Shown: positions 1 to 64,000 of the stretch, in pieces
How positions within the stretch are numbered: the stretch's first letter is position 1
Layout: each line of letters opens with the position of its first letter
From: Ceratodon purpureus
Taxonomy: Eukaryota; Streptophyta; Bryopsida; Pseudoditrichales; Ditrichaceae
NCBI GenBank assembly: GCA_014871385.1
Contig: CM026426.1
Location: forward strand, 69,060,674 to 69,124,673
DNA length: 64,000 nt
Direction of reading: 5' to 3'
The notes under the pieces: model-generated
What the model saw: only the letters and a program-made list of their open reading frames with translations
Databases searched by the model: none
Told to the model about the DNA's origin: nothing
Translations under genes and position numbers: made by a program

Positions 1-1091
1 GGATCAGTTGCACGCTTCTTGTACCTCATCACAGGCCACCCCGCATCCTCCCCATCCTCCACCACATAGAACTTAAAAAGATGCATTTCACTGTGACCTT
101 CTATCGCATTACCTCCGTCGTGATGAAAATCAGCAACATAACTTTTGAAGTCTGCCACTTCCTGAACAACCTCTGGAATAAAGGCAACTGTCTTCTGAGA
201 ATCCATGAATGCCTTCATAAGGTCGGCAAGGCAGTATGTGTTCTTCCGCTTAATGAGCTTTGACAGGTGACTGAAGTGGGCGTCAATGTCCTCATGTGTG
301 TGTCCCACAATCAGGAAACCAACTGTAACTTCCTTGAATATTCGCCTCATCGTCAACAACGAGCAGAATGCTAGAAGAAACCGGTTCTTGTTGTCCTTCG
401 CTGAATTGTCAAGCTGGAGATACAACTTCTTCGGCAAAGGAACAGTTGGCCTACCAGGCAGAGGTGAAGTGAGTGGCTCATCTCTAGAGGGTGGAATTGA
501 GGGGATGCAACCTGACGATCGATGCATTAGCGCTTCAAAGAATTCATTCTGTGGCGGAGCCTCGAAGAGTGCTTTTGTCTCCCGGATAGGTAGTCTCTCC
601 AAGGCACGGAATACCTTGCACAACGAGGAGATTGTGAAATTTGGGTCTCCTGGCCATAGGGCAGTTGCATAGTGTGCGTAGGCGCCATCTCCGTGTCCGT
701 GAGTCAGCATTCCAGTACAGGAAATCGGAATTTGACCAAGCCTTGCCGTAGCCTTCGTGATACGTTGCATCCGGAGGATCGCTATTTTTGATGTGTCCAT
801 CTTATCGTGTATGATGCAAAGGAACTCAGTAGGACTCTGTATAGATTGGGTTGTCCATTCGTAATAATTGTTGCGACAAGCTCGTTGATAGTTCAAATGC
901 CTGTTCCTATCCTCTGTCAAGCTCTGCCACTCGTCCGACCCTCTAGGATACTTTGCAATGAGTTCAACGAGGAAGTCACACTCAGTGCACTTGGAGAAAT
1001 TACTTCCTACCGCCTTGACCTCAACGTTGCGGAAGTACTCCTTCCTCATGCGACTAACAGAGGACTGCGAAATCGGCTTCGTGTTGCACTG

Positions 1092-1225
1092 CTCATTGAC
1101 GTGGACAGCACAGAGTGAGGCCGATCAGTTGGCCAGTTCATCATTCGGTAGGCGGGCTGCCGACGTTAGTAATCACTAGTATTCAATAAACTATCTAAAG
1201 TGAAAGAAGATGAGAAGGAACTTAC
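1092..1225 (-). other. Intron of the DUF7869-like gene, carrying one hairpin repeat
   Basis: On the minus strand the donor GTAAGT follows an in-phase Ala codon and the acceptor is AATGAG (or the CAG three bases on, at 1089). Both sides are phase 0. Length is 134 or 137 bases. A 17-base hairpin starts 61 bases from the donor. The exon downstream is open for over 1 kb, which supports the splice. Confidence 0.6.
1148..1164. repeat. Hairpin repeat copy (intron)
   Basis: GTAGGC-GGGCT-GCCGAC, one arm mismatch from the GTCGGC-N5-GCCGAC consensus. It lies inside the intron of the DUF7869-like gene. Confidence 0.7.
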
Positions 1226-2299
1226 GGCGTTGGCCATTTCGCGCAGTTCATCGCAGACGGGAGTACTTTGAGCGCGCCCACTCTCTTCATGCCAATCATC
1301 CGAAACTCATTGGGCATTTGGTCCGCATTCTCATTAACGATAGTGGTCAACGTCGCGCGGGCCTGGATTGTGTGAATCTGGGGACGAAGTACTCCGGAAT
1401 TTCCGTGACTCCCATTGACACGGCCACTTCTCGCCGAAGCCTTGTAGTTGTAGTACGCGGATTTTGATACTCCGTGAATAATATACCACGCCACTTAACA
1501 TACGTCAACGTTCGCAAGAGTAACATAGAGCTTCCGCTTGCCGGGTACAATATGTAAGTGCCCTTGCACAGCGAAGGACATCTCTCGCCTCGCCTCGAAG
1601 GTTGTTGCGTAAAATCTACGACGAATACGCACAGTATCTTCCCATCTAAAAGTCTGGCAACATCGGTCCTTGCAACACCGCTTTGAGCTCACTAAGCGGC
1701 ATTCAGCAGGGACAACCATTTGACGAAGCTTAGTAGAGGAGACGTCATCTTTTTCGCGAACTTTCCTCCTCACCGATTGATAGGCATTCTTTGGAACACC
1801 ATCCAGACCATGGTCCGTGTCGGCGTCTGCTAAATTCTTGGAGAAGTAAGTAATTATATCAGAGAGAAGGTGACCCCCTTCTAAGCGAGTGTGAGTCAGA
1901 CGCCATCTGAGAGTTGTCATCTGCAGATGATCGTCTTCAGAGACGAAGAGAACCGCGACCTCTGTATCCCTTAGGACTTCATCATCACATGCCTCGTCCG
2001 GTAAACATACTTGAATCATTGCTCTACCACGGACTGATAGGTCATCATTAAGAAGTTCGACATATCGATTTCTCCAGAGGTGGCGGTCGGGATATGAAGC
2101 ATCTGGAGTGGAAGGAGTACCCGGGGTCCCGGATTCCGGACCACCACTATGATCATCCGTGTTTACATCAAATTCCCCCTGTTCAGACACATCGTCGTCA
2201 CTGCTGATATTTATTGAAGACCTAGTCCCCAGATCCTGCTCAGACGGAGCGGAGTTGCTTTCATCAATTTCTTCATTGTCGTTCCCCAAGTGAGGTTCC

Positions 2300-2316
2300 G
2301 TTGGCGGGCAGCCGAC
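2300..2316. repeat. Hairpin repeat copy (coding)
   Basis: GTTGGC-GGGCA-GCCGAC. It lies in the DUF7869-like reading frame, where it encodes VGCPPT on the minus strand. Confidence 0.75.
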
Positions 2317-2656
2317 GGGACATGTGCCAGCGAACGCGCCGTTCACAATTGAACATACCTTGTATCCACTCTAAAGTACCAATCGCCCCACAACACACCC
2401 AATCGTTAACACATTCGGTAACTCGCAGAAAGCAGGTGTTTCAGAGAATTCAGGATTGACGGACGACACTCTCACTATTAGAAAGAAGCTGTGGGGAATC
2501 AGGAACCCCTCCCACGTTCCTTTAGGAGAGCACTCCAAAATGACTCCAGCGGCAACACAACGCTTTGAACCTCCGGATTCCTCGAGGAGCGCAACTTCCA
2601 TCTGCTCTGCGAGGTCCAGGAATTCTTGAACGGGCTTGACATCTTCTACAACATTC

Positions 2657-2673
2657 GTCGGCGGGCAGCCGAC
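2657..2673. repeat. Hairpin repeat copy (coding), perfect arms
   Basis: GTCGGC-GGGCA-GCCGAC, both six-base arms perfect. It is in the same frame as the copy at 2300 and again encodes VGCPPT. Confidence 0.85.
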
Positions 2674-3009
2674 AACGTTGATGTCATCTTCTTCCACCTC
2701 TTCAAAAGGCCGGAGGTCTGCCGCCTCCCACAATATCATGCGTCCTAAGCAGTCGCTCAAGGACTTCACACCCTCATCCGGAAATGGTATATTCATTTCC
2801 ATGCTGTCTGAAACTTCAATCACTTTTACCATCACCACTATAGGATCAAAGTCTACTACACGTTGGATCACTGCTCTGCCTGCATAATAAAGCCGAGAAT
2901 GAGTAAGGGCCACAATATTGCCCTTTTTAACCTTCCACCGCCCTAATCGGCCATTCCTTAGAAATGTCTGGATCGGCTCTACTTCCATTGGATAGAAGTA
3001 GAAGACCTC

Positions 3010-3026
3010 GTCGGTGGACCGCCGAT
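3010..3026. repeat. Hairpin repeat copy, degenerate
   Basis: GTCGGT-GGACC-GCCGAT. Several half-copies (single CCGCCGA or CGCCAAC arms) lie around it between 3045 and 3170. Confidence 0.5.
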
Positions 3027-3087
3027 AGGATCGATGGGAAGTGTCCCCGCCAACGGAGAGGACTGTATCCGCCGACGACGAAGAAGC

Positions 3088-3104
3088 CTTGGCGGGCAGC
3101 CGAT
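3088..3104. repeat. Hairpin repeat copy (coding, different frame)
   Basis: CTTGGC-GGGCA-GCCGAT. Here the minus-strand frame reads HRLPAK instead of VGCPPT, so the repeat is conserved as DNA and not as a peptide. Confidence 0.65.
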
Positions 3105-3228
3105 GCGGATCGGACAACTCGGAGTGTGCACAAAAATAGTATCCGCCGACAAAGATGGATAGGTCCGCCGATAGTGAATGCAGGAGACCTTTCGTGCAAA
3201 GCAATACGGTGTCTTCTAACCTAACCAA

Positions 3229-3976
3229 TCAGAGACTCCTCTCAACTGTCCAATCAAAAACAATAGACGAAGACAACGGAAACGGCAGCAGAAGGTGCTG
3301 GACAGTTACGCACATACGAGAATAATATCGGTCCTCTCAAGCAACGTGTGCGTGAAAAGCACTCTCAGAGGGAATCGGAAGTGCAATGACAGGAATAGAA
3401 TGAAGCATGCACATCTGACGGGGGCGTTAGTTATGAATTCCCACGAGTACAAATTGGCGCCAGAATCAAATTCAATTTTGCGCGCCTTGAACAGATCAAG
3501 ATCCCATCATGGCAGCGAGATACCTCCGCCGTCACAGAACAATGTTAATTCATTATTACGAATTTGAACGTGGCGATTGGAGCAGCTGTCACATCACTTG
3601 CCCACGCCATCATGACTTGGTGACGGATTCGAAAAAAGTCAAAACACGTCCCATCAACATTCTATGTGGTGTGATGGGATGGATGTTAGGGATGACCATC
3701 CATGCATGGATGGTATGTACATGGCCATACGTCATGACCCATTGGGCGTGACGATTCAGTCTCGGGAGGTGGGGTTCTCAGTATATACACCCGCCACTAC
3801 CGACATTTCCTCCTCATTTCCTGCCTTCTCATTTTCAGCTCTCTTATGTCCTCTTCTCAGCGCTCCGCGGAGGTCGCGTCGGCTACTAGGGTTTAGGACG
3901 TCGGCCCCTTGACCTGCGCGCGTCGGCTGCTGTGCTCGGATCGTCCGCCGACGGTGAAAAGCCATCCGCTGACGAC
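3229..3976. promoter_or_regulatory. Divergent promoter and leader region
   Basis: This spacer separates the leftward DUF7869-like gene from the rightward ParB-like gene. A TATATA box at 3782–3787 in a GC-containing context would place rightward transcription near 3810. CCAATCA boxes occur near 3225 and 3250 on the side of the leftward gene. Short open frames here show no recognisable protein. The right end (3900–3976) already holds degenerate hairpin halves. Confidence 0.45.
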
Positions 3977-3996
3977 ATGGCTGCCTCCGAGACTGG

Positions 3997-4300
3997 GTGA
4001 GTTGTCCTGTCGGCTGTCCGCCGACGCCTCCGCTTCTTGAGTCATTCAAGTTTCTGTTTTTTCATTTGGGTTTGTCCCCCCCGTCGGCTGTCCGCGGACG
4101 CCTCTCCTTGTTGAATTTTTGAAATTTTTTATTTTTTTTTCATTTGGGTTTGTCCCTCCCGTTGGATGTCCGCCGATGGGAAGGGAGTGTCCTTTCCCCT
4201 CGTCGGCTGTCCGGCGATGGGGAGGGAGTGTCCGGCCCGTCGGGTGTCCGCCGATGGAGTGAGACTTTGATGGTCCAATCTTGTGATTGTGATTATGCAG
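3997..4300 (+). repeat. Intron 1 of ParB-like gene with a cluster of five hairpin repeats
   Basis: Donor GTGAGT at 3997 and acceptor TATGCAG at 4300. Hairpins lie at 4009–4025 (perfect GTCGGC-TGTCC-GCCGAC), 4083–4099, 4161–4177, 4202–4218 and 4239–4255, the last four with one to three arm changes. Between them a TTTCATTTGGGTTTGTCC block occurs twice (about 4055 and 4138), so the unit was partly tandem-duplicated. Confidence 0.7.
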
Positions 4301-5696
4301 GGCGATGGTTGACCTAAACGCAAAACCATCTGGGTTACGGTGGCTCTCTGAAAAGGTTGTTGATCTTGAAGGAACAATAATTGCACGGGGCATGAAACCG
4401 AGGGTGACATTCCTCCCTGATTTGAAGATAACGGAGTGGGGCACCACCTGGCGTGACACTCCCATGTCACTAGGATTCGTGACCAAAATAGATCAGAAGC
4501 AAATGCAAGGTGGACCAAGATTTGAGATCATAGGAGGCAAGGAATGCAAGGGGAAGGACAACGTGTGCTTGGTGATTGCAACGGTTCCTGTGGTGGAGGG
4601 GAATCCAGTGGATTGCTTCCCGGTCGTATTTCCGGCTAAGAAGTGCATGGACAACTTGTGCTCCAAGGAAATACAGGAAGCGGCTCCTTGGGGCAGGGGC
4701 GAGAACTCCGGAGACGTTGAACAGATACTCGACGTGATTGATATGCTCGGAGACAAAGTGATGGAAGACAAGAGGAAGAGTGCGGTTAAGCCTTCACCAA
4801 AGAAAAGAGGCGGCCGCAAGACTGCTGCAGAAGCGGGCATTGATACAATCACCCCCGAGACCGGAGAGACACAGGCGACAGAGGAGTCAACGAGAAAGAA
4901 GAAGGGAAAGGCTGCGGCTGCTGAGGGCAAGGGTGGGAGACAGAAGAAAGGTGGGAAGAAGGAAGAGAAAAAGCAGACCTTGGCGGAAGCTCTCATGCTC
5001 GCAAACAATCTCACTTCCAAAACAAAGGACACCGACGTCCTTGCTATGTACCAGACGTTGGAGGAGGGACTTGTGCACTGCTTTCCCTACGGGCAAAAAG
5101 CCATTCCTTCGCAGATTCTTGCTGACAGAATATACATAGCTCTCGACAAATTTAAGTACAGAGCGATATTCAGGAAGAGGCAGGATCAGATAAGTCTTTT
5201 CTACAAAGGACTTGGAGCAATCCGGAAGAAGCCCGAGCTGTATTGCCTTCCTTTGCATGGTGACCCCAGAATAAAGGATGCGGCGACGGGTGAGATTAGG
5301 ATGGCTGGCAAGTAAGCAATTCTTAGTCCTATGCTACCCCTCGGTGCCAAGTTTTCTTACGCACAGGATGACGGCACACGTAAGGAGATACCTTGGTATG
5401 AAGATGAGGCCATCCACTGATACATAATTGGGGGCCAGCACACGTTCGAGGCTTGTCGAGAACTGGGAGAGAAGGAACCACTCGACTCTCCTATGCAGAA
5501 ATATTTCCTCAACCACAATATCATTCCTGTATGGTCTAATGACGAGGATACCCTCATTAAGGTCTCTAACGCATTAAACATCAAGGTGAAGGATAAAGTC
5601 GCCGAAGTAAGTTTTAGGTCCCAGCTGGAGAAGATGCGCGCCAAATGGATTGAGAGGAGGAGGATCGGCAAGAAAGCTGACTTCAACAAATGGAAG

Positions 5697-5830
5697 GTAA
5701 ATCACATCTTCCACTTTTCCTGTTGTTTACATGTAGTTGAAACTCGTTGGCGGCCCGCCGACGCTCAGGTGGTTTTCCGTATTGTAGAAGTGAGATTGAT
5801 TTATCAATTTCATTTTCTTCTTCCTTGCAG
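5697..5830 (+). other. Intron of ParB-like gene with one hairpin repeat at 5746–5762
   Basis: Donor GTAAAT after a Lys codon and acceptor CTTGCAG. Length is 134 bases. The hairpin GTTGGC-GGCCC-GCCGAC starts 49 bases from the donor. Apart from the hairpin it shares no obvious sequence with the intron at 1092–1225, although the length is the same. Confidence 0.65.
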
Positions 5831-5866
5831 GATTTTTGCAAGGAGTACCTCAGTCCGATTCTCGGA

Positions 5867-5875
5867 AAGTCCCCT
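5867..5875 (+). repeat. Left 9-bp target duplication of MULE-1
   Basis: AAGTCCCCT, identical to 20170–20178. It lies inside an exon and encodes KSP in the interrupted frame. Confidence 0.9.
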
Positions 5876-5892
5876 AGAGGGAAGCTTGTACG

Positions 5893-5945
5893 TGAGCGGA
5901 GAGCGCAGAGCGGAGAGCGGTGAGCGCAGATTTGGAGAGCGGAGA
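5893..5945 (+). repeat. Left subterminal GAGCGGAGAGC array of MULE-1
   Basis: About five imperfect copies of GAGCGGAGAGC/GAGCGCAGA lie directly inside the left terminus. The same array is found inverted at 20104–20157 and at both ends of MULE-2. The family is probably defined by these units, which are candidate transposase-binding sites. Confidence 0.75.
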
Positions 5946-6845
5946 GCACAGAACCTTAAAATAACACTTTTTTTACTAAAAATAAATTATAAAATTAGAA
6001 GATTCGAATATTCTTAGTGTATTTTTGGAAAGTTACTAATTTTAGTAATTTAAATGACCCTATAACCGTGGACTAATTACAGTATTTTCATTGAATTTGT
6101 AGTTCATATTCTCTTTTCTTCGTGATTAATTTTTTAACGTGCACCAATTACTATGCTCCAACTCCTTCTAACTAGTTCAGGCATACAGTAATTCCCCTTA
6201 TCTCCTTAAGTTTATATGCAAATTACTACTTAAAATGTATTGGTATTAAACCTCTGAACAGGGGTCAAGTAACATTTAATTTTGTAACATTTTCTTAACA
6301 TTGCTAGAATTCATCCACCATAGTCTACATGCCTTTCTCCTTATTTTTAATTTTTTTTAATTTTTTTTATATTTGTCTTGTATTTTTTATAAAATTTTCT
6401 TTATTCTATCTATCTTGTTAGAGGGGTCAAAAGTCTCCTTTCATTTAATTCTCTCCTTCATTTTATTTTCACAATCATTTTATTTTCACGTTCAATTTGT
6501 TGATCTCCTTCATATTATTTTCAACCTTCATTTTAAATATTGCTATTCTTTTCTTTAATCTTTTTAATTTCAATTTATATGAATGTTTTTTTTTTAAAAT
6601 TTTTTAAATTTTTTTTTTCATTATTTAATTTTAAAAAAAAATTTAAATGCTAAATGACCTCTGCCAAACCTTCATCTTTTTCCATTCGCTTTAGGAGGAT
6701 GACAACTTCTAAATGAATGAATAGTCGATTTTCAAGGGCGCCAAGCATCTTCTTCAGGGATATTTAAGATAAGAGTAGGAAATGTCTCTGCCTCTTTTGT
6801 GTTGGTGTTATGTGAAGCTCTTTTCCGTAGTGCGGGACAGCAGCT
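5946..6845. other. AT-rich subterminal region of MULE-1, no gene
   Basis: Very AT-rich with many T-runs. It aligns by eye with 34440–34930 of MULE-2, for example around TGGACTAATTACAGTATTTT. No coding signal is seen. Confidence 0.6.
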
Positions 6846-7298
6846 ATGGAAGACGTCAGAGATATTGTTGTTTCACTTGCTGACGATGTTTCTCCATTTC
6901 AACCATATGTTGAGATGGAGGACGAAGAAGACGTGATGGCCAGCAGCCAAGGGCGTCCTTCGACAACGGATGTTGACGTCCAACCGGATGTAAGAGCTGA
7001 CCCTCCACGTTCAGAAAATTCGGATGAAATCATAGTGCTAGAGAAGGACGCAGATGTGCCTTTGCAACCACATGCATACTCGAAGGTTGGAAAGATCCCA
7101 AGGGGAACCTATTCCAGGGAATCAGTTAATCGGAGGCGGGGAGGTGGGCCATTGCTGAAACGTTCATACCAAGGACACGCTCCAAGTGTGGGAACGAAAG
7201 TGAATGCGAATGTAGTTTGTCCTGTAGTACAGTCAGCGGCTGGCAGTCCTGCTGATAGTGTAGTGGGCAACCCTAAACCTGTTAGGTTTGAAGATTGA
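6846..7298 (+). CDS. Small acidic ORF of MULE-1, unrecognised
   Basis: A 150-codon frame starts at ATG 6846. The N-terminal half is acidic (EMEDEEDV, ENSDEIIVLEKD); a short basic patch (NRRRGGG) lies near residue 100. No domain is recognised. It reads toward the 3' end of the transposase gene, and an AATAAAAG polyadenylation-like signal lies about 30 bases after the stop. It could be a second element protein in the position of mudrB, but I see no similarity to that protein, and a chance frame cannot be excluded. Confidence 0.35.
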   Translation: MEDVRDIVVSLADDVSPFQPYVEMEDEEDVMASSQGRPSTTDVDVQPDVRADPPRSENSDEIIVLEKDADVPLQPHAYSKVGKIPRGTYSRESVNRRRGGGPLLKRSYQGHAPSVGTKVNANVVCPVVQSAAGSPADSVVGNPKPVRFED

Positions 7299-7552
7299 GA
7301 TATCTAATAACAAGTATATGTTTGCTGTAATAAAAGATACATGTCACGGGATACGAAGTATATAGTGCACTTGTTCAAGATAGAATGTTTTCAAATAGAG
7401 TGCAATCAATGAGAACGACAAAGCCTTTAATATAATGAAAAAGTCAATACAGCTTCTGAATAGCTGACTTAGTACATGGTATATTACTAAAATCATTCAC
7501 TACGTGACAAATGGCCATTGTGGAAATGGCAGTTCTAAAGTAGGAGGGCTAC

Positions 7553-10500
7553 CTACTTCTTTGCCAAGGGGTGACGCAAGATTCCACTCTCTAAGAGTAG
7601 CTTGACCTCGTTGAAGCTGAAGGTAGGCGCATGGATGAAAAGCTCGGCTTCGGGATCACGGTTGCAGACCTTCAAGAGTATGTAGTATAGGTGCTTACAA
7701 TACGTGAACTGAGTCTTGCCACGGAACGTAGTCATCGTCTTCTTGAATGCTGGGCAAGTGCAACCAGGGTAAGAACTGATGGTAATCTGGTACCGCGTGA
7801 TGTGTGGAGCGACGCCCAAATCCAGCCCAATGATGCAACCGTGGCCCGGCTCAGGTATCATGGTGACGGAACGGAGGCGTGCTTTAAGAGATTCGGAGGA
7901 GCCCATGGAGAGTCGCTGCGCTTGATTGGGACGAGTGGCAGTGCGCTTCACCATCTTGCCGTCTCTCTTGCCTGGGTAGCGGTCAGCGTCTGCAGGGACT
8001 GGCACTGAGCTGAGATTTGCCGGGGGCGGGGCAGAGGAGAAGAGGCGTCTTGGGGAGACCGGTTTCTTCGGCGGAAGTTGAAAGCCCGCTGCTTCGAGGG
8101 CAAGAATCTGAGTAAGTTTTAGGTTAGTACCTAGTTTCACTGGCCAGACCTCTGGAATGGAGGGGAATTCTTGGTCCTTTGAGTAGTGTGCTACCCACTT
8201 GCGCTTAGAGCCTTTCACGCAGCGCTCAATATCGTCGGAGCAGAAGAAGAACTCAGTCTTCTCGACTAGGTTCCTGCGATAGTTAGTCCAGAGCCCAGTG
8301 TAGGTCGGTGCAGCTGTGCAATGGGGCCCCCTGACGATTCTCTCAGTGCACTTCTTCTTCGTTTCAGCTCTTTGGGCCCAGCAGCACTTCGCAGAAAGTT
8401 TGTGAAGTCTCGAGATGTGCCACTCCTTCACGTCCACCTTGGTTTCTTCAACCGCGTTGACATGGCGAATGCCGCCCTTGTTCGCAGGTGAAGGTAAAGG
8501 GGAATCAACTTCCTCGGCAGGAGGTTGGGTACATTGTACCTCGGTGTCGTGTTCGGAGTCGTCTTCCACAATGACGGGCATCTGCATAGAGCGAGCCCTG
8601 ACGGCACGTCTTGGGCCTCTTGGGCGTGAGAAGTTTGTCTTATCCGGGCGATGAGACTCCTCGTCAACTCCGATAAGGACATCGGCTTTTCGCTTCTGTG
8701 AACCGAAGACTTCCACTCCAGGCATGATAGGCTGACGGGTGCAGAACTCATCCGCGCCTGGCATATCGAGCATGGGCTTGTCGAGCAGTGTAGGATTTCC
8801 CCATTTCTTCGCGTTGCGTTCAGCCATCCGGAGCCTGAGTTCCTTCTTGGATGGTCCTGTTCCGCCGACGTCACCTTTGAGGAACAAGTAGTAGTTGACA
8901 ACCTGTAGAAATGCACGAACGAAATCGTCCACGGTAGCAACATACAGGTCGTTCCCGTTGTTTTCTAAAGCTTGGAGCCACTTGTTGTGAACTGTTTCGG
9001 CGAGGTTACAGGTCGGCATCTCTGTGAGTTCTTCTTTCGTGAATTTCTGCAGTTTAGACAGTAGGAGCCGTTAGATTCAACGATTAGAGTTTTGTTGGTT
9101 AGGGCTAGGAGACCAGTATCAAAAACATGAAAACAGAGTGCAGAGATAATAGCTCGGTCATGATTCCCCCCCACTGGCGGAAGCGGTGGTGCCAGAATGA
9201 GAGCCACTGATCGAGTTTGATGAGTCCGCTCTCGCCAACGACCCCGGTGGATGCCCACCATGCTCGCAACGCGTGGTACAAAGTTTCCGCCTCTGCCATG
9301 TTGGTCGCATTCTTGTACTGAGTGCACATCTTCTTGTGCTGTTCCCAGAGTTCTTCGGGGAAGTGCTTCTGCGTATACGCCACCATGTTCTGTGTCCAGT
9401 GGAACAAGCACGACCTCTCCCGTTCCTCCATTGGGTCCTCTTTGTTGCCATTGCCGTAAAGGATTCGCACTGCATTCCAATTCGCCTATGCGTTATCCGC
9501 CATGAACCCCTTGAAGTTCGGCGTTGCAACGCCATTGATCTCCATGACCAGGTTCAGGTTTTTCCTGAAGACGAGCTGGGCGTCCGTGTCCTCGGACTGC
9601 ATGTCGCAAGTGGCGATTGTCATCACGCGGCAGTAGGTGGCGTCGTACACATGGCACGCCATCGTCGACCACTCTTTCACGCGTTTTACATGGTCGAACA
9701 TGATCCATGCGTTCTCCAAGTCGCCACCAGCTTGCATTCGGCTGACCAAGTCGACACCACTTCCCGGCCCGACCTCCGACATCTTGAAGACGAAGACTTT
9801 GTCACGCATAGATCCCTGACCAGGAAACTTATTCTCCTGGACATACGCCCAGAGACTGTTACCACGGAGCTTGGTGATACCGTCCATGATTCCGTACCTT
9901 TTGAATTTTTTGAAGGTGGCGACTTTGTTGCGGATGTTTGGTGACGCCATGTCTTTGCATCGATCCAGAACAGGAACCAGCTCCTCCATCGTCAGCTTCC
10001 TCGGTGGTGCATCCTCGGGCTGTAGCAGATAGCTCCCGATGAGGAGTTTGCTCGCCTCCAAGACAACGGCGCTCTTTGTTGCTTTGTTGTTCATCTCTAC
10101 CTGCTCTTCTATTAAGCTACTAATTTCTGCTTTAGAGTCTCTATAGTCTCCTACTTTCACGGGATGATCATGTGTTCCTATGTGAATACAAGCTCTAGTC
10201 TGATTTGGTTTGCCCACAACGTAATAAATCTTAGCCTCGCATGTAGCTACACATGATGGAGGTTCTTTACATACCTTGCACACTAGCGTGGAGTCAGATG
10301 GAGGAGGCTGGTCCATGACAAAAGCTTGCAGGGTACAGCCTTCGAACTCAGTCTCGTTAACCTCGAAGATCTTGGGAACACGCTTCAGGAAGTCACACTC
10401 CTTGTTGTTGCAGCGCAGCCATCCGACGCAGGTGGAACTTCGAAAAGAGAGTCCGAAGTCGTTTTTGATGTTTGTTGTGATGGTCTTGGTCCACAAGTGT

Positions 10501-11229
10501 CCGTCGTATTGTTTGTCCATTCCCTGCATTGACTTGGCGGCGAGCTTAGAGGATCCTGCAGCAGCTAGGGGCAACTCAAAAAGCATTGGACCATCAAACT
10601 TCGCAGGCAAGTACTCAACTCTCTAGTGTCTAATAGTGGAATAGTCTATCTTTTTCAAAATGTTTTTTGACCCACGCGTCTTAGCAAGCTGTTGAAGGAG
10701 GGGGACAATGCTAACTGTGATCTCGGACAATGGAGGAGAGACATTGGAAGGAGGAGCATCTGCGTGGACCTTAGGCACGAACTTGACGGGATTGACTTCG
10801 TCATCAGAAGAGAGATATGACGGTCGGAGGAGGTTTCTCTACATCTGAAGTCTCGGTACCAGGCTCGACTTTGACTTTTACATCACGAGGTAAGGGAGTC
10901 TGAATTGTACAAGTAGAAAAGCGACGGGGGGTGAGGATCCCAGTGGATGCAGCCATCAGAGAATCAGTAAGACCGTAGACTCTATAGGATCCAGGGAGTA
11001 GTCTCCACTGCAACATATTGTTCTCATCTCTCACTGAAGGTTGCCCAAAGGTGTGGGTAACCTCGGCAGTAACGTCATCAAAGATTTCCTCCTCTATACT
11101 GATGGAATCCTCACGGAAATGGAATCTGAGACTCAGGCGAAGAGAGGAAACTGTACCTAGACCATCGTCATCTACGCGAAACCTTAGAGGGATGCCCATG
11201 CCTTGGGCGTACAGACAGACCATCCCCAT
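7553..11229 (-). pseudogene. Mutator-like transposase with SWIM zinc finger
   Basis: DDE-type transposase acting on the MULE ends. From ATG 11229 (MGMVCLYAQ) a poorly conserved N-terminal part leads to a zinc-binding-like region near 10430–10240 (C-N-N-K-E-C, then C-K-V-C). The catalytic core follows, with first Asp in YDATYCRV (about 9640) and second Asp in GFMADNA (about 9490). The conserved block CLFHWTQNM (about 9400) and the core end WHHRFRQWG come next. After an intron with acceptor at 9046 the C-terminal exon ends in a SWIM motif, CTCPAF…YCKH, at about 7770–7690. Breaks: a frame change near 10805, TAG at 10623–10625 and TAG at 9486–9488 where relatives have Gln. It is transcribed divergently from the cargo gene. 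The overall family call is firm; activity of this copy is unlikely. Confidence 0.85.
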
Positions 11230-11334
11230 ATTCGCAGGCAACACAGAGATACTAGCGGAACAAGGGAGAAGAGTGAGGGTACTAGCGAAGCAGTATCGCG
11301 AGAGCAAAGTGAGAGGAGTGATGCATCGCTGTTG

Positions 11335-11831
11335 ATCATTTTATTCTAGTTGGAATGTCCATGTTAACAGCTGGAGATTGATTTATTCTGTTAAGTAACG
11401 GATGATTGATTAAAGAGAGACGGCGCTAACTAATTAGAATGTTTCTTTTTGCAGGCCCAAGTTAACAGGGTAGGAGTTATTAGAACTACGCATTTATTAT
11501 ATGAATCGTAGAACCGATTCTATTCGATGTGCAGTTTGGTGAGATTAGAGTGAGCCGTCAGCTGCATCCATATTTAATACAAGTATTTTAGTGCTTAATT
11601 CAAATTTTGTAATATTTTATGGGCTTGGTTTATTCTCTTCAAATATAGATTGATCTCATCAGCTTTAATTCAAAATGCAATTATTTATAGTTTTCATTAA
11701 TTTAAGTAGGTTTAGAATAAGGGAAGTATTTAGGGCTGAGTCAAGGGGGATGAAGGTTTGGGATATATAAGTTAGAGGGAAGTTAGGAGGAGAGCTATAT
11801 TGTGAGGAGAGTTCTCTCGTTAGTTAGACAT
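11335..11831. promoter_or_regulatory. Divergent promoter between transposase and ParB–methyltransferase gene
   Basis: AT-rich spacer. A strong TATA-like box, GGATATATAAG, at 11760–11770 precedes the first ATG of the rightward gene (11832) by about 65 bases. No distinct TATA box was picked out for the leftward transposase gene. Confidence 0.5.
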
Positions 11832-14800
11832 ATGAAGGAGAGTGGAGGGTCAGCTCCCTCCACTTATGTCACTCGTAGGCCTAGAAGAAAACCAGGTGGT
11901 ACGGATTTTACTAACAGGAGATCGAGGAAGAGGAGAGAATTACGTAGGAAGTCAAAGTCGAAAGGCAACCTCTTGTGTGCACCTCTGATGGTTCGAGGAG
12001 CTGGGCTGCATGTGGCAATTAAATTTTGTAGCATCCGTAAACTCATTCTATAGTCCATAATAGAGGCGGAAGATGAGGTTTTAGAGGATACCGCAGTTGA
12101 GCATGAGGAGAATGAAGTAATAAGTAGCGGAGAGAAACATCTGGAGATGACGGAAGAGCTAGGGTTGAATTGCAGTCCGACTTTGGAGACACCGCAACCT
12201 TCTTTCGGATTCAAGGAGTGTTCAACAAGAGGGACGGATTCTCAGTCGGGCGACCATGCTAATATAGATGTGGTAAGTTTCAGAATCCATCAATTAAAAT
12301 GTTAAATGTAAATTATAGTTGGTTAGAAATAATGTCTTTGCTGCGGGTTCATTGTTATACTGTTTAGAATAGTGAAGCTGCATGAATCTGAACGGTTGTT
12401 CAAAATAAAAGTGGAGTAGTAAATTTTGTCTTAGTCCTAAACATTTGCGCAGACTGGCGACTGGTTTAGGATTGAGCAAGACGTTGTAGAGGAGAAGACG
12501 CCAGAAGTGGGTACGGGCGAGGAGTCAGATCATGAGACGTTGAGAAAAGTCGCTAGGAGAGCGAGACGCCAAATTAAGGAGGCGGGCGAAGGTGGGGAAC
12601 TAGTTGCTGCTACACGAGCGGGGCGAGGGCACCCTGGAAGTCCTACTGTAACTAGTGGGGAGGATAGTGATTCGCTCGATAGTGCGGTAGGCCCAGGAGA
12701 AGAGGACATGGATGAGGGGTCGGCCCGAGGGAGAGGTCGGAGGGCCGAGGTGAGGGGTCGAGGGAGGGGTAAGGGTCGAGGTGGGAGAGGGAAGGCCCTT
12801 TTGCAAGGCCCATCGCAACAAACACCCGCGGCAACGGAGGAGGGTGAGACCGAGAAGGAGATGGGGGAGCGAGGAGAGGAGCGCATGGAGGAGGAGATGG
12901 CGAGTGAGCAAGGTGGATCAGACCGCGGCCCTGCTACCGAGGAGGTGAGATTTTGTGTTGGGGTTCTGTGCTTCTTCAGATTTTGGGTTTTTGGAATTGT
13001 TGGAATCATGGGTGTGGGTGATTGGAGAGAGAGTGTTCAAGCCAAGACTGAATCAGTCGCATTGGCCGCGGAGAAGAGTGTTGGCGAGGTGGGGGAGGAA
13101 TGGGGGGCTGGGGGCCATGATGGTATGTGGGGCTTTGCGGAGGCCATGGCCGCAGCCCAAGAGCTTGCAGCTGCTGCTTCATGGAGCCACCTTGCGGCAC
13201 TTGACCCGGGGGCACTGCTGCTCGCCAAGGCGCATTCGCAGCCGACACTCCCCCTTGAGGTGGGGGAGGAATGGGGGGATGGGGGCCATGATGGTATGTG
13301 GGGCTTTGCGGAGGCCATGGCCGCAGCCCAAGAGCTTGCAGCTGCTGCTTCATGGAGCCACCTTGCGGCACTTGACCCGGGGGCACTGCTGCTCGCCAAG
13401 GCGCATTCGCAGCCGACACTCCCCCTTGAGGTGGGGGAGGAATGGGGGGATTGGGGCCATGATGGTATGTGGGGCTTTGCGGAGGCCATGGCCGCAGCCC
13501 AAGAGCTTGTAGCTACTGCTTCATGGAGCCACCTTGCGGCACTTGACCCGTGGGCACTGCTGCTCGCCAAGGCGCATTCGGAGCCGACACTCCCCGACAA
13601 GGAGGGGGAGGATGAAGGGAGGAGGAGTGGGAGAAGGGGGCTTATTTTATAAACAAGAAGAATTATATCTGGGGAATGAATATGTTAAAATTTCAACTGT
13701 TGCTTTCTTCTTTTTGTTTGATGTTTTTTGTTGATTTCTTATTATTTGTTTTCCCTTTGTACTGTAGGAGGTCACAGAGCAATTCACTGCAAGTGACTTT
13801 GATGGCCCAACTCCAGCTGAAACTGAGGTAAGTTGTTGGAATTTGCCTTCTCAATTGAGTATAGCATAGTATATTCAACCTCCATAGTCCTTTCTAATTT
13901 TCTTTTGAAAGCTTAGTTGGGAATCTGACAATGTCTTTGTTCTTTTTCTCTAGGTATTCTCAGATGCACCCTTGTCCATCAGTTCCCCGATCTGAGTGAT
14001 CAATGTCTCCGACCTCTCGGATTCATTTGATCAGCCCTACTGTAGGTGTGATTTAGGAAACCCTGTAGGTGTAGGTAGTGGACCTCTCGAGGTCCACTCC
14101 CCTCAGTACATGCCTACGTCTCCTGTCTACGAGCCTACATCCCCGGGCTACATGCCTACCTCTCCAAGACTTGGGACCCCGCCTATGTCTCCACCTTCTC
14201 CATCCTCGCCTATTAGAGTGAGGAGGCCAGCCCATGTTGTCTTCGTCCTCCCGGCGATATTGCCATGCCCTGTCCAGCAGACTAGGCGATTTTGGAAGAG
14301 GCGCCGTCACTGGAACTGTAGACAGACTAGGGAGTATTATAGTCGTGCACGACGCACATAGTGGCCTAAGCTCTACTTATTTCTGCTGCAGTCTGAGATG
14401 TACCAGTCTGCGAAGTAATTCTTATATTCTACATTATTGTTTTTGATTTGCTTACGTTCATTATCTTTGAATCAACTCTAAATACGTATGACGTTTGACA
14501 GGTAACTCAAACACAAACACAGGATCAGTTGCCAGCGCCATCTTGTCCTACTGAATTGACGAATGCAGTGGACAGTGAATTGGAACACAGAAAACATTTC
14601 AAATTGGACTCTACAACCGTCATCAACGATCTTCGAATACTCCCAAAGACGAAGTCCCGTATCCTCGTACCCCTCTGTAGGATGCAGTCAATGGCAAGAG
14701 TGCGACCTGTAGGAGAAATGGGAGTTCAACATTTGGAGCGAGAGTTTGTCGATGGATATAGAGATGGTGACCGGGTCAAGTACATTTCCATGTACAACCA

Positions 14801-17800
14801 CGGGGAGAAGAGAGCGGAAGTGACGCCTGAGATCAAGGCTGACTGGAGCCCTTGTTGGCAGAAAGTCAACGATGCTTTCGAGGATGAGCTCTTGGCCGAT
14901 CCGGACTGGAAGGAGTTCTCCGGGAAGATGTTCTATGTCTGGGAAGGTAACCATCGCCTTGCCGCATGGTACAGACATATCAACAACCATCACTATGATG
15001 ATCCAGCTTGGCACATCTCCGTGCATTGCATTGTTCTTGACCCACGCGGTCATGTGGGAAACCTTCTTCATGCCATGCACGACATCAACTGGTAAGCATT
15101 TTTTCCCTACTTCTTGTCCTCACTTCTTGAAAGCTGGTTGAACTTGCAGTACACGGCTTTTACTAACTACCATATCTTCGGGCAGGTCTACAGAGAATGA
15201 TTACGTGAAGAGTAATCTTCCTGCAAAACTCTTTTGTATTCGCTCTTTTGGTGTGATGAAATTGGAGGAATTCAAGGATCTGCTCTGACCAGCGGAGTAC
15301 CAAATATGTTTGAATCACAAACCATCAATTCCTGGATGGTTTACTTTGCCAACCAAAATCTTCATCACATTTCTTTATCGTGTAAGCACTTTCTCCCCCC
15401 CCCCCCCCCTCACGCTTCTAAATGTCATGAATTGCCATGCTGATAACACTCAGAAGTTGATAATTTTATTTTCCAGAGAGAAATCGTGGCTGCTTCTGAC
15501 GAAGCTGCCCGGGCCTACAAGGAGAAAACACCCACAACAGAGCAAACGGCGGCAGGTGTATGGGATGCCATGTCTGCCGCTTCGACCAACATGGTCGACT
15601 ACATTAAGAAGAAGGACTTCACCAAGTACCTCGCCATTGCCAATCCCAAAAACGGTGATGACTTCCTCGCGGAGGTTAGTTTCTTCACATCTCTACTTTA
15701 CTTTTGAATAAGTAATTTAAACACTAATCTTCCCGTTCATGTAATGTTCACTTCCCAGATCAATCGGCATTACAGTGAATTCTCCAAGCCGGAGATGACA
15801 GTGGAGAAGCTTCAGAAGATTGTTCCTGCAGCTGTTGATGCAAAGTTCAAAGCGCGTTGGCTGAGGTGGTGGAACTCTTCACCAAGTGCACGACAATCTT
15901 ACAGATTTTTGCCCCAGGACTTTAAGGAGGCCGACTTCGACCCTTGGTTGAACAAGGCAACATTCTGGGCTGGGGTATAGTACCTTCAAACTTCGTAATA
16001 AATTCAAATACCACTTCTTCTTTGTCCCATGTCAATATTTACTTCAACGACTTTACCTTTCTATCGCAGATAGAGGATGCTGTTACCCGGGAGTTTGATG
16101 ACATCTGCAAGACCGAGAACCTTGTCATCAAGTGGAAGTCCTTCCCGGGACTGTTGCAGCCAGACGCATATGTGGAGAGTTGGCGTATTCTCCTTTGGGA
16201 AAAGGCTTTCCCCGCATTTATAAGTACCCGCGCAGAAAAGCCTTTCGATAAGAAGTCTGATTTTTCCACTTATCCGGGAGCAGCAGATGTTGTTAAGCGT
16301 GTGACATACCGGTATGACTTTTATGCACTTCGAATTTTTATCATTTTTCCTTTTCGCTTTTATTTACTGTCAATACTATGATTCTGATCAATATGGCACT
16401 TGATTTTCATTAGGTACTTCAAGAGAGAGCTGCTTCCAAAAGGTGCAATTGACCCTGAGAAGTTCCCTTCATACTTCGCCTCGTGGATTCAGAAAGGCTC
16501 TGATCAGTGTATCTATACTCCTCTGCAGCTGAAGAGGTACAGCTCTCCGCACCTAGCCACTGGTTGTTGGTACCTCGATTGCATTCGAGGTTTCGTTGTT
16601 GAGTCTGAAGCGGAGCTCAAATCTGAGCTTGACGGGGGATCAATAGCCATCGACGATTCTGGAGACGGTTCTGATGAGGCCGAAGGCCTCCAGGATCAAT
16701 CATCTGCACCTCCACCGAAGAAAGGGCGGGGGCGGCGACTGCGAAAGCTGGGTGCTAAGTCCCAGGGCTCTCAGGAGACTGGTGCAGAGTCCTCCGCACC
16801 GGAGAAGGGCGCCGCCGTTCCATCTCCTGTTATTGTCGTTCCCAATCCGTCCCCTACTCTTGCCCCTTCATCGGTCAGTGCATCCGCTATCACCAGAGGT
16901 CTTCTGGAGCAACGGAAGGCCAGACTTCTCCCGGCAAGCACCTCCTCTGCAGCAACTCCCCATTCCACTGGTGTTTCTATCATCAACTCATCAGTGACCC
17001 CGTTACAGGTTCGTAACATGGAGCTCAAAGACAAGGGTGGCCATCCGGATTGGGTGAAAACTCTGGAGTTCGTGCGCAAGGTATGATTCTCTTCTTACAT
17101 AATACGATATTACATACACTTCAATTAATTTCATATAATCTAACCCTATTTTCTTGTTTCTGCAGTTTGGACGTGGCCGCCAGAACGAAGTACCTGAGCG
17201 GTGCCAGGATGAGAATCATCTGGGAGTCGACTTGATCATCGTTGACATCCCTGAGAATCTTCCTGTCCCTCTCGTTTCCGACCCCCCTACCGTGATTCCT
17301 CCTTGGAACTCCCGTGAAAAGGATTATGTGTACGACATTTTCTATTTCGCAAGTCTTTACTTGCAAAATGATGGCGCTCTGTGCATCATCTACAACAATG
17401 ATCAAGCGTTGGCTACGGAGATTCTTGAAGAAGCTAGCGCCACTAAGTTTGTCCTTTACAAAGACTGGTGGGGCTTCAATGAGCTCGGCCTGACTTCTCC
17501 TACGAACCCCGGAAACCTGGTAATTTCATCCTTTCCTTTCCTTCAGTTTACTTAGTACTATCCCGTCCGTTTATTCATTCTGACATAATTTGGTTGATTG
17601 CAGACTAATCGGTTCTGGATCCGGGTCTTTGTTCGTGGTGGCGAGCCGCCATCTAAGTTCTCCTTTCAAACGAAGAAATCCGATGTCATACATGGCGACC
17701 TCAACATTACCGAGAGTGATGCGATTTTCAACTTTATCGACGTTGATTCTCAGCAAATGAATGGGGATGTTCCATGGAGAGGGCCAAGGGAGAAAGCCCG

Positions 17801-18518
17801 TGAGATGATGGAGAGCATAATTGGAGAGCTCTCGAAGCCCGGCGACATAGTCCTCGATTGGAAGGCAGGAACAGGTAACCGTTCTTACATGTCTCTACAG
17901 AATTATTTCTCTGATTCCTTCCTCAGTTTCTCACGTCTTCACCTTGCTTTGAGTTGCAGGGGCCTCTGTCAAGGCTTGCCAGGCTATTGGTCGTCATATT
18001 ATAGCTTTTGAGGATGACGAAGCCATATTCAACGCCCTTCTCAAACCGTATATGGCAGCAAAATCTCCCATGGGCCCCCGTAAACATCCTAGACCGGCAG
18101 CAGCAGAGGAAGCACCAGCAAAGAAACAAAGACCCACTAAGTATTGTAAGTCTTACTCTAAAATTTGTATGTTTCGTGCAATGCATCTAGTATTATTTCT
18201 GTATGAAAATTTACCTATTCGATCTAACCACTTCTGGCTTTCTATTGCAGAGTAGTTGTGACAACACCGCCAAGTGGGCATAGAGCCGTGTTCACTCCAT
18301 CGTGGCGTCTTAATTCCAGCCCGGTTCAGCCTTTTATTCTTCCGGACTATGCAGAGGGCTTAGCACAAGCGCTTCAATGTGGTGCACTTAGATATGTTCC
18401 TAGTCGGCCCACTAATTTTGATCTTAGGGCCCTTCTATTTGTCGATGAAGAGGCTGTAGAAGGAGAGTCTGAGTCATCGGGTTCTGAGAGTGGAAGTAGC
18501 GACTGTAGCATCTTCTAA
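11832..18518 (+). CDS. ParB-like + DNA-methyltransferase-like fusion, MULE-1 cargo gene, about 14 exons
   Basis: Exons read by eye: 11832–12272, 12453–12944, 13768–13827, 13954–14358 (possibly alternative), 14502–15091, 15186–15381, 15477–15674, 15759–15974, 16070–16311, 16414–17080, 17166–17519, 17604–17874, 17960–18145, 18253–18518; GT–AG borders and phases fit, except that exon 4 shows no donor. The N-terminus is basic then acidic. Exon 5 holds the ParB/Srx-like motif WEGNHRLAAW (about 14940). The middle is helical. Exon 11 holds DLIIVDIPENLP, in the place of methyltransferase motif IV (DPPY/SPPY). Exons 12–13 hold DIVLDWKAGTGASV, in the place of motif I (DPFAGSGT). Motif IV before motif I is the permuted beta-class order of N4-cytosine/N6-adenine enzymes. 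The same ParB-then-methyltransferase fusion is known in bacteria and phages. Odd: in-frame TAG 12051, TGA 13993, TGA 15286. The altered motif IV makes catalysis doubtful. Confidence 0.65.
13089..13601 (+). repeat. Three tandem 171-bp units encoding a 57-residue repeat
   Basis: Units 13089–13259, 13260–13430 and 13431–13601 are nearly identical, with the third slightly more diverged. Being a multiple of three they keep one frame open, reading EEWG..GGHDGMWGF and AAAQELAAAASWSHL per unit. They lie between the donor at 12945 and the acceptor at 13767, so they are either in an intron or in an alternative exon of the cargo gene that reads through to a stop at 13650. The two other frames on both strands are also partly open because the unit is GC-rich. 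Confidence 0.85.
13954..14361 (+). other. Exon with RNA-polymerase-II CTD-like heptads
   Basis: The acceptor TTCTCTAG precedes VFSDAPLS. The exon then shows three exact Y-[ME]-P-T-S-P-x heptads (about 14108–14170), SPPSPSSP, and an Arg-rich RRFWKRRRHWNC end before TAG 14359. Serine 2 of the CTD consensus is replaced by Met or Glu, while Tyr1, Pro3, Thr4, Ser5 and Pro6 are kept. The same exon with the same end occurs in MULE-2 (39370–39804). No donor is visible before the stop in either copy. The flanking exons join in phase without it, so it may be an alternative last exon. Confidence 0.6.
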
Positions 18519-19027
18519 GTTTGAAAGAGGCCTCGCTCTATCATTGTTTCCATTTGATTTGATTTGATTTCAGTGGAGTTGATTACATACTGCATCGTCT
18601 ACTCTATTGCAAACCACTAAAATATTCATGATTCTCATTTCCAGTTTATACTCGTGTATGTAAAGGTCTAAAATTGCAAGTCTTCTACGACATGACTTAT
18701 GAATAATGAAATGTTACAAAAGAAATGCTCAAATTTTAGATTGCGCTGTAATTTATATTTTAATCATTCAAAATCCCACATTTCCATAGCCATGTTACCT
18801 ATTCTTGACTTGGTGTACATCTTGGTTTCTGCCACTCCATTATTGTACACGAACTCTGAAATATTCCACTAACTTTTAAGACCATTTCGTTTAGTTGTTT
18901 CGAGTTGTCTTATTCCTAGAATCGTCTATATTATCTAAAGCCATCATGCTGGAATACTCGTATCTAGATCCAATAAGGGACCAAGTCTAAAGGATTGTAT
19001 TCGAACACCCCACTAGACTTCACAGTA
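18519..19027. other. 3' region of cargo gene, no gene seen
   Basis: AT-rich. A TTGATTTGATTTGATT run lies just after the stop. Near 18800–18860 a block including TACATCTTGGTTTC recurs at 19698 (altered) and in MULE-2 at 41069, so this is conserved right-side MULE sequence. No coding signal. Confidence 0.5.
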
Positions 19028-19411
19028 CTAATCCTTTGGAGGATATACAGTCCAACTCTTGTCGATATCAAACCAGCAAGTTTTGCCATCCGATATGATC
19101 ACTTCGGGCAGCTGAACAACTGGATTCTCATCGACGTTTGATAGCAAGGGATACGGGATTAGAGACAATTCCATAATACGGAGAAGCTCATTGGTACAAA
19201 GCACTGTCCAACGCCATTCACCTTCACCAACATGGAGGCTTCCGATGTGCCTAAACGGTGGCAGGTCCATGCCTCGGTCTCTGGCGCGCTCCACCTCCAA
19301 TAGCCACGGCCGCAGCTCCTCATAACTCGCCGGTGCCTTTGGGGGCAAACCTACAGCCGCTCTCGTCCTCCTCGATCTTGCATTACACACCTTCGGCATC
19401 GCGCAACACAC
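19028..19411 (-). CDS. Small leftward ORF of MULE-1, unrecognised
   Basis: 127 codons, with no domain recognised. The C-terminal part reads as a compact fold (EVIISDGKTCWFDIDKSW). The start codon at 19411 is not ATG, so an upstream exon or a decayed start is likely. It lies between the end of the cargo gene and the right terminus. MULE-2 has a different leftward frame in the corresponding place (40402–40944). May be a fragment of a captured gene. Confidence 0.3.
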   Translation of the reverse strand: MCCAMPKVCNARSRRTRAAVGLPPKAPASYEELRPWLLEVERARDRGMDLPPFRHIGSLHVGEGEWRWTVLCTNELLRIMELSLIPYPLLSNVDENPVVQLPEVIISDGKTCWFDIDKSWTVYPPKD

Positions 19412-20103
19412 TAAGTTGTTGTAGTCTTAAAACGTTCCACGCAAGCCTACAGATTGACCCCCCCGAACTCCATCGCTACCTTCGCATACAACACAGAATG
19501 CCAAGGACTGTGTCACTATCCTAATACGCCACCTAGAAACAAGCTATAGAAACCAAGAGTGACCTCCTTCTCTGGAACCCAGCTTACCAAGTGCTGTTTG
19601 ATGATGAAAATCTCCTACTTGTATCACTCAAATGAAGATGCTTTGCTGCCTAGGAAGAGAGAGTAATCTTCGATGAAGACAAGGACTCTGACAAGGTATA
19701 TCTTGGTTTCAGCAGTTAAGATATTATACACGAATTTTGAAATATTCGAGGAAGTTTTCAAACCTTGCCTCCTTTATGTTCTGTGAAAGTTGTTTTTTTC
19801 CTTGTGCATTTACATAATCCTATGAAAGAATTATTTGTTTGATCTAAAACTTAACGCCTGATCATTGTATCTTGCCTAAACCCATGACAAATCTCATGGA
19901 ATGTATGCATGACGTCATCATGACATCAGCCCTAATTTGTATCTTAGAGATCAAACGTAATAAATTTTTACCAGAGATAACCCTGATCTCCACGGTAATA
20001 TACTCCTTTCCTAAAAAAAGTGTCAAAATCAAGCCTTAATTTAGTAAATTTCCACGGTTATAGGGTCTACTTTGCTTTTGAAAATTTTGCTAATTGTCAA
20101 TTT
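19412..20103. other. Right subterminal region of MULE-1, no gene
   Basis: AT-rich non-coding sequence shared in patches with 41090–41460 of MULE-2, for example TGACATCATCATGACATC-like and TCCACGGTTATAGGGTCTAC blocks. Nothing else is seen. Confidence 0.55.
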
Positions 20104-20169
20104 TGTGCTCTCCATTCTGTGCTTTGCGCTCTCCGCTCTACGCTCTCCGCTCACATACGAACTTTCCCC
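20104..20169 (-). repeat. Right subterminal array and terminus of MULE-1
   Basis: Inverted counterpart of 5876–5945, with repeated GCTCTCCGCTC units ending in TCACATACGAACTTTCCCC. Confidence 0.8.
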
Positions 20170-20178
20170 AAGTCCCCT
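20170..20178 (+). repeat. Right 9-bp target duplication of MULE-1
   Basis: AAGTCCCCT, identical to 5867–5875. Confidence 0.9.
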
Positions 20179-21466
20179 GTTGCTCAAACCATGAAGCTGC
20201 CCTTAGTCAATGTGTCTTACGAAGCATACAACGAGTGGCAACTGGTCTTCAACGCCTGGGTAGGAGGGGAGGATCATTGGAGAGGACTGTTGAAAACTAG
20301 GATTTCCCCCAAAGCCAGCCCGCCGGGACATAACGTTGAACGACATGCAGTGGGTGATTGGTCTTCGAGACCACGAATGCAAGAGGCTGGCTAAGGAAAT
20401 TCTGGACCTCAAAGTATACATCAAGGTCACTGGGAAAGAGGTGGTTCAACGGGATGGAACATCACTGCAGAATTGGTGTCAGCAGGTGAAATACGAGTAT
20501 ATTGTCAGAAACGAGCTCATGTCCATTTATAGGGGCTTTGCACTCAAGAAACCAGGGAATGCGATGTAAATTGAGTTGAGCTTGGATGGCTGGAATTCCC
20601 TTCAAGTCGAGAAGGGGATCAGCGACTCCATGGTCAGTAATATTCGGGCTGACTTGGAAGATAGTCCTGAGGGGAAGGAGTGGCTTAAGGGACGAAATCA
20701 TCCGCTCACGCCGTCGCACGGAGCAACACTCGATTTATTCAAGGACATTGTGCAGAAGTATTGGAAGTCGGATGTGGACCAGTCTTCGCAGTCGTCTGTA
20801 CAATTCGATGCCCGAATTGCAGAGGACCTAGATGAAGTGTGCAGAATTCTTGACGTTCGCGGAGCTTTCTCCTTCAACAAGGCGCAGTATGAGATGTTTG
20901 TAGTCTTTGGTTACGATACAGCGGAGAAGGAGATGCCGAACATGCGACAAAGAGACATTTTAAGCGTCGCTGAGAGGATTCACCCTGAGGTAGAGGAGCA
21001 GGTCTTTCAGGTCGGTGGGGAGGGAGAAACAACTAAGGTGAATAAGCTTGTCACCCCATCCTTGTGGCTACTCGATGCTGAGTCCAATTACAATCTTCAA
21101 GGCCTGTCAAGGCTGACAGGTAGTTCGTGGACGGTGCATACTATGCAATACTTCCCCGATAGTTCCACTGGGTTTCAAAGGAGTTCTCTCATTGACTCTA
21201 GGCCCAATGTTCATGTGTCCATTATGTATCCAAAGCCAACAACGCCCGGGGATGCATGGAATACCTTCTCGGACTTCACTGGTTTGAAACGGCCGCTTCC
21301 TCCCTATGTGGACGAAGGAGAAGACGGTTTTGGGGAGGATTGGTCTAATGGAGACAGCCACGCTAGTTACTCTTACCTCTAGTCTCTTCTGGAGAAAGCG
21401 ATGCAGTTAAACGACGTTCGGGTGATCAATTGCTGGGGAGGTGGGAACGTCACGGCCCTCGCTTTG

Positions 21467-21603
21467 GTAAGTCACTGCTACAGTCTCTTTTAGTGCCTTC
21501 GCTGTATGCTCACCTATCGTCGGCGGGCAGCTGACGCACATTGCATCCTTTGTGTTTCTTGAGTACAACATTTCCTTAACCGTTTTGTCTTGTTCTTCTG
21601 CAG
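21467..21603 (+). other. Intron with one hairpin repeat at 21519–21535
   Basis: Donor GTAAGT, acceptor TTCTGCAG, length 137 bases. The hairpin GTCGGC-GGGCA-GCTGAC starts 52 bases from the donor, nearly the same offset as in the intron at 5697–5830. Confidence 0.7.
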
Positions 21604-22798
21604 AAAAACCATTTGACTGTAATTGAGATCGTGCATACCGAGGAAGAGAGATTCCAAGCGCACTGTAGGGTTCGGAATATGATGTTCATTCCAGGCATTT
21701 ATAACGTGCCCCTCTAAGCTCCAGTTCAGAACACGCAGTCTGGGGCCGGGCCGTCTGTCCCCGCCTCTGCTAGAGCCAGGAATGGCACTCTCACGCCTGC
21801 CGACTTCGGTGTAAATGTAGAGGAGGCCCATTTGGTCGAGAAGGGTGGATGTATCGGTTTGGGAAAGACTGCGGGGGTTCCGTCACAGAATTTTTTGGAC
21901 TCCGACGACGACGACAAGGAGCCACCAGATGTACCCAATCCAGACGTTGAAGGTGAAATTTGCCTTCGAAGTGGAGATCCTGAGGAACAGGAAAGATACG
22001 ACGACGACCAAGCTGAAGCTCGCATTCCAAGTGGAGATGCAGAGGTAGAGGACAGATACAAGGAGGACGTAGACTATGAACCAGAACCCGACGAGGTACC
22101 GCTGGAAGATTCAAATCCTCGCTACGTAAACCCACCGCTGTCGCAAGTTGCAGGGGAGCAAGGAACTGACTCCCTCGGCTTCGGTAATAAATCTCCTACA
22201 ATACATGAGCAGGAGACTCCTCCCGCCAAGCCACTACTTGACCTAGACCAGGTAGGGCCTCCAAAAAAGATGCAGGTTGCTCTAGCATTGAGGCCTGACC
22301 AAGAACTGGTTGTCCGTGTCGCACCAACCCAGGAGCCTGCAGTGAGCATTGAAGGGCATCTTCCTCCTGCTGCCGTCTTTGGGCCGCCGACGGCAGACAA
22401 GCAAACCTCATCTAACCCCACTGCCAAGTCCAAGGGGACAGTGAAGTCAATTGCATTTGTCACTCAGGGTGTGAAGGGCGCAACTCGGATGATTGGCCCA
22501 GATGAGAACCCTCAGGGCAAGACACGAGCAGCAAAGAGAAGTAAGACCGATGGTAGTGCTCAGGCTTCCTCTCTTGTGGGTAACGTATCCCGCGATTCCT
22601 CAGGGGTTTAGGAAGGGGAAGAGTCATCAGGGAAGGGCAAACGGAAGGCTGCTTATAAAAAGACTTCCTTCAAGAAGGGCACATCTGGGGAACAGCACAT
22701 GAGTCCAAAAAATGTGGACGCTCCAAAGGATGTTCTGTCACCTCCGCGGGCATCCAGGAAGGCGCCTAGGCCAAAGAAGTTCAAAGGTGAAGGTCAGT

Positions 22799-23034
22799 AA
22801 ATCAGGCGGTGGCCCAGTCCATCTTTTAAATGCCTGCATTGATAAGTTAGTGTAGTGTTCCGGCGCTAGGATTGTGTTAGATGTTTGTACTGCCAAATAT
22901 GAATAAATTATCGGTAAATGCCAAGTTGTAGGCTCTCCCTTTCTCCAAATAATGTTGCTTGGATGTCGGCTGTCCGCTGACCATCGTCCTAACCGTCACG
23001 TTTGTCTTCTGCTTTGTTTGCTATCACTCCAGAG
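22799..23034. other. 3' end region / possible intron with hairpin at 22965–22981
   Basis: Holds an ATGAATAAATT polyadenylation-like site near 22900, then hairpin GTCGGC-TGTCC-GCTGAC. A CACTCCAG acceptor at 23034 opens the next FCP1-like exon. Whether this is a gene boundary or an intron is unresolved. Confidence 0.4.
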
Positions 23035-23801
23035 TTCGCGGACAAGGAAGTCCAAGGAAAACTTCGCGAAGACAGATCCAGTGCAGTCTGGAGCAGGGAC
23101 CTCCACCTCTGACTGCAGTTCACATAGCCCCGGAACATGCTAGTATTGAGGTACACGATCCAATGTTGAAGTACTTTCTGGTCCTTGATATTAACCGCCT
23201 TTCATTAGTCCAGACGAAGGTGGGCACTCAGTGGAATACTAGAATTAGACTGGGTTTAGTTCAGTTCCTAGAGTTCTGCCTGGACAATTTTGAGGTGGTC
23301 TTCTGGAGCTGCGTTGAGGAAAAGAGATTCGGATTACTGTGGAAAGTGTTGCAGCAGCGCTGTCCTCGTCTAGATGCTGAAGTGCGCTACAAGTTCGACC
23401 AGAGTTTCTGCGAGACTTGCATACATAAGGCTGGTAGGGAGTTTTATTTGAAGAGACTCTAGACCCTCTTCGACCTCGATGACGGGCTGAAGGGGACGGG
23501 GGCGTCTTCAATTAACACTCTCTTGGTTGTTGATTCCCCTTATAAGAATGTCGCAAACACTCCTTGGAACGCTGTGCACCCTACAACATATACCTTAAAG
23601 TCGAAGGAGTCGGAAAATAAGAGGAATTATCTGGTGGGAGAGTTGATTCCTTGGCTTACAAGTTTGAAAGAATCCAAACTCCCCGTGCCCGAGTACTGCC
23701 AGAAACACTCCGAATTTGGTCACAGTCGTCTGTTTCCGGGGGATGAAGCTTATAGTCTCTTCTCTCCACACATTGATTGCCCTAAACGAAAGAGAACATA
23801 G
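23035..23801 (+). pseudogene. FCP1/NLI-interacting-factor-like domain, copy 1
   Basis: HAD-fold domain of the FCP1/SCP type, whose active members dephosphorylate the RNA polymerase II CTD. Seen: YFLVLDINRL (motif I place; DxDx is DIN here), then R-L-G-L-VQFLEFCLDNFEVVFWS (the conserved RPG…FLE…FEV.VWS block), and near 23520 TLLVVDSPYKNV (the LLxDDSPyKn block, first Asp changed to Val). It ends basic (PKRKRT) at 23801. One in-frame TAG at 23460. Plant NIF-like proteins commonly have DIN/G at motif I, so loss of the second Asp is a family trait and not decay. An AATAAAG signal follows near 23890. It lies downstream of the ParB-like gene and may have been its continuation. Confidence 0.7.
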
Positions 23802-23841
23802 GAGAAGTAGAAATTGTTTTAGAGAACATGCACATGATTCA

Positions 23842-23858
23842 GTCGGTTGCCCGTCGAT
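23842..23858. repeat. Hairpin repeat copy, degenerate
   Basis: GTCGGT-TGCCC-GTCGAT, in the 3' region between FCP1-like copies 1 and 2. Confidence 0.5.
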
Positions 23859-24058
23859 GGGATCTTCATGTATTTAGAACTATACAGTAAATAAAGTTTT
23901 CCTCCTTTTAAGTATATGAGAACAGAACTCAGTGTCGAGACTGTGTATTCTGTCGTGAGTGTCTTATTGTTTCTCCTACTGTACACCAGAGTATGTATGA
24001 ACTGTGAGCACGTAATTGACCGCCGCTGTTTACTTGGAATTTGTCCTTCACTGTTCAG

Positions 24059-24898
24059 GAGTCACTGGAGGATGATGCCGGAGTTGAAGTGCACCAGGGA
24101 CCTTCCCTTTTAAGTACGCTCTTGGAGCACTACCCAATATCTCCTAATGGTGATGCTCACAAAGAAGAGTCTCCGGGAGCGGAAGCCGAGAATGAATGTG
24201 ATGGAAAGGACGAGTACGACTATCCAGTCGGCGGGCCGCCGACGCTGTCTGCTGCACATAGCTCCGGCCGGTGTGCTATGGCTTCCACCTTGTTTGTTGA
24301 GACCAACGTTGGGATCCCGCGCACCGATTCCCCGCGCGATGATTCCGTCAGTGTCAGCACTGGTATTATCGCGCGTAATATTGAGGTACCTCTCCTACGA
24401 TACTACCTTGTCCTTGACATTAAGGGATCGCCCATCGCGGAGCACCACGGGTATATCGGTGATGACCTGAAGACAAAAATTCATATCCGGGCTAGACCTG
24501 GACTTCTTTCATTTCTAGAGTTCTGCACGGCAAATTTCGAGGTAGTCTTTTGGTCCACTGTTTCTGAAAAGAATCTCGATCGTCACTACCAGAAGCTGTT
24601 AGCCATTCATCCTTTGCTGAGGAGCAATTACAGACGCCTTCGAGGATACAGGTGTGATATCTCGACAAGAAATAATCCTAATGAAAAACGGGAGTACTTG
24701 TTGAAGCGCTTGGATAGACTTTTCTGCGACACTAGGCTAATGGCTCAATAAGGCGCCAGTGTCCAGAATACCCTACTGGTAGACGACCGGCCTTATAGGA
24801 ATGTACTTACTCATCCATTTAGCGTTGTCCATCCTAATTCTTTCTTCTGGGACTCTGCAGAGTCCAAAGGACCTCAATCCACCCCAATCCCTATTTAA
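24059..24898 (+). pseudogene. FCP1/NLI-interacting-factor-like domain, copy 2
   Basis: The exon opens after acceptor TGTTCAG with an acidic lead. The fold markers are YYLVLDIKGSP (motif I place, second Asp lost), RARPGLLSFLEFCTANFEVVFWS (about 24490–24560, the most canonical of the three), KREYLLKRLDRLF and TLLVDDRPYRNVL (about 24770), which keeps the Asp-Asp pair. TAA at 24749–24751 breaks the frame once; it ends at 24898. A perfect hairpin repeat (24227–24243) lies inside the coding lead and encodes VGGPPT. Roughly 40% similar to copy 1 by eye over the core, so the duplication is old. Confidence 0.7.
24227..24243. repeat. Hairpin repeat copy (coding), perfect arms
   Basis: GTCGGC-GGGCC-GCCGAC, inside the lead of FCP1-like copy 2. 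Confidence 0.85.
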
Positions 24899-25461
24899 CT
24901 AGGGTAGTTTCACCATTCCTTGCAGGACTTAAGCAGTGTGGATTGGATGTCCAGGAGTATGTAGGAAGAATTCTAGCGTGGGGAAGCCACGTCTTTTTCC
25001 AGAATCTCGCAAATACCAGAAGTATAGGGAGATTATTCCTTCTCATGCATGCGGGTTTGACGTCCCGGGTAATCCTGGATCTTGGTTTGTGAATTTACCT
25101 TGTCCTCCTGAGGCCCCTGGTAGTTCCATCGTCGGCGGTTCCCCGACTGATTAGAGCCTATACCAGTGGCGCTAGTCTTTTATAAACACATATGATACTC
25201 TACACTCTTTAGTTAAATACGCTAAGACTGTTCCCTTTCTGAACTTCCCTGCACCACACATTTGTTTCCAGTGCTGCAATTCGGTACTTCTTTTTGTAGA
25301 TGCATGCATGACATTTCACTTGCTGCACATTTACCTTTGACGTTTCTTCAATGCATCGATTTATCGGCGCGTCGCCAAGGACTTTGAATATAGTCCATTT
25401 TTTCCATATACTTCCTTCTGTTCTTTGATTTCCTTCACTGATTGCACTTCATATTCTTCAG
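24899..25461. other. Spacer with decayed coding, hairpin at 25131–25147
   Basis: From 24925 to 25155 a frame reads like the C-terminal tail of the FCP1-like family but is broken. Hairpin GTCGGC-GGTTC-CCCGAC lies at 25131. From 25155 to 25460 the sequence is T-rich and intron-like, ending in acceptor TTCTTCAG. Confidence 0.4.
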
Positions 25462-26118
25462 GGTACCTCGTTTTATTTCAAATGCCTTCACGGTCCACCC
25501 CATCATGTCAATAAATGTATTGTCCTAGGCGTCAATGGCCTTCTCTGCTATGTGGATCCCAGGACAGAGGCTTTGCCATGGGATACGCATCGGAATGTAG
25601 TGAAGCGCCCAGGTTTGAAGAAGCTTTTCGACATGATTTCCTTGCATTTCCATGTTGGTCTCTGGTCGAAGATGCCCTTGGGAGAACTGAAGCCTTTATT
25701 CACACATATTCTGCCGGCCGGTGTAATGGAGAGGCTGTCCTTTGTGTATAGCAAAAGTGACCTTATCGACCGGGAGAATTTCCCCTGGAGTTATAAGACG
25801 TTAGGTCAAGTTTGCTCCAAGGTACAGTCTCATAACGTCTGCAAACTAGATCAGGTGCTATTTGTGGATGTTGACCCGAGGTCATTGAGGAAGACACCAA
25901 ACTGTATGTACTACATTCCTTGGCCTTTTCAGGGTCATCTAAACTTTCCGAACGATGACGGCGTTATACCTAACATTGCTACAGATATCCTTCCTCTCGT
26001 ATATCCCTTGCACAAGTTCGGATCTGTACCGGAGTATATGGCGCAGGTGTGTAGGCCGGGGCAAGTGCACTGGGCAATTCAAGCTGCGAGAAGGTTTGGA
26101 CGTGCACGAGTGGACTAG
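25462..26118 (+). CDS. FCP1/NLI-interacting-factor-like domain, copy 3
   Basis: Open frame from the acceptor at 25461 to TAG 26116, 218 codons without interruption. KCIVLGVNGLLCYVDP stands at motif I, with both catalytic Asp lost (G-V-N). It continues with VKRPGLKKLFDMI…FHVGLWSK, the FCP1 block. DQVLFVDVDPRSLRK stands at the later Asp motif, and a C-terminal block ends in LPLVYPLHKFGS. The VNGLL form resembles the plant NIF-like family (DINGLL). It is the only unbroken coding copy of the three, but the first nucleophile Asp is gone, so it could only be a binding domain. It probably needs upstream exons; no ATG suits. Confidence 0.65.
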   Translation, partial: GTSFYFKCLHGPPHHVNKCIVLGVNGLLCYVDPRTEALPWDTHRNVVKRPGLKKLFDMISLHFHVGLWSKMPLGELKPLFTHILPAGVMERLSFVYSKSDLIDRENFPWSYKTLGQVCSKVQSHNVCKLDQVLFVDVDPRSLRKTPNCMYYIPWPFQGHLNFPNDDGVIPNIATDILPLVYPLHKFGSVPEYMAQVCRPGQVHWAIQAARRFGRARVD

Positions 26119-26205
26119 AGTGAAGTTTGCTAGGATTGAGTTCAGCGGACTTTTTCGCCTACAACTTGCACTTCCTCCCTCCTGCGGACCAACACAACAC
26201 CTTCC

Positions 26206-26222
26206 ATCGGCTGCCCGCCGAC
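26206..26222. repeat. Hairpin repeat copy
   Basis: ATCGGC-TGCCC-GCCGAC, just after FCP1-like copy 3. Confidence 0.75.
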
Positions 26223-26426
26223 TTGGTCGATCCGTTTGTGCAGCCTTCAAATATATGATTTACTCATTAACCTTATGGCTATGCTTTCAGGGAAATAGTT
26301 CCCCGAGTAGGTTATAATGTGATAGGATTTATGTCAACTTGGTACATAGTGGTGGTAGTAGACTTAATGTTGTAGGACTTAATGACTCAAACTGCTACGG
26401 GACTAGTTAGTTTAGTGTGTTCTATT

Positions 26427-26443
26427 ATCGGCGGGACGCCGAC
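26427..26443. repeat. Hairpin repeat copy
   Basis: ATCGGC-GGGAC-GCCGAC, non-coding. Confidence 0.75.
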
Positions 26444-26651
26444 TCTGTATTGTACATTTCAATACTTGAATCAACATGATATTCTTTAAAGTATTCATTG
26501 TAACTCTTATTCTGCATCATATGTCGCAATCTTCGGACTCATATATCCATCACTGGCAAATTCCGCCCATGTTCATATCGATGTCCACTTTTGCATTCCA
26601 TATTGTCTGGTATTCATGTACTCTGACAGTGTTCATCCGTGGTCTCCATCC

Positions 26652-26668
26652 ATCGGCGGTCCGCTGAG
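26652..26668. repeat. Last hairpin repeat copy
   Basis: ATCGGC-GGTCC-GCTGAG. No further copy is seen to the right; base composition changes to AT-rich immediately after. Confidence 0.6.
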
Positions 26669-27224
26669 TTCGAATTGGCCATTTCTAAATTGAGGACTTT
26701 TTTTGTCCAGAATTACCTATATATCCCTTTTATTTGTATTTTGGTATTGCTCAATGATTATGGAATCATTGTCCATTTTATATTTTTTCTACAAACTATG
26801 TTTTGATAATAAAAATCAGTAATTGCAACAGCTCCATGCAACTCATTTGAGTTACTAATTTTTTTAAATTAAACATGATTTTATTTTTTTATTTATTTTT
26901 AATATCAATAGTTTACATTTAATTCAACCACATCCATTGATTCAGAAAAAATAAAAATTGTAAGGCAATAGAAAGCCATCTTAAATGATTTCATTGAAGA
27001 ATTTAAAATAAAAATAAAAAATCCCATGACATTCCAATATTATCACTTATTCCCAAAATATTCAAAACAATGGAATAAGAATTTTATTAACCACTAAAAA
27101 GGAATGTGAAAGGTTGAATTTCATCTAAATATAATCTACCAATATACTATACAAAAAATAAAAACATATTGTCTTTCAAAGAAAATATTCTTGATTAATC
27201 AAGATAACATTAGAAACCCAAACA
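26669..27224. other. AT-rich spacer, probably Harbinger flank
   Basis: No coding signal. It probably includes the 3' end of the Harbinger element, but I could not identify its terminal inverted repeat. Confidence 0.4.
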
Positions 27225-27894
27225 CTAATTACTAGGGCTTTCAAGGATCCATTGCTCAAATATCTTCTCACTCAAACTCTCACCCTCTGCTTTGGCCCTC
27301 TCCCCTTTACGAATAACAAGAAGCCTAACATTTCCAAAATCTTGCAATGGATCTAGGCAATGTGCTCTACGGCCCACTGACTCAGGCAATTTTGAGAGCT
27401 CACAGTAGTTATGCAACCAACAACAAACTATGCTGATCCTCGCCGCTCTATCAACTCTAGAATTGAAGTTCTTCAAGAGACGCCACCTGTTCTTCAAAGA
27501 TCAAAACACATTCTCTATCACCACCCTCCCTGAGTTCATTGCACTATCATATCTCTTCTGGTCCTCATCTTGTGGTGACTTCCAATTCTTCTGCAAAAAT
27601 GTGCGTATAAGATAAGCGGAGTCCCCAATCAAGTATGGAGTGCACATCTTCCCTCTAACGTCCATAAGTGGCTCTTACAAAATAGATCGGGTCCTCAAGT
27701 CTTTATACAAGCTAGAGACCTTGAACTGACCGCCGTCATGAACACCTCCAAGCTGACCTGCACACACATTCCAGAATAGCTTGTTTGCATCGCAAATTGC
27801 CTGCAAAACAACAAGATGGAACTTCTTCCTATTGAAAAAGTCACTCTGAGCAAGGGTTACTTTGCGATTTGGCCGTTCGGATAGAGGTAAGTGT
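27225..27894 (-). pseudogene. PIF/Harbinger transposase, C-terminal part
   Basis: DDE superfamily transposase of the HARBI1 type. Going leftward from the LTR insertion: QAICDANKLFWNV, then GDSAYLIRTFLQKN (catalytic Asp block), ENVF.SLKNRWRLLKNFN and ISIVCCWLHNYCE, which is the usual end of the domain. It stops at 27225. A TAG near 27677 and a TAG within ENVF*SLKN near 27500 break it. It is the continuation of 52123–52757 and is separated from it by the gypsy element. Confidence 0.8.
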
Positions 27895-27899
27895 GTTCC
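27895..27899 (+). repeat. Target duplication of gypsy A, left
   Basis: GTTCC, matching 52118–52122. Confidence 0.85.
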
Positions 27900-28574
27900 T
27901 GTTAGACTGGATTCCGTGGATGGAGAGTGTGAACGCGGGAAGGAGATAGAGGGACTATAAAAGGGAGAAATTTGGTTGTTATTGATACTCTGTGAGACCC
28001 GGGGGTTGATCGTTGAGGAGGGCCGGGTGTCTCAGGTCTTGGACAACGGGGTCTTTGGTTTTGGTAGTGAGTCTCGATGGGGTGAGGTGAGGGTGAGACC
28101 AGCGAGGTATTGGTCAAGGAGAGTGTTTTTCGAAGGTAGATCAAGGTGATCTCAAGGGCGTCACAGTTTCCATGGAGTCTTGGAAGGCAGGGAGTGTTTG
28201 GTGTGTGTGAGGGTGAGAGGAATAGCTGGGGCAGCAAGTAGAAGGACTGTAAGTAGAAAGCAAAACTAGCAATAGCAAGAGAACCATCAACAGCACTTTA
28301 GCGAGGGCAGGAAAGGAGAAGCAAGTAGTGGTCGAAATAGGTTGTCTTTAGATGCAGCTCAAGGTGTTGAGAGTACAAAATGGAAAGCTGACTGTCCTTG
28401 GCTCGAGGCCGGCAATTATCCTAGCACTAAGCTCTAGTGAAAATCAAAGAGACTAATACCCTAATTCCGATCCTTTTTATACTATTTGGGGATGCCCTTG
28501 GAAAACGCTATGACTCCTAGTCCTTGCGGCCGGTGCCGTCCACGACTGCAGTTGGAGTAGTTGCTTGGATAACA
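27900..28574 (-). repeat. 3' LTR of gypsy A
   Basis: 675 bp, the same length as the right LTR. Confidence 0.9.
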
Positions 28575-28846
28575 TTTTGCCGTCCCTTTGAGCTCGCAAT
28601 CCGTCCTCAGATTGCCGGTGTGTCTTAGTTTTTGGAGCGTCGGTGTGCAGGACGCTTGTCGGGGCGCATGGTTTCTCATGGCAGTTGAACCTGTGTTCTT
28701 GGAGGGGCTCGGTCGCCGTAGATGGCCGCAATTGTTGCTGCTACTCTTCTGTGGATTATATTGTGCTTGGATCGGGAAGTAGCTGCGTGCTGATAGACGT
28801 CGTAGACGGTCTTACCTAAAATTTGGTTGCAGGCTGGACAAGTATT

Positions 28847-30841
28847 CTAATCTGCTTGAGGGTCAGCATAGCGAGCAGCTAAGACAGGATCATTCTTGAA
28901 ATACTTCATTACCTGCTCTCTCGCTGTCTCTAATTCTTCTTCCGCATCATTGTTGTCACTGGCTTCCAACTCCAAAGTATACTCTTCTTCTATTCTTTTC
29001 AGAACATCTTTATGAAATTTGAAAGTTGGAGGGCGGGAATTTACCAGAGGCGAGGACTGACGTGGTTGCTCTGTGGTGGGTGCAAGAAGATGGGGCGATG
29101 GCAGCGGTGTTTCCTCGAGGTCTGTGAGTTGATCAAGGATGTCAACATGCTCTGTTGGATTGTGGAAACTTGGGGTTGTCATTGACTAGGATGGTCCCGG
29201 CCCTACGATAATCGCCAAAGGCTCCTCTTCACTCGGTCTCTAGGGCGATTGGTATATCCCCTTGCCTTTCTCTTCTTCCATTAAATCCGCATCCTGCAGT
29301 TGCTGATCCATCGCCTCCAAGTCAAGCTCGGAATGCTCAAGGTCGAGAGACGCCATGGCTTCATCGATACATGCGTCCAGAAATTCTGGTGATGGCTCGT
29401 CTGATGTCGGCGCGTGCAGTCGAAGCATCCGGAATGCACTGGTGGCTATGGCGCGCGTGGCTGTATGGATCCATCCAGTCTCATTCACCTCAAAAGACTC
29501 GCGCATCTACTCCAGGTTTGCTCTTTCCTGCTGTAGCAGCACTGCCTCTGTAGGGGTGGGCCATGTGGATTGTACAACCTTGTCCGCGATAAGATGTTTG
29601 TACTTGGCCATGTGGTCGCTGTTGAGCTGCTCAAACTTGTGTATTTTGTCTTGCAACCATGACTTGTCCTTGGCCAGCAGATCCACTTGATCGTGTGCGC
29701 TGGTAAGCTCCAATTCTAAGCTGGTCACGTGATTTCGCAAATTCGCCAAGGTACTCTGCAACTCCTCTATCTGCTGTCGAAATTCAGCTTTGTCTCGAAT
29801 GTCTGGTTTGCTTGCACCTAGATAGCGTGAATGGCTTGGACAGCTTTTTGTTTGGTGTGTTTCTCCTGTTTGCAATGTGATGTGGCGAGTCCTTTCTTCT
29901 CCTCCTCCGTGTTGTGTGCCATGTGCTATAAAGCTTCCAGGATCTCGGTGAGTGCTGCTCTCTTGGTTTAGAGCTCCGTCGTCCGAGGTCCCTAGGCCGG
30001 ATCCTTCGCTGCCACTGCTACCACCCCCCGGTTGTCTGCTCCAACACCCGTGAATGCTTGGTGCTGGGGCCTAGCGTGGACGTCTCTGGCTAGTGGAGCA
30101 TGGCCAACTCCCGCTAGATGTCAAGAAACGAGCCCATGGCCGGTGGTCGCTGATGGCGGGGATGATATGCTAAATAATGCGTGATGTACCTTGTGAGGAA
30201 GGGACCGATCGGGCTGGAGTAGGCAGGGTTGCGACGGTGTCTTTGAAGTTGGACTCAAAAATTCTCATCAACCAGGGCGCCTCAGTTGATTTTCTCCCCC
30301 TGATCAGCCATGAAAAGCAAGGATAGCTGAGCGGAGGTGATCCCATTGCAACGTTCTTAAAGAACACCTGACTGAGGATACCCTGCATCCGGGCAAACCA
30401 TGGCTCAGGCAGAATCTTCCCCAAAGCAAAGACGTCATAACAATTATCCTTGCTGAGGGGGAGATGATTTACCAGCGTATTGAGGTCGGGCCGCGGATAC
30501 ACACACTCCGGACTCCATTCTGTGACACCCGTGCCGTCCCATCCAATAAACACGTGGAGATATTGACTGGAGTATTAGATGAGTACGTTGTCGACATAGC
30601 CCGAGGGGTAAGGCTCGTCTTCGCTCCTCTATCGCATTGACTGCATGAACTTGTTGCAGTACGCAATGTCGGTCTTCCCCTCTATCAAAGTCCAATACTT
30701 CACCATCTTCGTCTTCGCTATCCAGATCTCGTTGGCCCTGCGCTTCCACTCATGGATGTGTTTGGGCACGTAAAAGGGAGGCCCCGGCTTCCGCGAGGTC
30801 GAGGCGGACATGGTGGCGGCAACGGAGAAGCAGGTAGGCAA
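28847..30841 (-). other. Extra 3' ORF region of gypsy A, broken
   Basis: Several leftward open stretches lie between the integrase end and the 3' LTR. One (29507–29875) is a clear coiled coil with regular Leu spacing. Another (30629–30841) begins near a Met with PFYVPKHIHEWKRRANEIW. No envelope fold, signal peptide or membrane span is evident. Extra 3' ORFs are known in some plant Ty3/gypsy lineages. Function unknown. It has several breaks. Confidence 0.45.
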
Positions 30842-32836
30842 CGAGGCAGCGGGGAAAAGAAAGAAGGAGGTGAGGAAGAACAGCGCCTGGCTCTTGGGTG
30901 ATGGAGGAAGCGCACGAGACCAAGGTGCAAATTGTGAAGGGAGGACTTGGGTGTGGCAGGAGGTCTCGGAGGCACTTGGCGGCGTGATGAGGAGGCGCTT
31001 GGCAGCGTGGAGGTGACAGGGGTTGCCCTTGGATGGGGCATCTCACCAGCCCTTGGTGGCTGTGAGAGTTCATGATTTGACTCGGACGTCCGCGATGACG
31101 GTGGCGGCTGGATCCGCCTAAGGCGGCATAGACGAGACAGGGCTGCTGTCTTTTCCATGGGGTGTCCATGATGGCTTTGCATAGGAAGGGGAAATGGGAC
31201 AGCTTGTATGAGGTTGATGCTGATTTCAGGGAGGGGAAGTTGAGATGGGGGCATGGAATAATTATCATGGTTGTCAAAGTTGGAGGAGCTGGGCTCCAGG
31301 CTAAGGTGAGGATCCATGTCTTTTGCCAGATGATGGTGAATTTTGCCTAGGCTAAGAGTAGGTGATAGCTGTTGAACTGCTGTATGATAGTGTTTCAGTT
31401 TGGCTGCATTCACCATGGTGGCTTGGGCGTCATAGTTAGCACTATTAATTAGTAACACTGTATTGTTTGGGAGTACCAACTGGACTCGAAAAGGCCCATG
31501 CCGAATAGACTCAAATTTGGTCTTTTTAAGTTTGGGGTCCTGGGGGCACTATAAGACAAGGTCCCCTTCTTAAAAGACACGGGGAGGTTGAGAGGCTTGG
31601 AAATATTGGGCGCTGACTTTTTGTTTATGAATGATATTCTGTATTGCAGATTCCCTAAGCTCTTCTAGGTGATGGATATCATGCAACGTGGCCGCCAATA
31701 CTCCATAGGGGGGTGTAATCACGGGGATGTAGGGTGGTGAATGTAGGAGCAATGTATTCTGTAGGGAGGAGGGGTAGAGTGCCGTAGACTAATTCAAACG
31801 GACTTGCTTGTATAGTAGTTTTAGTGGCGACTCTATAGGCCTATAATGCAGCCGGCAGACAGTTGTCCTAGTCGACCCTGTTGGCATGGATGAATCGTTT
31901 CAACATGTTTATCAGAGTTTTGTTAGTTGATTCAGCCTGACCGTTATCCTAGGGATAATAAACTGTGCTGGTTCTATGCTTAATCACATGATTGTCCATG
32001 AGCTCTTTGATGATTGCGTTGACAAAATGGGAGCCTTGGTCAGACATAATTTCTAATGGGCAGCCAAACCTGGTGATGATGTTCTCGTAAATGAAGTTTG
32101 CGGTGACCATGGCGGTATTTGTCCTAAGTGCTTTAGCCTTGACCCACTTAGTGCTGTAGTCAGTAGCGACCAAGATGTACTTGAATCCTTCGCGGGTGAC
32201 AGGCCGAATTGGGCCAACAAAATCCAAGCCCCATCTTAAGAAGGGTCCCAAGGGAGGTATAGATTTCAGGGGGCTTTGCCCTGGTACTGGAAGTTTGTGG
32301 TGGCAATTTGGCAAGCATGGCAGTTCTTGACATAATTGTGGACGACTTTATGCAACGTAGGCCACCAATACTTGGCTGTCAAAATTTTCTTGACAGAGGT
32401 GTCGGGCCTTTGGTGGCCTCCAACAGGGCCATCATGAAGGTGTGACATGATTTCGTGTTACTGTTCTGTGGTTACGCAGATTCGTGTCTCCTCGTCAGGT
32501 CCATGGCGATAAAGTTGTCCTTCAATGATAGTATAAGGGAAGGGGCTGCGGATGAAGCTGATCTTTCTGGTGCCCGTAAAGTCCATGTGGACCGTTCCGG
32601 TGGTCAGATAATGTATATACTGTGATCGCCAGTCTTGAGCCGTCTCAGGTGCCAACGTAGCTACTTGGATATAGGCGTCATTAAACGAGTCGTCAATGCC
32701 GTCATCGAAGGCCGTGGTGTCTCTGGACAGATAATCTGCTACTATGTGGCGTCTACCCGAGACGTAGACGACCTCGAAGTCGTATTATAGGAGGATCATG
32801 ATCCAGTGTGCAACCAGACTACTAACCAGACGTTGA
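30842..32836 (-). other. Integrase region of gypsy A, broken
   Basis: Contains the H-H-C-C zinc region (HNYVKNCHACQ, about 32330) and the integrase core with GLDFVGP and SDQGSHFVN (31949–32314). A C-terminal part grades into a Pro/Ser-rich low-complexity stretch (30.7–31.3 kb). A handful of breaks. Confidence 0.75.
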
Positions 32837-32840
32837 TTAA
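32837..32840 (+). repeat. TTAA at left of inserted element
   Basis: TTAA, repeated at 33763–33766. Confidence 0.7.
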
Positions 32841-33762
32841 CCCCTAAACTTCCAAGCAACCAAAATGTGGTCGCCGGCTATTTTGGGAAGGGTCCCACAG
32901 TGGTAAAAATAACTTTCAAGTTTTGAGATTTTTCATGTGGATTCTCTAGGTCAACACGTACATGCCAAGCTTTGTTTCATAAGATTTGGTTATGTAATGC
33001 AAAAGTTATGAATGGTTGAAGGTAAAAAATCTCAACGTGGGCAGCCACAAAAATTTTCAAATATCTTTAAAAAAATAAAATAAAAATATCATCATTTTGT
33101 AGAGATTCATATTTGGATAGAATGCTTTGATTCAGTCCATTCAAACAAGTGAGGTAAAAGATATGACAACTCATGTTATGCGGGTAGTTTGGTCAAATCT
33201 TCATGAAAAAAAACTTCAAGAGCTCATTTTCAATACAATTTTGACAATTTTTCAAAAATAAAAATTGGAAAAGTTTTTTGTTATGTATCACATCATTTTT
33301 ACTGTTGAAAGTAATTTTATCCACTTTTATGTGGATGTAATTAGCAATTTAGTTTTTCCTTGTGTTCTACATTGTATTTTGATTTACATATCTTTTGAAG
33401 ATGAAAATCTAAGTTTTTTCATTTGATATTTTTTGTGTAGATTCTCAAGTCATTTTTATATTAGAATATGGAGTTGCCCATTTCAAATTTGTAAAGCATA
33501 TTTTTTGAAAATTCATTGAAAGTGAGATTTCAGCTTTTTGAAGGATTGAAAAACACTTGTTTTTTAACTTTGAACATTACGATCTTGCAATTGGTGTTGT
33601 ATTTTTCTCTAAAATTTTGGAAAAGAATGTCTCAATAAGTTAGCTATAAGATCCTACGGTTGAAATTGCAAAAAAACATCACAAAATTGGAAAAATTAAC
33701 TTGCTTCACAAAAGAGTGTTGAAGGCAGTTTTCAATGTGAATTCATGGTGGGCATTTAGGGG
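32841..33762. mobile_element. TTAA-flanked non-autonomous DNA element, 922 bp
   Basis: Inserted in gypsy A between its RNase H and integrase coding. It starts CCCCTAAACTTCC and ends with the complement CCCCTAAATGCCC, and is flanked by TTAA on both sides. The interior is AT-rich with no ORF. TTAA targeting with C-rich tips is the habit of piggyBac-like elements, but no transposase is present to confirm the superfamily. Confidence 0.65.
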
Positions 33763-33766
33763 TTAA

Positions 33767-34362
33767 CAAGGTATAACAAACTGTGGTGGTCGACTATAAA
33801 TCTGAATTTGTTGCCCAATAGGTAGTGACGAAAGTTTTTGACAGCGTAGATCATTGCTAAAGCTTCCCGCTCCGTGGTAGAATAATTTCGCTCTGCCGTG
33901 TTTAATAGCCGACTTGCATAGGCTACAGGTTGGTCATGTTTACCTGTTAAGTTTTGGGCTAGCATGACGTCTACGGCGACATTAGAAGCATCGGTGTGGA
34001 CATGGAACGGCTTGGTCCAATCTGGCGCAATTAATATGGGTGCGTTTGAATAAGCTACCTTGATTTTTTCTAACCCTTCTTGGGCTGCATGTGACCAATC
34101 TTGTGGGTAGCTATAGCGAGCATGGTTCAACGCGGTAATTGGGGCGGTTATGTAGGCCAGTTTTTCTATGTAAATTCTATTGAATAGTACAAGGCCTAGA
34201 AGACGCTATAGCCCTTTTTGGTTCACCGGTGGCGTCATGTTGACAATTTCTTGTATTTTTTCTGGATCTAGTAGTTTACCATGTTTACAAACAATATAGC
34301 GTAAGATAATGCCGGCAAAAAATAAGAACATACATTTGTCGGCGTTTAAGCTAACTCCGTTG
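33767..34362 (-). other. RNase H / reverse-transcriptase end of gypsy A, broken
   Basis: RNase H-type coding (33756–34130) with the family blocks ASNVAVDVML and REALAMIYAVKNFRHYLLG. The reverse transcriptase part is cut by MULE-2. Confidence 0.8.
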
Positions 34363-34371
34363 GTTCTATAG
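34363..34371 (+). repeat. Left 9-bp target duplication of MULE-2
   Basis: GTTCTATAG, against GTTCTACAG at 41585–41593 (8 of 9). Confidence 0.75.
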
Positions 34372-35002
34372 GGAGGGTAGCTTGTATGTGAGCGGAGAGC
34401 GGTGAGCGGAGATTTGGAGAGCAGAGAGCACAAAATGGGGGGACAGAACCTAAAAATAGGATTTTTACTAAATATAAAATATAAAAATTAGAAAATTCAA
34501 ATATTCTCAGTATATTTTTAGAAATAATCTTATTTTAGTAATATAAATTGATCCTATAACCGTGGACTAATTACAGTATTTTCATTGAATTTGTAATTAG
34601 TTTTCTCTTTTCTTGGTGATTAATTTTTGATGCGCACCAATTACTATGCTCCAACTCCCTCTTACTGATTCACGCATAGATTTATCTCCCGTATCCCCTC
34701 TCATTTATATGCTAATTAGTGCTTGAAATGTACTAATATTGAAGCTCTTAAATATCGTAACATTTTCTTAACATTACTACAATTCATCCATTCTCGTCTA
34801 CGTGCCTTTCATTTTATTTTATTTTTAATTTATAATTATCTTGTATTTTTTATTAACTTTCTTTATTCTATCTATCTTGTTAATGGGGTCGAAAGAGTCC
34901 TTTCATGTAATTTTTTCTTTCATATTATTTTCACTTTCATTTTATTTGTTTATTTCATATTTTGGTTTTGTTTTCCCATTGTTCCCAACTCCGTACTTCT
35001 AG

Positions 35003-35461
35003 TTTCATGCCAAGCCCGCATGCTCTTCATAACCTCGAACACATAGAATTGAATGCAATTGATTTGGCCTGGGATACCGTTGCTAAATTTTCTGGTACAA
35101 GTGAAGAGCTGAATCGACAATTCTTTGGAGACTTCGCACATGCGGTAGATGATGAGAGTCAGCATTTCTTGTGGTGCCTTCAACGTCTTGCTGAAATGGG
35201 ATTTAGGTGGAGATTTTCCGGATTGTGTAGACATTGATAGTATTCTTTGTACCTTCTGTTATGACATGAATTCGATCAAGCTTCTTTGGGTTCTTCTCCT
35301 TGATCACCTGCCTGCGATGTTGTGAACTCATTTTGGGTTTTATTTTTGGGGGTTGGAGTGACAGCTATGGTGACATGCCAGCATATAATCTCCTTTTGGC
35401 CGATTGTGAGAAGACATTGGGTAATGTTATGGCTCGACTTGCAATTATTCCAATGATGCAG
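35003..35461 (+). pseudogene. Captured fragment of a DUF455 (ferritin-like) gene, two exons
   Basis: Exon 35003–35206 follows acceptor ACTTCTAG and contains HALHNLEHIELNAIDLAWD and DDESQHFLWCLQRLAEMGF. Exon 35365–35461 continues YGDMPAYNLLLADCEK and LARLAIIPMMQ-type sequence (MARLAIIPMMQ here), followed by a donor. These are the Glu/His-containing helices of the DUF455 family, a host housekeeping-type gene of unknown role in plants and bacteria. The intron between them (35207–35364) is retained, so the piece was taken up as genomic DNA. No stop breaks the two exons. Both ends of the gene are missing. Confidence 0.7.
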
Positions 35462-36324
35462 GTGCACACCTCTTATCTCTGCTTACCTGAACTATAATGT
35501 CAACAAGTACTGAAGCCTTGAGTTGAAGATTGAATAGATTAGGGTTATGTTAGGTGTATCGTGTGATTTGATATGCAAAATGAGATGAATGTTTAGTTTG
35601 TTATAGTTCTTCAGTGTTTGTACACCTAATATATACAATCACTCGAAGATCCTAACTTTAAAAGAAAAAGGCCAGCTCTAGTGAAGTTGAGCAAAGAAAA
35701 GAAAATTAATCCGGAAAGTCCTGTTGAAAACCCGTAACCCAGTTGTTACAAACCTGCACGGGCAAAGAGGAGCGCCAAGCGTGTCCTTGTGCTCTGCTAA
35801 TCCCTGCATTACAACAACCGGTAAGAGCCCTAAGACAAAAAGGCAAGGATGAATGCATGATACTATGGACAAGAATCTGTGGTGTTGAGAGCTCTAAAAT
35901 TATTTGGGATCAGATGAGGTGAAGCACAGTATATCGGTCATTCTTTTCAGGTCCTCAGAAACAATGAGCAGGTACATACGCAACTACCATGAAACTTCCA
36001 ACCTAAAGCATTACTCAACACCCTAAATTATTTGCGATTTACAATTAATTCGTGCTCCATGAAAAGAGAATTGCAATTGAAAATACTTCTTCCAGATTCT
36101 ATGTCAAAACTGAGTTGAGGAGAACGCTGTAAACATAACCAATGGCTCCATGGAGCAGACAACCCAATCGCCAGATTCATCAAACACAATGTAACAGTAA
36201 ATTCAAAACGACCCGTGTCCCCATTGCTCAAATCTTTCGAAGTAAAAAATCTATAAGCACGAATTCCACCGGCAAAAAGGCTACTAAAACGCCACCAAAA
36301 GCATAACTACAATCCGAAATGATT
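35462..36324. other. Non-coding interior of MULE-2
   Basis: No convincing frame is seen. Probably intron and flank of captured genes. Confidence 0.3.
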
Positions 36325-36420
36325 TCACACCTGCTGCCCGGACTCTGGGACCCCTTGGAACAACAAAACCAGTAGTAGAAGCCCCAGAGAAGCCATTAAG
36401 CACGCCATCAAGCACGCCAT
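36325..36420 (-). pseudogene. Captured first exon with signal-peptide-like sequence
   Basis: ATG at 36420 (minus) opens MACLMACLMASLGLLLLVLL, then FQGVPESGQQ and GTGTGA, which can be read as a donor. A hydrophobic core of about ten residues after a short N-region is typical of secretory signals. Only 31 codons are present and no mature protein follows, so it is most likely a captured exon 1 in the opposite orientation to the DUF455 piece. Confidence 0.4.
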
Positions 36421-36627
36421 TTCTCTACACCAATCCAAACAACCTCGCCTCCACCTGTACAAACACCCCCAAATCAGCAATGCCGCGCAACGCAACAAAC
36501 TCCATCACAGAAAACAAAAACCACAACCCAATTCGATTCAATTCCAAAACACAATCACACAAAACACACCTTTAAGCTCACTAGTACCCAATCCTCCAAA
36601 CCTAGCAAAATCAAAACCACAACAAAA

Positions 36628-36688
36628 AACCAAACCAACTTCCCACATCTTCCTCACATAATCACAACATCAAAACACATCTCACAAA
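36628..36688 (+). repeat. 60-bp direct repeat, copy 1
   Basis: Contains AACTTCCCACATCTTCCTCA. Matches 38121–38180 with about one difference. Confidence 0.75.
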
Positions 36689-38120
36689 ACCAAGCCCACA
36701 GAATGGAAGTGGTCGATGAAATATAACTTCATAGTGGTGATTAAAGGTCTGAACTACTGGACCTGGACCATGAGCGATCTGGTAACTTCCAGAGCCCTGC
36801 AGAATCCCCAGATAGTTTTCAAGCACTTGATACCCTGCAATTCAAGAGAGGAGCAAGGCATATTATATGAGATAGAAAGTCAAATAACGGAAAACCTGGC
36901 GCACATCCACACACTAAAACTATTCTCAAATTTTCTACCAACATCATAAGAGAAGCAATCACCCCCAAGAACAGGGGTCCAACAACACATCATCATCCCT
37001 TAAGAAGAAACTTTAACCCTACAAATGCTCTCACATTATCCAACAGGCTCTCAAGCAAAACCTAAAGATAAAAACCAGGTACTATAGATACATAACGACA
37101 TCATACTACTTTAGAAGCCCATGATAGTTTCTGTATGTCTGGTCTGAGTGTCGAGTTCTCTTTCCAGTCGTTGAACAAATTGGAATGATGAATACTTACA
37201 GAGTAAGCTTCACTGCGAGAAGCATGCACAAGAGCCTTCCCAAACTTTAGGGTTTAGGTACATGTTTCACCGCGCCATCACTTCACAGATTTCATATACA
37301 TGACAGAAACGACAGCAACAATGGCCCGTCCGAAAGCAGGTTTTGAAGAAAAAGAGTGAAGGTTGCAGTTCTTAAACTCAAATCCACGCTCAAGCAATGT
37401 TTATCTACAATTGACAGCCAAGGACCCAACCCATAAGTCAAAGCTCGCCTTCTGCTCGACATAACCTTTCACCTTTTTTGACCTACTCCCACATCCTTCA
37501 CTCTCAAGAGTAACCCAAATTCTCAAAAGACCAATGCACAAAAGCACCTCTTTGTCTACTTCGCTGAAAAGTCGACAACACAATTTCAATGCCTCAGAAA
37601 AATCAGACACTCGTTCTCACGAAGATCGTGCTCAAGAAACCACTGAACCTATCAACGTTACCCAACTTCGAAACAAATAATCCGCCTTGGGGTCACACTA
37701 CCTAAAAAACCAGAGACACAGAAGAGAGACTTGCAAGAAGAAAGCGCTACAGGTAAACAACATACCAGGATCCGGGTATGACGCGAACTACTGACTACCG
37801 CTGCTGTAGGTACCAGCGAGAGTCGAAGAAGCACTGGGCTGCGCGAAAGCCCTTCAAAGGTACCATACGATCCTCCTTTCTTGAGTCCCATTGCAGAGAT
37901 CAGATCTCAAAACTTTGCTTAAACTGCACTCCAAACAACACGCTCTGAAGCTCAACGCTCTAGTCATACCATCTCTGTCCACGACCCACCTCCCGGACTC
38001 TTTTGATCACAATCTTATGCTCCACAAGGCTCGGAGTGAAGCGAACTTCGACAACTGTTGGAGCTGAAAACTCTTGTGACACATCTGATTCAGCAGCTGC
38101 CGTGATGGGCTCTAAACCCT
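36689..38120. other. Interior of MULE-2 between direct repeats
   Basis: Mixed-composition sequence with only short open frames. A leftward 70-codon frame (37610–37401) is the longest of note and is not recognised. Probably captured host gene 5' sequence. Confidence 0.3.
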
Positions 38121-38180
38121 AAACCAAACCAACTTCCCACATCTTCCTCACATAATCACAGCATCAAAACACATCTCACA
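38121..38180 (+). repeat. 60-bp direct repeat, copy 2
   Basis: See 36628–36688; copies are 1.49 kb apart. Confidence 0.75.
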
Positions 38181-38263
38181 ACGACATCGAGCACCAAATC
38201 AACAAAGACTAACCCCGAAACCTTACAGCTCCTTCGATTAGACAACAACCCAGCTCCAATCTC

Positions 38264-38586
38264 ACACCCCAACCTGACTGTCGGCTCCGACAGTAGGTCG
38301 ATGGGCGGAGCAGTTGAGGTAGAGGCGGAGGCACTGCCCTTCGTGGGAGTGCCGATGAGGCCACGGTTTGTAAATTTTTAAAAAAAATCAAATACCCCAA
38401 TCCAACTGTTGGCCCCGACAATGGGTCGAGGGGTGGAGCAGTTGAGGCGGAGGCGGAGGCACTAGCCTCCATGGCAGTGCCGATGAGGCCCTTGTTTGAG
38501 TTTTTTTGTAAGAATTATACACCCCAACCCAACTGTCGGCCATACAGTGGATCGAGGGGTGGAGCAGTTGAGGCGGAGGCAAAAAA
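38264..38586 (+). repeat. Tandem repeat, about 127-bp unit, 2.6 copies
   Basis: Units start near 38264, 38393 and 38518, each with GGAGCAGTTGAGG.. and GTGCCGATGAGGCC-type blocks. The third is truncated. Confidence 0.75.
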
Positions 38587-38589
38587 TTT

Positions 38590-38992
38590 TGTTTCAATAA
38601 TTGGTGCCTCAGGGCTACTGTCGGAGCAGACAGTACCCGTCACGGGCTTTAACCTCAGGCGGTTTGCATAATGTTGAGCTCATCTATCACTACTGCTTGC
38701 GTATGTTGTGCACATGAAATGGTTAGAATACTCTCGGCCGGAGGCACTACTTGCAAGTAGTGCCAATGATGGCCTTTTTTTTTTTTTTAATTTTAGTTTC
38801 AATAATTGGAGCCTCGGGGCTACTGTCGGAGTAGACAGTACCGGTCATTGGCTTTGAAGTCAGGCGGTTTGCATAATGTTGAGCTCATTTATCACTACTG
38901 CTTGCGTATGTTGCGCATAGTATGGGGTTCAAATCCCCTTGGCCGTAGGCACTAATTTAGAGCTGTGCCAATGATGCCCACATTTTTTTTTA
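38590..38992 (+). repeat. Tandem pair, about 200-bp unit, with tRNA B-box-like end
   Basis: Two units (about 38590–38797 and 38798–38992) share CAATAATTGG.GCCTC and GCATAATGTTGAGCTCAT. The second contains GGGGTTCAAATCCCC (38924–38938), which fits a tRNA T-arm/B-box. The unit may be a tRNA-derived SINE copy; the A-box is not convincing. Confidence 0.5.
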
Positions 38993-39186
38993 ATTCTACT
39001 GGAAAATATGTGATAGAGTTGGCGTCTGCCTGTTGATTGCCTTGACGTGCTGGTTAAATATCTTCTTCATTTTTCTTAAAATTTTGGTATTTGTTGACAT
39101 GTATTAAAAGTCTGTTTAGTCATTTTATTTTGGCTTGAAGCATGTTGTTCATTCATTGTTGTTACATTTCATTGTTTGTCAATTAG

Positions 39187-40360
39187 GAATCCTCTGAGGA
39201 TAATATGGGGAGCCAACGTCAAGTCCCAACTCCAGCAGAGACCAAGGTACTTGTTAACTTTGTCATTTGAAACTTTGGCTATCTCTGCTTTTAAGCTTTT
39301 TCTTATTACTTATTGTACTTCTCATAATTTTAAGTGGATTTTAATCTTTATTTCTTTCTTTTACTATAGGTATTTTCCCATGCAGCTCCGGAGATGTCCG
39401 CCACTTCCCCCATCTCAGTGATCAACGTATCTGACCTCTCAGATTCCTTTGATCAGCCTTATTGTACATGTGATGTAGCAAACCCTATAGGTTTAGGTAG
39501 TGTACCTTTTGAGGTCCATTCCCTGTAGTACATGCCTACCTCTCTTGTATACATGCCCACCTCCTCAATCTACGAGCCATCTTCCCCGGGCTACATCCCT
39601 ACCTCGCCTCTACAGGGTTCACCGCCAATGTCTCCATCCTCTCCTTCCTCGCCTATTAGAGTGAGACCGTCAGCCCATGTGGTCTTCGCTCTTCCGGCAA
39701 TACTGCCGTGTCCGGTTCAACAAACCACGCGGTTTTGGAGGAGGCGCCGTCACTGGAACTGTAGACAGTCTAAGGAGTACGATAGTCGTGCATCACGTAG
39801 ATAGTTCCTGCAAGCTGAGATGATAATTGGGTTGTTCCAAAAGAGTTAATGATATAATGTTATATTGTTATTTTCTTTTATATACTTGTCTGCTTTGCAA
39901 GACTTTCGTTGATTGCGATTCCAGTATTAATTTGTACACCTTTTGGCAGGTTACGCAAACACAAGATGTGTTGGCAAAACCATCTTGTCCGATAGACATG
40001 AAGAGTGCTATAGAAGGGGAATTGCATCATAGAAAGCAACACAAGGCGGACTCTATAGCCGTCATCAACAACCTCAGGATCAAACCATCGCAGAAGTTGC
40101 GATTGTTGGTGCCCCTGTGTAGGATGATCTCAATGGCCAAGGTTAGACCTATGGGCAAAATGGGGGTACAACATTTGGAGCGAGAGTTTGTTAAGGGATT
40201 TAGAGATGGGGATCGCGTCATGTACATCTCCATGTACAACATCGAAGAGCTCACAGCCGATGTTACGGACGAGGTTGTGGCCGGTTGGAGCCCAGTATGG
40301 AGGGACGCGAATCAAGCTTTTGAAGATGAGATCCGAGGAGACGCGGAGTGGATGCAATAA
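39187..40360 (+). pseudogene. Partial copy of the ParB–methyltransferase cargo gene in MULE-2
   Basis: Three exons match MULE-1. 39187–39246 matches 13768–13827. 39370–39804 matches the CTD-heptad exon (Y-x-P-[TS]-S-x units and the same Arg-rich RRFW-type end). 39950–40360 matches the start of the ParB-like exon, including VPLCRM, GVQHLEREFV and RDGDRV.YISMYN. The frame ends at a TAA near 40358, before the ParB motif, and everything downstream is missing. The heptad exon has a TAG just before its first heptad, whereas the MULE-1 copy has its stop elsewhere, so the two decayed independently. Splice borders are kept in all three exons. Confidence 0.75.
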
Positions 40361-40401
40361 CACCAGAAACCATACTCATGTTATCTATTCTAAGGGGAGA
40401 T

Positions 40402-40944
40402 CTAGATACCATCTCTCGAAGAAATTTTCTCTCCTTCCTGCACATCCAAGACCTGATTCCCATTGGCCCTTAGTAATGACCTCAACTGATCTAACTCAAC
40501 GCAACTAAGTTTTCCAAGGGACGTTGTCTCTAATCTGTCGTTGTTAATTGGATTTGCAAGTGACCAAGAACTCCTAAAAACATTCCATTTCATGTTTAAC
40601 CTATTAACTTTATATTTGTCCTTTGAACTCCAATGGCGACCCTTATGCGAAAAGTAATCCCACCTTGCTAGCCGAAGGCATGTGTATTCAGGACTGGTGT
40701 CAATCTCACGCTTCCACAGCTTTGACACAGCACGAGCGTTCTCGACGTCTTCAAACGTGATTACCGTTGGAGGAGTCCAAGCCTGCATTGTACTTCTACG
40801 TATATGATCCCAGGGGTCAGGCCCATCCGCCATCTGCTTAAGCAAATCCTGTAAAATCGTTTCACAAGCAACGACCTCAAATGAATCGCCCATACCTTCA
40901 AACAACTGCCTAGCAAGTACAAGGTTAAGTTCTACATAAATCAT
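40402..40944 (-). CDS. Leftward ORF in MULE-2, unrecognised
   Basis: 180 codons from ATG 40944 (MIYVELNLVLARQL). The composition is protein-like, with VITFEDVENARAVSKLWKRE and a Trp-rich middle. No family is recognised. It is flanked by conserved MULE right-side sequence from 40990 on. It may be a captured host exon or a third MULE protein. Confidence 0.35.
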   Translation of the reverse strand: MIYVELNLVLARQLFEGMGDSFEVVACETILQDLLKQMADGPDPWDHIRRSTMQAWTPPTVITFEDVENARAVSKLWKREIDTSPEYTCLRLARWDYFSHKGRHWSSKDKYKVNRLNMKWNVFRSSWSLANPINNDRLETTSLGKLSCVELDQLRSLLRANGNQVLDVQEGEKISSRDGI

Positions 40945-40989
40945 TGAGCTAATACAACGTCAAGGACGTCTGCTAAGGTTTATATAGAT

Positions 40990-41584
40990 CGTTGCTTGAC
41001 ACTTAAGCTAGCAATGGTCTTATCTAGAGACCGAGAAATCTTCGACAAAAACAAGCACTCTGACATGGTGTACATCTTGGTTTCAACAGCTCCATTATTG
41101 TACACAAACTTTGAAATATTCTACGAAGTTTTCAAACCTTTAATTTTAGCTTTCGTAAAATTTGTTTTTTCTACAATAATCTATATTATCTATTCAATAT
41201 TTACTGTTGTGATCTAAAAACATGATGCTGGAATACTCATATCTAGATCCAATAAGGGACCAAATCTAAAGGATTGTATGCATGACATCATCATGACATC
41301 AGCCCTAATTTGTACCTCAGAAAACAAACTTAAGAAATTTTTACCAGTGATAACCCATAGTTCCACGGAATTATACTCCTTTACTAAAAAAAGTAAGAGA
41401 ATCATGCCTTTTTTAAGTATTTTTCCACGGTTATAGGGTCTACTTTACTTTTGAAAATTTACCTAAATGTCAATTCTTTGCTCTCCATTCTCTGCTCTCC
41501 ATTCTCTGCTCTCCATTCTCTGCTCTCCATTCTCTGCTCTCTGCTCTCCGCTCTCCGCTCTCCACTCACATATGAACTTTCCCC
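40990..41584. other. Right subterminal region and array of MULE-2, no gene
   Basis: Shares blocks with 18800–20169 of MULE-1. The GCTCTCC array (41470–41575) has more units than in MULE-1, including four near-identical CATTCTCTGCTCTC repeats. Confidence 0.7.
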
Positions 41585-41593
41585 GTTCTACAG

Positions 41594-43743
41594 GCATCAA
41601 AAATTTGCCTCAAGAGAGAAATGTGGTCTTTCATGGAGCCATAGACTGTACCATTATCGAGATAAATGCAAAAGAATCGTTTTAAAAACGGTCGGAAGAT
41701 CAGTTCTATCACCCTTTGGAATGTCATAAGCACATTCTTTGCTCCGAACGGCATTCTCTTGAATTGGTATGATCCCCACTCGGTGGAAAAAGTTGTTTTA
41801 TTTTTGTCTTGGTCGGCCATGGCTACCTGGTAATATCCTGAGAATCAGTCAAGGAACAAATACATTTCGTGGCCAGCTACCTCATTGATAATCTCTTCCA
41901 TGTAAAGTAATGGATAGTGGTCTTTTCTGGTGGCTGCATTGACTTTGCAAAAATCGACACAGATTCTCAACGTTCCATTCTTTTTTGGGATGATTACCGT
42001 TGGTGATAACCATGGGGCAAAATTGACGGGGGAGATGAATTTGGCCTCTAAGAGTTAGTCGAGTTCAGCTTTGACTCTGGTAGCGTAGTTAGGATTCATT
42101 CGGTATCGGAGTTGCTGGACGAGGTGAGCATTGGGTACCAGATCTATTGTGTGTTGTGCTAGCCGACTTGGTATTCCTTTGAGGTCTTCGTGGCCCCAGG
42201 CGAATATATTGTGGTATTTGTGGAACAGTTCAATGGCCGCTTGCTTGAGTTCTGTCGGGCCTTCAGCGTTGATTTTGACAAACTTAGGTTCGGTTGCGGT
42301 GCCCAAGTTGACTAACTCGACTTTATCTTTGGCGCCATGGGACCAGCCGTTGACAAAATGATGTTTTAAAGCCTGGGATGCTAGTGGGGCGTTGACCTTG
42401 ACCATCTCTTGGACTTCTTGTGTGAAGTGTGCAGGAATATCAAATTTTTTTGGCTCTGGAGCAAGGCTGGCTAAATGTATTTCTGCTAGGGGAACCAGAT
42501 TTGGATCAGCTTGGAGTACTAACGCTTCTTGTTCTAGAGACAGTCTCTTTAGCCAGTTAGTGCCTGCATGATGGCGGATTTGATCGGCTTAGGCATGGGT
42601 TACACAGCTATCCACGGGGATGACAATGGTTCGCCCTTGTCTATGTATTCAAATTTGATTTCGGGCCCAGTCATGGATGGCGTTCATGTCTCTCAACCAT
42701 GGACGTCCTAGAATTATGGGGACATTGCTTCGGTCTGGCATTTCTATGATGACAAAGGTTGCTGGTGTTGTAATGCCATGTGTGGTTATTGCTATTGAAG
42801 ACAATATTCCCAACGGTGTGACAAGGGCGTCATTGGCCATACAAAGAATGAACTGCGCGGCCTTGGGACGTGGGAGCCTCAGATTTTCCCTTAATTGGTT
42901 GCTCATGACGTTGACGCATGAGCCGCCATTGACCAAAACATTGGTTAGTTTGAAATTCCCAAGTTGAATGCGGATGACCGCGGCATCTGGATCCAAGGTC
43001 GTGGAGTTGACTTCGATCACCCTGGGGTCTTTTGATTGACTAGAGACTGTGGCTTCTTGCAGATATTTATGGAATTCTGGGCTAATTTGAATTAGTTTGG
43101 ACAACGTGATGGTGACATTGGTGTTAGTTACTATTTGCTGAAGGCTCACCGGTGGCGGCATTTCTAATTCTTCTTGTAGATCCTTTCAAATTTGATGCAG
43201 TCTTTCCCAGTGGTTGGGTGAAAATGGTTTCCTATGTTTGATCACGTGATCATCTGATTTTCCAGGCGGCAGTGCCTGTGACCTAGTGGATACTGCGGCC
43301 GTGATTATTGCTGCGACTTTAGCCCCTGCTCTATGGACGTTAGTGATTGTGACTCCCCCCTTTCTTGGTGACGGTCCTTGGTTGTCCTTGGGTTGAGTGT
43401 TTTGTGATGTTGATGCCCATCGTTGGCGTACAAGGGAACAATTAATTTGGCGATGATGAAGAGACCCGCATTCCCAACAACCATCATTACGTGCCGGTTG
43501 GAAGGCATCGACTTCGATTTCCTCCGCCTGCATCGATGCTGTGGAGGTTTTTGGACGTCTATTGTCGTTGGTGCGTGGGTTTGTGTTGGCGAACCAACTT
43601 TGCCCACCATGTATTTTACCACAACTATTGCAGGGTACTAGGGTCGCTCTGGTGTCCGGTCGTAATGTAGGCAGGGGTAGCAGTGGTGCTTGTAGTTTGT
43701 TAAGGGCGCCCAAGTCTCTACTGATGTCATTGGCGGCATCCAG
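41594..43743 (-). other. Reverse transcriptase, protease and gag-zinc-finger region of gypsy A, broken
   Basis: Leftward order: gag C-terminus with a CCHC finger (CWECGSLHHRQINC, about 43470), protease region (42649–43161, ILGRPWLRD block), then the N-terminal part of pol and reverse transcriptase (MNPNYATRVKAELD about 42080, F.RMPFGAKN about 41750). A few breaks. The chromovirus entered at 43743 and MULE-2 at 41593. Confidence 0.8.
43739..43743 (+). repeat. Target duplication of chromovirus, left
   Basis: TCCAG, matching 49790–49794. Confidence 0.85.
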
Positions 43744-43964
43744 TGTCAGGATTCGATCTGACCCATACTCCAAACATCAAAATATAGAGGTAAAGTGATC
43801 AACATGATACAATTAACATTAAGAATGTTGCGTGAGAGATAGGCTCCTCTCACTGAGCTTGTGTAGACTCCATATGTAACTGTTTTGCTAACTGTTTCCA
43901 ACTGTTCTAAGTTATATAGTCTGTCATGTAGTTTCAGCTGTTACAACGGATGGAAGTCATAACA
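43744..43964 (-). repeat. 3' LTR of chromovirus
   Basis: 221 bp. Confidence 0.9.
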
Positions 43965-46900
43965 TTACTCTGGCCTTTCAGGTCGAAGTTGGCCCTAGTG
44001 CAGATGGATGGCGAGAATGAATCCATTTGACAATGTCTGGTGCATTTTTTAAATGTGAAGTTAGTTCCTAGGAATTGTGTTCAGGGCCATAACCTTGCCA
44101 TGCCACCAAGTACTGAAGACAGCATGCTCGTCCTGTCAAACGTGAATCTAAAATAGTTCGCACCTCCCATTCGAGCTCTCCTCGAGATGTCATAATTGGA
44201 GGCGGCGGTTGTTGTTTTCTACCTCGAATGGTGTCGATGTTATATTTCTCTAGAGATAAGACATGAAATTTGTTGTGGATGCGCAGGTTCTTTGGAAATC
44301 GTAATTCATATACCAAATCCGAAATCTTTGCTGTAACTTGAAATGGACCCAAGAATTTTGGAGATAGCTTCTTAGAAGGAGTAGTTGTTGTGATGTAATC
44401 ATGACGAAGAAGAACTTGATCGCCCACTTGGATATTTGAGTGTTGCTGAGAATGGCGATCATAGAAACGCTTAGCCCGGTCCACACCCAATTGAATCATG
44501 ACTTTGAGGCTTTCATGAATTTGCTTCAATTTAGATAAACGTTGTTCAGCAGTTGGAACTGTAGAGATTAAAGAAATTCAGAATGACAATTGAGGGTGGT
44601 AACCATATGTTGCGTGAAAGGGTGATAGTCCGGTACTTGTATGAGTTGTATTGTTGTAGGCGAATTCCGCAATAGGCAGGAAATCAACCGAGTCGTCTTG
44701 GCGGTGTGATGTAAACATTCATAAAAACAGTTCCAAAGACTGATTCACTCTCTCAGTCTGTCCGTCAGCTTGTGGATGGAACGCAGTTGTTGAAGAAATT
44801 CGGATGCGAAGAAGTTGAGAGAGTCTTTTCATGAATTTTGAAACAAATACTGGTCCTCTATCGTATATGATTTCGTTAGGAACACCATGATGCTTCCAAA
44901 TATTTTGAAGATATAGCGTGGCCGTGCCATTTGAATCCACTGTTTCATTTGTCGGAATAAAATGAGCCAACTTTGTATTTTTATCAACCACTACTAAAAT
45001 CGAATCAAAACCATTGCTGATGGGCAATTTGACAATGAAATCCACTGATACCCGTTTCCAAAGTGCCTCAGCTACAGGAATGGGTTGCAGTAATCCGTAA
45101 CGAGCATGTCGTTTTGCTTTTGAACGCTGGCATAAATCACAACCATCAACATATTGATGTACGTACCTACATAGCGATGGCCAATAAAAATCTCGAGATA
45201 CCAAGTCCAAGGTTTTTGCCCTGCCTAGATGGCCTGCAGAAGGTGCATCATGACGAGAACGAAGGATCTGTCGCTTTACTTCTGCATTTTCTGGAACCAT
45301 GATCAGATTGCGGAAATATATGATGCCATCATGGAATTTATATTCATGAAATTTGTTACGGATGTCGGCCGGAGCTTGATGAGACCCATTTGTGAAGTAC
45401 GCCACAATTGATTGAAGCTTAGTATCTGTTGTAGTAGCTCTCTGAATCTCTTGTAGCAATATGTGATCGTCCCATATTAATCTGAGGGATTCCAACGAAG
45501 CCAATCTGAGCAATGGCTTAGACAATTCTTCATCTTCACTAGTTTTTTGTCCTCTTCAAGACATGACATCTGCACGACCATTGAGAGATCGTGGCCTGTG
45601 TTGTATAACAAAATCAAAACGAAAGAGAAATTCAGACCATCGTGCTTGTCTTCTATTCAATTGTTTAGTGGTTAAAAAATGTTCAAGATTCTTGTGATCT
45701 GATATTACTTTAATTTGATGGGGAGAGCCTTCAAGGTACACCCGCCAGTCTTGAAAAGATAACACAATACTTAGTAATTCCTTATCATAAATGTCATAGT
45801 TTTGTTCGGATTGTGACATCTTGGAGCTTCTGTATGCACATGGGTGCAAATGTCCGTCTGACCCACGTTGTGACAATATAGCTCCTGTTGCTAAATTCAA
45901 AGCATCACTTTCCACGATGAACGGTTGCTCAAAATTTGGGTGGATTAATATTGGAGCTTGGTGAAAGCAAGAACGAAGGACTTCAAAAGCACGCTGAGCT
46001 TGAGGTGTCCAAATGAAAGGTTGTGCTTGTCGCGTGAGCGAAGTAAGAGGTACGGCAATATAAGAATAATCAGGAATAAATCGACGGTAAAAAATTGTGA
46101 AACCAAGAAAAGCCTGAACTTCTTTTAAAGTTTTTGAAGTTGGCCAATCTTGAATGACTTTTATTTTATCTTTTGTCGTTTCTACTCCAGTGTCAGAAAC
46201 CATCATGCCTAGAAACTCCACAGAACGTCGATGAAACTTACATTTTGATGCTTTAACATATAAGCCATGTTTTTGTAATCTGGATAGAACTTCACGAACC
46301 AGTAGACGATGTTCCTCTAAAGTTGTTGAAAATATCAATATATCATCAAGGTAAATAACCACTGAAATATCAAGCAAGTCATTGAAAATACCTTGCATGT
46401 GTGCCTGGAATTGTGCTGGTGTGTTCATTAATCCAAATGGCATGACTAAATACTCATAAAGTCCATAACGCGTTTTAAATGTTGTTTTGTATTCGTGACC
46501 CTCAGCCAATGCAGCCATTCGTACTCTGTGATAAGCTTGTCTGATGTCCAACTTGGTGAAATTTTTTGCACCAGTTAATCGATCCATAAGTTCAGGAATT
46601 AACTATAGTGGATATCGGTTTCGTATCCTAACTCGATTCAAATTTCTGTAATCAACACAAAATCGAATCGATCCATCCTTCTTCCAAGCAAACACCACCG
46701 GAGCTGACACTGGTGATTTTGATTGTCGGATCCAACCTTTTCCTAAATTCTCTTCAAGACATTTCCGCAGTTCTTCAAGTTCAATGGGTGACATTGGTCG
46801 CAAACCTGTGTTGCGAGGCTCTTGTCCGCCTTTAAAATCGATTCTCATATCAGACGGATCTTGTCCGTCTTTAAAATCGATTCTCATATCAGACGGACCA

Positions 46901-49568
46901 TGTTCAGGAAGCTCATCTGAGGCCTCGTTACTAAGTGCTCCACGTGAGTCATCATACTTAGGTGGAATTTGATCAGATGTGGGTGCTGTAGCAATCTCTG
47001 ATATTTCCAAAGTATAAACTTCAGCCCGCCTTGTAATTGAATGAAAAGCTCTAGTTGTTTGAATGAGTAGTCGTGAATGAGTCTTTGGTTCTAAAATGCC
47101 ATTAACAGTTTTGAGAGGTTGAGAATGGGCTTTTGGGACGTCAATATCTCCATTTGCTTGAAAGCACGTGTTCTTGCAATAAGTTGACGTGAACTGGACT
47201 TCACGTCTCGACCAACTAATCGCTGGATCATGTCGCACCAGCCAAGGGGTACCCAAAATACATGAGTAATGCCCTATATTGGTGATGTCGGCCATGAGTA
47301 CTTCGTGGTGGTTTCCAATCGTAACTTGAACAGTAGCTTCATGAGTAATTTTTCCAGAGTTGATGATCCTTCCATCGATAACTCGAACATCTCGTGGAAT
47401 TAGTTTCTTTCGAATTTCAGCTCTACAAGTTTCTGCAAATTTACGATGTATAAAAATTCTAGTTGCTCCTGAATCAATAAGAGTGTTAGCCATACAATTG
47501 TTGATTTGAGCTTGCAATATAAGATGTGCCTCTGGGACCGCTGTTGCTCTTAAATACAGCGCTACCTGGCCCGGGTACTGAGTGGAGGCGTTCAATCCCG
47601 GGCTGAAAATTCCCCCGACTCCACAAATAGAGCTTCGGAAGATGCTACCAAGGATAATGGCTTAGATGGATTGATTGGACAACGTGATTTGATATGTCCA
47701 ATTTTTCCACAACCCCAGCATCGTCCTTGTCTTTGATATTTTAAATGCTCCGCAGGTGTTTTTGCTAAAGCTGCCGAACCTTCAGTAAGATGAGTTGCAT
47801 CCAATTCCATTGGTGTGGGATCAGAATGATGAAATTAAGCCTGCGATTTTTGTGTAAACGAGCTTGAAGTGTTTGGAGGATGGCGACGTTGACGTCTCAC
47901 CCATAAACGTTCATCAATTCTTGAAGCCATAGCCATCCACTCCTGCAGCCCTCTTGGCTGCGTTTCCGCCATAGCAATCGCATCCAACACTTCATCCTTC
48001 AAACCTCCTCAAAACCTCGCCACCAAGCTTGATTCGTTCCAGTCAACCTGCGCAGCATACTCATTGAAACTGGATATATAAGCAGCAGCTGAACCTGTTT
48101 GGCAAATCTTGCTGAGGCGATCTTCAGCGTTACCCTTCCGGTCGATATCACCGTATACATCAGTGACTGCTTTTCGAAAAGCTTGATAATCACATAGCAG
48201 AGCATGAGGTTTGTTTTCATCTAAAGGTTGGAGCATTGGCATTGCCCAATTTTGTGCCGCACCACTCATGTACGACAACGCAAAAAGCACTTTGTCCTCC
48301 TCACTACGATAAGCTCCCGGTTTTCCTTTAAAAACCAGTCGAAGTTGAGCAAACCATCTATAAACCTCAGTACCCTTCTTACCAGAAAACTTCTCTGGAT
48401 CAGCGACTTTGGAGCCTTGTTGATTACTCTTGGCTGCGTGATGTTGTGATGCTAGTGGGAATGTTGTAGAGGGATTTGATGACGTCCGTTCCGAAAGTTG
48501 TCGTAGGAAATGTGGTACAGCAGCTTGAAAAACGCTTTGAACCTGCTCTTGAATGAAAGCAGTCCACTCCGCACTTGAAATGTCGGCTGTGGTGCTCCAA
48601 CGTCATGGATCGCTTGCTCGTCCATCATTCACACCATTGCACGTCTTATGTATGCAATACCTTTAATAACTTCTGAAGTTGCCGATGCCTCGACCTGCAC
48701 ACATACCAATAACCGATGCCATCAAAGTTATTCACAAAACCCGCACCTGCATAGCATTGCACGATTCCCTGTCTGTGTGGTACTCATCCTCAACATGAAA
48801 AACGTCACTCCTTGCTTGCACTTGCTGGCTGTAAATCACCTTCACCAGATTCACATCCAACCTTGCAGCCATATCGCATCAACTTCTATGACTTATGATG
48901 AGCGTCGTTGACTGTTTACTGATCCAGATCACTTCGGTGGAGCCATACTATTGCAACAAACTGCCAATGGTGTATTGAAATATAAATACCAACTCGTCGT
49001 TGCTTACAACTCATGTTGTCTTCAGGTGTTTCCAGGTCATGTTGAGTTCAAGGTGGAAGCATATAGAATAACACTATGGGTAGACCCTTTGTCAACTGTA
49101 ACCTAGATAATCGGCTGCCTGATCAGCTTCACAACTTGGTATTCAAGCCACGGCCCTCGTCGGAAGTCGGTGCCACAATCATCAGTCCAGAAATGCTTTC
49201 AATCGTATCAGATTCATATATTCCAGAGGAATTCTCAATAACTTGGCTCCAAATGTAGACAATACCGAAGTGCAGCGTTACATCCTGGAACATGTGAAAG
49301 CTGCAATTAACTCATGTCAAATACCATCACCTGCACTTGCGAGACTCTGATATGATCAAAGCAAATTCACCATGGCTCCTAGTTTCATAAAAGGAGGCAA
49401 ATCCTAGACTTTCTGCAAGACTGCAACTATTTGCAGAGTAAGATATCACTTCCAAATTAATCCTCGACACTCAAGAGCTTCACCGAATACAGGATTCATT
49501 GATACAAAACGCCAAATTCTATAAGACATTCATTGATGGAAAATGGGTATAAACAAGACGCAACATTA

Positions 49569-49789
49569 TGTCATGATTCGATCTGACCTATACTCCAAAC
49601 ATCAAAATACAGAGGTAAAGTGATCAACATGATACGATTAACATTAAGAATGTTGCGTGAGAGACAGGCTCCTCTCACTGAGCTTATGTGTACTCCATAT
49701 GTAACTGTTTTGCTAACTGTTTCCAACTGTTCTAAGTTATGTAGTCTGTCATGTAGTTTCAGCTGCTACGACGGATGGAAGTCGTAACA
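49569..49789 (-). repeat. 5' LTR of chromovirus
   Basis: 221 bp, about 95% identical to the left copy. Confidence 0.9.
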
Positions 49790-49794
49790 TCCAG

Positions 49795-50379
49795 GATGTT
49801 ACACCTTGCTAAATCCAGGGTAACTATACCTTGCTGAATGCCGCAGATTACTATACCTTGCTGAATCCAGGGTAACAAACCCTTTTTGAACCATTCACAA
49901 TGATAATCTTCTTCAGGTTTTTGGTTGAGTTTGTCAACCAATTGTTTAAATCTGTCATAAAATTTGTCAACAGGTTAGTCTTTGCTCTAAGTGATGCTGC
50001 CAAGGGCTCGTACTAAGATCTCTGAGCTAGTTTTTAGTTTCCGAAACTTGTGCAAGAAACTAGCCTCCATTTCTTCCCATGATGTCAGAGGGTGTTCGGT
50101 TTCGAAATCATTATACTAGTTGATGTGATTCCCTTGTAACGTAGTTCCAAATATGTTTTGGAGGTCTGCGGGATTGATCATTGGTTACCCCGTTTGTTCA
50201 AGCTATGACTTTAAATCGTCGTATGTGCCAATGAGGGTCACCAGAGTCATCGAACACGGGATATGGAATTTTGGGCAGCTTAGTGTAGTGATCATGACTC
50301 CCCAGACTATGGGATGTAACCGCCGTTGGATTTTCTCTTGGAATAGTGGCCGACCTTAGTGACTCTGCAGGCACTTTGG
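49795..50379 (-). other. gag region of gypsy A, broken
   Basis: Leftward gag coding with the block GNPTAVTSHSLGSHDHYTKL (about 50270–50330), shared with gypsy B at 63450–63510. A few breaks. Confidence 0.7.
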
Positions 50380-50383
50380 AGGC

Positions 50384-51123
50384 GGGGGGAAGCATGATAA
50401 AGTGTACAACAAAGTGACCGATGTGACCAAATGGAAGTGATTATGAAGTGTGCTGTTTTTCAAAGCTCAAATCTGATTTTGAGCATTTTGGTGTGGTTTT
50501 TGAGTGTTTTAGTCACTTTTTAAGGTGTCATAAGGTATCTTGTATACATCTTCAGGAAGAAAAGATCTTCAATCGAAACTTAATTTGACCACTAGTTCTA
50601 AATCATGAAAATGAACTTTTTCAATGTCTTCATTTCTTCATTTCGGGCCCTCTATTGACTTTAGAGGATGTTTTTTCCAATTTAAAAAACAATGTTCAGT
50701 GAAGAAAAAGTGACAAAAAGTATTGCGGAAGTGACCCTCTTAAAACACATCCTTGCGATACTTTTGGAATTCTAAATCAAATAATGAATATATGAATTGC
50801 CTATTTTAGAATACCTCTTAAACATACAGAGAGCCCCACTTCATCAAAAGTGATTTTTAGATAATTTTTTGTTCTTTTATAGCCACTTTTTCAAATATCT
50901 ACATCCACTTTGCTTGGGTTTGAAGCCCTCATACAATAACTTTAAAGTGTCTACTTAGCATGAAACTTTTCTGAGTTGTACAAAAAGAAGTTGAGAATCT
51001 ATATTAGCAAAAAAAATTGACTTCAATTACATCTTTCCATCACTTTTGTGCAGTTTTTGCAAAAGGGCTGAAATTGACAAATAGATAAGCACTTTTTCTG
51101 TACACTTTATCATGCTTCCCCCT
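50384..51123. mobile_element. 740-bp terminal-inverted-repeat element, no ORF
   Basis: 25-bp inverted ends, identical except for the outermost base, include GGGGGAAGCATGATAAAG and continue to TGTACA. The flanks AGGC (50380–50383 and 51124–51127) may be a 4-bp target duplication. The interior is AT-rich and non-coding with many AAGTGA/TCACTTTT motifs. Non-autonomous; superfamily not identified. Confidence 0.7.
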
Positions 51124-51127
51124 AGGC

Positions 51128-51442
51128 TTGACCTGCAAGGTTCGGGGGTGATTCGTCTGGGGTTCTTGGAGTCCTACTGCTCTGTAGATCTTGATATTGC
51201 ACACTGAGCATTTCTAGTTTAGCATTTGTGGCATCATTTTTTGCAGCGAGGTTAGTCATTTGATGTCTCATCCATTGTAAAAATTCTCTGGTACTTTTAA
51301 GGTCGTTTTGTACTATAGTATCTTTGCCTTCATTGACGCGGGCTGTGTCGGCCGCGACTTTTCTCAGGGGCATGATGTTGGAGACTTACAGTGTCGAGAG
51401 TTTCCTTTGTTCACAAATCCATCCCCAGCATGGTCGCCAAAA
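51128..51442 (-). other. gag start and primer-binding region of gypsy A
   Basis: The short N-terminal gag frame has a coiled-coil tendency (TNLAAKNDATNAKLEMLSVQ). The primer-binding-site-like sequence abuts the LTR at 51442. Confidence 0.7.
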
Positions 51443-52117
51443 TGTTCGATTGGATTCCGTGCATAGAGAGTGTGAACGCCGGAAGGAGACAGAGGGACTG
51501 TAGAAGGAAGAAATTTGGTTGTTATTGATACTCGGTGGGACTCGGGGGTTGGTCGTTGAGGAGGGCCGGGTGTCTCAGGTCTTGGACAACGGGGTCTTTG
51601 GTTTTGGTAGTGAGTCTCGATGGGGTGAGGTGAGGGTAAGACCAGCGAGGTATTGGTCAAGGAGAGTGTTTTTCGAAGGTAGATCAAGGTGATCTCAAGG
51701 GCGTCACAGTTTCCATGGAGTCTTGGAAGGCAGGGAGTGTTTGGTGTGTGTGAGGGTGAGAGGAATAACTGGGGCAGCAAGTAGAAGGACTGTAAGTAGA
51801 AAGCAAAACTAGCAATAGCAAGAGAACCATCAACAGCACTTTAGCGAGGGCAGGAAAGGAGAAGCAAGTAGTGGTCGAAATAGGTTGTCTTTAGATGCAG
51901 CTCAAGGTGTTGAGAGTACAAAATGGAAAGCTGACTGTCCTTGGCTCGAGGCCGGCAATTATCCTAGCACTAAGCTCTAGTGAAAATCAGAGAGACTAAT
52001 ACCCTAATTCCGATCCTTTTTATACTTTTTGGGGACGCCCTCGGAAAACGCTATGACTCCCAGTCCCTGCTGCCGGTGCCGTCCACAACTGCAGTTGGAG
52101 TAGTTGCTTGGGTAACA
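51443..52117 (-). repeat. 5' LTR of gypsy A
   Basis: 675 bp; about 96% identical to 27900–28574. Confidence 0.9.
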
Positions 52118-52122
52118 GTTCC
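52118..52122 (+). repeat. Target duplication of gypsy A, right
   Basis: GTTCC. Confidence 0.85.
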
Positions 52123-52757
52123 ATCAAACGCACCACACAGGTGATTTCACGGAAGTCATCAATAATGCCTTGCAACCGTACACCTCTTGGTTCGCTAATG
52201 CATCGACTTAACAACTTGTCCTTATTAGAGAGAATGTCTGAAACTATGTCTACGTATTTTGTGATAGTGGAACCTGCAGCTTTCAAGCGATTAGCAATAT
52301 GGTCAAGAGAGTAACCATGTGCAAACCCGTGGAGCACTTGAGCAACAATTTTTCTAATCTCCAATTTAGGCCTAACAAGATTTATGCATTGTGACTTCAA
52401 ATATGGTGTGAACATATGAACCAAGTAGTCAAATGCCTCCAGACTCATTCTAAATAACTATATATACTTCCTATAGTGCATCTGCTTCGTTGCTCTCCAA
52501 ACAATGGGTTCAACATAATCCCAATGCGTTGCTTGGCTAGGTTCCACCCAAAAGATCCTAGGAACACGATTCTTCCTTGTGGCAATCAACCATAGAAGAG
52601 GTACAAAGTAGAACCCATTCATGGAATCAAGTACCTCAGAAGCTCTTGATTTGTAAGTAGCGCAGTTGCCTAATGTCATGGACATAAGCATCCACACAAG
52701 CACAACCATACCATCGAAAGAGGAGTTCATGGTTGCAAACAATGCACCTAAATCCAA
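52123..52757 (-). pseudogene. PIF/Harbinger transposase, N-terminal part
   Basis: Leftward. MNGFYFVPLLWL near 52620, WVEPSQATHWDYVEP, a TAG near 52455, then FDYLVHMFTPYL, a helix-turn-helix-like stretch (HGFAHGYSLDHIANRL) and GIIDDFREITCVVRL, which is the first catalytic block (GxIDCTHI in the family). It is split from its C-terminal part (27225–27894) by gypsy A. The first catalytic Asp is present in IIDDF but the usual Gly-x-His context is lost. Confidence 0.75.
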
Positions 52758-53705
52758 AGAAATGACAAAGAAAATTGATTCAACAACTTAAATATAAAAA
52801 AATACTAAAAAAATCACCAAAATGACGCAGAAAAATTCACCCAAAATATTCAACATATTCTTCACGACATGTACTACAATGCCCAAAAAAAAAAAAAAAA
52901 AAAAAACAGAAGGACATACCAAAGTCAAGAAAACCCCTCCCAAAGTTGCCCCTTCCCCCCCCCTTCTCCGGCATCTTTCAACACGTCCTTCTCATTCCCT
53001 GCTCCCGCATTCCTCCCGCGAAACTTCAAATCCAAATGCCGCAAGTCGCAGGAGGTATTGCGTTGAAGTGGCCGTGGAATTACCCCGACAAGTTCACACC
53101 GCGCCAAGTTCAGGATATTTTCAAATAATATTCACCCCGCCCCGAGCCCCGACGGAACTCTACGCACCAACGTTAGAACGCAGGTGCGACGCGGGGGCCT
53201 GTGCACGGGCCCACCAACACAACGTCTTGGTCGTCAGGGTGGGGGCCCACCAAAATAGATTAGGGACTCAACGAGGCCCACATGCGACTCCATGTGCACT
53301 GGGCTCGTGACGCCACCAAGTCCAAACACCAGGTAAGCAACCTCAACCTAAACTCACACACCTCAACCTAAACTGAGTCAAATTACTCATTTATTGCTTA
53401 AAATTCCACATAAAGCTACAATTACCACCTCGTATAGACCACACGATGGTAGAGATATGAAATCTAAAGGTCATGACACTAGAATTCTAACTTGTTTCAC
53501 CAACCGCCTAAGGAATTACAGCTTAAAATTAACCAAGAAAGTCACAACGAATAGAGTATGAGTGAGCACATGAAGGTGTTTATAAACTCACCGCAAGTAG
53601 CCCTCATCCTCTCTCACACTTCAGCCACGCCATAGTGAGCACCTGTTCTACATCACTCCACAGAGTGCATCGTTCATTGAGAGCAGATTTGATAAAATAG
53701 ACTTT
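52758..53705. other. Non-coding flank with a 20-base A-run (about 52887)
   Basis: No gene is recognised. A GC-rich patch (52930–53290) carries short overlapping frames on both strands with no conserved motif. Confidence 0.4.
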
Positions 53706-54320
53706 GTGCAAATTGAGAGAAAGGTTGGTGTAGGTCTCTCTCATTTCAGAATACACGTCCTCAAGAGCGACCCCTTGCTTCCAAGAGTTAGCACTTTTGA
53801 GTTGATTAAGCTTAGAGAGAGAGGTAGGACTTGGCGTACCCAAACCAGAGAGAGTTGCGGTGAGAAGTTGGAGCTTGCTGGAGAGGAGAAAGTCGTGAGG
53901 TCGGAGCTTGCTGGAGAAGAGAACGCCGTGAAGTCGACGCCTGCTGGAGAGGTGAACGCCGTTGAGACTGCGGAGGACAAGCTGAGCGCCAAAGGGAGCG
54001 CGCTCTCAATTGTGGTGGAATCAAGTGGGTCAACAGCAAGCGGGTCGACTTCGGCAACGACGGAAGCAACCCCAATAGCGGTAGAGAAAGCGGTCTCAGC
54101 AAAGGAGGTGGCAGTTTCGGTAGAAGAAGAACCGGCCTCGACAGAGGTATACTTTGAAGTGGAACTAGGAGTGGAGGAGTCAACCTCGACATTGGGGAAA
54201 CCGAACCCGATAGCTGAGGAATCTATCACGACAGAGGAGGAGGCGTCGCCGACAAACGTGGAGACCACCCCGGCAGAGAAGGAGACGACGGCGAGAAGAG
54301 AAGGGGGACCGTGGCAGTGA
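53706..54320 (+). CDS. Low-complexity Ala/Glu/Ser/Thr-rich open frame, unrecognised
   Basis: 204 codons open but without an ATG at the start. It is dominated by AGEE, STASGSTSAT and EEEASPTNVETT-like runs and has an imperfect 10-residue repeat (ELAGEE..V, three times near 53870–53960). The opposite strand is also open over 200 codons, so the frame may be a by-product of a purine-rich repeat. No neighbour suggests a role. Confidence 0.25.
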   Translation: MQIERKVGVGLSHFRIHVLKSDPLLPRVSTFELIKLRERGRTWRTQTRESCGEKLELAGEEKVVRSELAGEENAVKSTPAGEVNAVETAEDKLSAKGSALSIVVESSGSTASGSTSATTEATPIAVEKAVSAKEVAVSVEEEPASTEVYFEVELGVEESTSTLGKPNPIAEESITTEEEASPTNVETTPAEKETTARREGGPWQ

Positions 54321-55578
54321 ATCAAACAACCTTGGGGACGGAAGCAACCTTGCAACCAGCAGTGACGACCTCGGTAACGGATCAGGTGATTACGAAGAGA
54401 GTTTCAACAAAGGGGACTAGAGCAACAACAAATGTATGCGCAGCAAACCCCAGTTGGGGAGCGCTCAGATGTGTGTACACAGACTACAAATGTAAACAAA
54501 AAATTTCTCCCCGCCACCAGCAATGAGCTGGGGCGGGACTGTGTCGACCCATTAGAAAATAGGATTTGCTTGCAATGTATGAGTCTAACTAGGGTTTCAA
54601 CCTTTTGCATGTAGTTGCTGTGTGTTGCAAATGCTGCAAGAGATAGGGATCACAACCAATCTGTGTTTGCCCTAGGCTTGCAGCAAATAACTCTAACTAG
54701 TCTCTGTAATGACCATATTCAATATTTTGAGACAATTTTTGAACTTTGAGACTTTTTGCCTACAATTTCAGCAATTGTTTTAAGACAATTTGAACTTTTT
54801 TTTGAATTTCTATTTATAGATTATCCTCGACTTGAGGATAATCTTCCCATATATAGTGAAGAAGTTTTTGACAAATATACAATCAATTAAAGAATAAATG
54901 AAAAATCTACAATTAAGCATTATTTGAGACTATGAAAAGTCTCAATTTAACAAATATGGTGATTGTATAGTTAGAGGTTTGAATAGGGAAGGAAAGTTTG
55001 CTTGATTTGTCGTGCATATATGTTTTGTTATGAGATGAATGTTCACACTATGCAACACTATAAACTTGCTAGTCAAAGTTTGGGCAGTATTGGAACATAC
55101 GACTGTTACAACAAGTTTGTAACAAAGTGTACATCACGTCCAAATTATGCACAGTCAATATCATGCATAGAATTTTCTCAAAGTGTGTTTGATGTAATGT
55201 ATGAATTTGATTACATGTTTTTTGATTGTTTTCAATGGAGAATTTGCTGTAAGAGCAAACACAACCAATTTGTGTTTGTTTCCTACAGTAATTCTTCACA
55301 CCTACATTCCAATACTGATTTGGCTTGTATGGTTAGGAATGTTAGAGTACTTATCAATTGTATGTATAAGTTAAATATTCTGTCATTGATATATTTCAAA
55401 AACAATTTAGAAAAACTGAATGATGAAAATACATATGTGAGCCACTTCTTGAAAACATATCTCTCAGTTGGCCCAGAGCTTAATCTCTGGAAGAGAGTAT
55501 GTTCAAGGATGATAAGGGGCATTTTTCAAGCACATATTACTAAACACTACTTCTGTAAATGTTTTGCATGTACTAGAA
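54321..55578. other. Region before the LINE, no firm gene
   Basis: 54700–55000 is AT-rich. A 213-codon frame (55002–55643) has an unbalanced Cys/Phe/Tyr/Asn composition and no ATG; I regard it as doubtful. It may be the LINE 5' untranslated region. Confidence 0.3.
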
Positions 55579-57222
55579 TGGCGAGCAGTAGCAACACTCC
55601 TCCCTCCGCTAGAAAATTGTTTAAAAATGAAAAAAAATACTAGCTTAGACAATGTGAATGTGAAAAGGTTATCAAGTCTTGCATTAGTCCCAACTCAGAA
55701 AAAGGTTCACGGAAGTGCACCTACTGAGGTGCAACGTCCTCCTTTCTGACTTGGTTTCCAAGCCCTAAATGCTTTTGGATAATTGGCAAACACTCCACAC
55801 AAGTAGCCAAGATTTGTTTCAAAATTAGTGGAGAGTGGTTGGATCAAGGATTAAGCCAATGACCATATGAAATCCATTCCATCCTACCCATATGTCACGC
55901 AAGAAGAGTGGCCTTCTAAGCGTGCAGATGAGAAAGATGGGATGCATTTCAATCTCACCCAAATACCATCGGAGGTGGAGATTGAGGACAACGGTTTTGC
56001 CTTGGATTACCACATCTCAATACATTTTGAGGTTGGAAATAGGGAACTTACGAGGGATGATGTGTTTGAGTTAACCACAGCAAGACTAGGCAAAATGGGC
56101 ATTGAGACTGGGAAAGTTCTTGGAGAACCAATTGTAATTCTTTGCTTTCATGGGTCTAAGAGATGGAGTGGAATAATTAAACTCCATCTCAAAAACCCTG
56201 AAATCCATGGATTGGCACTCATCCAAGGACAAAGGTCATTCATCCTCAAATTTGACAGATTTACTTTGGCTTGAAATAAAATCTGCAAGTCCTTTGATTC
56301 CATTGCCATAGCAACTATGCTATCGGTAAGAGTAACAAGCCCAACACTCAAAGGTAAAGAATGGTTTACCTTGTTTGAGGAGATTGTTACCAATGGTTTC
56401 AATCCGGGTTTGAGTTTGAAATCACAAATGTCCAAAAATCCGCTGAGGGGGCATATGCTTGGATTAAAGCACCATCCCCTAAGAAAGCAAAAAGGATTAA
56501 CTCAACAAAGCTTCATTTTTCAATGAAATTGTTGAGATAAATTTTGCAAGCAATGTAAAAATGTCGGAAGATGACAAAGCTAGGAAAAACGCAGTAGTAC
56601 TCATTGCCCGAAATCTCAACAAAGTGAAAACCACCATACAAATTGGGAAGGTCATCCGAAAATTCATGGGTAAAGATAATGGTCTCGGTTTTACTTCAAA
56701 CTTGAGAAAAGGAGGCATACTGGATCGTGCAATGTCCAATGTCTTGATTTCTTTATTTACAAAAAGTTTGTTAAGAAAAATGAAAAAATCTTAGGTAAAT
56801 ATGTCAAATTTACTCCACACCCTAAAAGTCTAGATGGGGAAAATACGACTAGCAAAAAAGATTTAGCTAGACTTGGATTTACTGATGTCAACACCGCCCT
56901 TGCCAACACCATACAAGCGTTGGAGAATGGCTCGCAATAGAATATCAACAACGAAAATTTAAACAGGATGGTAGAAGAAGCGGTCAAAAAGGGGATGAAT
57001 GAAATTCGGAAGAAAATGGCAAGTCTTAAGGATGAGATTGTTCAAGAAGCAAAGATTTATGCAGACCATGTCCAAGCAGAGTCAAACAAGAATGCCAAAG
57101 TCCAAATGCTACTTCTTCAAAAGCAAATGAAGATAACCTTTGGAGCAGCGAATCCGGATGCAATTGGAGCAGCGAATTCGGACATTTCAAAAATTGAAGG
57201 CAACATGGACTTGTCAAACTAG
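55579..57222 (+). pseudogene. LINE ORF1-like
   Basis: Starts MASSSNTPPSARKLF at 55579. A shift near 55640 and stops at 55747 and near 56273 break it. Central blocks: GKMGIETGKVLGEPIVILCFHG and a hydrophilic RNA-binding-like region with KLHLKNPEIHG. The C-terminal part is a Lys-rich helix (56968–57100, EEAVKKGMNEIRKKM), plausibly a coiled coil for ORF1 multimers. The assignment rests on position and general character, not on a recognised domain. Confidence 0.5.
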
Positions 57223-57239
57223 CTTTGACAAACATCTCG

Positions 57240-57430
57240 GTGATCAAGCTATTTATAGTATTAATAAATACTAAAATTAATTTAAAAACTATTAATAGTA
57301 TAAATAAATACTAAAAATAACAATATTTTTATAATATAAGCAAATACTAAAAATAAACATCTATTTATAGTATTAATAAATGCTAAACCTAATAAGAAAA
57401 CCTATTTATAGTATTGATAAATACTATGAA
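57240..57430 (+). repeat. Tandem repeat between LINE ORFs
   Basis: About four to five imperfect units of roughly 40 bases, with core CTATTTATAGTATTAATAAA and following TACTAAA. Confidence 0.65.
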
Positions 57431-57651
57431 TAAAACTCTAAAAACAATTGCAATAAATCCTAAAAAAAGACATCTATGCATAGTTTTGATAAAAATAGAA
57501 AATAAGAATATTTATTTGGTACTTACAACTACAAAACTCAAAAATCAAAACTCACAACATATTTATCGAAAATACATAAAATACAATACAAACATTATTC
57601 AAAAATACTCAAACATACTATCTCATAAAACAAATCACAAAATCAAACAAA

Positions 57652-60600
57652 ATGGCTTCGGCCTACCGACCTCGCCACAAAATAAAACACAACAAAAATA
57701 AATACCAACAGTTATACAACTGGTATGCCTCTACCAGTTTAGCCATGCATCAAGACACAATAAACTATCACATTACTCACCCGAACAAATTACAAAAACA
57801 ATACCTCCTTTACCTAATTTATTTACCACAAATAAATTCACATTTATAAAATATTACAAAAAAAATGAGAAAAAACCCAAAACACTTCAATACTGTGGTT
57901 ATTACTTCATCAACAAATTAGCACTACTTCAATGCGAAGACATAAAAACCAATCATGGACCAATGCCCAATATACTACGCACACACTCCACTGACCACAA
58001 AAAACGTGCTAAAATATACTTCATCTCCAATACAATAAAACTAGAACCAAAATATCAACATATAGCAAAAACATTTGCCCCTATTTTTAAATTAGACCAT
58101 CCACTACATTACCAAACGACTATTTCATTTCCATTCCTCCACCAATACATACAAACTCAATACAACTCACTACTCCCTCACATTCTCTACGCACTAATCG
58201 TCACAATAAATCCCTCAATAAACAAATGTAATGATATATGAGCACATCCTTGTATATATCACTTTAATGACATTTGGACTAATACAATACTCATCAGACT
58301 CTCTAACCTTAATAATCCCCCGGAAAGTCACATTCTAACAAAACACCCATATACCAAATTCATAGAAAATAACCAGGATTTAATACACACAAAAAATTCG
58401 ATACACTCAGAACCATATAAATTCATCCACAGTCAAGAATCCCCACCTATATCAATTACTCTTCAAAGAAAATTTATTTTCCTCCCAAACAAACTAATAA
58501 CAGAATCACTCTGTTTTTTGGAAAACATAAATGAATACTCCCACCCACCTTCACTTCCAGACATCCCTACACTACCACCAAGAATAAATAATACCTCTAA
58601 TTACGAAACCAATATAATTACTTGGAATTCCTCATTACTTAACACAACCTTACCAAATCTACAAAACCTAATAAATAACTCCCGAAGAAATACAACAATT
58701 ATAAACATTCAAGAAACTAAACTCACAGCAACGAAATCTACAAAATACATACAAAACTTATTTCCTGAATACAAGCTCATCTTTAACAACACACACGCTC
58801 TAACAAGATGCATGCAACAAAGAATGCCTTACACCCTCGGCAGATGAGGCCTACTCACACTTATCCACAATAAATATGCATTTCCCAAAAACGTCAATAA
58901 AATTCCCACACCAGCAAACATATCTCCATATCTACAAATAATAACAATAAATAATCACCCACTCCCTCCATGGCTAATTATACACATGTATATGCCCATA
59001 CACTTAGAAGATACACGTCTCATCCTCCACCTCAAAACCACAATCACTAATCAAATTGCAGCACATCCAAACCATACATACATTCTATGTGGAGATTTCA
59101 ATCGTGACATCGCACTTATTGGAAGACAAAATAACAACACTAACACACCACCACAAGAAGAAGACATCCAGCCGAAAAACTTCACTGAGTCCCTGAACTT
59201 TGAATATATTCCAACAAACACCAATTTCTTCGGACAAGGTGGCTATAACTATACATCAACTAGCCTTAAAATTGGCTTCTACATCAACTCACTTGACAAT
59301 AGCAGATTCACTTCCACCACAAACATAAACACAAATCTTAACTCAGACCACTACCCAGTCACCTTACACATCCCACAGAAGACATTAATAGCTGAACCTC
59401 CACCGCTAGCAACTACCACTCATACTAGAATACTTAATCCGATTCCATCAGAAAACTTAGAAAAATTTAATATAGAATTCTTTGAAAGAAACTCTACAAG
59501 AATAAATGAATTGATACAATTATTAGAAAACCACGACCACCTCACACTCGATCAATGGGAAACAACTTGTACATCCCTAGACAAAATTGCGGAAAAAATC
59601 TCAGATACCATTGAAAAAACTTGTAAAACACTTCCACTACCAAATCTCACAAACAGAACCGCACAACAATGTAGTTTTCTACCCCGAAAAACTAGCTAAA
59701 GAATGGAAAAAACATCTTGCCACATACCACCTCATTTGAAAAACTATCTATATTGCAAAAAACGACCTACAATGACAAACACATCTTATTCTTAATGAAA
59801 TACGCAATCATCAAAATATACAAATCCCCCACCCGCCAATAATAGACACCATACCAAATGAATAGATTGACGTCATAGCTGCTATTATTAAAACCGCCAA
59901 TAAAGTAGCCAGAAAAATTACAACAAAATACTCTAAAGATTGTATTCTTAAAGCAGTCTCCAAATACCGCCAAATGTATGAAAAAAGTTTCAAAATAATA
60001 AATAGGAAAGTCTTCAAAAATTCTGAAACGTCACCTCTTGATTCTATCATTGACAGAAATAATAACATTCTAACCAGTCTTGAAGATATTGCACAAGAAA
60101 TACACATCCAACAATCCATCAGTAATAGACCGACAATTCCCACATGCCACTATGAAAACATTCACCAACTACACTGCACATGCAGCGTTAGACAATATCC
60201 ATAGCACGATTTAGAAGGATTTACGATTGACCAACGTGGCGAACCTCAAATATCCCTACACATATACTTTGACCAAGAAACATGTGATTTCTGCCTCAAA
60301 AACCTAGGAAATAACAAAGCCCTAGGCCCTGACAAAATCCCTAACTCAAGCTTGAAAAATATGCCACCACAATGCCACAAACTACTATTTCTATTTTTCA
60401 AACACTGTTACAAACAAAAACAAATCCCTGCATCATGGAAAACCAGTCTAACGGTTTTACTATGCAAAAAATGCGACCCAACACAACTAACTAACCACAG
60501 ACCTATTGCACTAGCTAATACCATATATAAACTTTATTTAAGTACTTTAACCTCTATCCTTTCTGCTTATGGTGAAAAACACCAAATCCTGCACGATAGC

Positions 60601-60980
60601 CAAGAAGGATTTAGAGCAAAAAGAAGGACTTCAACACAACTTCAACTAATCATTGCAGCGCTTGAATGTGTGAGATTCACAAACCAAGACATATACATCC
60701 TATACATAGATTTCAAAAACGCCTTTGGCTCCATTGATCACGTAAGACTCCTAGCCATAATGAAAGACCTTGGATACTCAGCTGATGCTATAAATCTAAT
60801 TGGAAACATCTACTCACGGTCTTCCACCATATTCTCTGGAGAACATTGTGGTAAAACTTTACCCATTTCTATCCAAAGAGGAACAAGACAAGGTAATACA
60901 CTTAGTCCTTATCTCTTTATAACATTTTTAAAACCCCTTCTCAGATGGCTACAACAAGGAGATAATGGATATACCTTTAG
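57652..60980 (+). pseudogene. LINE ORF2: AP-like endonuclease and reverse transcriptase
   Basis: ATG 57652 (MASAYRP). The endonuclease spans about 58600–59370: IQETKLT (catalytic Glu), YILCGDFNRD (Asp/Asn) and NSDHYPV (the SDH motif), all intact. The reverse transcriptase starts near 60300: HRPIALANTIYKL, EGFRAKRRTSTQLQ, LYIDFKNAFGSIDH (first catalytic Asp) and QRGTRQGNTLSPYLF. The frame stops before the YxDD box. Breaks include a stop near 57847 with a frame change, a TGA near 58241, a TGA near 58845, a TAA near 59697 and a frame change before 60352. Confidence 0.85.
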
Positions 60981-61187
60981 CAATTTGTAATTGTTCTCCA
61001 ATATAGCGTAGATAGGCATTTTTTAATGAAAAGGCTTCGATTCCAAATAGATCATGTAGGAGTTGTGTAGCAATGTTAGAGGTGCATTTTGGTAAGCCAC
61101 ATATTATTTTATGTAGTGCTATGATTTTTTGTCGACTTTTTTGATAGCCGGTATAGAGTATTGCACTGCGTAGAAGCTGTATGCTAT
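60981..61187 (-). pseudogene. Probable LINE fragment in opposite orientation
   Basis: Minus-strand frame with SRQKIIALHKIICGLPK and LLHDLFGIEAFSLKNAYL, which reads like the region downstream of reverse transcriptase in LINEs of this A-rich type. It starts abruptly inside the reverse transcriptase of gypsy B at about 61187 and ends against the forward LINE. Confidence 0.55.
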
Positions 61188-64000
61188 CCCTGCTACCTCG
61201 TTGATTATCTCTTCCATGTAAGGCAATGGATAGTGGTCCTTCCGATTTGCGGCATTGAGTTTTCTGAAATCGATGCATATCCTTAGGGTGCCGTTTTTCT
61301 TTGGTATGATCACCATAGGAGATAGCAAGGGGGCGGAGTCAACCGAAGAAATGAACTTATCCAATTCTGCTTTTACTCCGGTGGGGTAATTTGGGTTCAT
61401 TCGATAACGCCGATGTTGGACTGGATGGACGTTTGGTACTATAAGGTGCGCGGTATTTCCTTTAAGTCCTCATGGCCCCATGCAAAGATGTCACAATACT
61501 CATGAAAGAATTCGATAGCGGCCTGTTTGATGTTGGCTAGTGCCTCGGCATTGATCTTAATAAACTTGGGCTCTTCAGTCGTCCCTAGGTTGACGAGTTT
61601 GACTTTATCCTTGGCGCCATGAGACCATCCATTGATGGTCTGATCTTTTAGTGCTTTTGTGGCTGGAGTAGTGTTGACGGTGATGGTTTCCATAATTTCC
61701 TGAGTAAAGTGAGGAGGGATATCTAATTTATCCGGCTCAGGCACTAAGCTGGCTAAATGGATTTCTGCGAGAGGAACCAGATTAGGGTCGGCTTGAAAAA
61801 CCAAGGCCTCCTATTCTTGTGACAGCTCATTGAGCCAGTTGGTGCCGACGTGGTTTTGAATCTAATCTACCTTGGCATGGGTGACGCAGCTGTCAATTGG
61901 GATGATCATGGTTCGACCATGGTGATAAATATGGATTTGATTCCTAGACCAGTCATTGATAGCATTCTTATCTCAAAGCCAAGGGCGTCTGCGGATGACC
62001 GGGAAATTACTTCGTTCTGGCATGGAAATGATCACAAACATGGCTGGTGTGGTTACTCCATGTGTGGTAAAGGCGACGGAGGACAATATCCCTAGGGGTG
62101 TCACGGGGGCATCATTGGCCATTTGGAGTATGAATTGAGTGGCCTTTGGTAATGGCAGACCAAGGTTTTCCCTTCGCTAATTGCTCATTACATTGACGCT
62201 GGAACCGCCATCCACTAAGACATTCGACAACTCGAATTGTCCTAGCTGCATTTGGATGACCGCGGCATCAGGATCCAACGTGGTGGTGTTTACCTCGATG
62301 GCCGCTGGTTCCTTGGGTGGTGTAGGTATGATGCCTATTGTAAGTATTTTTGTAATTCCGGACTAATTTGGATTTATTTTGACAACGTTATCATAACATT
62401 GGTGCTATCGATAATATGCTCAAGGTCAGGTGTCAGTGGTGTTTCTAGCTCCTCTTGCAAGTTGCGGCGGATTTGGTGCAACCGTTCCCAATGATCAGCT
62501 AGAAACGGTTTTCGTGGTTCAATGACATGGTCTCCAGGTTTGTCCGCGATGATGGTTATGGACCGAGTGGACACTGCGGCAGTTGTGATGACAACTATCT
62601 TAGCCTTTGCTCCGGGTATTTCGTTGATTGTCACGCCTCCTTGCCTTCGTGGCTGAAGGGGGGTCAGTTGCTGTGGCCCAACGCTGGCGCAATAAGAGGC
62701 ATTGGCCGCGTCGATGGTGTAATGAACCACACTCCCAGCAGGCGTCATTCCGACTTGGCTCGAATGCATCCACCGTGATTTCCTCGACTTGCATGGCTGC
62801 AACGGTAGGTCTAGGAGGTCGACCTTCTTCCGAGCGTGGGGCGCTATTGGCAAGCCAACACCTGCCTCGATGGATCTTGCCGCAGGTGCCACAGGGTGCT
62901 GCTGCTACTCTGGTGTCTGTTCGGAATACTAGTAGTTGTAGGAGTGGAGTTGATTTTTTTTGAAGGCCTCCTAATTCGCGACTGATATCATTGGCGGCGC
63001 CGAGAATGTCTTGGAGTGTTTTGACTCCGTGGATAACAATGCCATGTTGTATCGAGGGTAATAACCCCTATTTAAACCATTCGCACAAGTAATCCTCTTT
63101 GGATTTTTGGTTAAGCTTGTCCGCTAGTTGCTTAAATCTATCAAAGAACTTTTCCATCGGCTCTTCTTTGCCTTGAGTGATGCTTCCTAATGCCTTGAGG
63201 ATTCCTGAACTTGTTTTTAAGTTTTGAAACTTTTGCAAGAACTTGGCTTCCATTTCGTCCAAGGTAGAATTCGGATGATCTGTCTGGAAATCAATGTACT
63301 AGTTGATGTGGTTTCCCTGTAGTGTGGTTCCAAAAATGTTCTGTAAGTCTGCAGTGTTGCTGACGCCATTGGTTCTGGCGATGACCTTAAATCGCTTGAC
63401 ATGCCAATCTGGATTACTAGATTCATCAAACACCGGGTATTGGATTTTTGGTAACTTGGTGTGGTAGTCATGGCTCCCCATGCAATGTGATGTTACCGCC
63501 GTGGGGTTTCCCCTGGGAATCGTGGCTGATCGTAATACCTCTCCAGGGACTTGCCAGGCTTGTCCAGCATTGTCCAAGGATGATTCACCTATTGGTTCTT
63601 GGAATCTGCTAGCTTGTAGATTTTGATATTACTTGCTTAGCATTACCAATTTAGCATTAGTAGCATCGTTCTTGGCAACTAGGTTGGTCATTTGCTGTTT
63701 CATCCATTGTAGGAAATTCTTTGGTGGCATCAACGTCATCTTGTACCGTGGTCTCTTCTCCTTCATTATTTCGAGCTGCTTCCACAGCAACTTTCGTTGG
63801 CGGCATGGTGGTCCTATGTTGGCCTCAATCTCCCCTAGTCCGATACTACCATCCCCAGCATGGTCGCCAAAATGTTAGCTGGGGTCTTTGGGATGGTGAC
63901 GAGGACCAAGCGGAGACGCTAAAGAGTAAGCAGAGTCTGGATAGAGCCACCGTAGTGGAAACGGGGGTCCTAGGAGGTGATACCCGGGTTCAGTCGGAGC
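61188..64000 (-). mobile_element. Gypsy B: second Ty3/gypsy copy, truncated on the left, runs off right edge
   Basis: Same family as gypsy A but clearly diverged. Leftward order: gag (63068–63577), CCHC finger (CWECGSLHHRRGQC, about 62710), protease region (about 61.9–62.4 kb), then the pol N-terminus and reverse transcriptase start (61119–61804), ending at 61188 against the LINE piece. Same primer-binding-site-like sequence next to the LTR (63858–63872). Several breaks, perhaps eight. The rest of pol is not in the window. Confidence 0.8.
63873..64000 (-). repeat. 5' LTR of gypsy B, partial
   Basis: Starts TGTTAGCTGGGG next to the primer-binding region; continues beyond the window. Confidence 0.7.

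Follow-up and report, generated by a model that had tools for sequence, protein, structure and literature searches.

The 17-bp palindrome GTCGGC-N5-GCCGAC, which recurs at one locus of the moss Ceratodon purpureus, belongs to a single mobile-element family, an assignment drawn from 50 of its 2858 exact places in the host genome. The element that carries it is a DNA transposon of about 15.7 kb. The window, which is the whole stretch of 64,000 nucleotides analysed, holds one copy, split by a putative 14.3-kb MULE and extending past the left window edge. With moderate rather than high confidence, the motif is probably recognised by a DNA-binding protein that the transposon itself encodes, and would act as an anti-silencing tag of the VANDAL/VANC kind.

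Fifteen sites with at most two mismatches are found in the window; 100 shuffles averaged 0.72 and never gave more than 3. All lie within 1148-5762 or 21519-26443, inside the one transposon copy. The enrichment described in the original prediction is thus real, and it does mark one locus. Position 21519, listed separately there, is no outlier and lies in this element too, on the right side of the MULE. That this locus is one transposon is a further point, absent from the original prediction. The motif sites, which carry no strand, are listed here.

1148-1164: site in the intron between both exons of the DUF7869 gene; 1 mismatch
2300-2316: coding site, read VGCPPT; 1 mismatch; orthologous site in other copies
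2657-2673: coding site, read VGCPPT; exact; orthologous site in other copies
3010-3026: site directly upstream of the DUF7869 start codon; 2 mismatches; orthologous site in other copies
4009-4255: cluster of sites at 4009 (exact), 4083, 4161, 4202 and 4239; leader region of gene 2
5746-5762: site in a gene 2 intron; 1 mismatch here
21519-21535: site in the second gene 2 intron; 1 mismatch
22965-22981: site close to where the first phosphatase-like ORF begins; 1 mismatch
24227-24243: coding site, read VGGPPT; exact
25131-25147: site with 1 mismatch
26206-26222: site near the right end; 1 mismatch; conserved in E1-E3
26427-26443: site nearest the right end at up to two mismatches, itself with 1; conserved in E1-E3

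A window scan at up to two mismatches gave no site inside the MULE (5876-20169) or to the right of 26729. At exactly three mismatches there are 20 further matches, nine in the element (some mutually overlapping) and 11 outside it, four of these in the MULE; this level is therefore near chance. The claim that the motif is absent from the later insertions holds at up to two mismatches. Five of the nine three-mismatch matches in the element (3088, 4161, 22375, 23842 and 25363) are motif positions in other copies.

The window copy was compared with three full reference copies, E1, E2 and E3, and matches a full copy at about 88-91% identity (blastn). Its parts are as follows.

1-26729, minus strand: transposon window copy, reverse of E1-E3; starts outside the window at C6:69057423; MULE at 5876-20169
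3-1124, minus strand: DUF7869 exon (PF25273, E 6.6e-45), continuing left of the window
1225-2990, minus strand: first exon of the DUF7869 gene, decayed into several ORFs here, open in E2
3878-3952, no strand: half-site array in the spacer that separates the divergent genes, with GTCGGC at 3878, 3900 and 3922 (22 bp apart), GCCGAC at 3947
4305-5696, plus strand: first coding exon of gene 2, no domain recognised; decayed in this copy but open in many others
5876-20169, no strand: insert (MULE-1 of the original prediction), with 9-bp duplication AAGTCCCCT at its flanks; no motif at up to two mismatches
20170-21468, plus strand: coding part of gene 2 right of the insert, from ORFs in the window and comparison with E2
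22953-23798, 24020-24748 and 25429-26115, plus strand: three NIF/HAD phosphatase-like ORF regions (PF03031)
26705-26729, minus strand: terminal inverted repeat, followed by the target duplication (TTAT on the plus strand)

The ends of the element are inverted and start with AAGGG..., and the window copy is flanked by the 4-bp duplication ATAA. A 4-bp target duplication is present in four of four full copies. Calling the insert a MULE rests on the original prediction and on the 9-bp duplication.

Two divergent genes, with a spacer between them, are found in the element. The first encodes a DUF7869 (PF25273) protein, which reached 153.5 bits in a profile scan against a curated cut-off of 26. This protein may be transposase-like. 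The search for relatives found 278 related proteins, and none in the viral or prokaryote collections searched. A literature search found no link between DUF7869 and a transposon, and no solved structure related by sequence was found. The predicted model has a mean pLDDT of 51.6, too low for a fold argument, and its best fold match (E 0.025) was set aside; at a threshold of E 0.001, no solved fold was matched by this model or by that of gene 2. Gene 2 contains no Pfam domain in profile scans. A ParB-like domain, prompted by a GGQHT stretch, was considered for it and dropped, being unsupported by Pfam, by a sequence search of solved structures and by a fold search. The second and third phosphatase-like regions score above the curated cut-off of PF03031 and the first below it; the corresponding E2 protein gives E 9.2e-10. 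No MULE domain was seen among the 10 window ORFs and three E2 proteins scanned.

Across the 362-Mb host genome the exact motif occurs at 2858 places, and the reversed control at 3; the motif is not equally common elsewhere. Family assignment covers the 50 exact places in the first 5.73 Mb of contig C1, and all 50 fall within the family: 49 in three full copies (14, 18 and 17) and one in a MITE with the same ends. At up to two mismatches there are 29 sites in E1, 30 in E2, 30 in E3 and 22 in the window copy, where 0.37 would be expected in E2; these copies share ancestry, and counts over them are not independent events. At up to one mismatch, 111 sites lie inside elements and none in 45,000 bases of flank (30 of 30 loci).

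In the proposed model, two subunits would read the palindrome GTCGGCKG-N-CMGCCGAC as double-stranded DNA, and the same protein would read phased single half-sites between the divergent genes. Since the sites spread over the whole element, the protein would coat every copy in the family and hardly any other DNA. The most likely effect would be that the chromatin of the element is kept active, with silencing counteracted and the two divergent genes switched on, in the way that VANC acts on VANDAL. Three steps of this model are ones we infer: that a protein binds the motif, that the element encodes it and that the outcome is anti-silencing.

The MITE provides evidence that bears on this model. 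It is a 383-bp non-coding element with the same ends as the large one, and it shares little with the full element beyond the inverted ends and the sites. Among 366 candidates 40 were scored, and 21 copies were taken from these; 18 of the 21 contain the exact motif, and the 4-bp target duplication is perfect in 17. Of 357 motif cells 4 are changed; among the inner cells the figure is 128 of 5048. It is proposed that such non-coding MITEs keep the site because they depend in trans on the same protein.

Another possibility, which we consider rather unlikely, is that the sites serve transposase assembly, with the DUF7869 protein or a partner binding them to join and cut the ends, and the internal copies being surplus or regulatory. 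En/Spm elements have subterminal TnpA sites of this type. The MITE, having kept little except its inverted ends, carries an exact site at a distance of 57 bp from one end and, 47 bp from the opposite end, a degenerate site in a fixed position, and in full elements the outermost sites lie about 289 bp and 234 bp from the ends. One exact site per MITE is explained by transposase recruitment no less well than by coating. However, about 30 sites extend over all of the full element, its introns and coding sequence included, and phased half-sites lie between the divergent genes. This argues against transposase assembly, as the pairing of ends requires neither.

These half-sites also bear on host factors. 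E1, E2 and E3 each have an equally spaced run of 4 half-sites and the window copy has one of 3, against a maximum of 2 in 300 shuffles of E2. Outside palindromes, the copies contain 14, 13, 12 and 9 half-sites. The half-site GCCGAC matches the DRE/CRT core bound by DREB/CBF factors of the host, and the element may have borrowed host stress activation in this way. Both the match of the arm to this core and the phased runs between divergent genes would agree with such borrowing. It is nevertheless improbable: the motif is a 17-bp palindrome with a constrained centre, its sites persist in introns, coding sequence and the gene-less MITE, and the half-site counts outside palindromes exceed the shuffle means (4.5-5.5) but are near the shuffle maxima (12, 14, 13 and 10 in 100 shuffles).

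The centre of the motif bears on the choice between a protein-bound site and a hairpin. The central five bases fit KGNCM in 2484 of 2858 exact genomic places, and in 2079 of these 2484 the bases at positions 7 and 11 do not pair (T/C or G/A). These statistics favour a site read by a pair of protein subunits over a hairpin. A function as RNA or cruciform hairpin, for instance in splicing, is highly improbable and was rejected on them, although each of the three introns placeable in the window holds one site (1148, 5746 and 21519) and the outer pair of E2 site 8141 has become A-T through changes in both bases; spacers, coding exons and the gene-less MITE hold sites as well. The arms described earlier as covarying or perfect at 2657, 4009 and 24227 are simply perfect.

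Constraint within the motif can be followed between copies. In young copies the inner arm bases are nearly invariant, while on each side 6 or 7 of 29-30 sites differ in their outermost base. These differences are nearly always one-sided; one two-sided case was seen, at E2 site 8141. Comparisons with the window copy used gap-free cells at 27 of 32 aligned sites, five tandem-array sites being left out. Between E2 and the window copy, swaps within a class (T/G, A/C) at positions 7 and 11 affect 8 of 52 cells, against 286 of 15006 background cells, and of the ten changes at these positions two fall outside the permitted class (T to A). When E1 is compared with the window copy, arm conservation does not exceed that of the background (30 of 324 cells, background 1401 of 14996). 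The gene 2 intron site 5746 is exact in 12 of 12 other copies, hand-picked from 84 scored among 532 candidates so as to include diverged ones. Its arm cells are changed in 0 of 144 cases, against 66 of 1403 in the remainder of the intron. What selection preserves seems to be the DNA, not the protein. Of the earlier suggestion of selection on DNA or RNA structure, the hairpin part is unsupported. Coding copies had been said to lie in different frames; this does not hold for the four coding-exon sites placed in E2, which all read V-G-x-x-P-T.

The least probable alternative makes the 17-mer a tiny insertion in its own right, mobile or copied, that spreads within the element; it was rejected on the fixed positions of the sites. 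Sites sit at the same positions in E1, E2, E3 and the window copy, which does not support the earlier suggestion of mobility. Tandem arrays do vary in copy number: the gene 2 leader of E1-E3 has motif-bearing units of 73-77 bp whose number differs between these copies, and a second array type has motif-bearing units of 100 bp. Such units, not the 17-mer, are what varies. A single motif-sized presence/absence difference was found, site 1353, which is present in E1, decayed in the window copy and absent from E2 and E3. Since the site is there in E1 and, in decayed form, in the older window copy, the simplest explanation is that E2 and E3 lost 19 bp.

Relatives of the element were examined through peptides, in 164 of 322 protein matches (120 of 278 and 44 of 44). 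The motif is here read from translated introns, which is protein-level evidence. An exact 17-mer can be encoded by seven segments outside reference exons, against 0.01 in shuffles; with at most one mismatch the number is 22, against 0.56 in shuffles (maximum 3). At the place matching site 1148, the read-through peptides of relatives fit with one mismatch. CRRSAD fits the 17-mer exactly, and YRRSAD and YRRTAD fit with one mismatch; IGCQPI is a further peptide encoded in introns of relatives. A 14-bp form of the motif, GTCGGNNNNCCGAC, was first read from RRSAD-like intron peptides and given up, the preceding residue showing a fit to the 17-mer. The motif thus seems, on these translated sequences, to be conserved in relatives rather than fast-changing.

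The preferred model of a self-encoded recognition protein has its closest counterpart in the VANDAL transposons. These are MULEs with a MULE transposase and a duplication of about 9 bp, and in their anti-silencing system a protein of the element binds the motif and removes DNA methylation. Passages of PMC5735166 and PMC10398659 describe a short motif repeated within a VANDAL family, in non-coding DNA and often in tandem repeats that vary between copies; in Arabidopsis the VANC21 motif is YAGTATTAY and the VANC6 motifs are AGTTGTCC and AGTTGTAC. According to the same passages, AT9TSD1, an unrelated element, also carries VANC6 motifs in non-coding DNA. The moss element is alike in repeating a short motif within one transposon family (50 of 50 listed places of 2858) and in its variable motif-bearing repeats of 73-77 and 100 bp. 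It differs in its 4-bp duplication, its DUF7869 gene and the lack of a MULE domain in the proteins scanned. Its motif, unlike those of VANC, is a 17-bp palindrome, and sites lie in coding sequence too. Finally, VANC sites are fast-changing, whereas the moss motif is seemingly conserved in relatives on the peptide evidence.

It is still debated how transposons avoid being silenced without switching on other sequences as well, and sequence-specific self-recognition is documented for VANDAL. We tentatively suggest that self-recognition may have evolved independently in this unclassified DUF7869 giant moss transposon, where one protein would read a carpet of dyads, including those in coding exons, together with phased half-sites, keeping copies and MITEs active and mobile with a site stable across families. 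If so, the site would have stayed unchanged across families whose proteins are about 65% identical (exact and one-mismatch peptides), perhaps 35% (two-mismatch peptides). A second, unrelated case in moss would mean that such tagging evolves repeatedly. The moss element would then offer a clean test system, with a compact palindrome, the MITE as a natural minimal substrate and many near-identical copies.

Other large elements can also be compared. The element is unnamed among the literature matches listed for moss palindromic repeats, Ceratodon transposons, giant transposons, and the two hexamers in transposons (these last matches being bacterial), and a search for CACTA subterminal sites gave no match. 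CACTA elements carry repeated binding sites for the TnpA protein. The moss element is likewise a large plant element with repeated sites, for which binding is predicted, but it has neither CACTA/CACTG ends nor a 3-bp duplication (AAGGG... ends and 4 bp instead), and its sites cover the whole element rather than the ends alone. A passage of PMC10741241 describes CACTA (En/Spm) as large plant elements. It also describes Sola elements, some longer than 15 kb, as having 4-bp target duplications and variable inverted ends and as occurring in the moss Physcomitrella patens. The 4-bp duplication of the present element (four of four full copies, perfect in 17 of 21 MITEs) resembles that described for Sola.

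The distribution of the 17-base motif GTCGGC-N5-GCCGAC fits a site for a putative dimeric DNA-binding protein that belongs to one DNA transposon. In the window (C6:69060674-69124673 of the moss Ceratodon purpureus, on the 110,524,308-base C6, putatively a sex chromosome), 15 matches with at most two mismatches were found, whereas 100 dinucleotide shuffles gave 0.72 on average and 3 at most. All 15 lie within 1148-5762 or 21519-26443, which bears out the original prediction that the motif is confined to one locus and absent, at this mismatch level, from the sequences inserted into it. Another 20 matches have exactly three mismatches, 9 of them inside the element and 11 elsewhere. A genome-wide count, which the prediction had proposed, agrees: over the whole assembly of 362,488,568 bases the exact motif occurs at 2858 places, against 3 for the reversed control. 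Among the 50 places listed of these 2858, E1 holds 14, E2 18, E3 17, and a small non-coding element with the same ends (MITE) 1.

Features of the element family
C1:1251698-1267319, E1, full reference copy
C1, about 4083214-4098961, E2, full reference copy
C1, about 5718254-5734015, reverse, E3, full reference copy
Window 5876-20169, 14.3-kb insert splitting the window copy inside gene 2, formerly called MULE-1; 9-bp duplication AAGTCCCCT
Window 22953-26115, three NIF/HAD (PF03031) ORF regions in a row, cargo-like in a DNA transposon
Sequence L014:4499-4881, MITE, 383 bp

Three full copies (E1-E3) were compared with the older, interrupted and reversed copy in the window. E1 aligns over its full length, at about 97% identity to E2 and E3 and about 88-91% to the window copy. 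The element ends in inverted repeats, AAGGG(A/G)TATTTA(G/A)GTAATT(C/A)TGGACAAAA, slightly altered in the window copy, and 4-bp target duplications flank the copies (TTAT, ATAA, ACAT; ATAA for the window copy). Its size is 15.6-15.8 kb; the window copy, which begins 3.25 kb before the left edge of the window and ends at 26729, is equal once the insert is subtracted. The opening 600 bases of E1 as a query gave 260 candidates, and the 40 scored were 99-100% identical. Many of the 84 scored copies of gene 2 have an open frame of 531-539 codons. Such near-identical starts and open copies point to a young family, probably recently active. Set against VANDAL elements, which are described in PMC10398659, the element is not a member, because its duplications are 4 bp and its gene is a DUF7869 gene. 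It is like the Sola transposons described in PMC10741241 in duplication, size and host group; this is a likeness by description.

The DUF7869 gene lies on one strand (PF25273, E 6.6e-45). Gene 2 is divergent from it and matched no known domain in Pfam scans; beyond gene 2 are the three NIF/HAD phosphatase-like ORF regions (PF03031). Relatives elsewhere comprise 278 proteins for the DUF7869 exon and 44 for the first gene-2 exon. Contigs of 66338, 149496, 217137 and 536529 bases are common to both lists, as expected if the two genes travel together, which they may do. Structure models of two element proteins were weak (mean pLDDT 63.4 and 51.6), and fold searches with both gave no match at E 0.001 or better. 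The low-confidence model of the DUF7869 protein (sequence L009:5698-7731, + strand) weakly matched small barrels (MazF-like, SAWADEE domain of SHH1), the best at E 0.025 and the rest worse.

Sites with at most two mismatches number 29 in E1, 30 in E2, 30 in E3 and 22 in the window copy; the expectation for E2 is 0.37, with a maximum of 3 in 100 shuffles. Outside tandem arrays, their positions are equal in all four copies, save one loss. The outermost lie 289 bp inside one end and about 234 bp inside the other. Spacers, all three placeable introns, coding exons and the region separating the divergent genes contain sites. Coding copies had been predicted to fall in different frames; the four placed in E2 exons instead share a single frame and all read V-G-x-x-P-T. 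Further sites sit in tandem repeats with unit lengths of about 73-77 and 100 bp, and the number of units differs between copies. At 30 of 30 loci matching the E1 start, sites with at most one mismatch numbered 0 in 45,000 flank bases, compared with 111 inside.

At E1 site 1353, a clean 19-bp difference removes the site from E2 and E3, and the window copy keeps a decayed version. The 100-bp tandem array stands near one end, about 14.8-15.1 kb from the start in E1-E3, and outside the window in the window copy. In this array the motif is the core of a longer palindrome, which in the window copy reads CCTA-GTCGGC...GCCGAC-TAGG.

Half-sites, single GTCGGC or GCCGAC hexamers, also occur outside the palindromes: 14 in E1, 13 in E2, 12 in E3 and 9 in the window copy (100 shuffles each: means 5.4, 5.5, 5.2 and 4.5; maxima 12, 14, 13 and 10). 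This excess is no more than suggestive. Outside the element the window is above expectation too, with 23 such hexamers versus 9.3 expected and a maximum of 16 in 50 shuffles. Their arrangement is stronger evidence than their number. Between the divergent genes, half-sites 22 bp apart form runs of 4, 4, 4 and 3 in E1, E2, E3 and the window copy, and in 300 shuffles of E2 equally spaced runs reached at most 2. Judged from its position, this region would hold promoters.

The only listed motif place outside the full copies is the 383-bp MITE, which has the element's ends, the duplication GTAT and no overlapping ORF of at least 100 codons. Scoring covered 40 of the 366 candidates in its family, and 21 copies were examined. 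The exact motif is present in 18 of the 21, 57 bp from one end, and the opposite end has a degenerate site at a fixed distance of 47 bp; duplications of 4 bp are perfect in 17 of 21. Over the 21 copies, 4 of 357 motif cells and 128 of 5048 cells of the inner part depart from the majority. Away from the motif, two CpG sites are more variable than it (5 and 9 of 42 cells), while a third CpG, lying one base ahead of it, is not (1 of 42). MITE and element have little in common beyond ends and motif, which argues for action of the motif in cis, at the DNA level. The main rival explanation, that transposase assembles at the motif sites, is favoured by the MITE; regulation is favoured by the way sites cover the entire element and by the phasing of the half-sites. 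Both can be true together. For the preferred reading, a dimeric DNA-binding protein encoded by the element would read the site, which is spread over the element and common to its MITEs.

The originally predicted hairpin would leave the five central bases free, yet 2484 of the 2858 exact places, which are copies of some thirty sites plus a MITE and hence not independent events, have a K-G-N-C-M centre (about one in 64 for free, equal bases), and 2079 of these 2484 carry non-pairing T/C or G/A (1017 and 1062) at positions 7 and 11, the outer bases of the centre. A constrained centre and mostly non-pairing outer bases indicate that the motif is read as double-stranded DNA. The combinations at these positions in E2 are TC 11, GA 10, TA 5, GC 3 and CC 1. 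Between E2 and the window copy, T/G or A/C swaps affect 8 of 52 such cells (background 286 of 15006), and 2 more cells changed from T to A; between E1 and the window copy there are 5 class swaps in 54 cells, plus 2 from T to A. Such a pattern would be left by a predicted pair of proteins that accepts either G or T at a single position of each half.

The arms of the window copy show no protection: 30 of 324 cells differ from E1, equal to the background (1401 of 14996). When E1 is compared with the window copy, CpG cells changed in 15 of 184 cases inside sites versus 208 of 1448 outside; for E1 and E2 the counts are 4 of 176 and 36 of 1460. All 12 copies chosen by hand (90-97% identical to E1) have the exact motif in one gene-2 intron. 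Here 0 of 144 arm cells and 66 of 1403 cells in the remaining intron are off the majority, kinship making the cells not independent.

Predicted proteins of relatives often continue into introns. The motif was read from these translations, the relatives' DNA not having been seen, in 216 segments unaligned to reference exons (4726 residues from 164 proteins, many relatives' proteins being near-copies of each other). Seven stretches are encodable by the exact 17-mer GTCGGCKGNCMGCCGAC, versus a shuffle mean of 0.01, and 22 fit it with at most one mismatch (shuffles: mean 0.56, maximum 3); the exon-aligned comparison of 49,661 residues gave 1 and 6. At two mismatches the contrast fades: 55 stretches fit, where shuffles give 5.7 and exons 62. 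A 14-bp form of the motif in relatives is rejected, as their RRSAD-type peptides fit the 17-mer itself, exactly or with one mismatch.

One of the seven exact stretches belongs to P0121, which shares 87% identity with E2 and could be from the window's own species or a near one. RRSAD stretches occur at the intron of window site 1148 and at an intron absent from Ceratodon copies. P0127 and P0160, relatives with just 35% identity across the matched region, show IGCPPM and IGCQPI at the intron that holds window site 5746; these peptides need two or more mismatches to the 17-mer. In the first DUF7869 exon, a 46% identical relative has IGGPPI (two mismatches) in place of Ceratodon VGCPPT, and another IGGPPI whose distance to the other coding site is about 20-25 columns of the alignment. 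In relatives of the P0003 type, the VMRYK stretch of the DUF7869 exon is followed by an apparent intron that is absent in Ceratodon copies. Reading through this intron gives CRRSAD, which fits the 17-mer exactly, and a single gain or loss may have affected intron and motif jointly.
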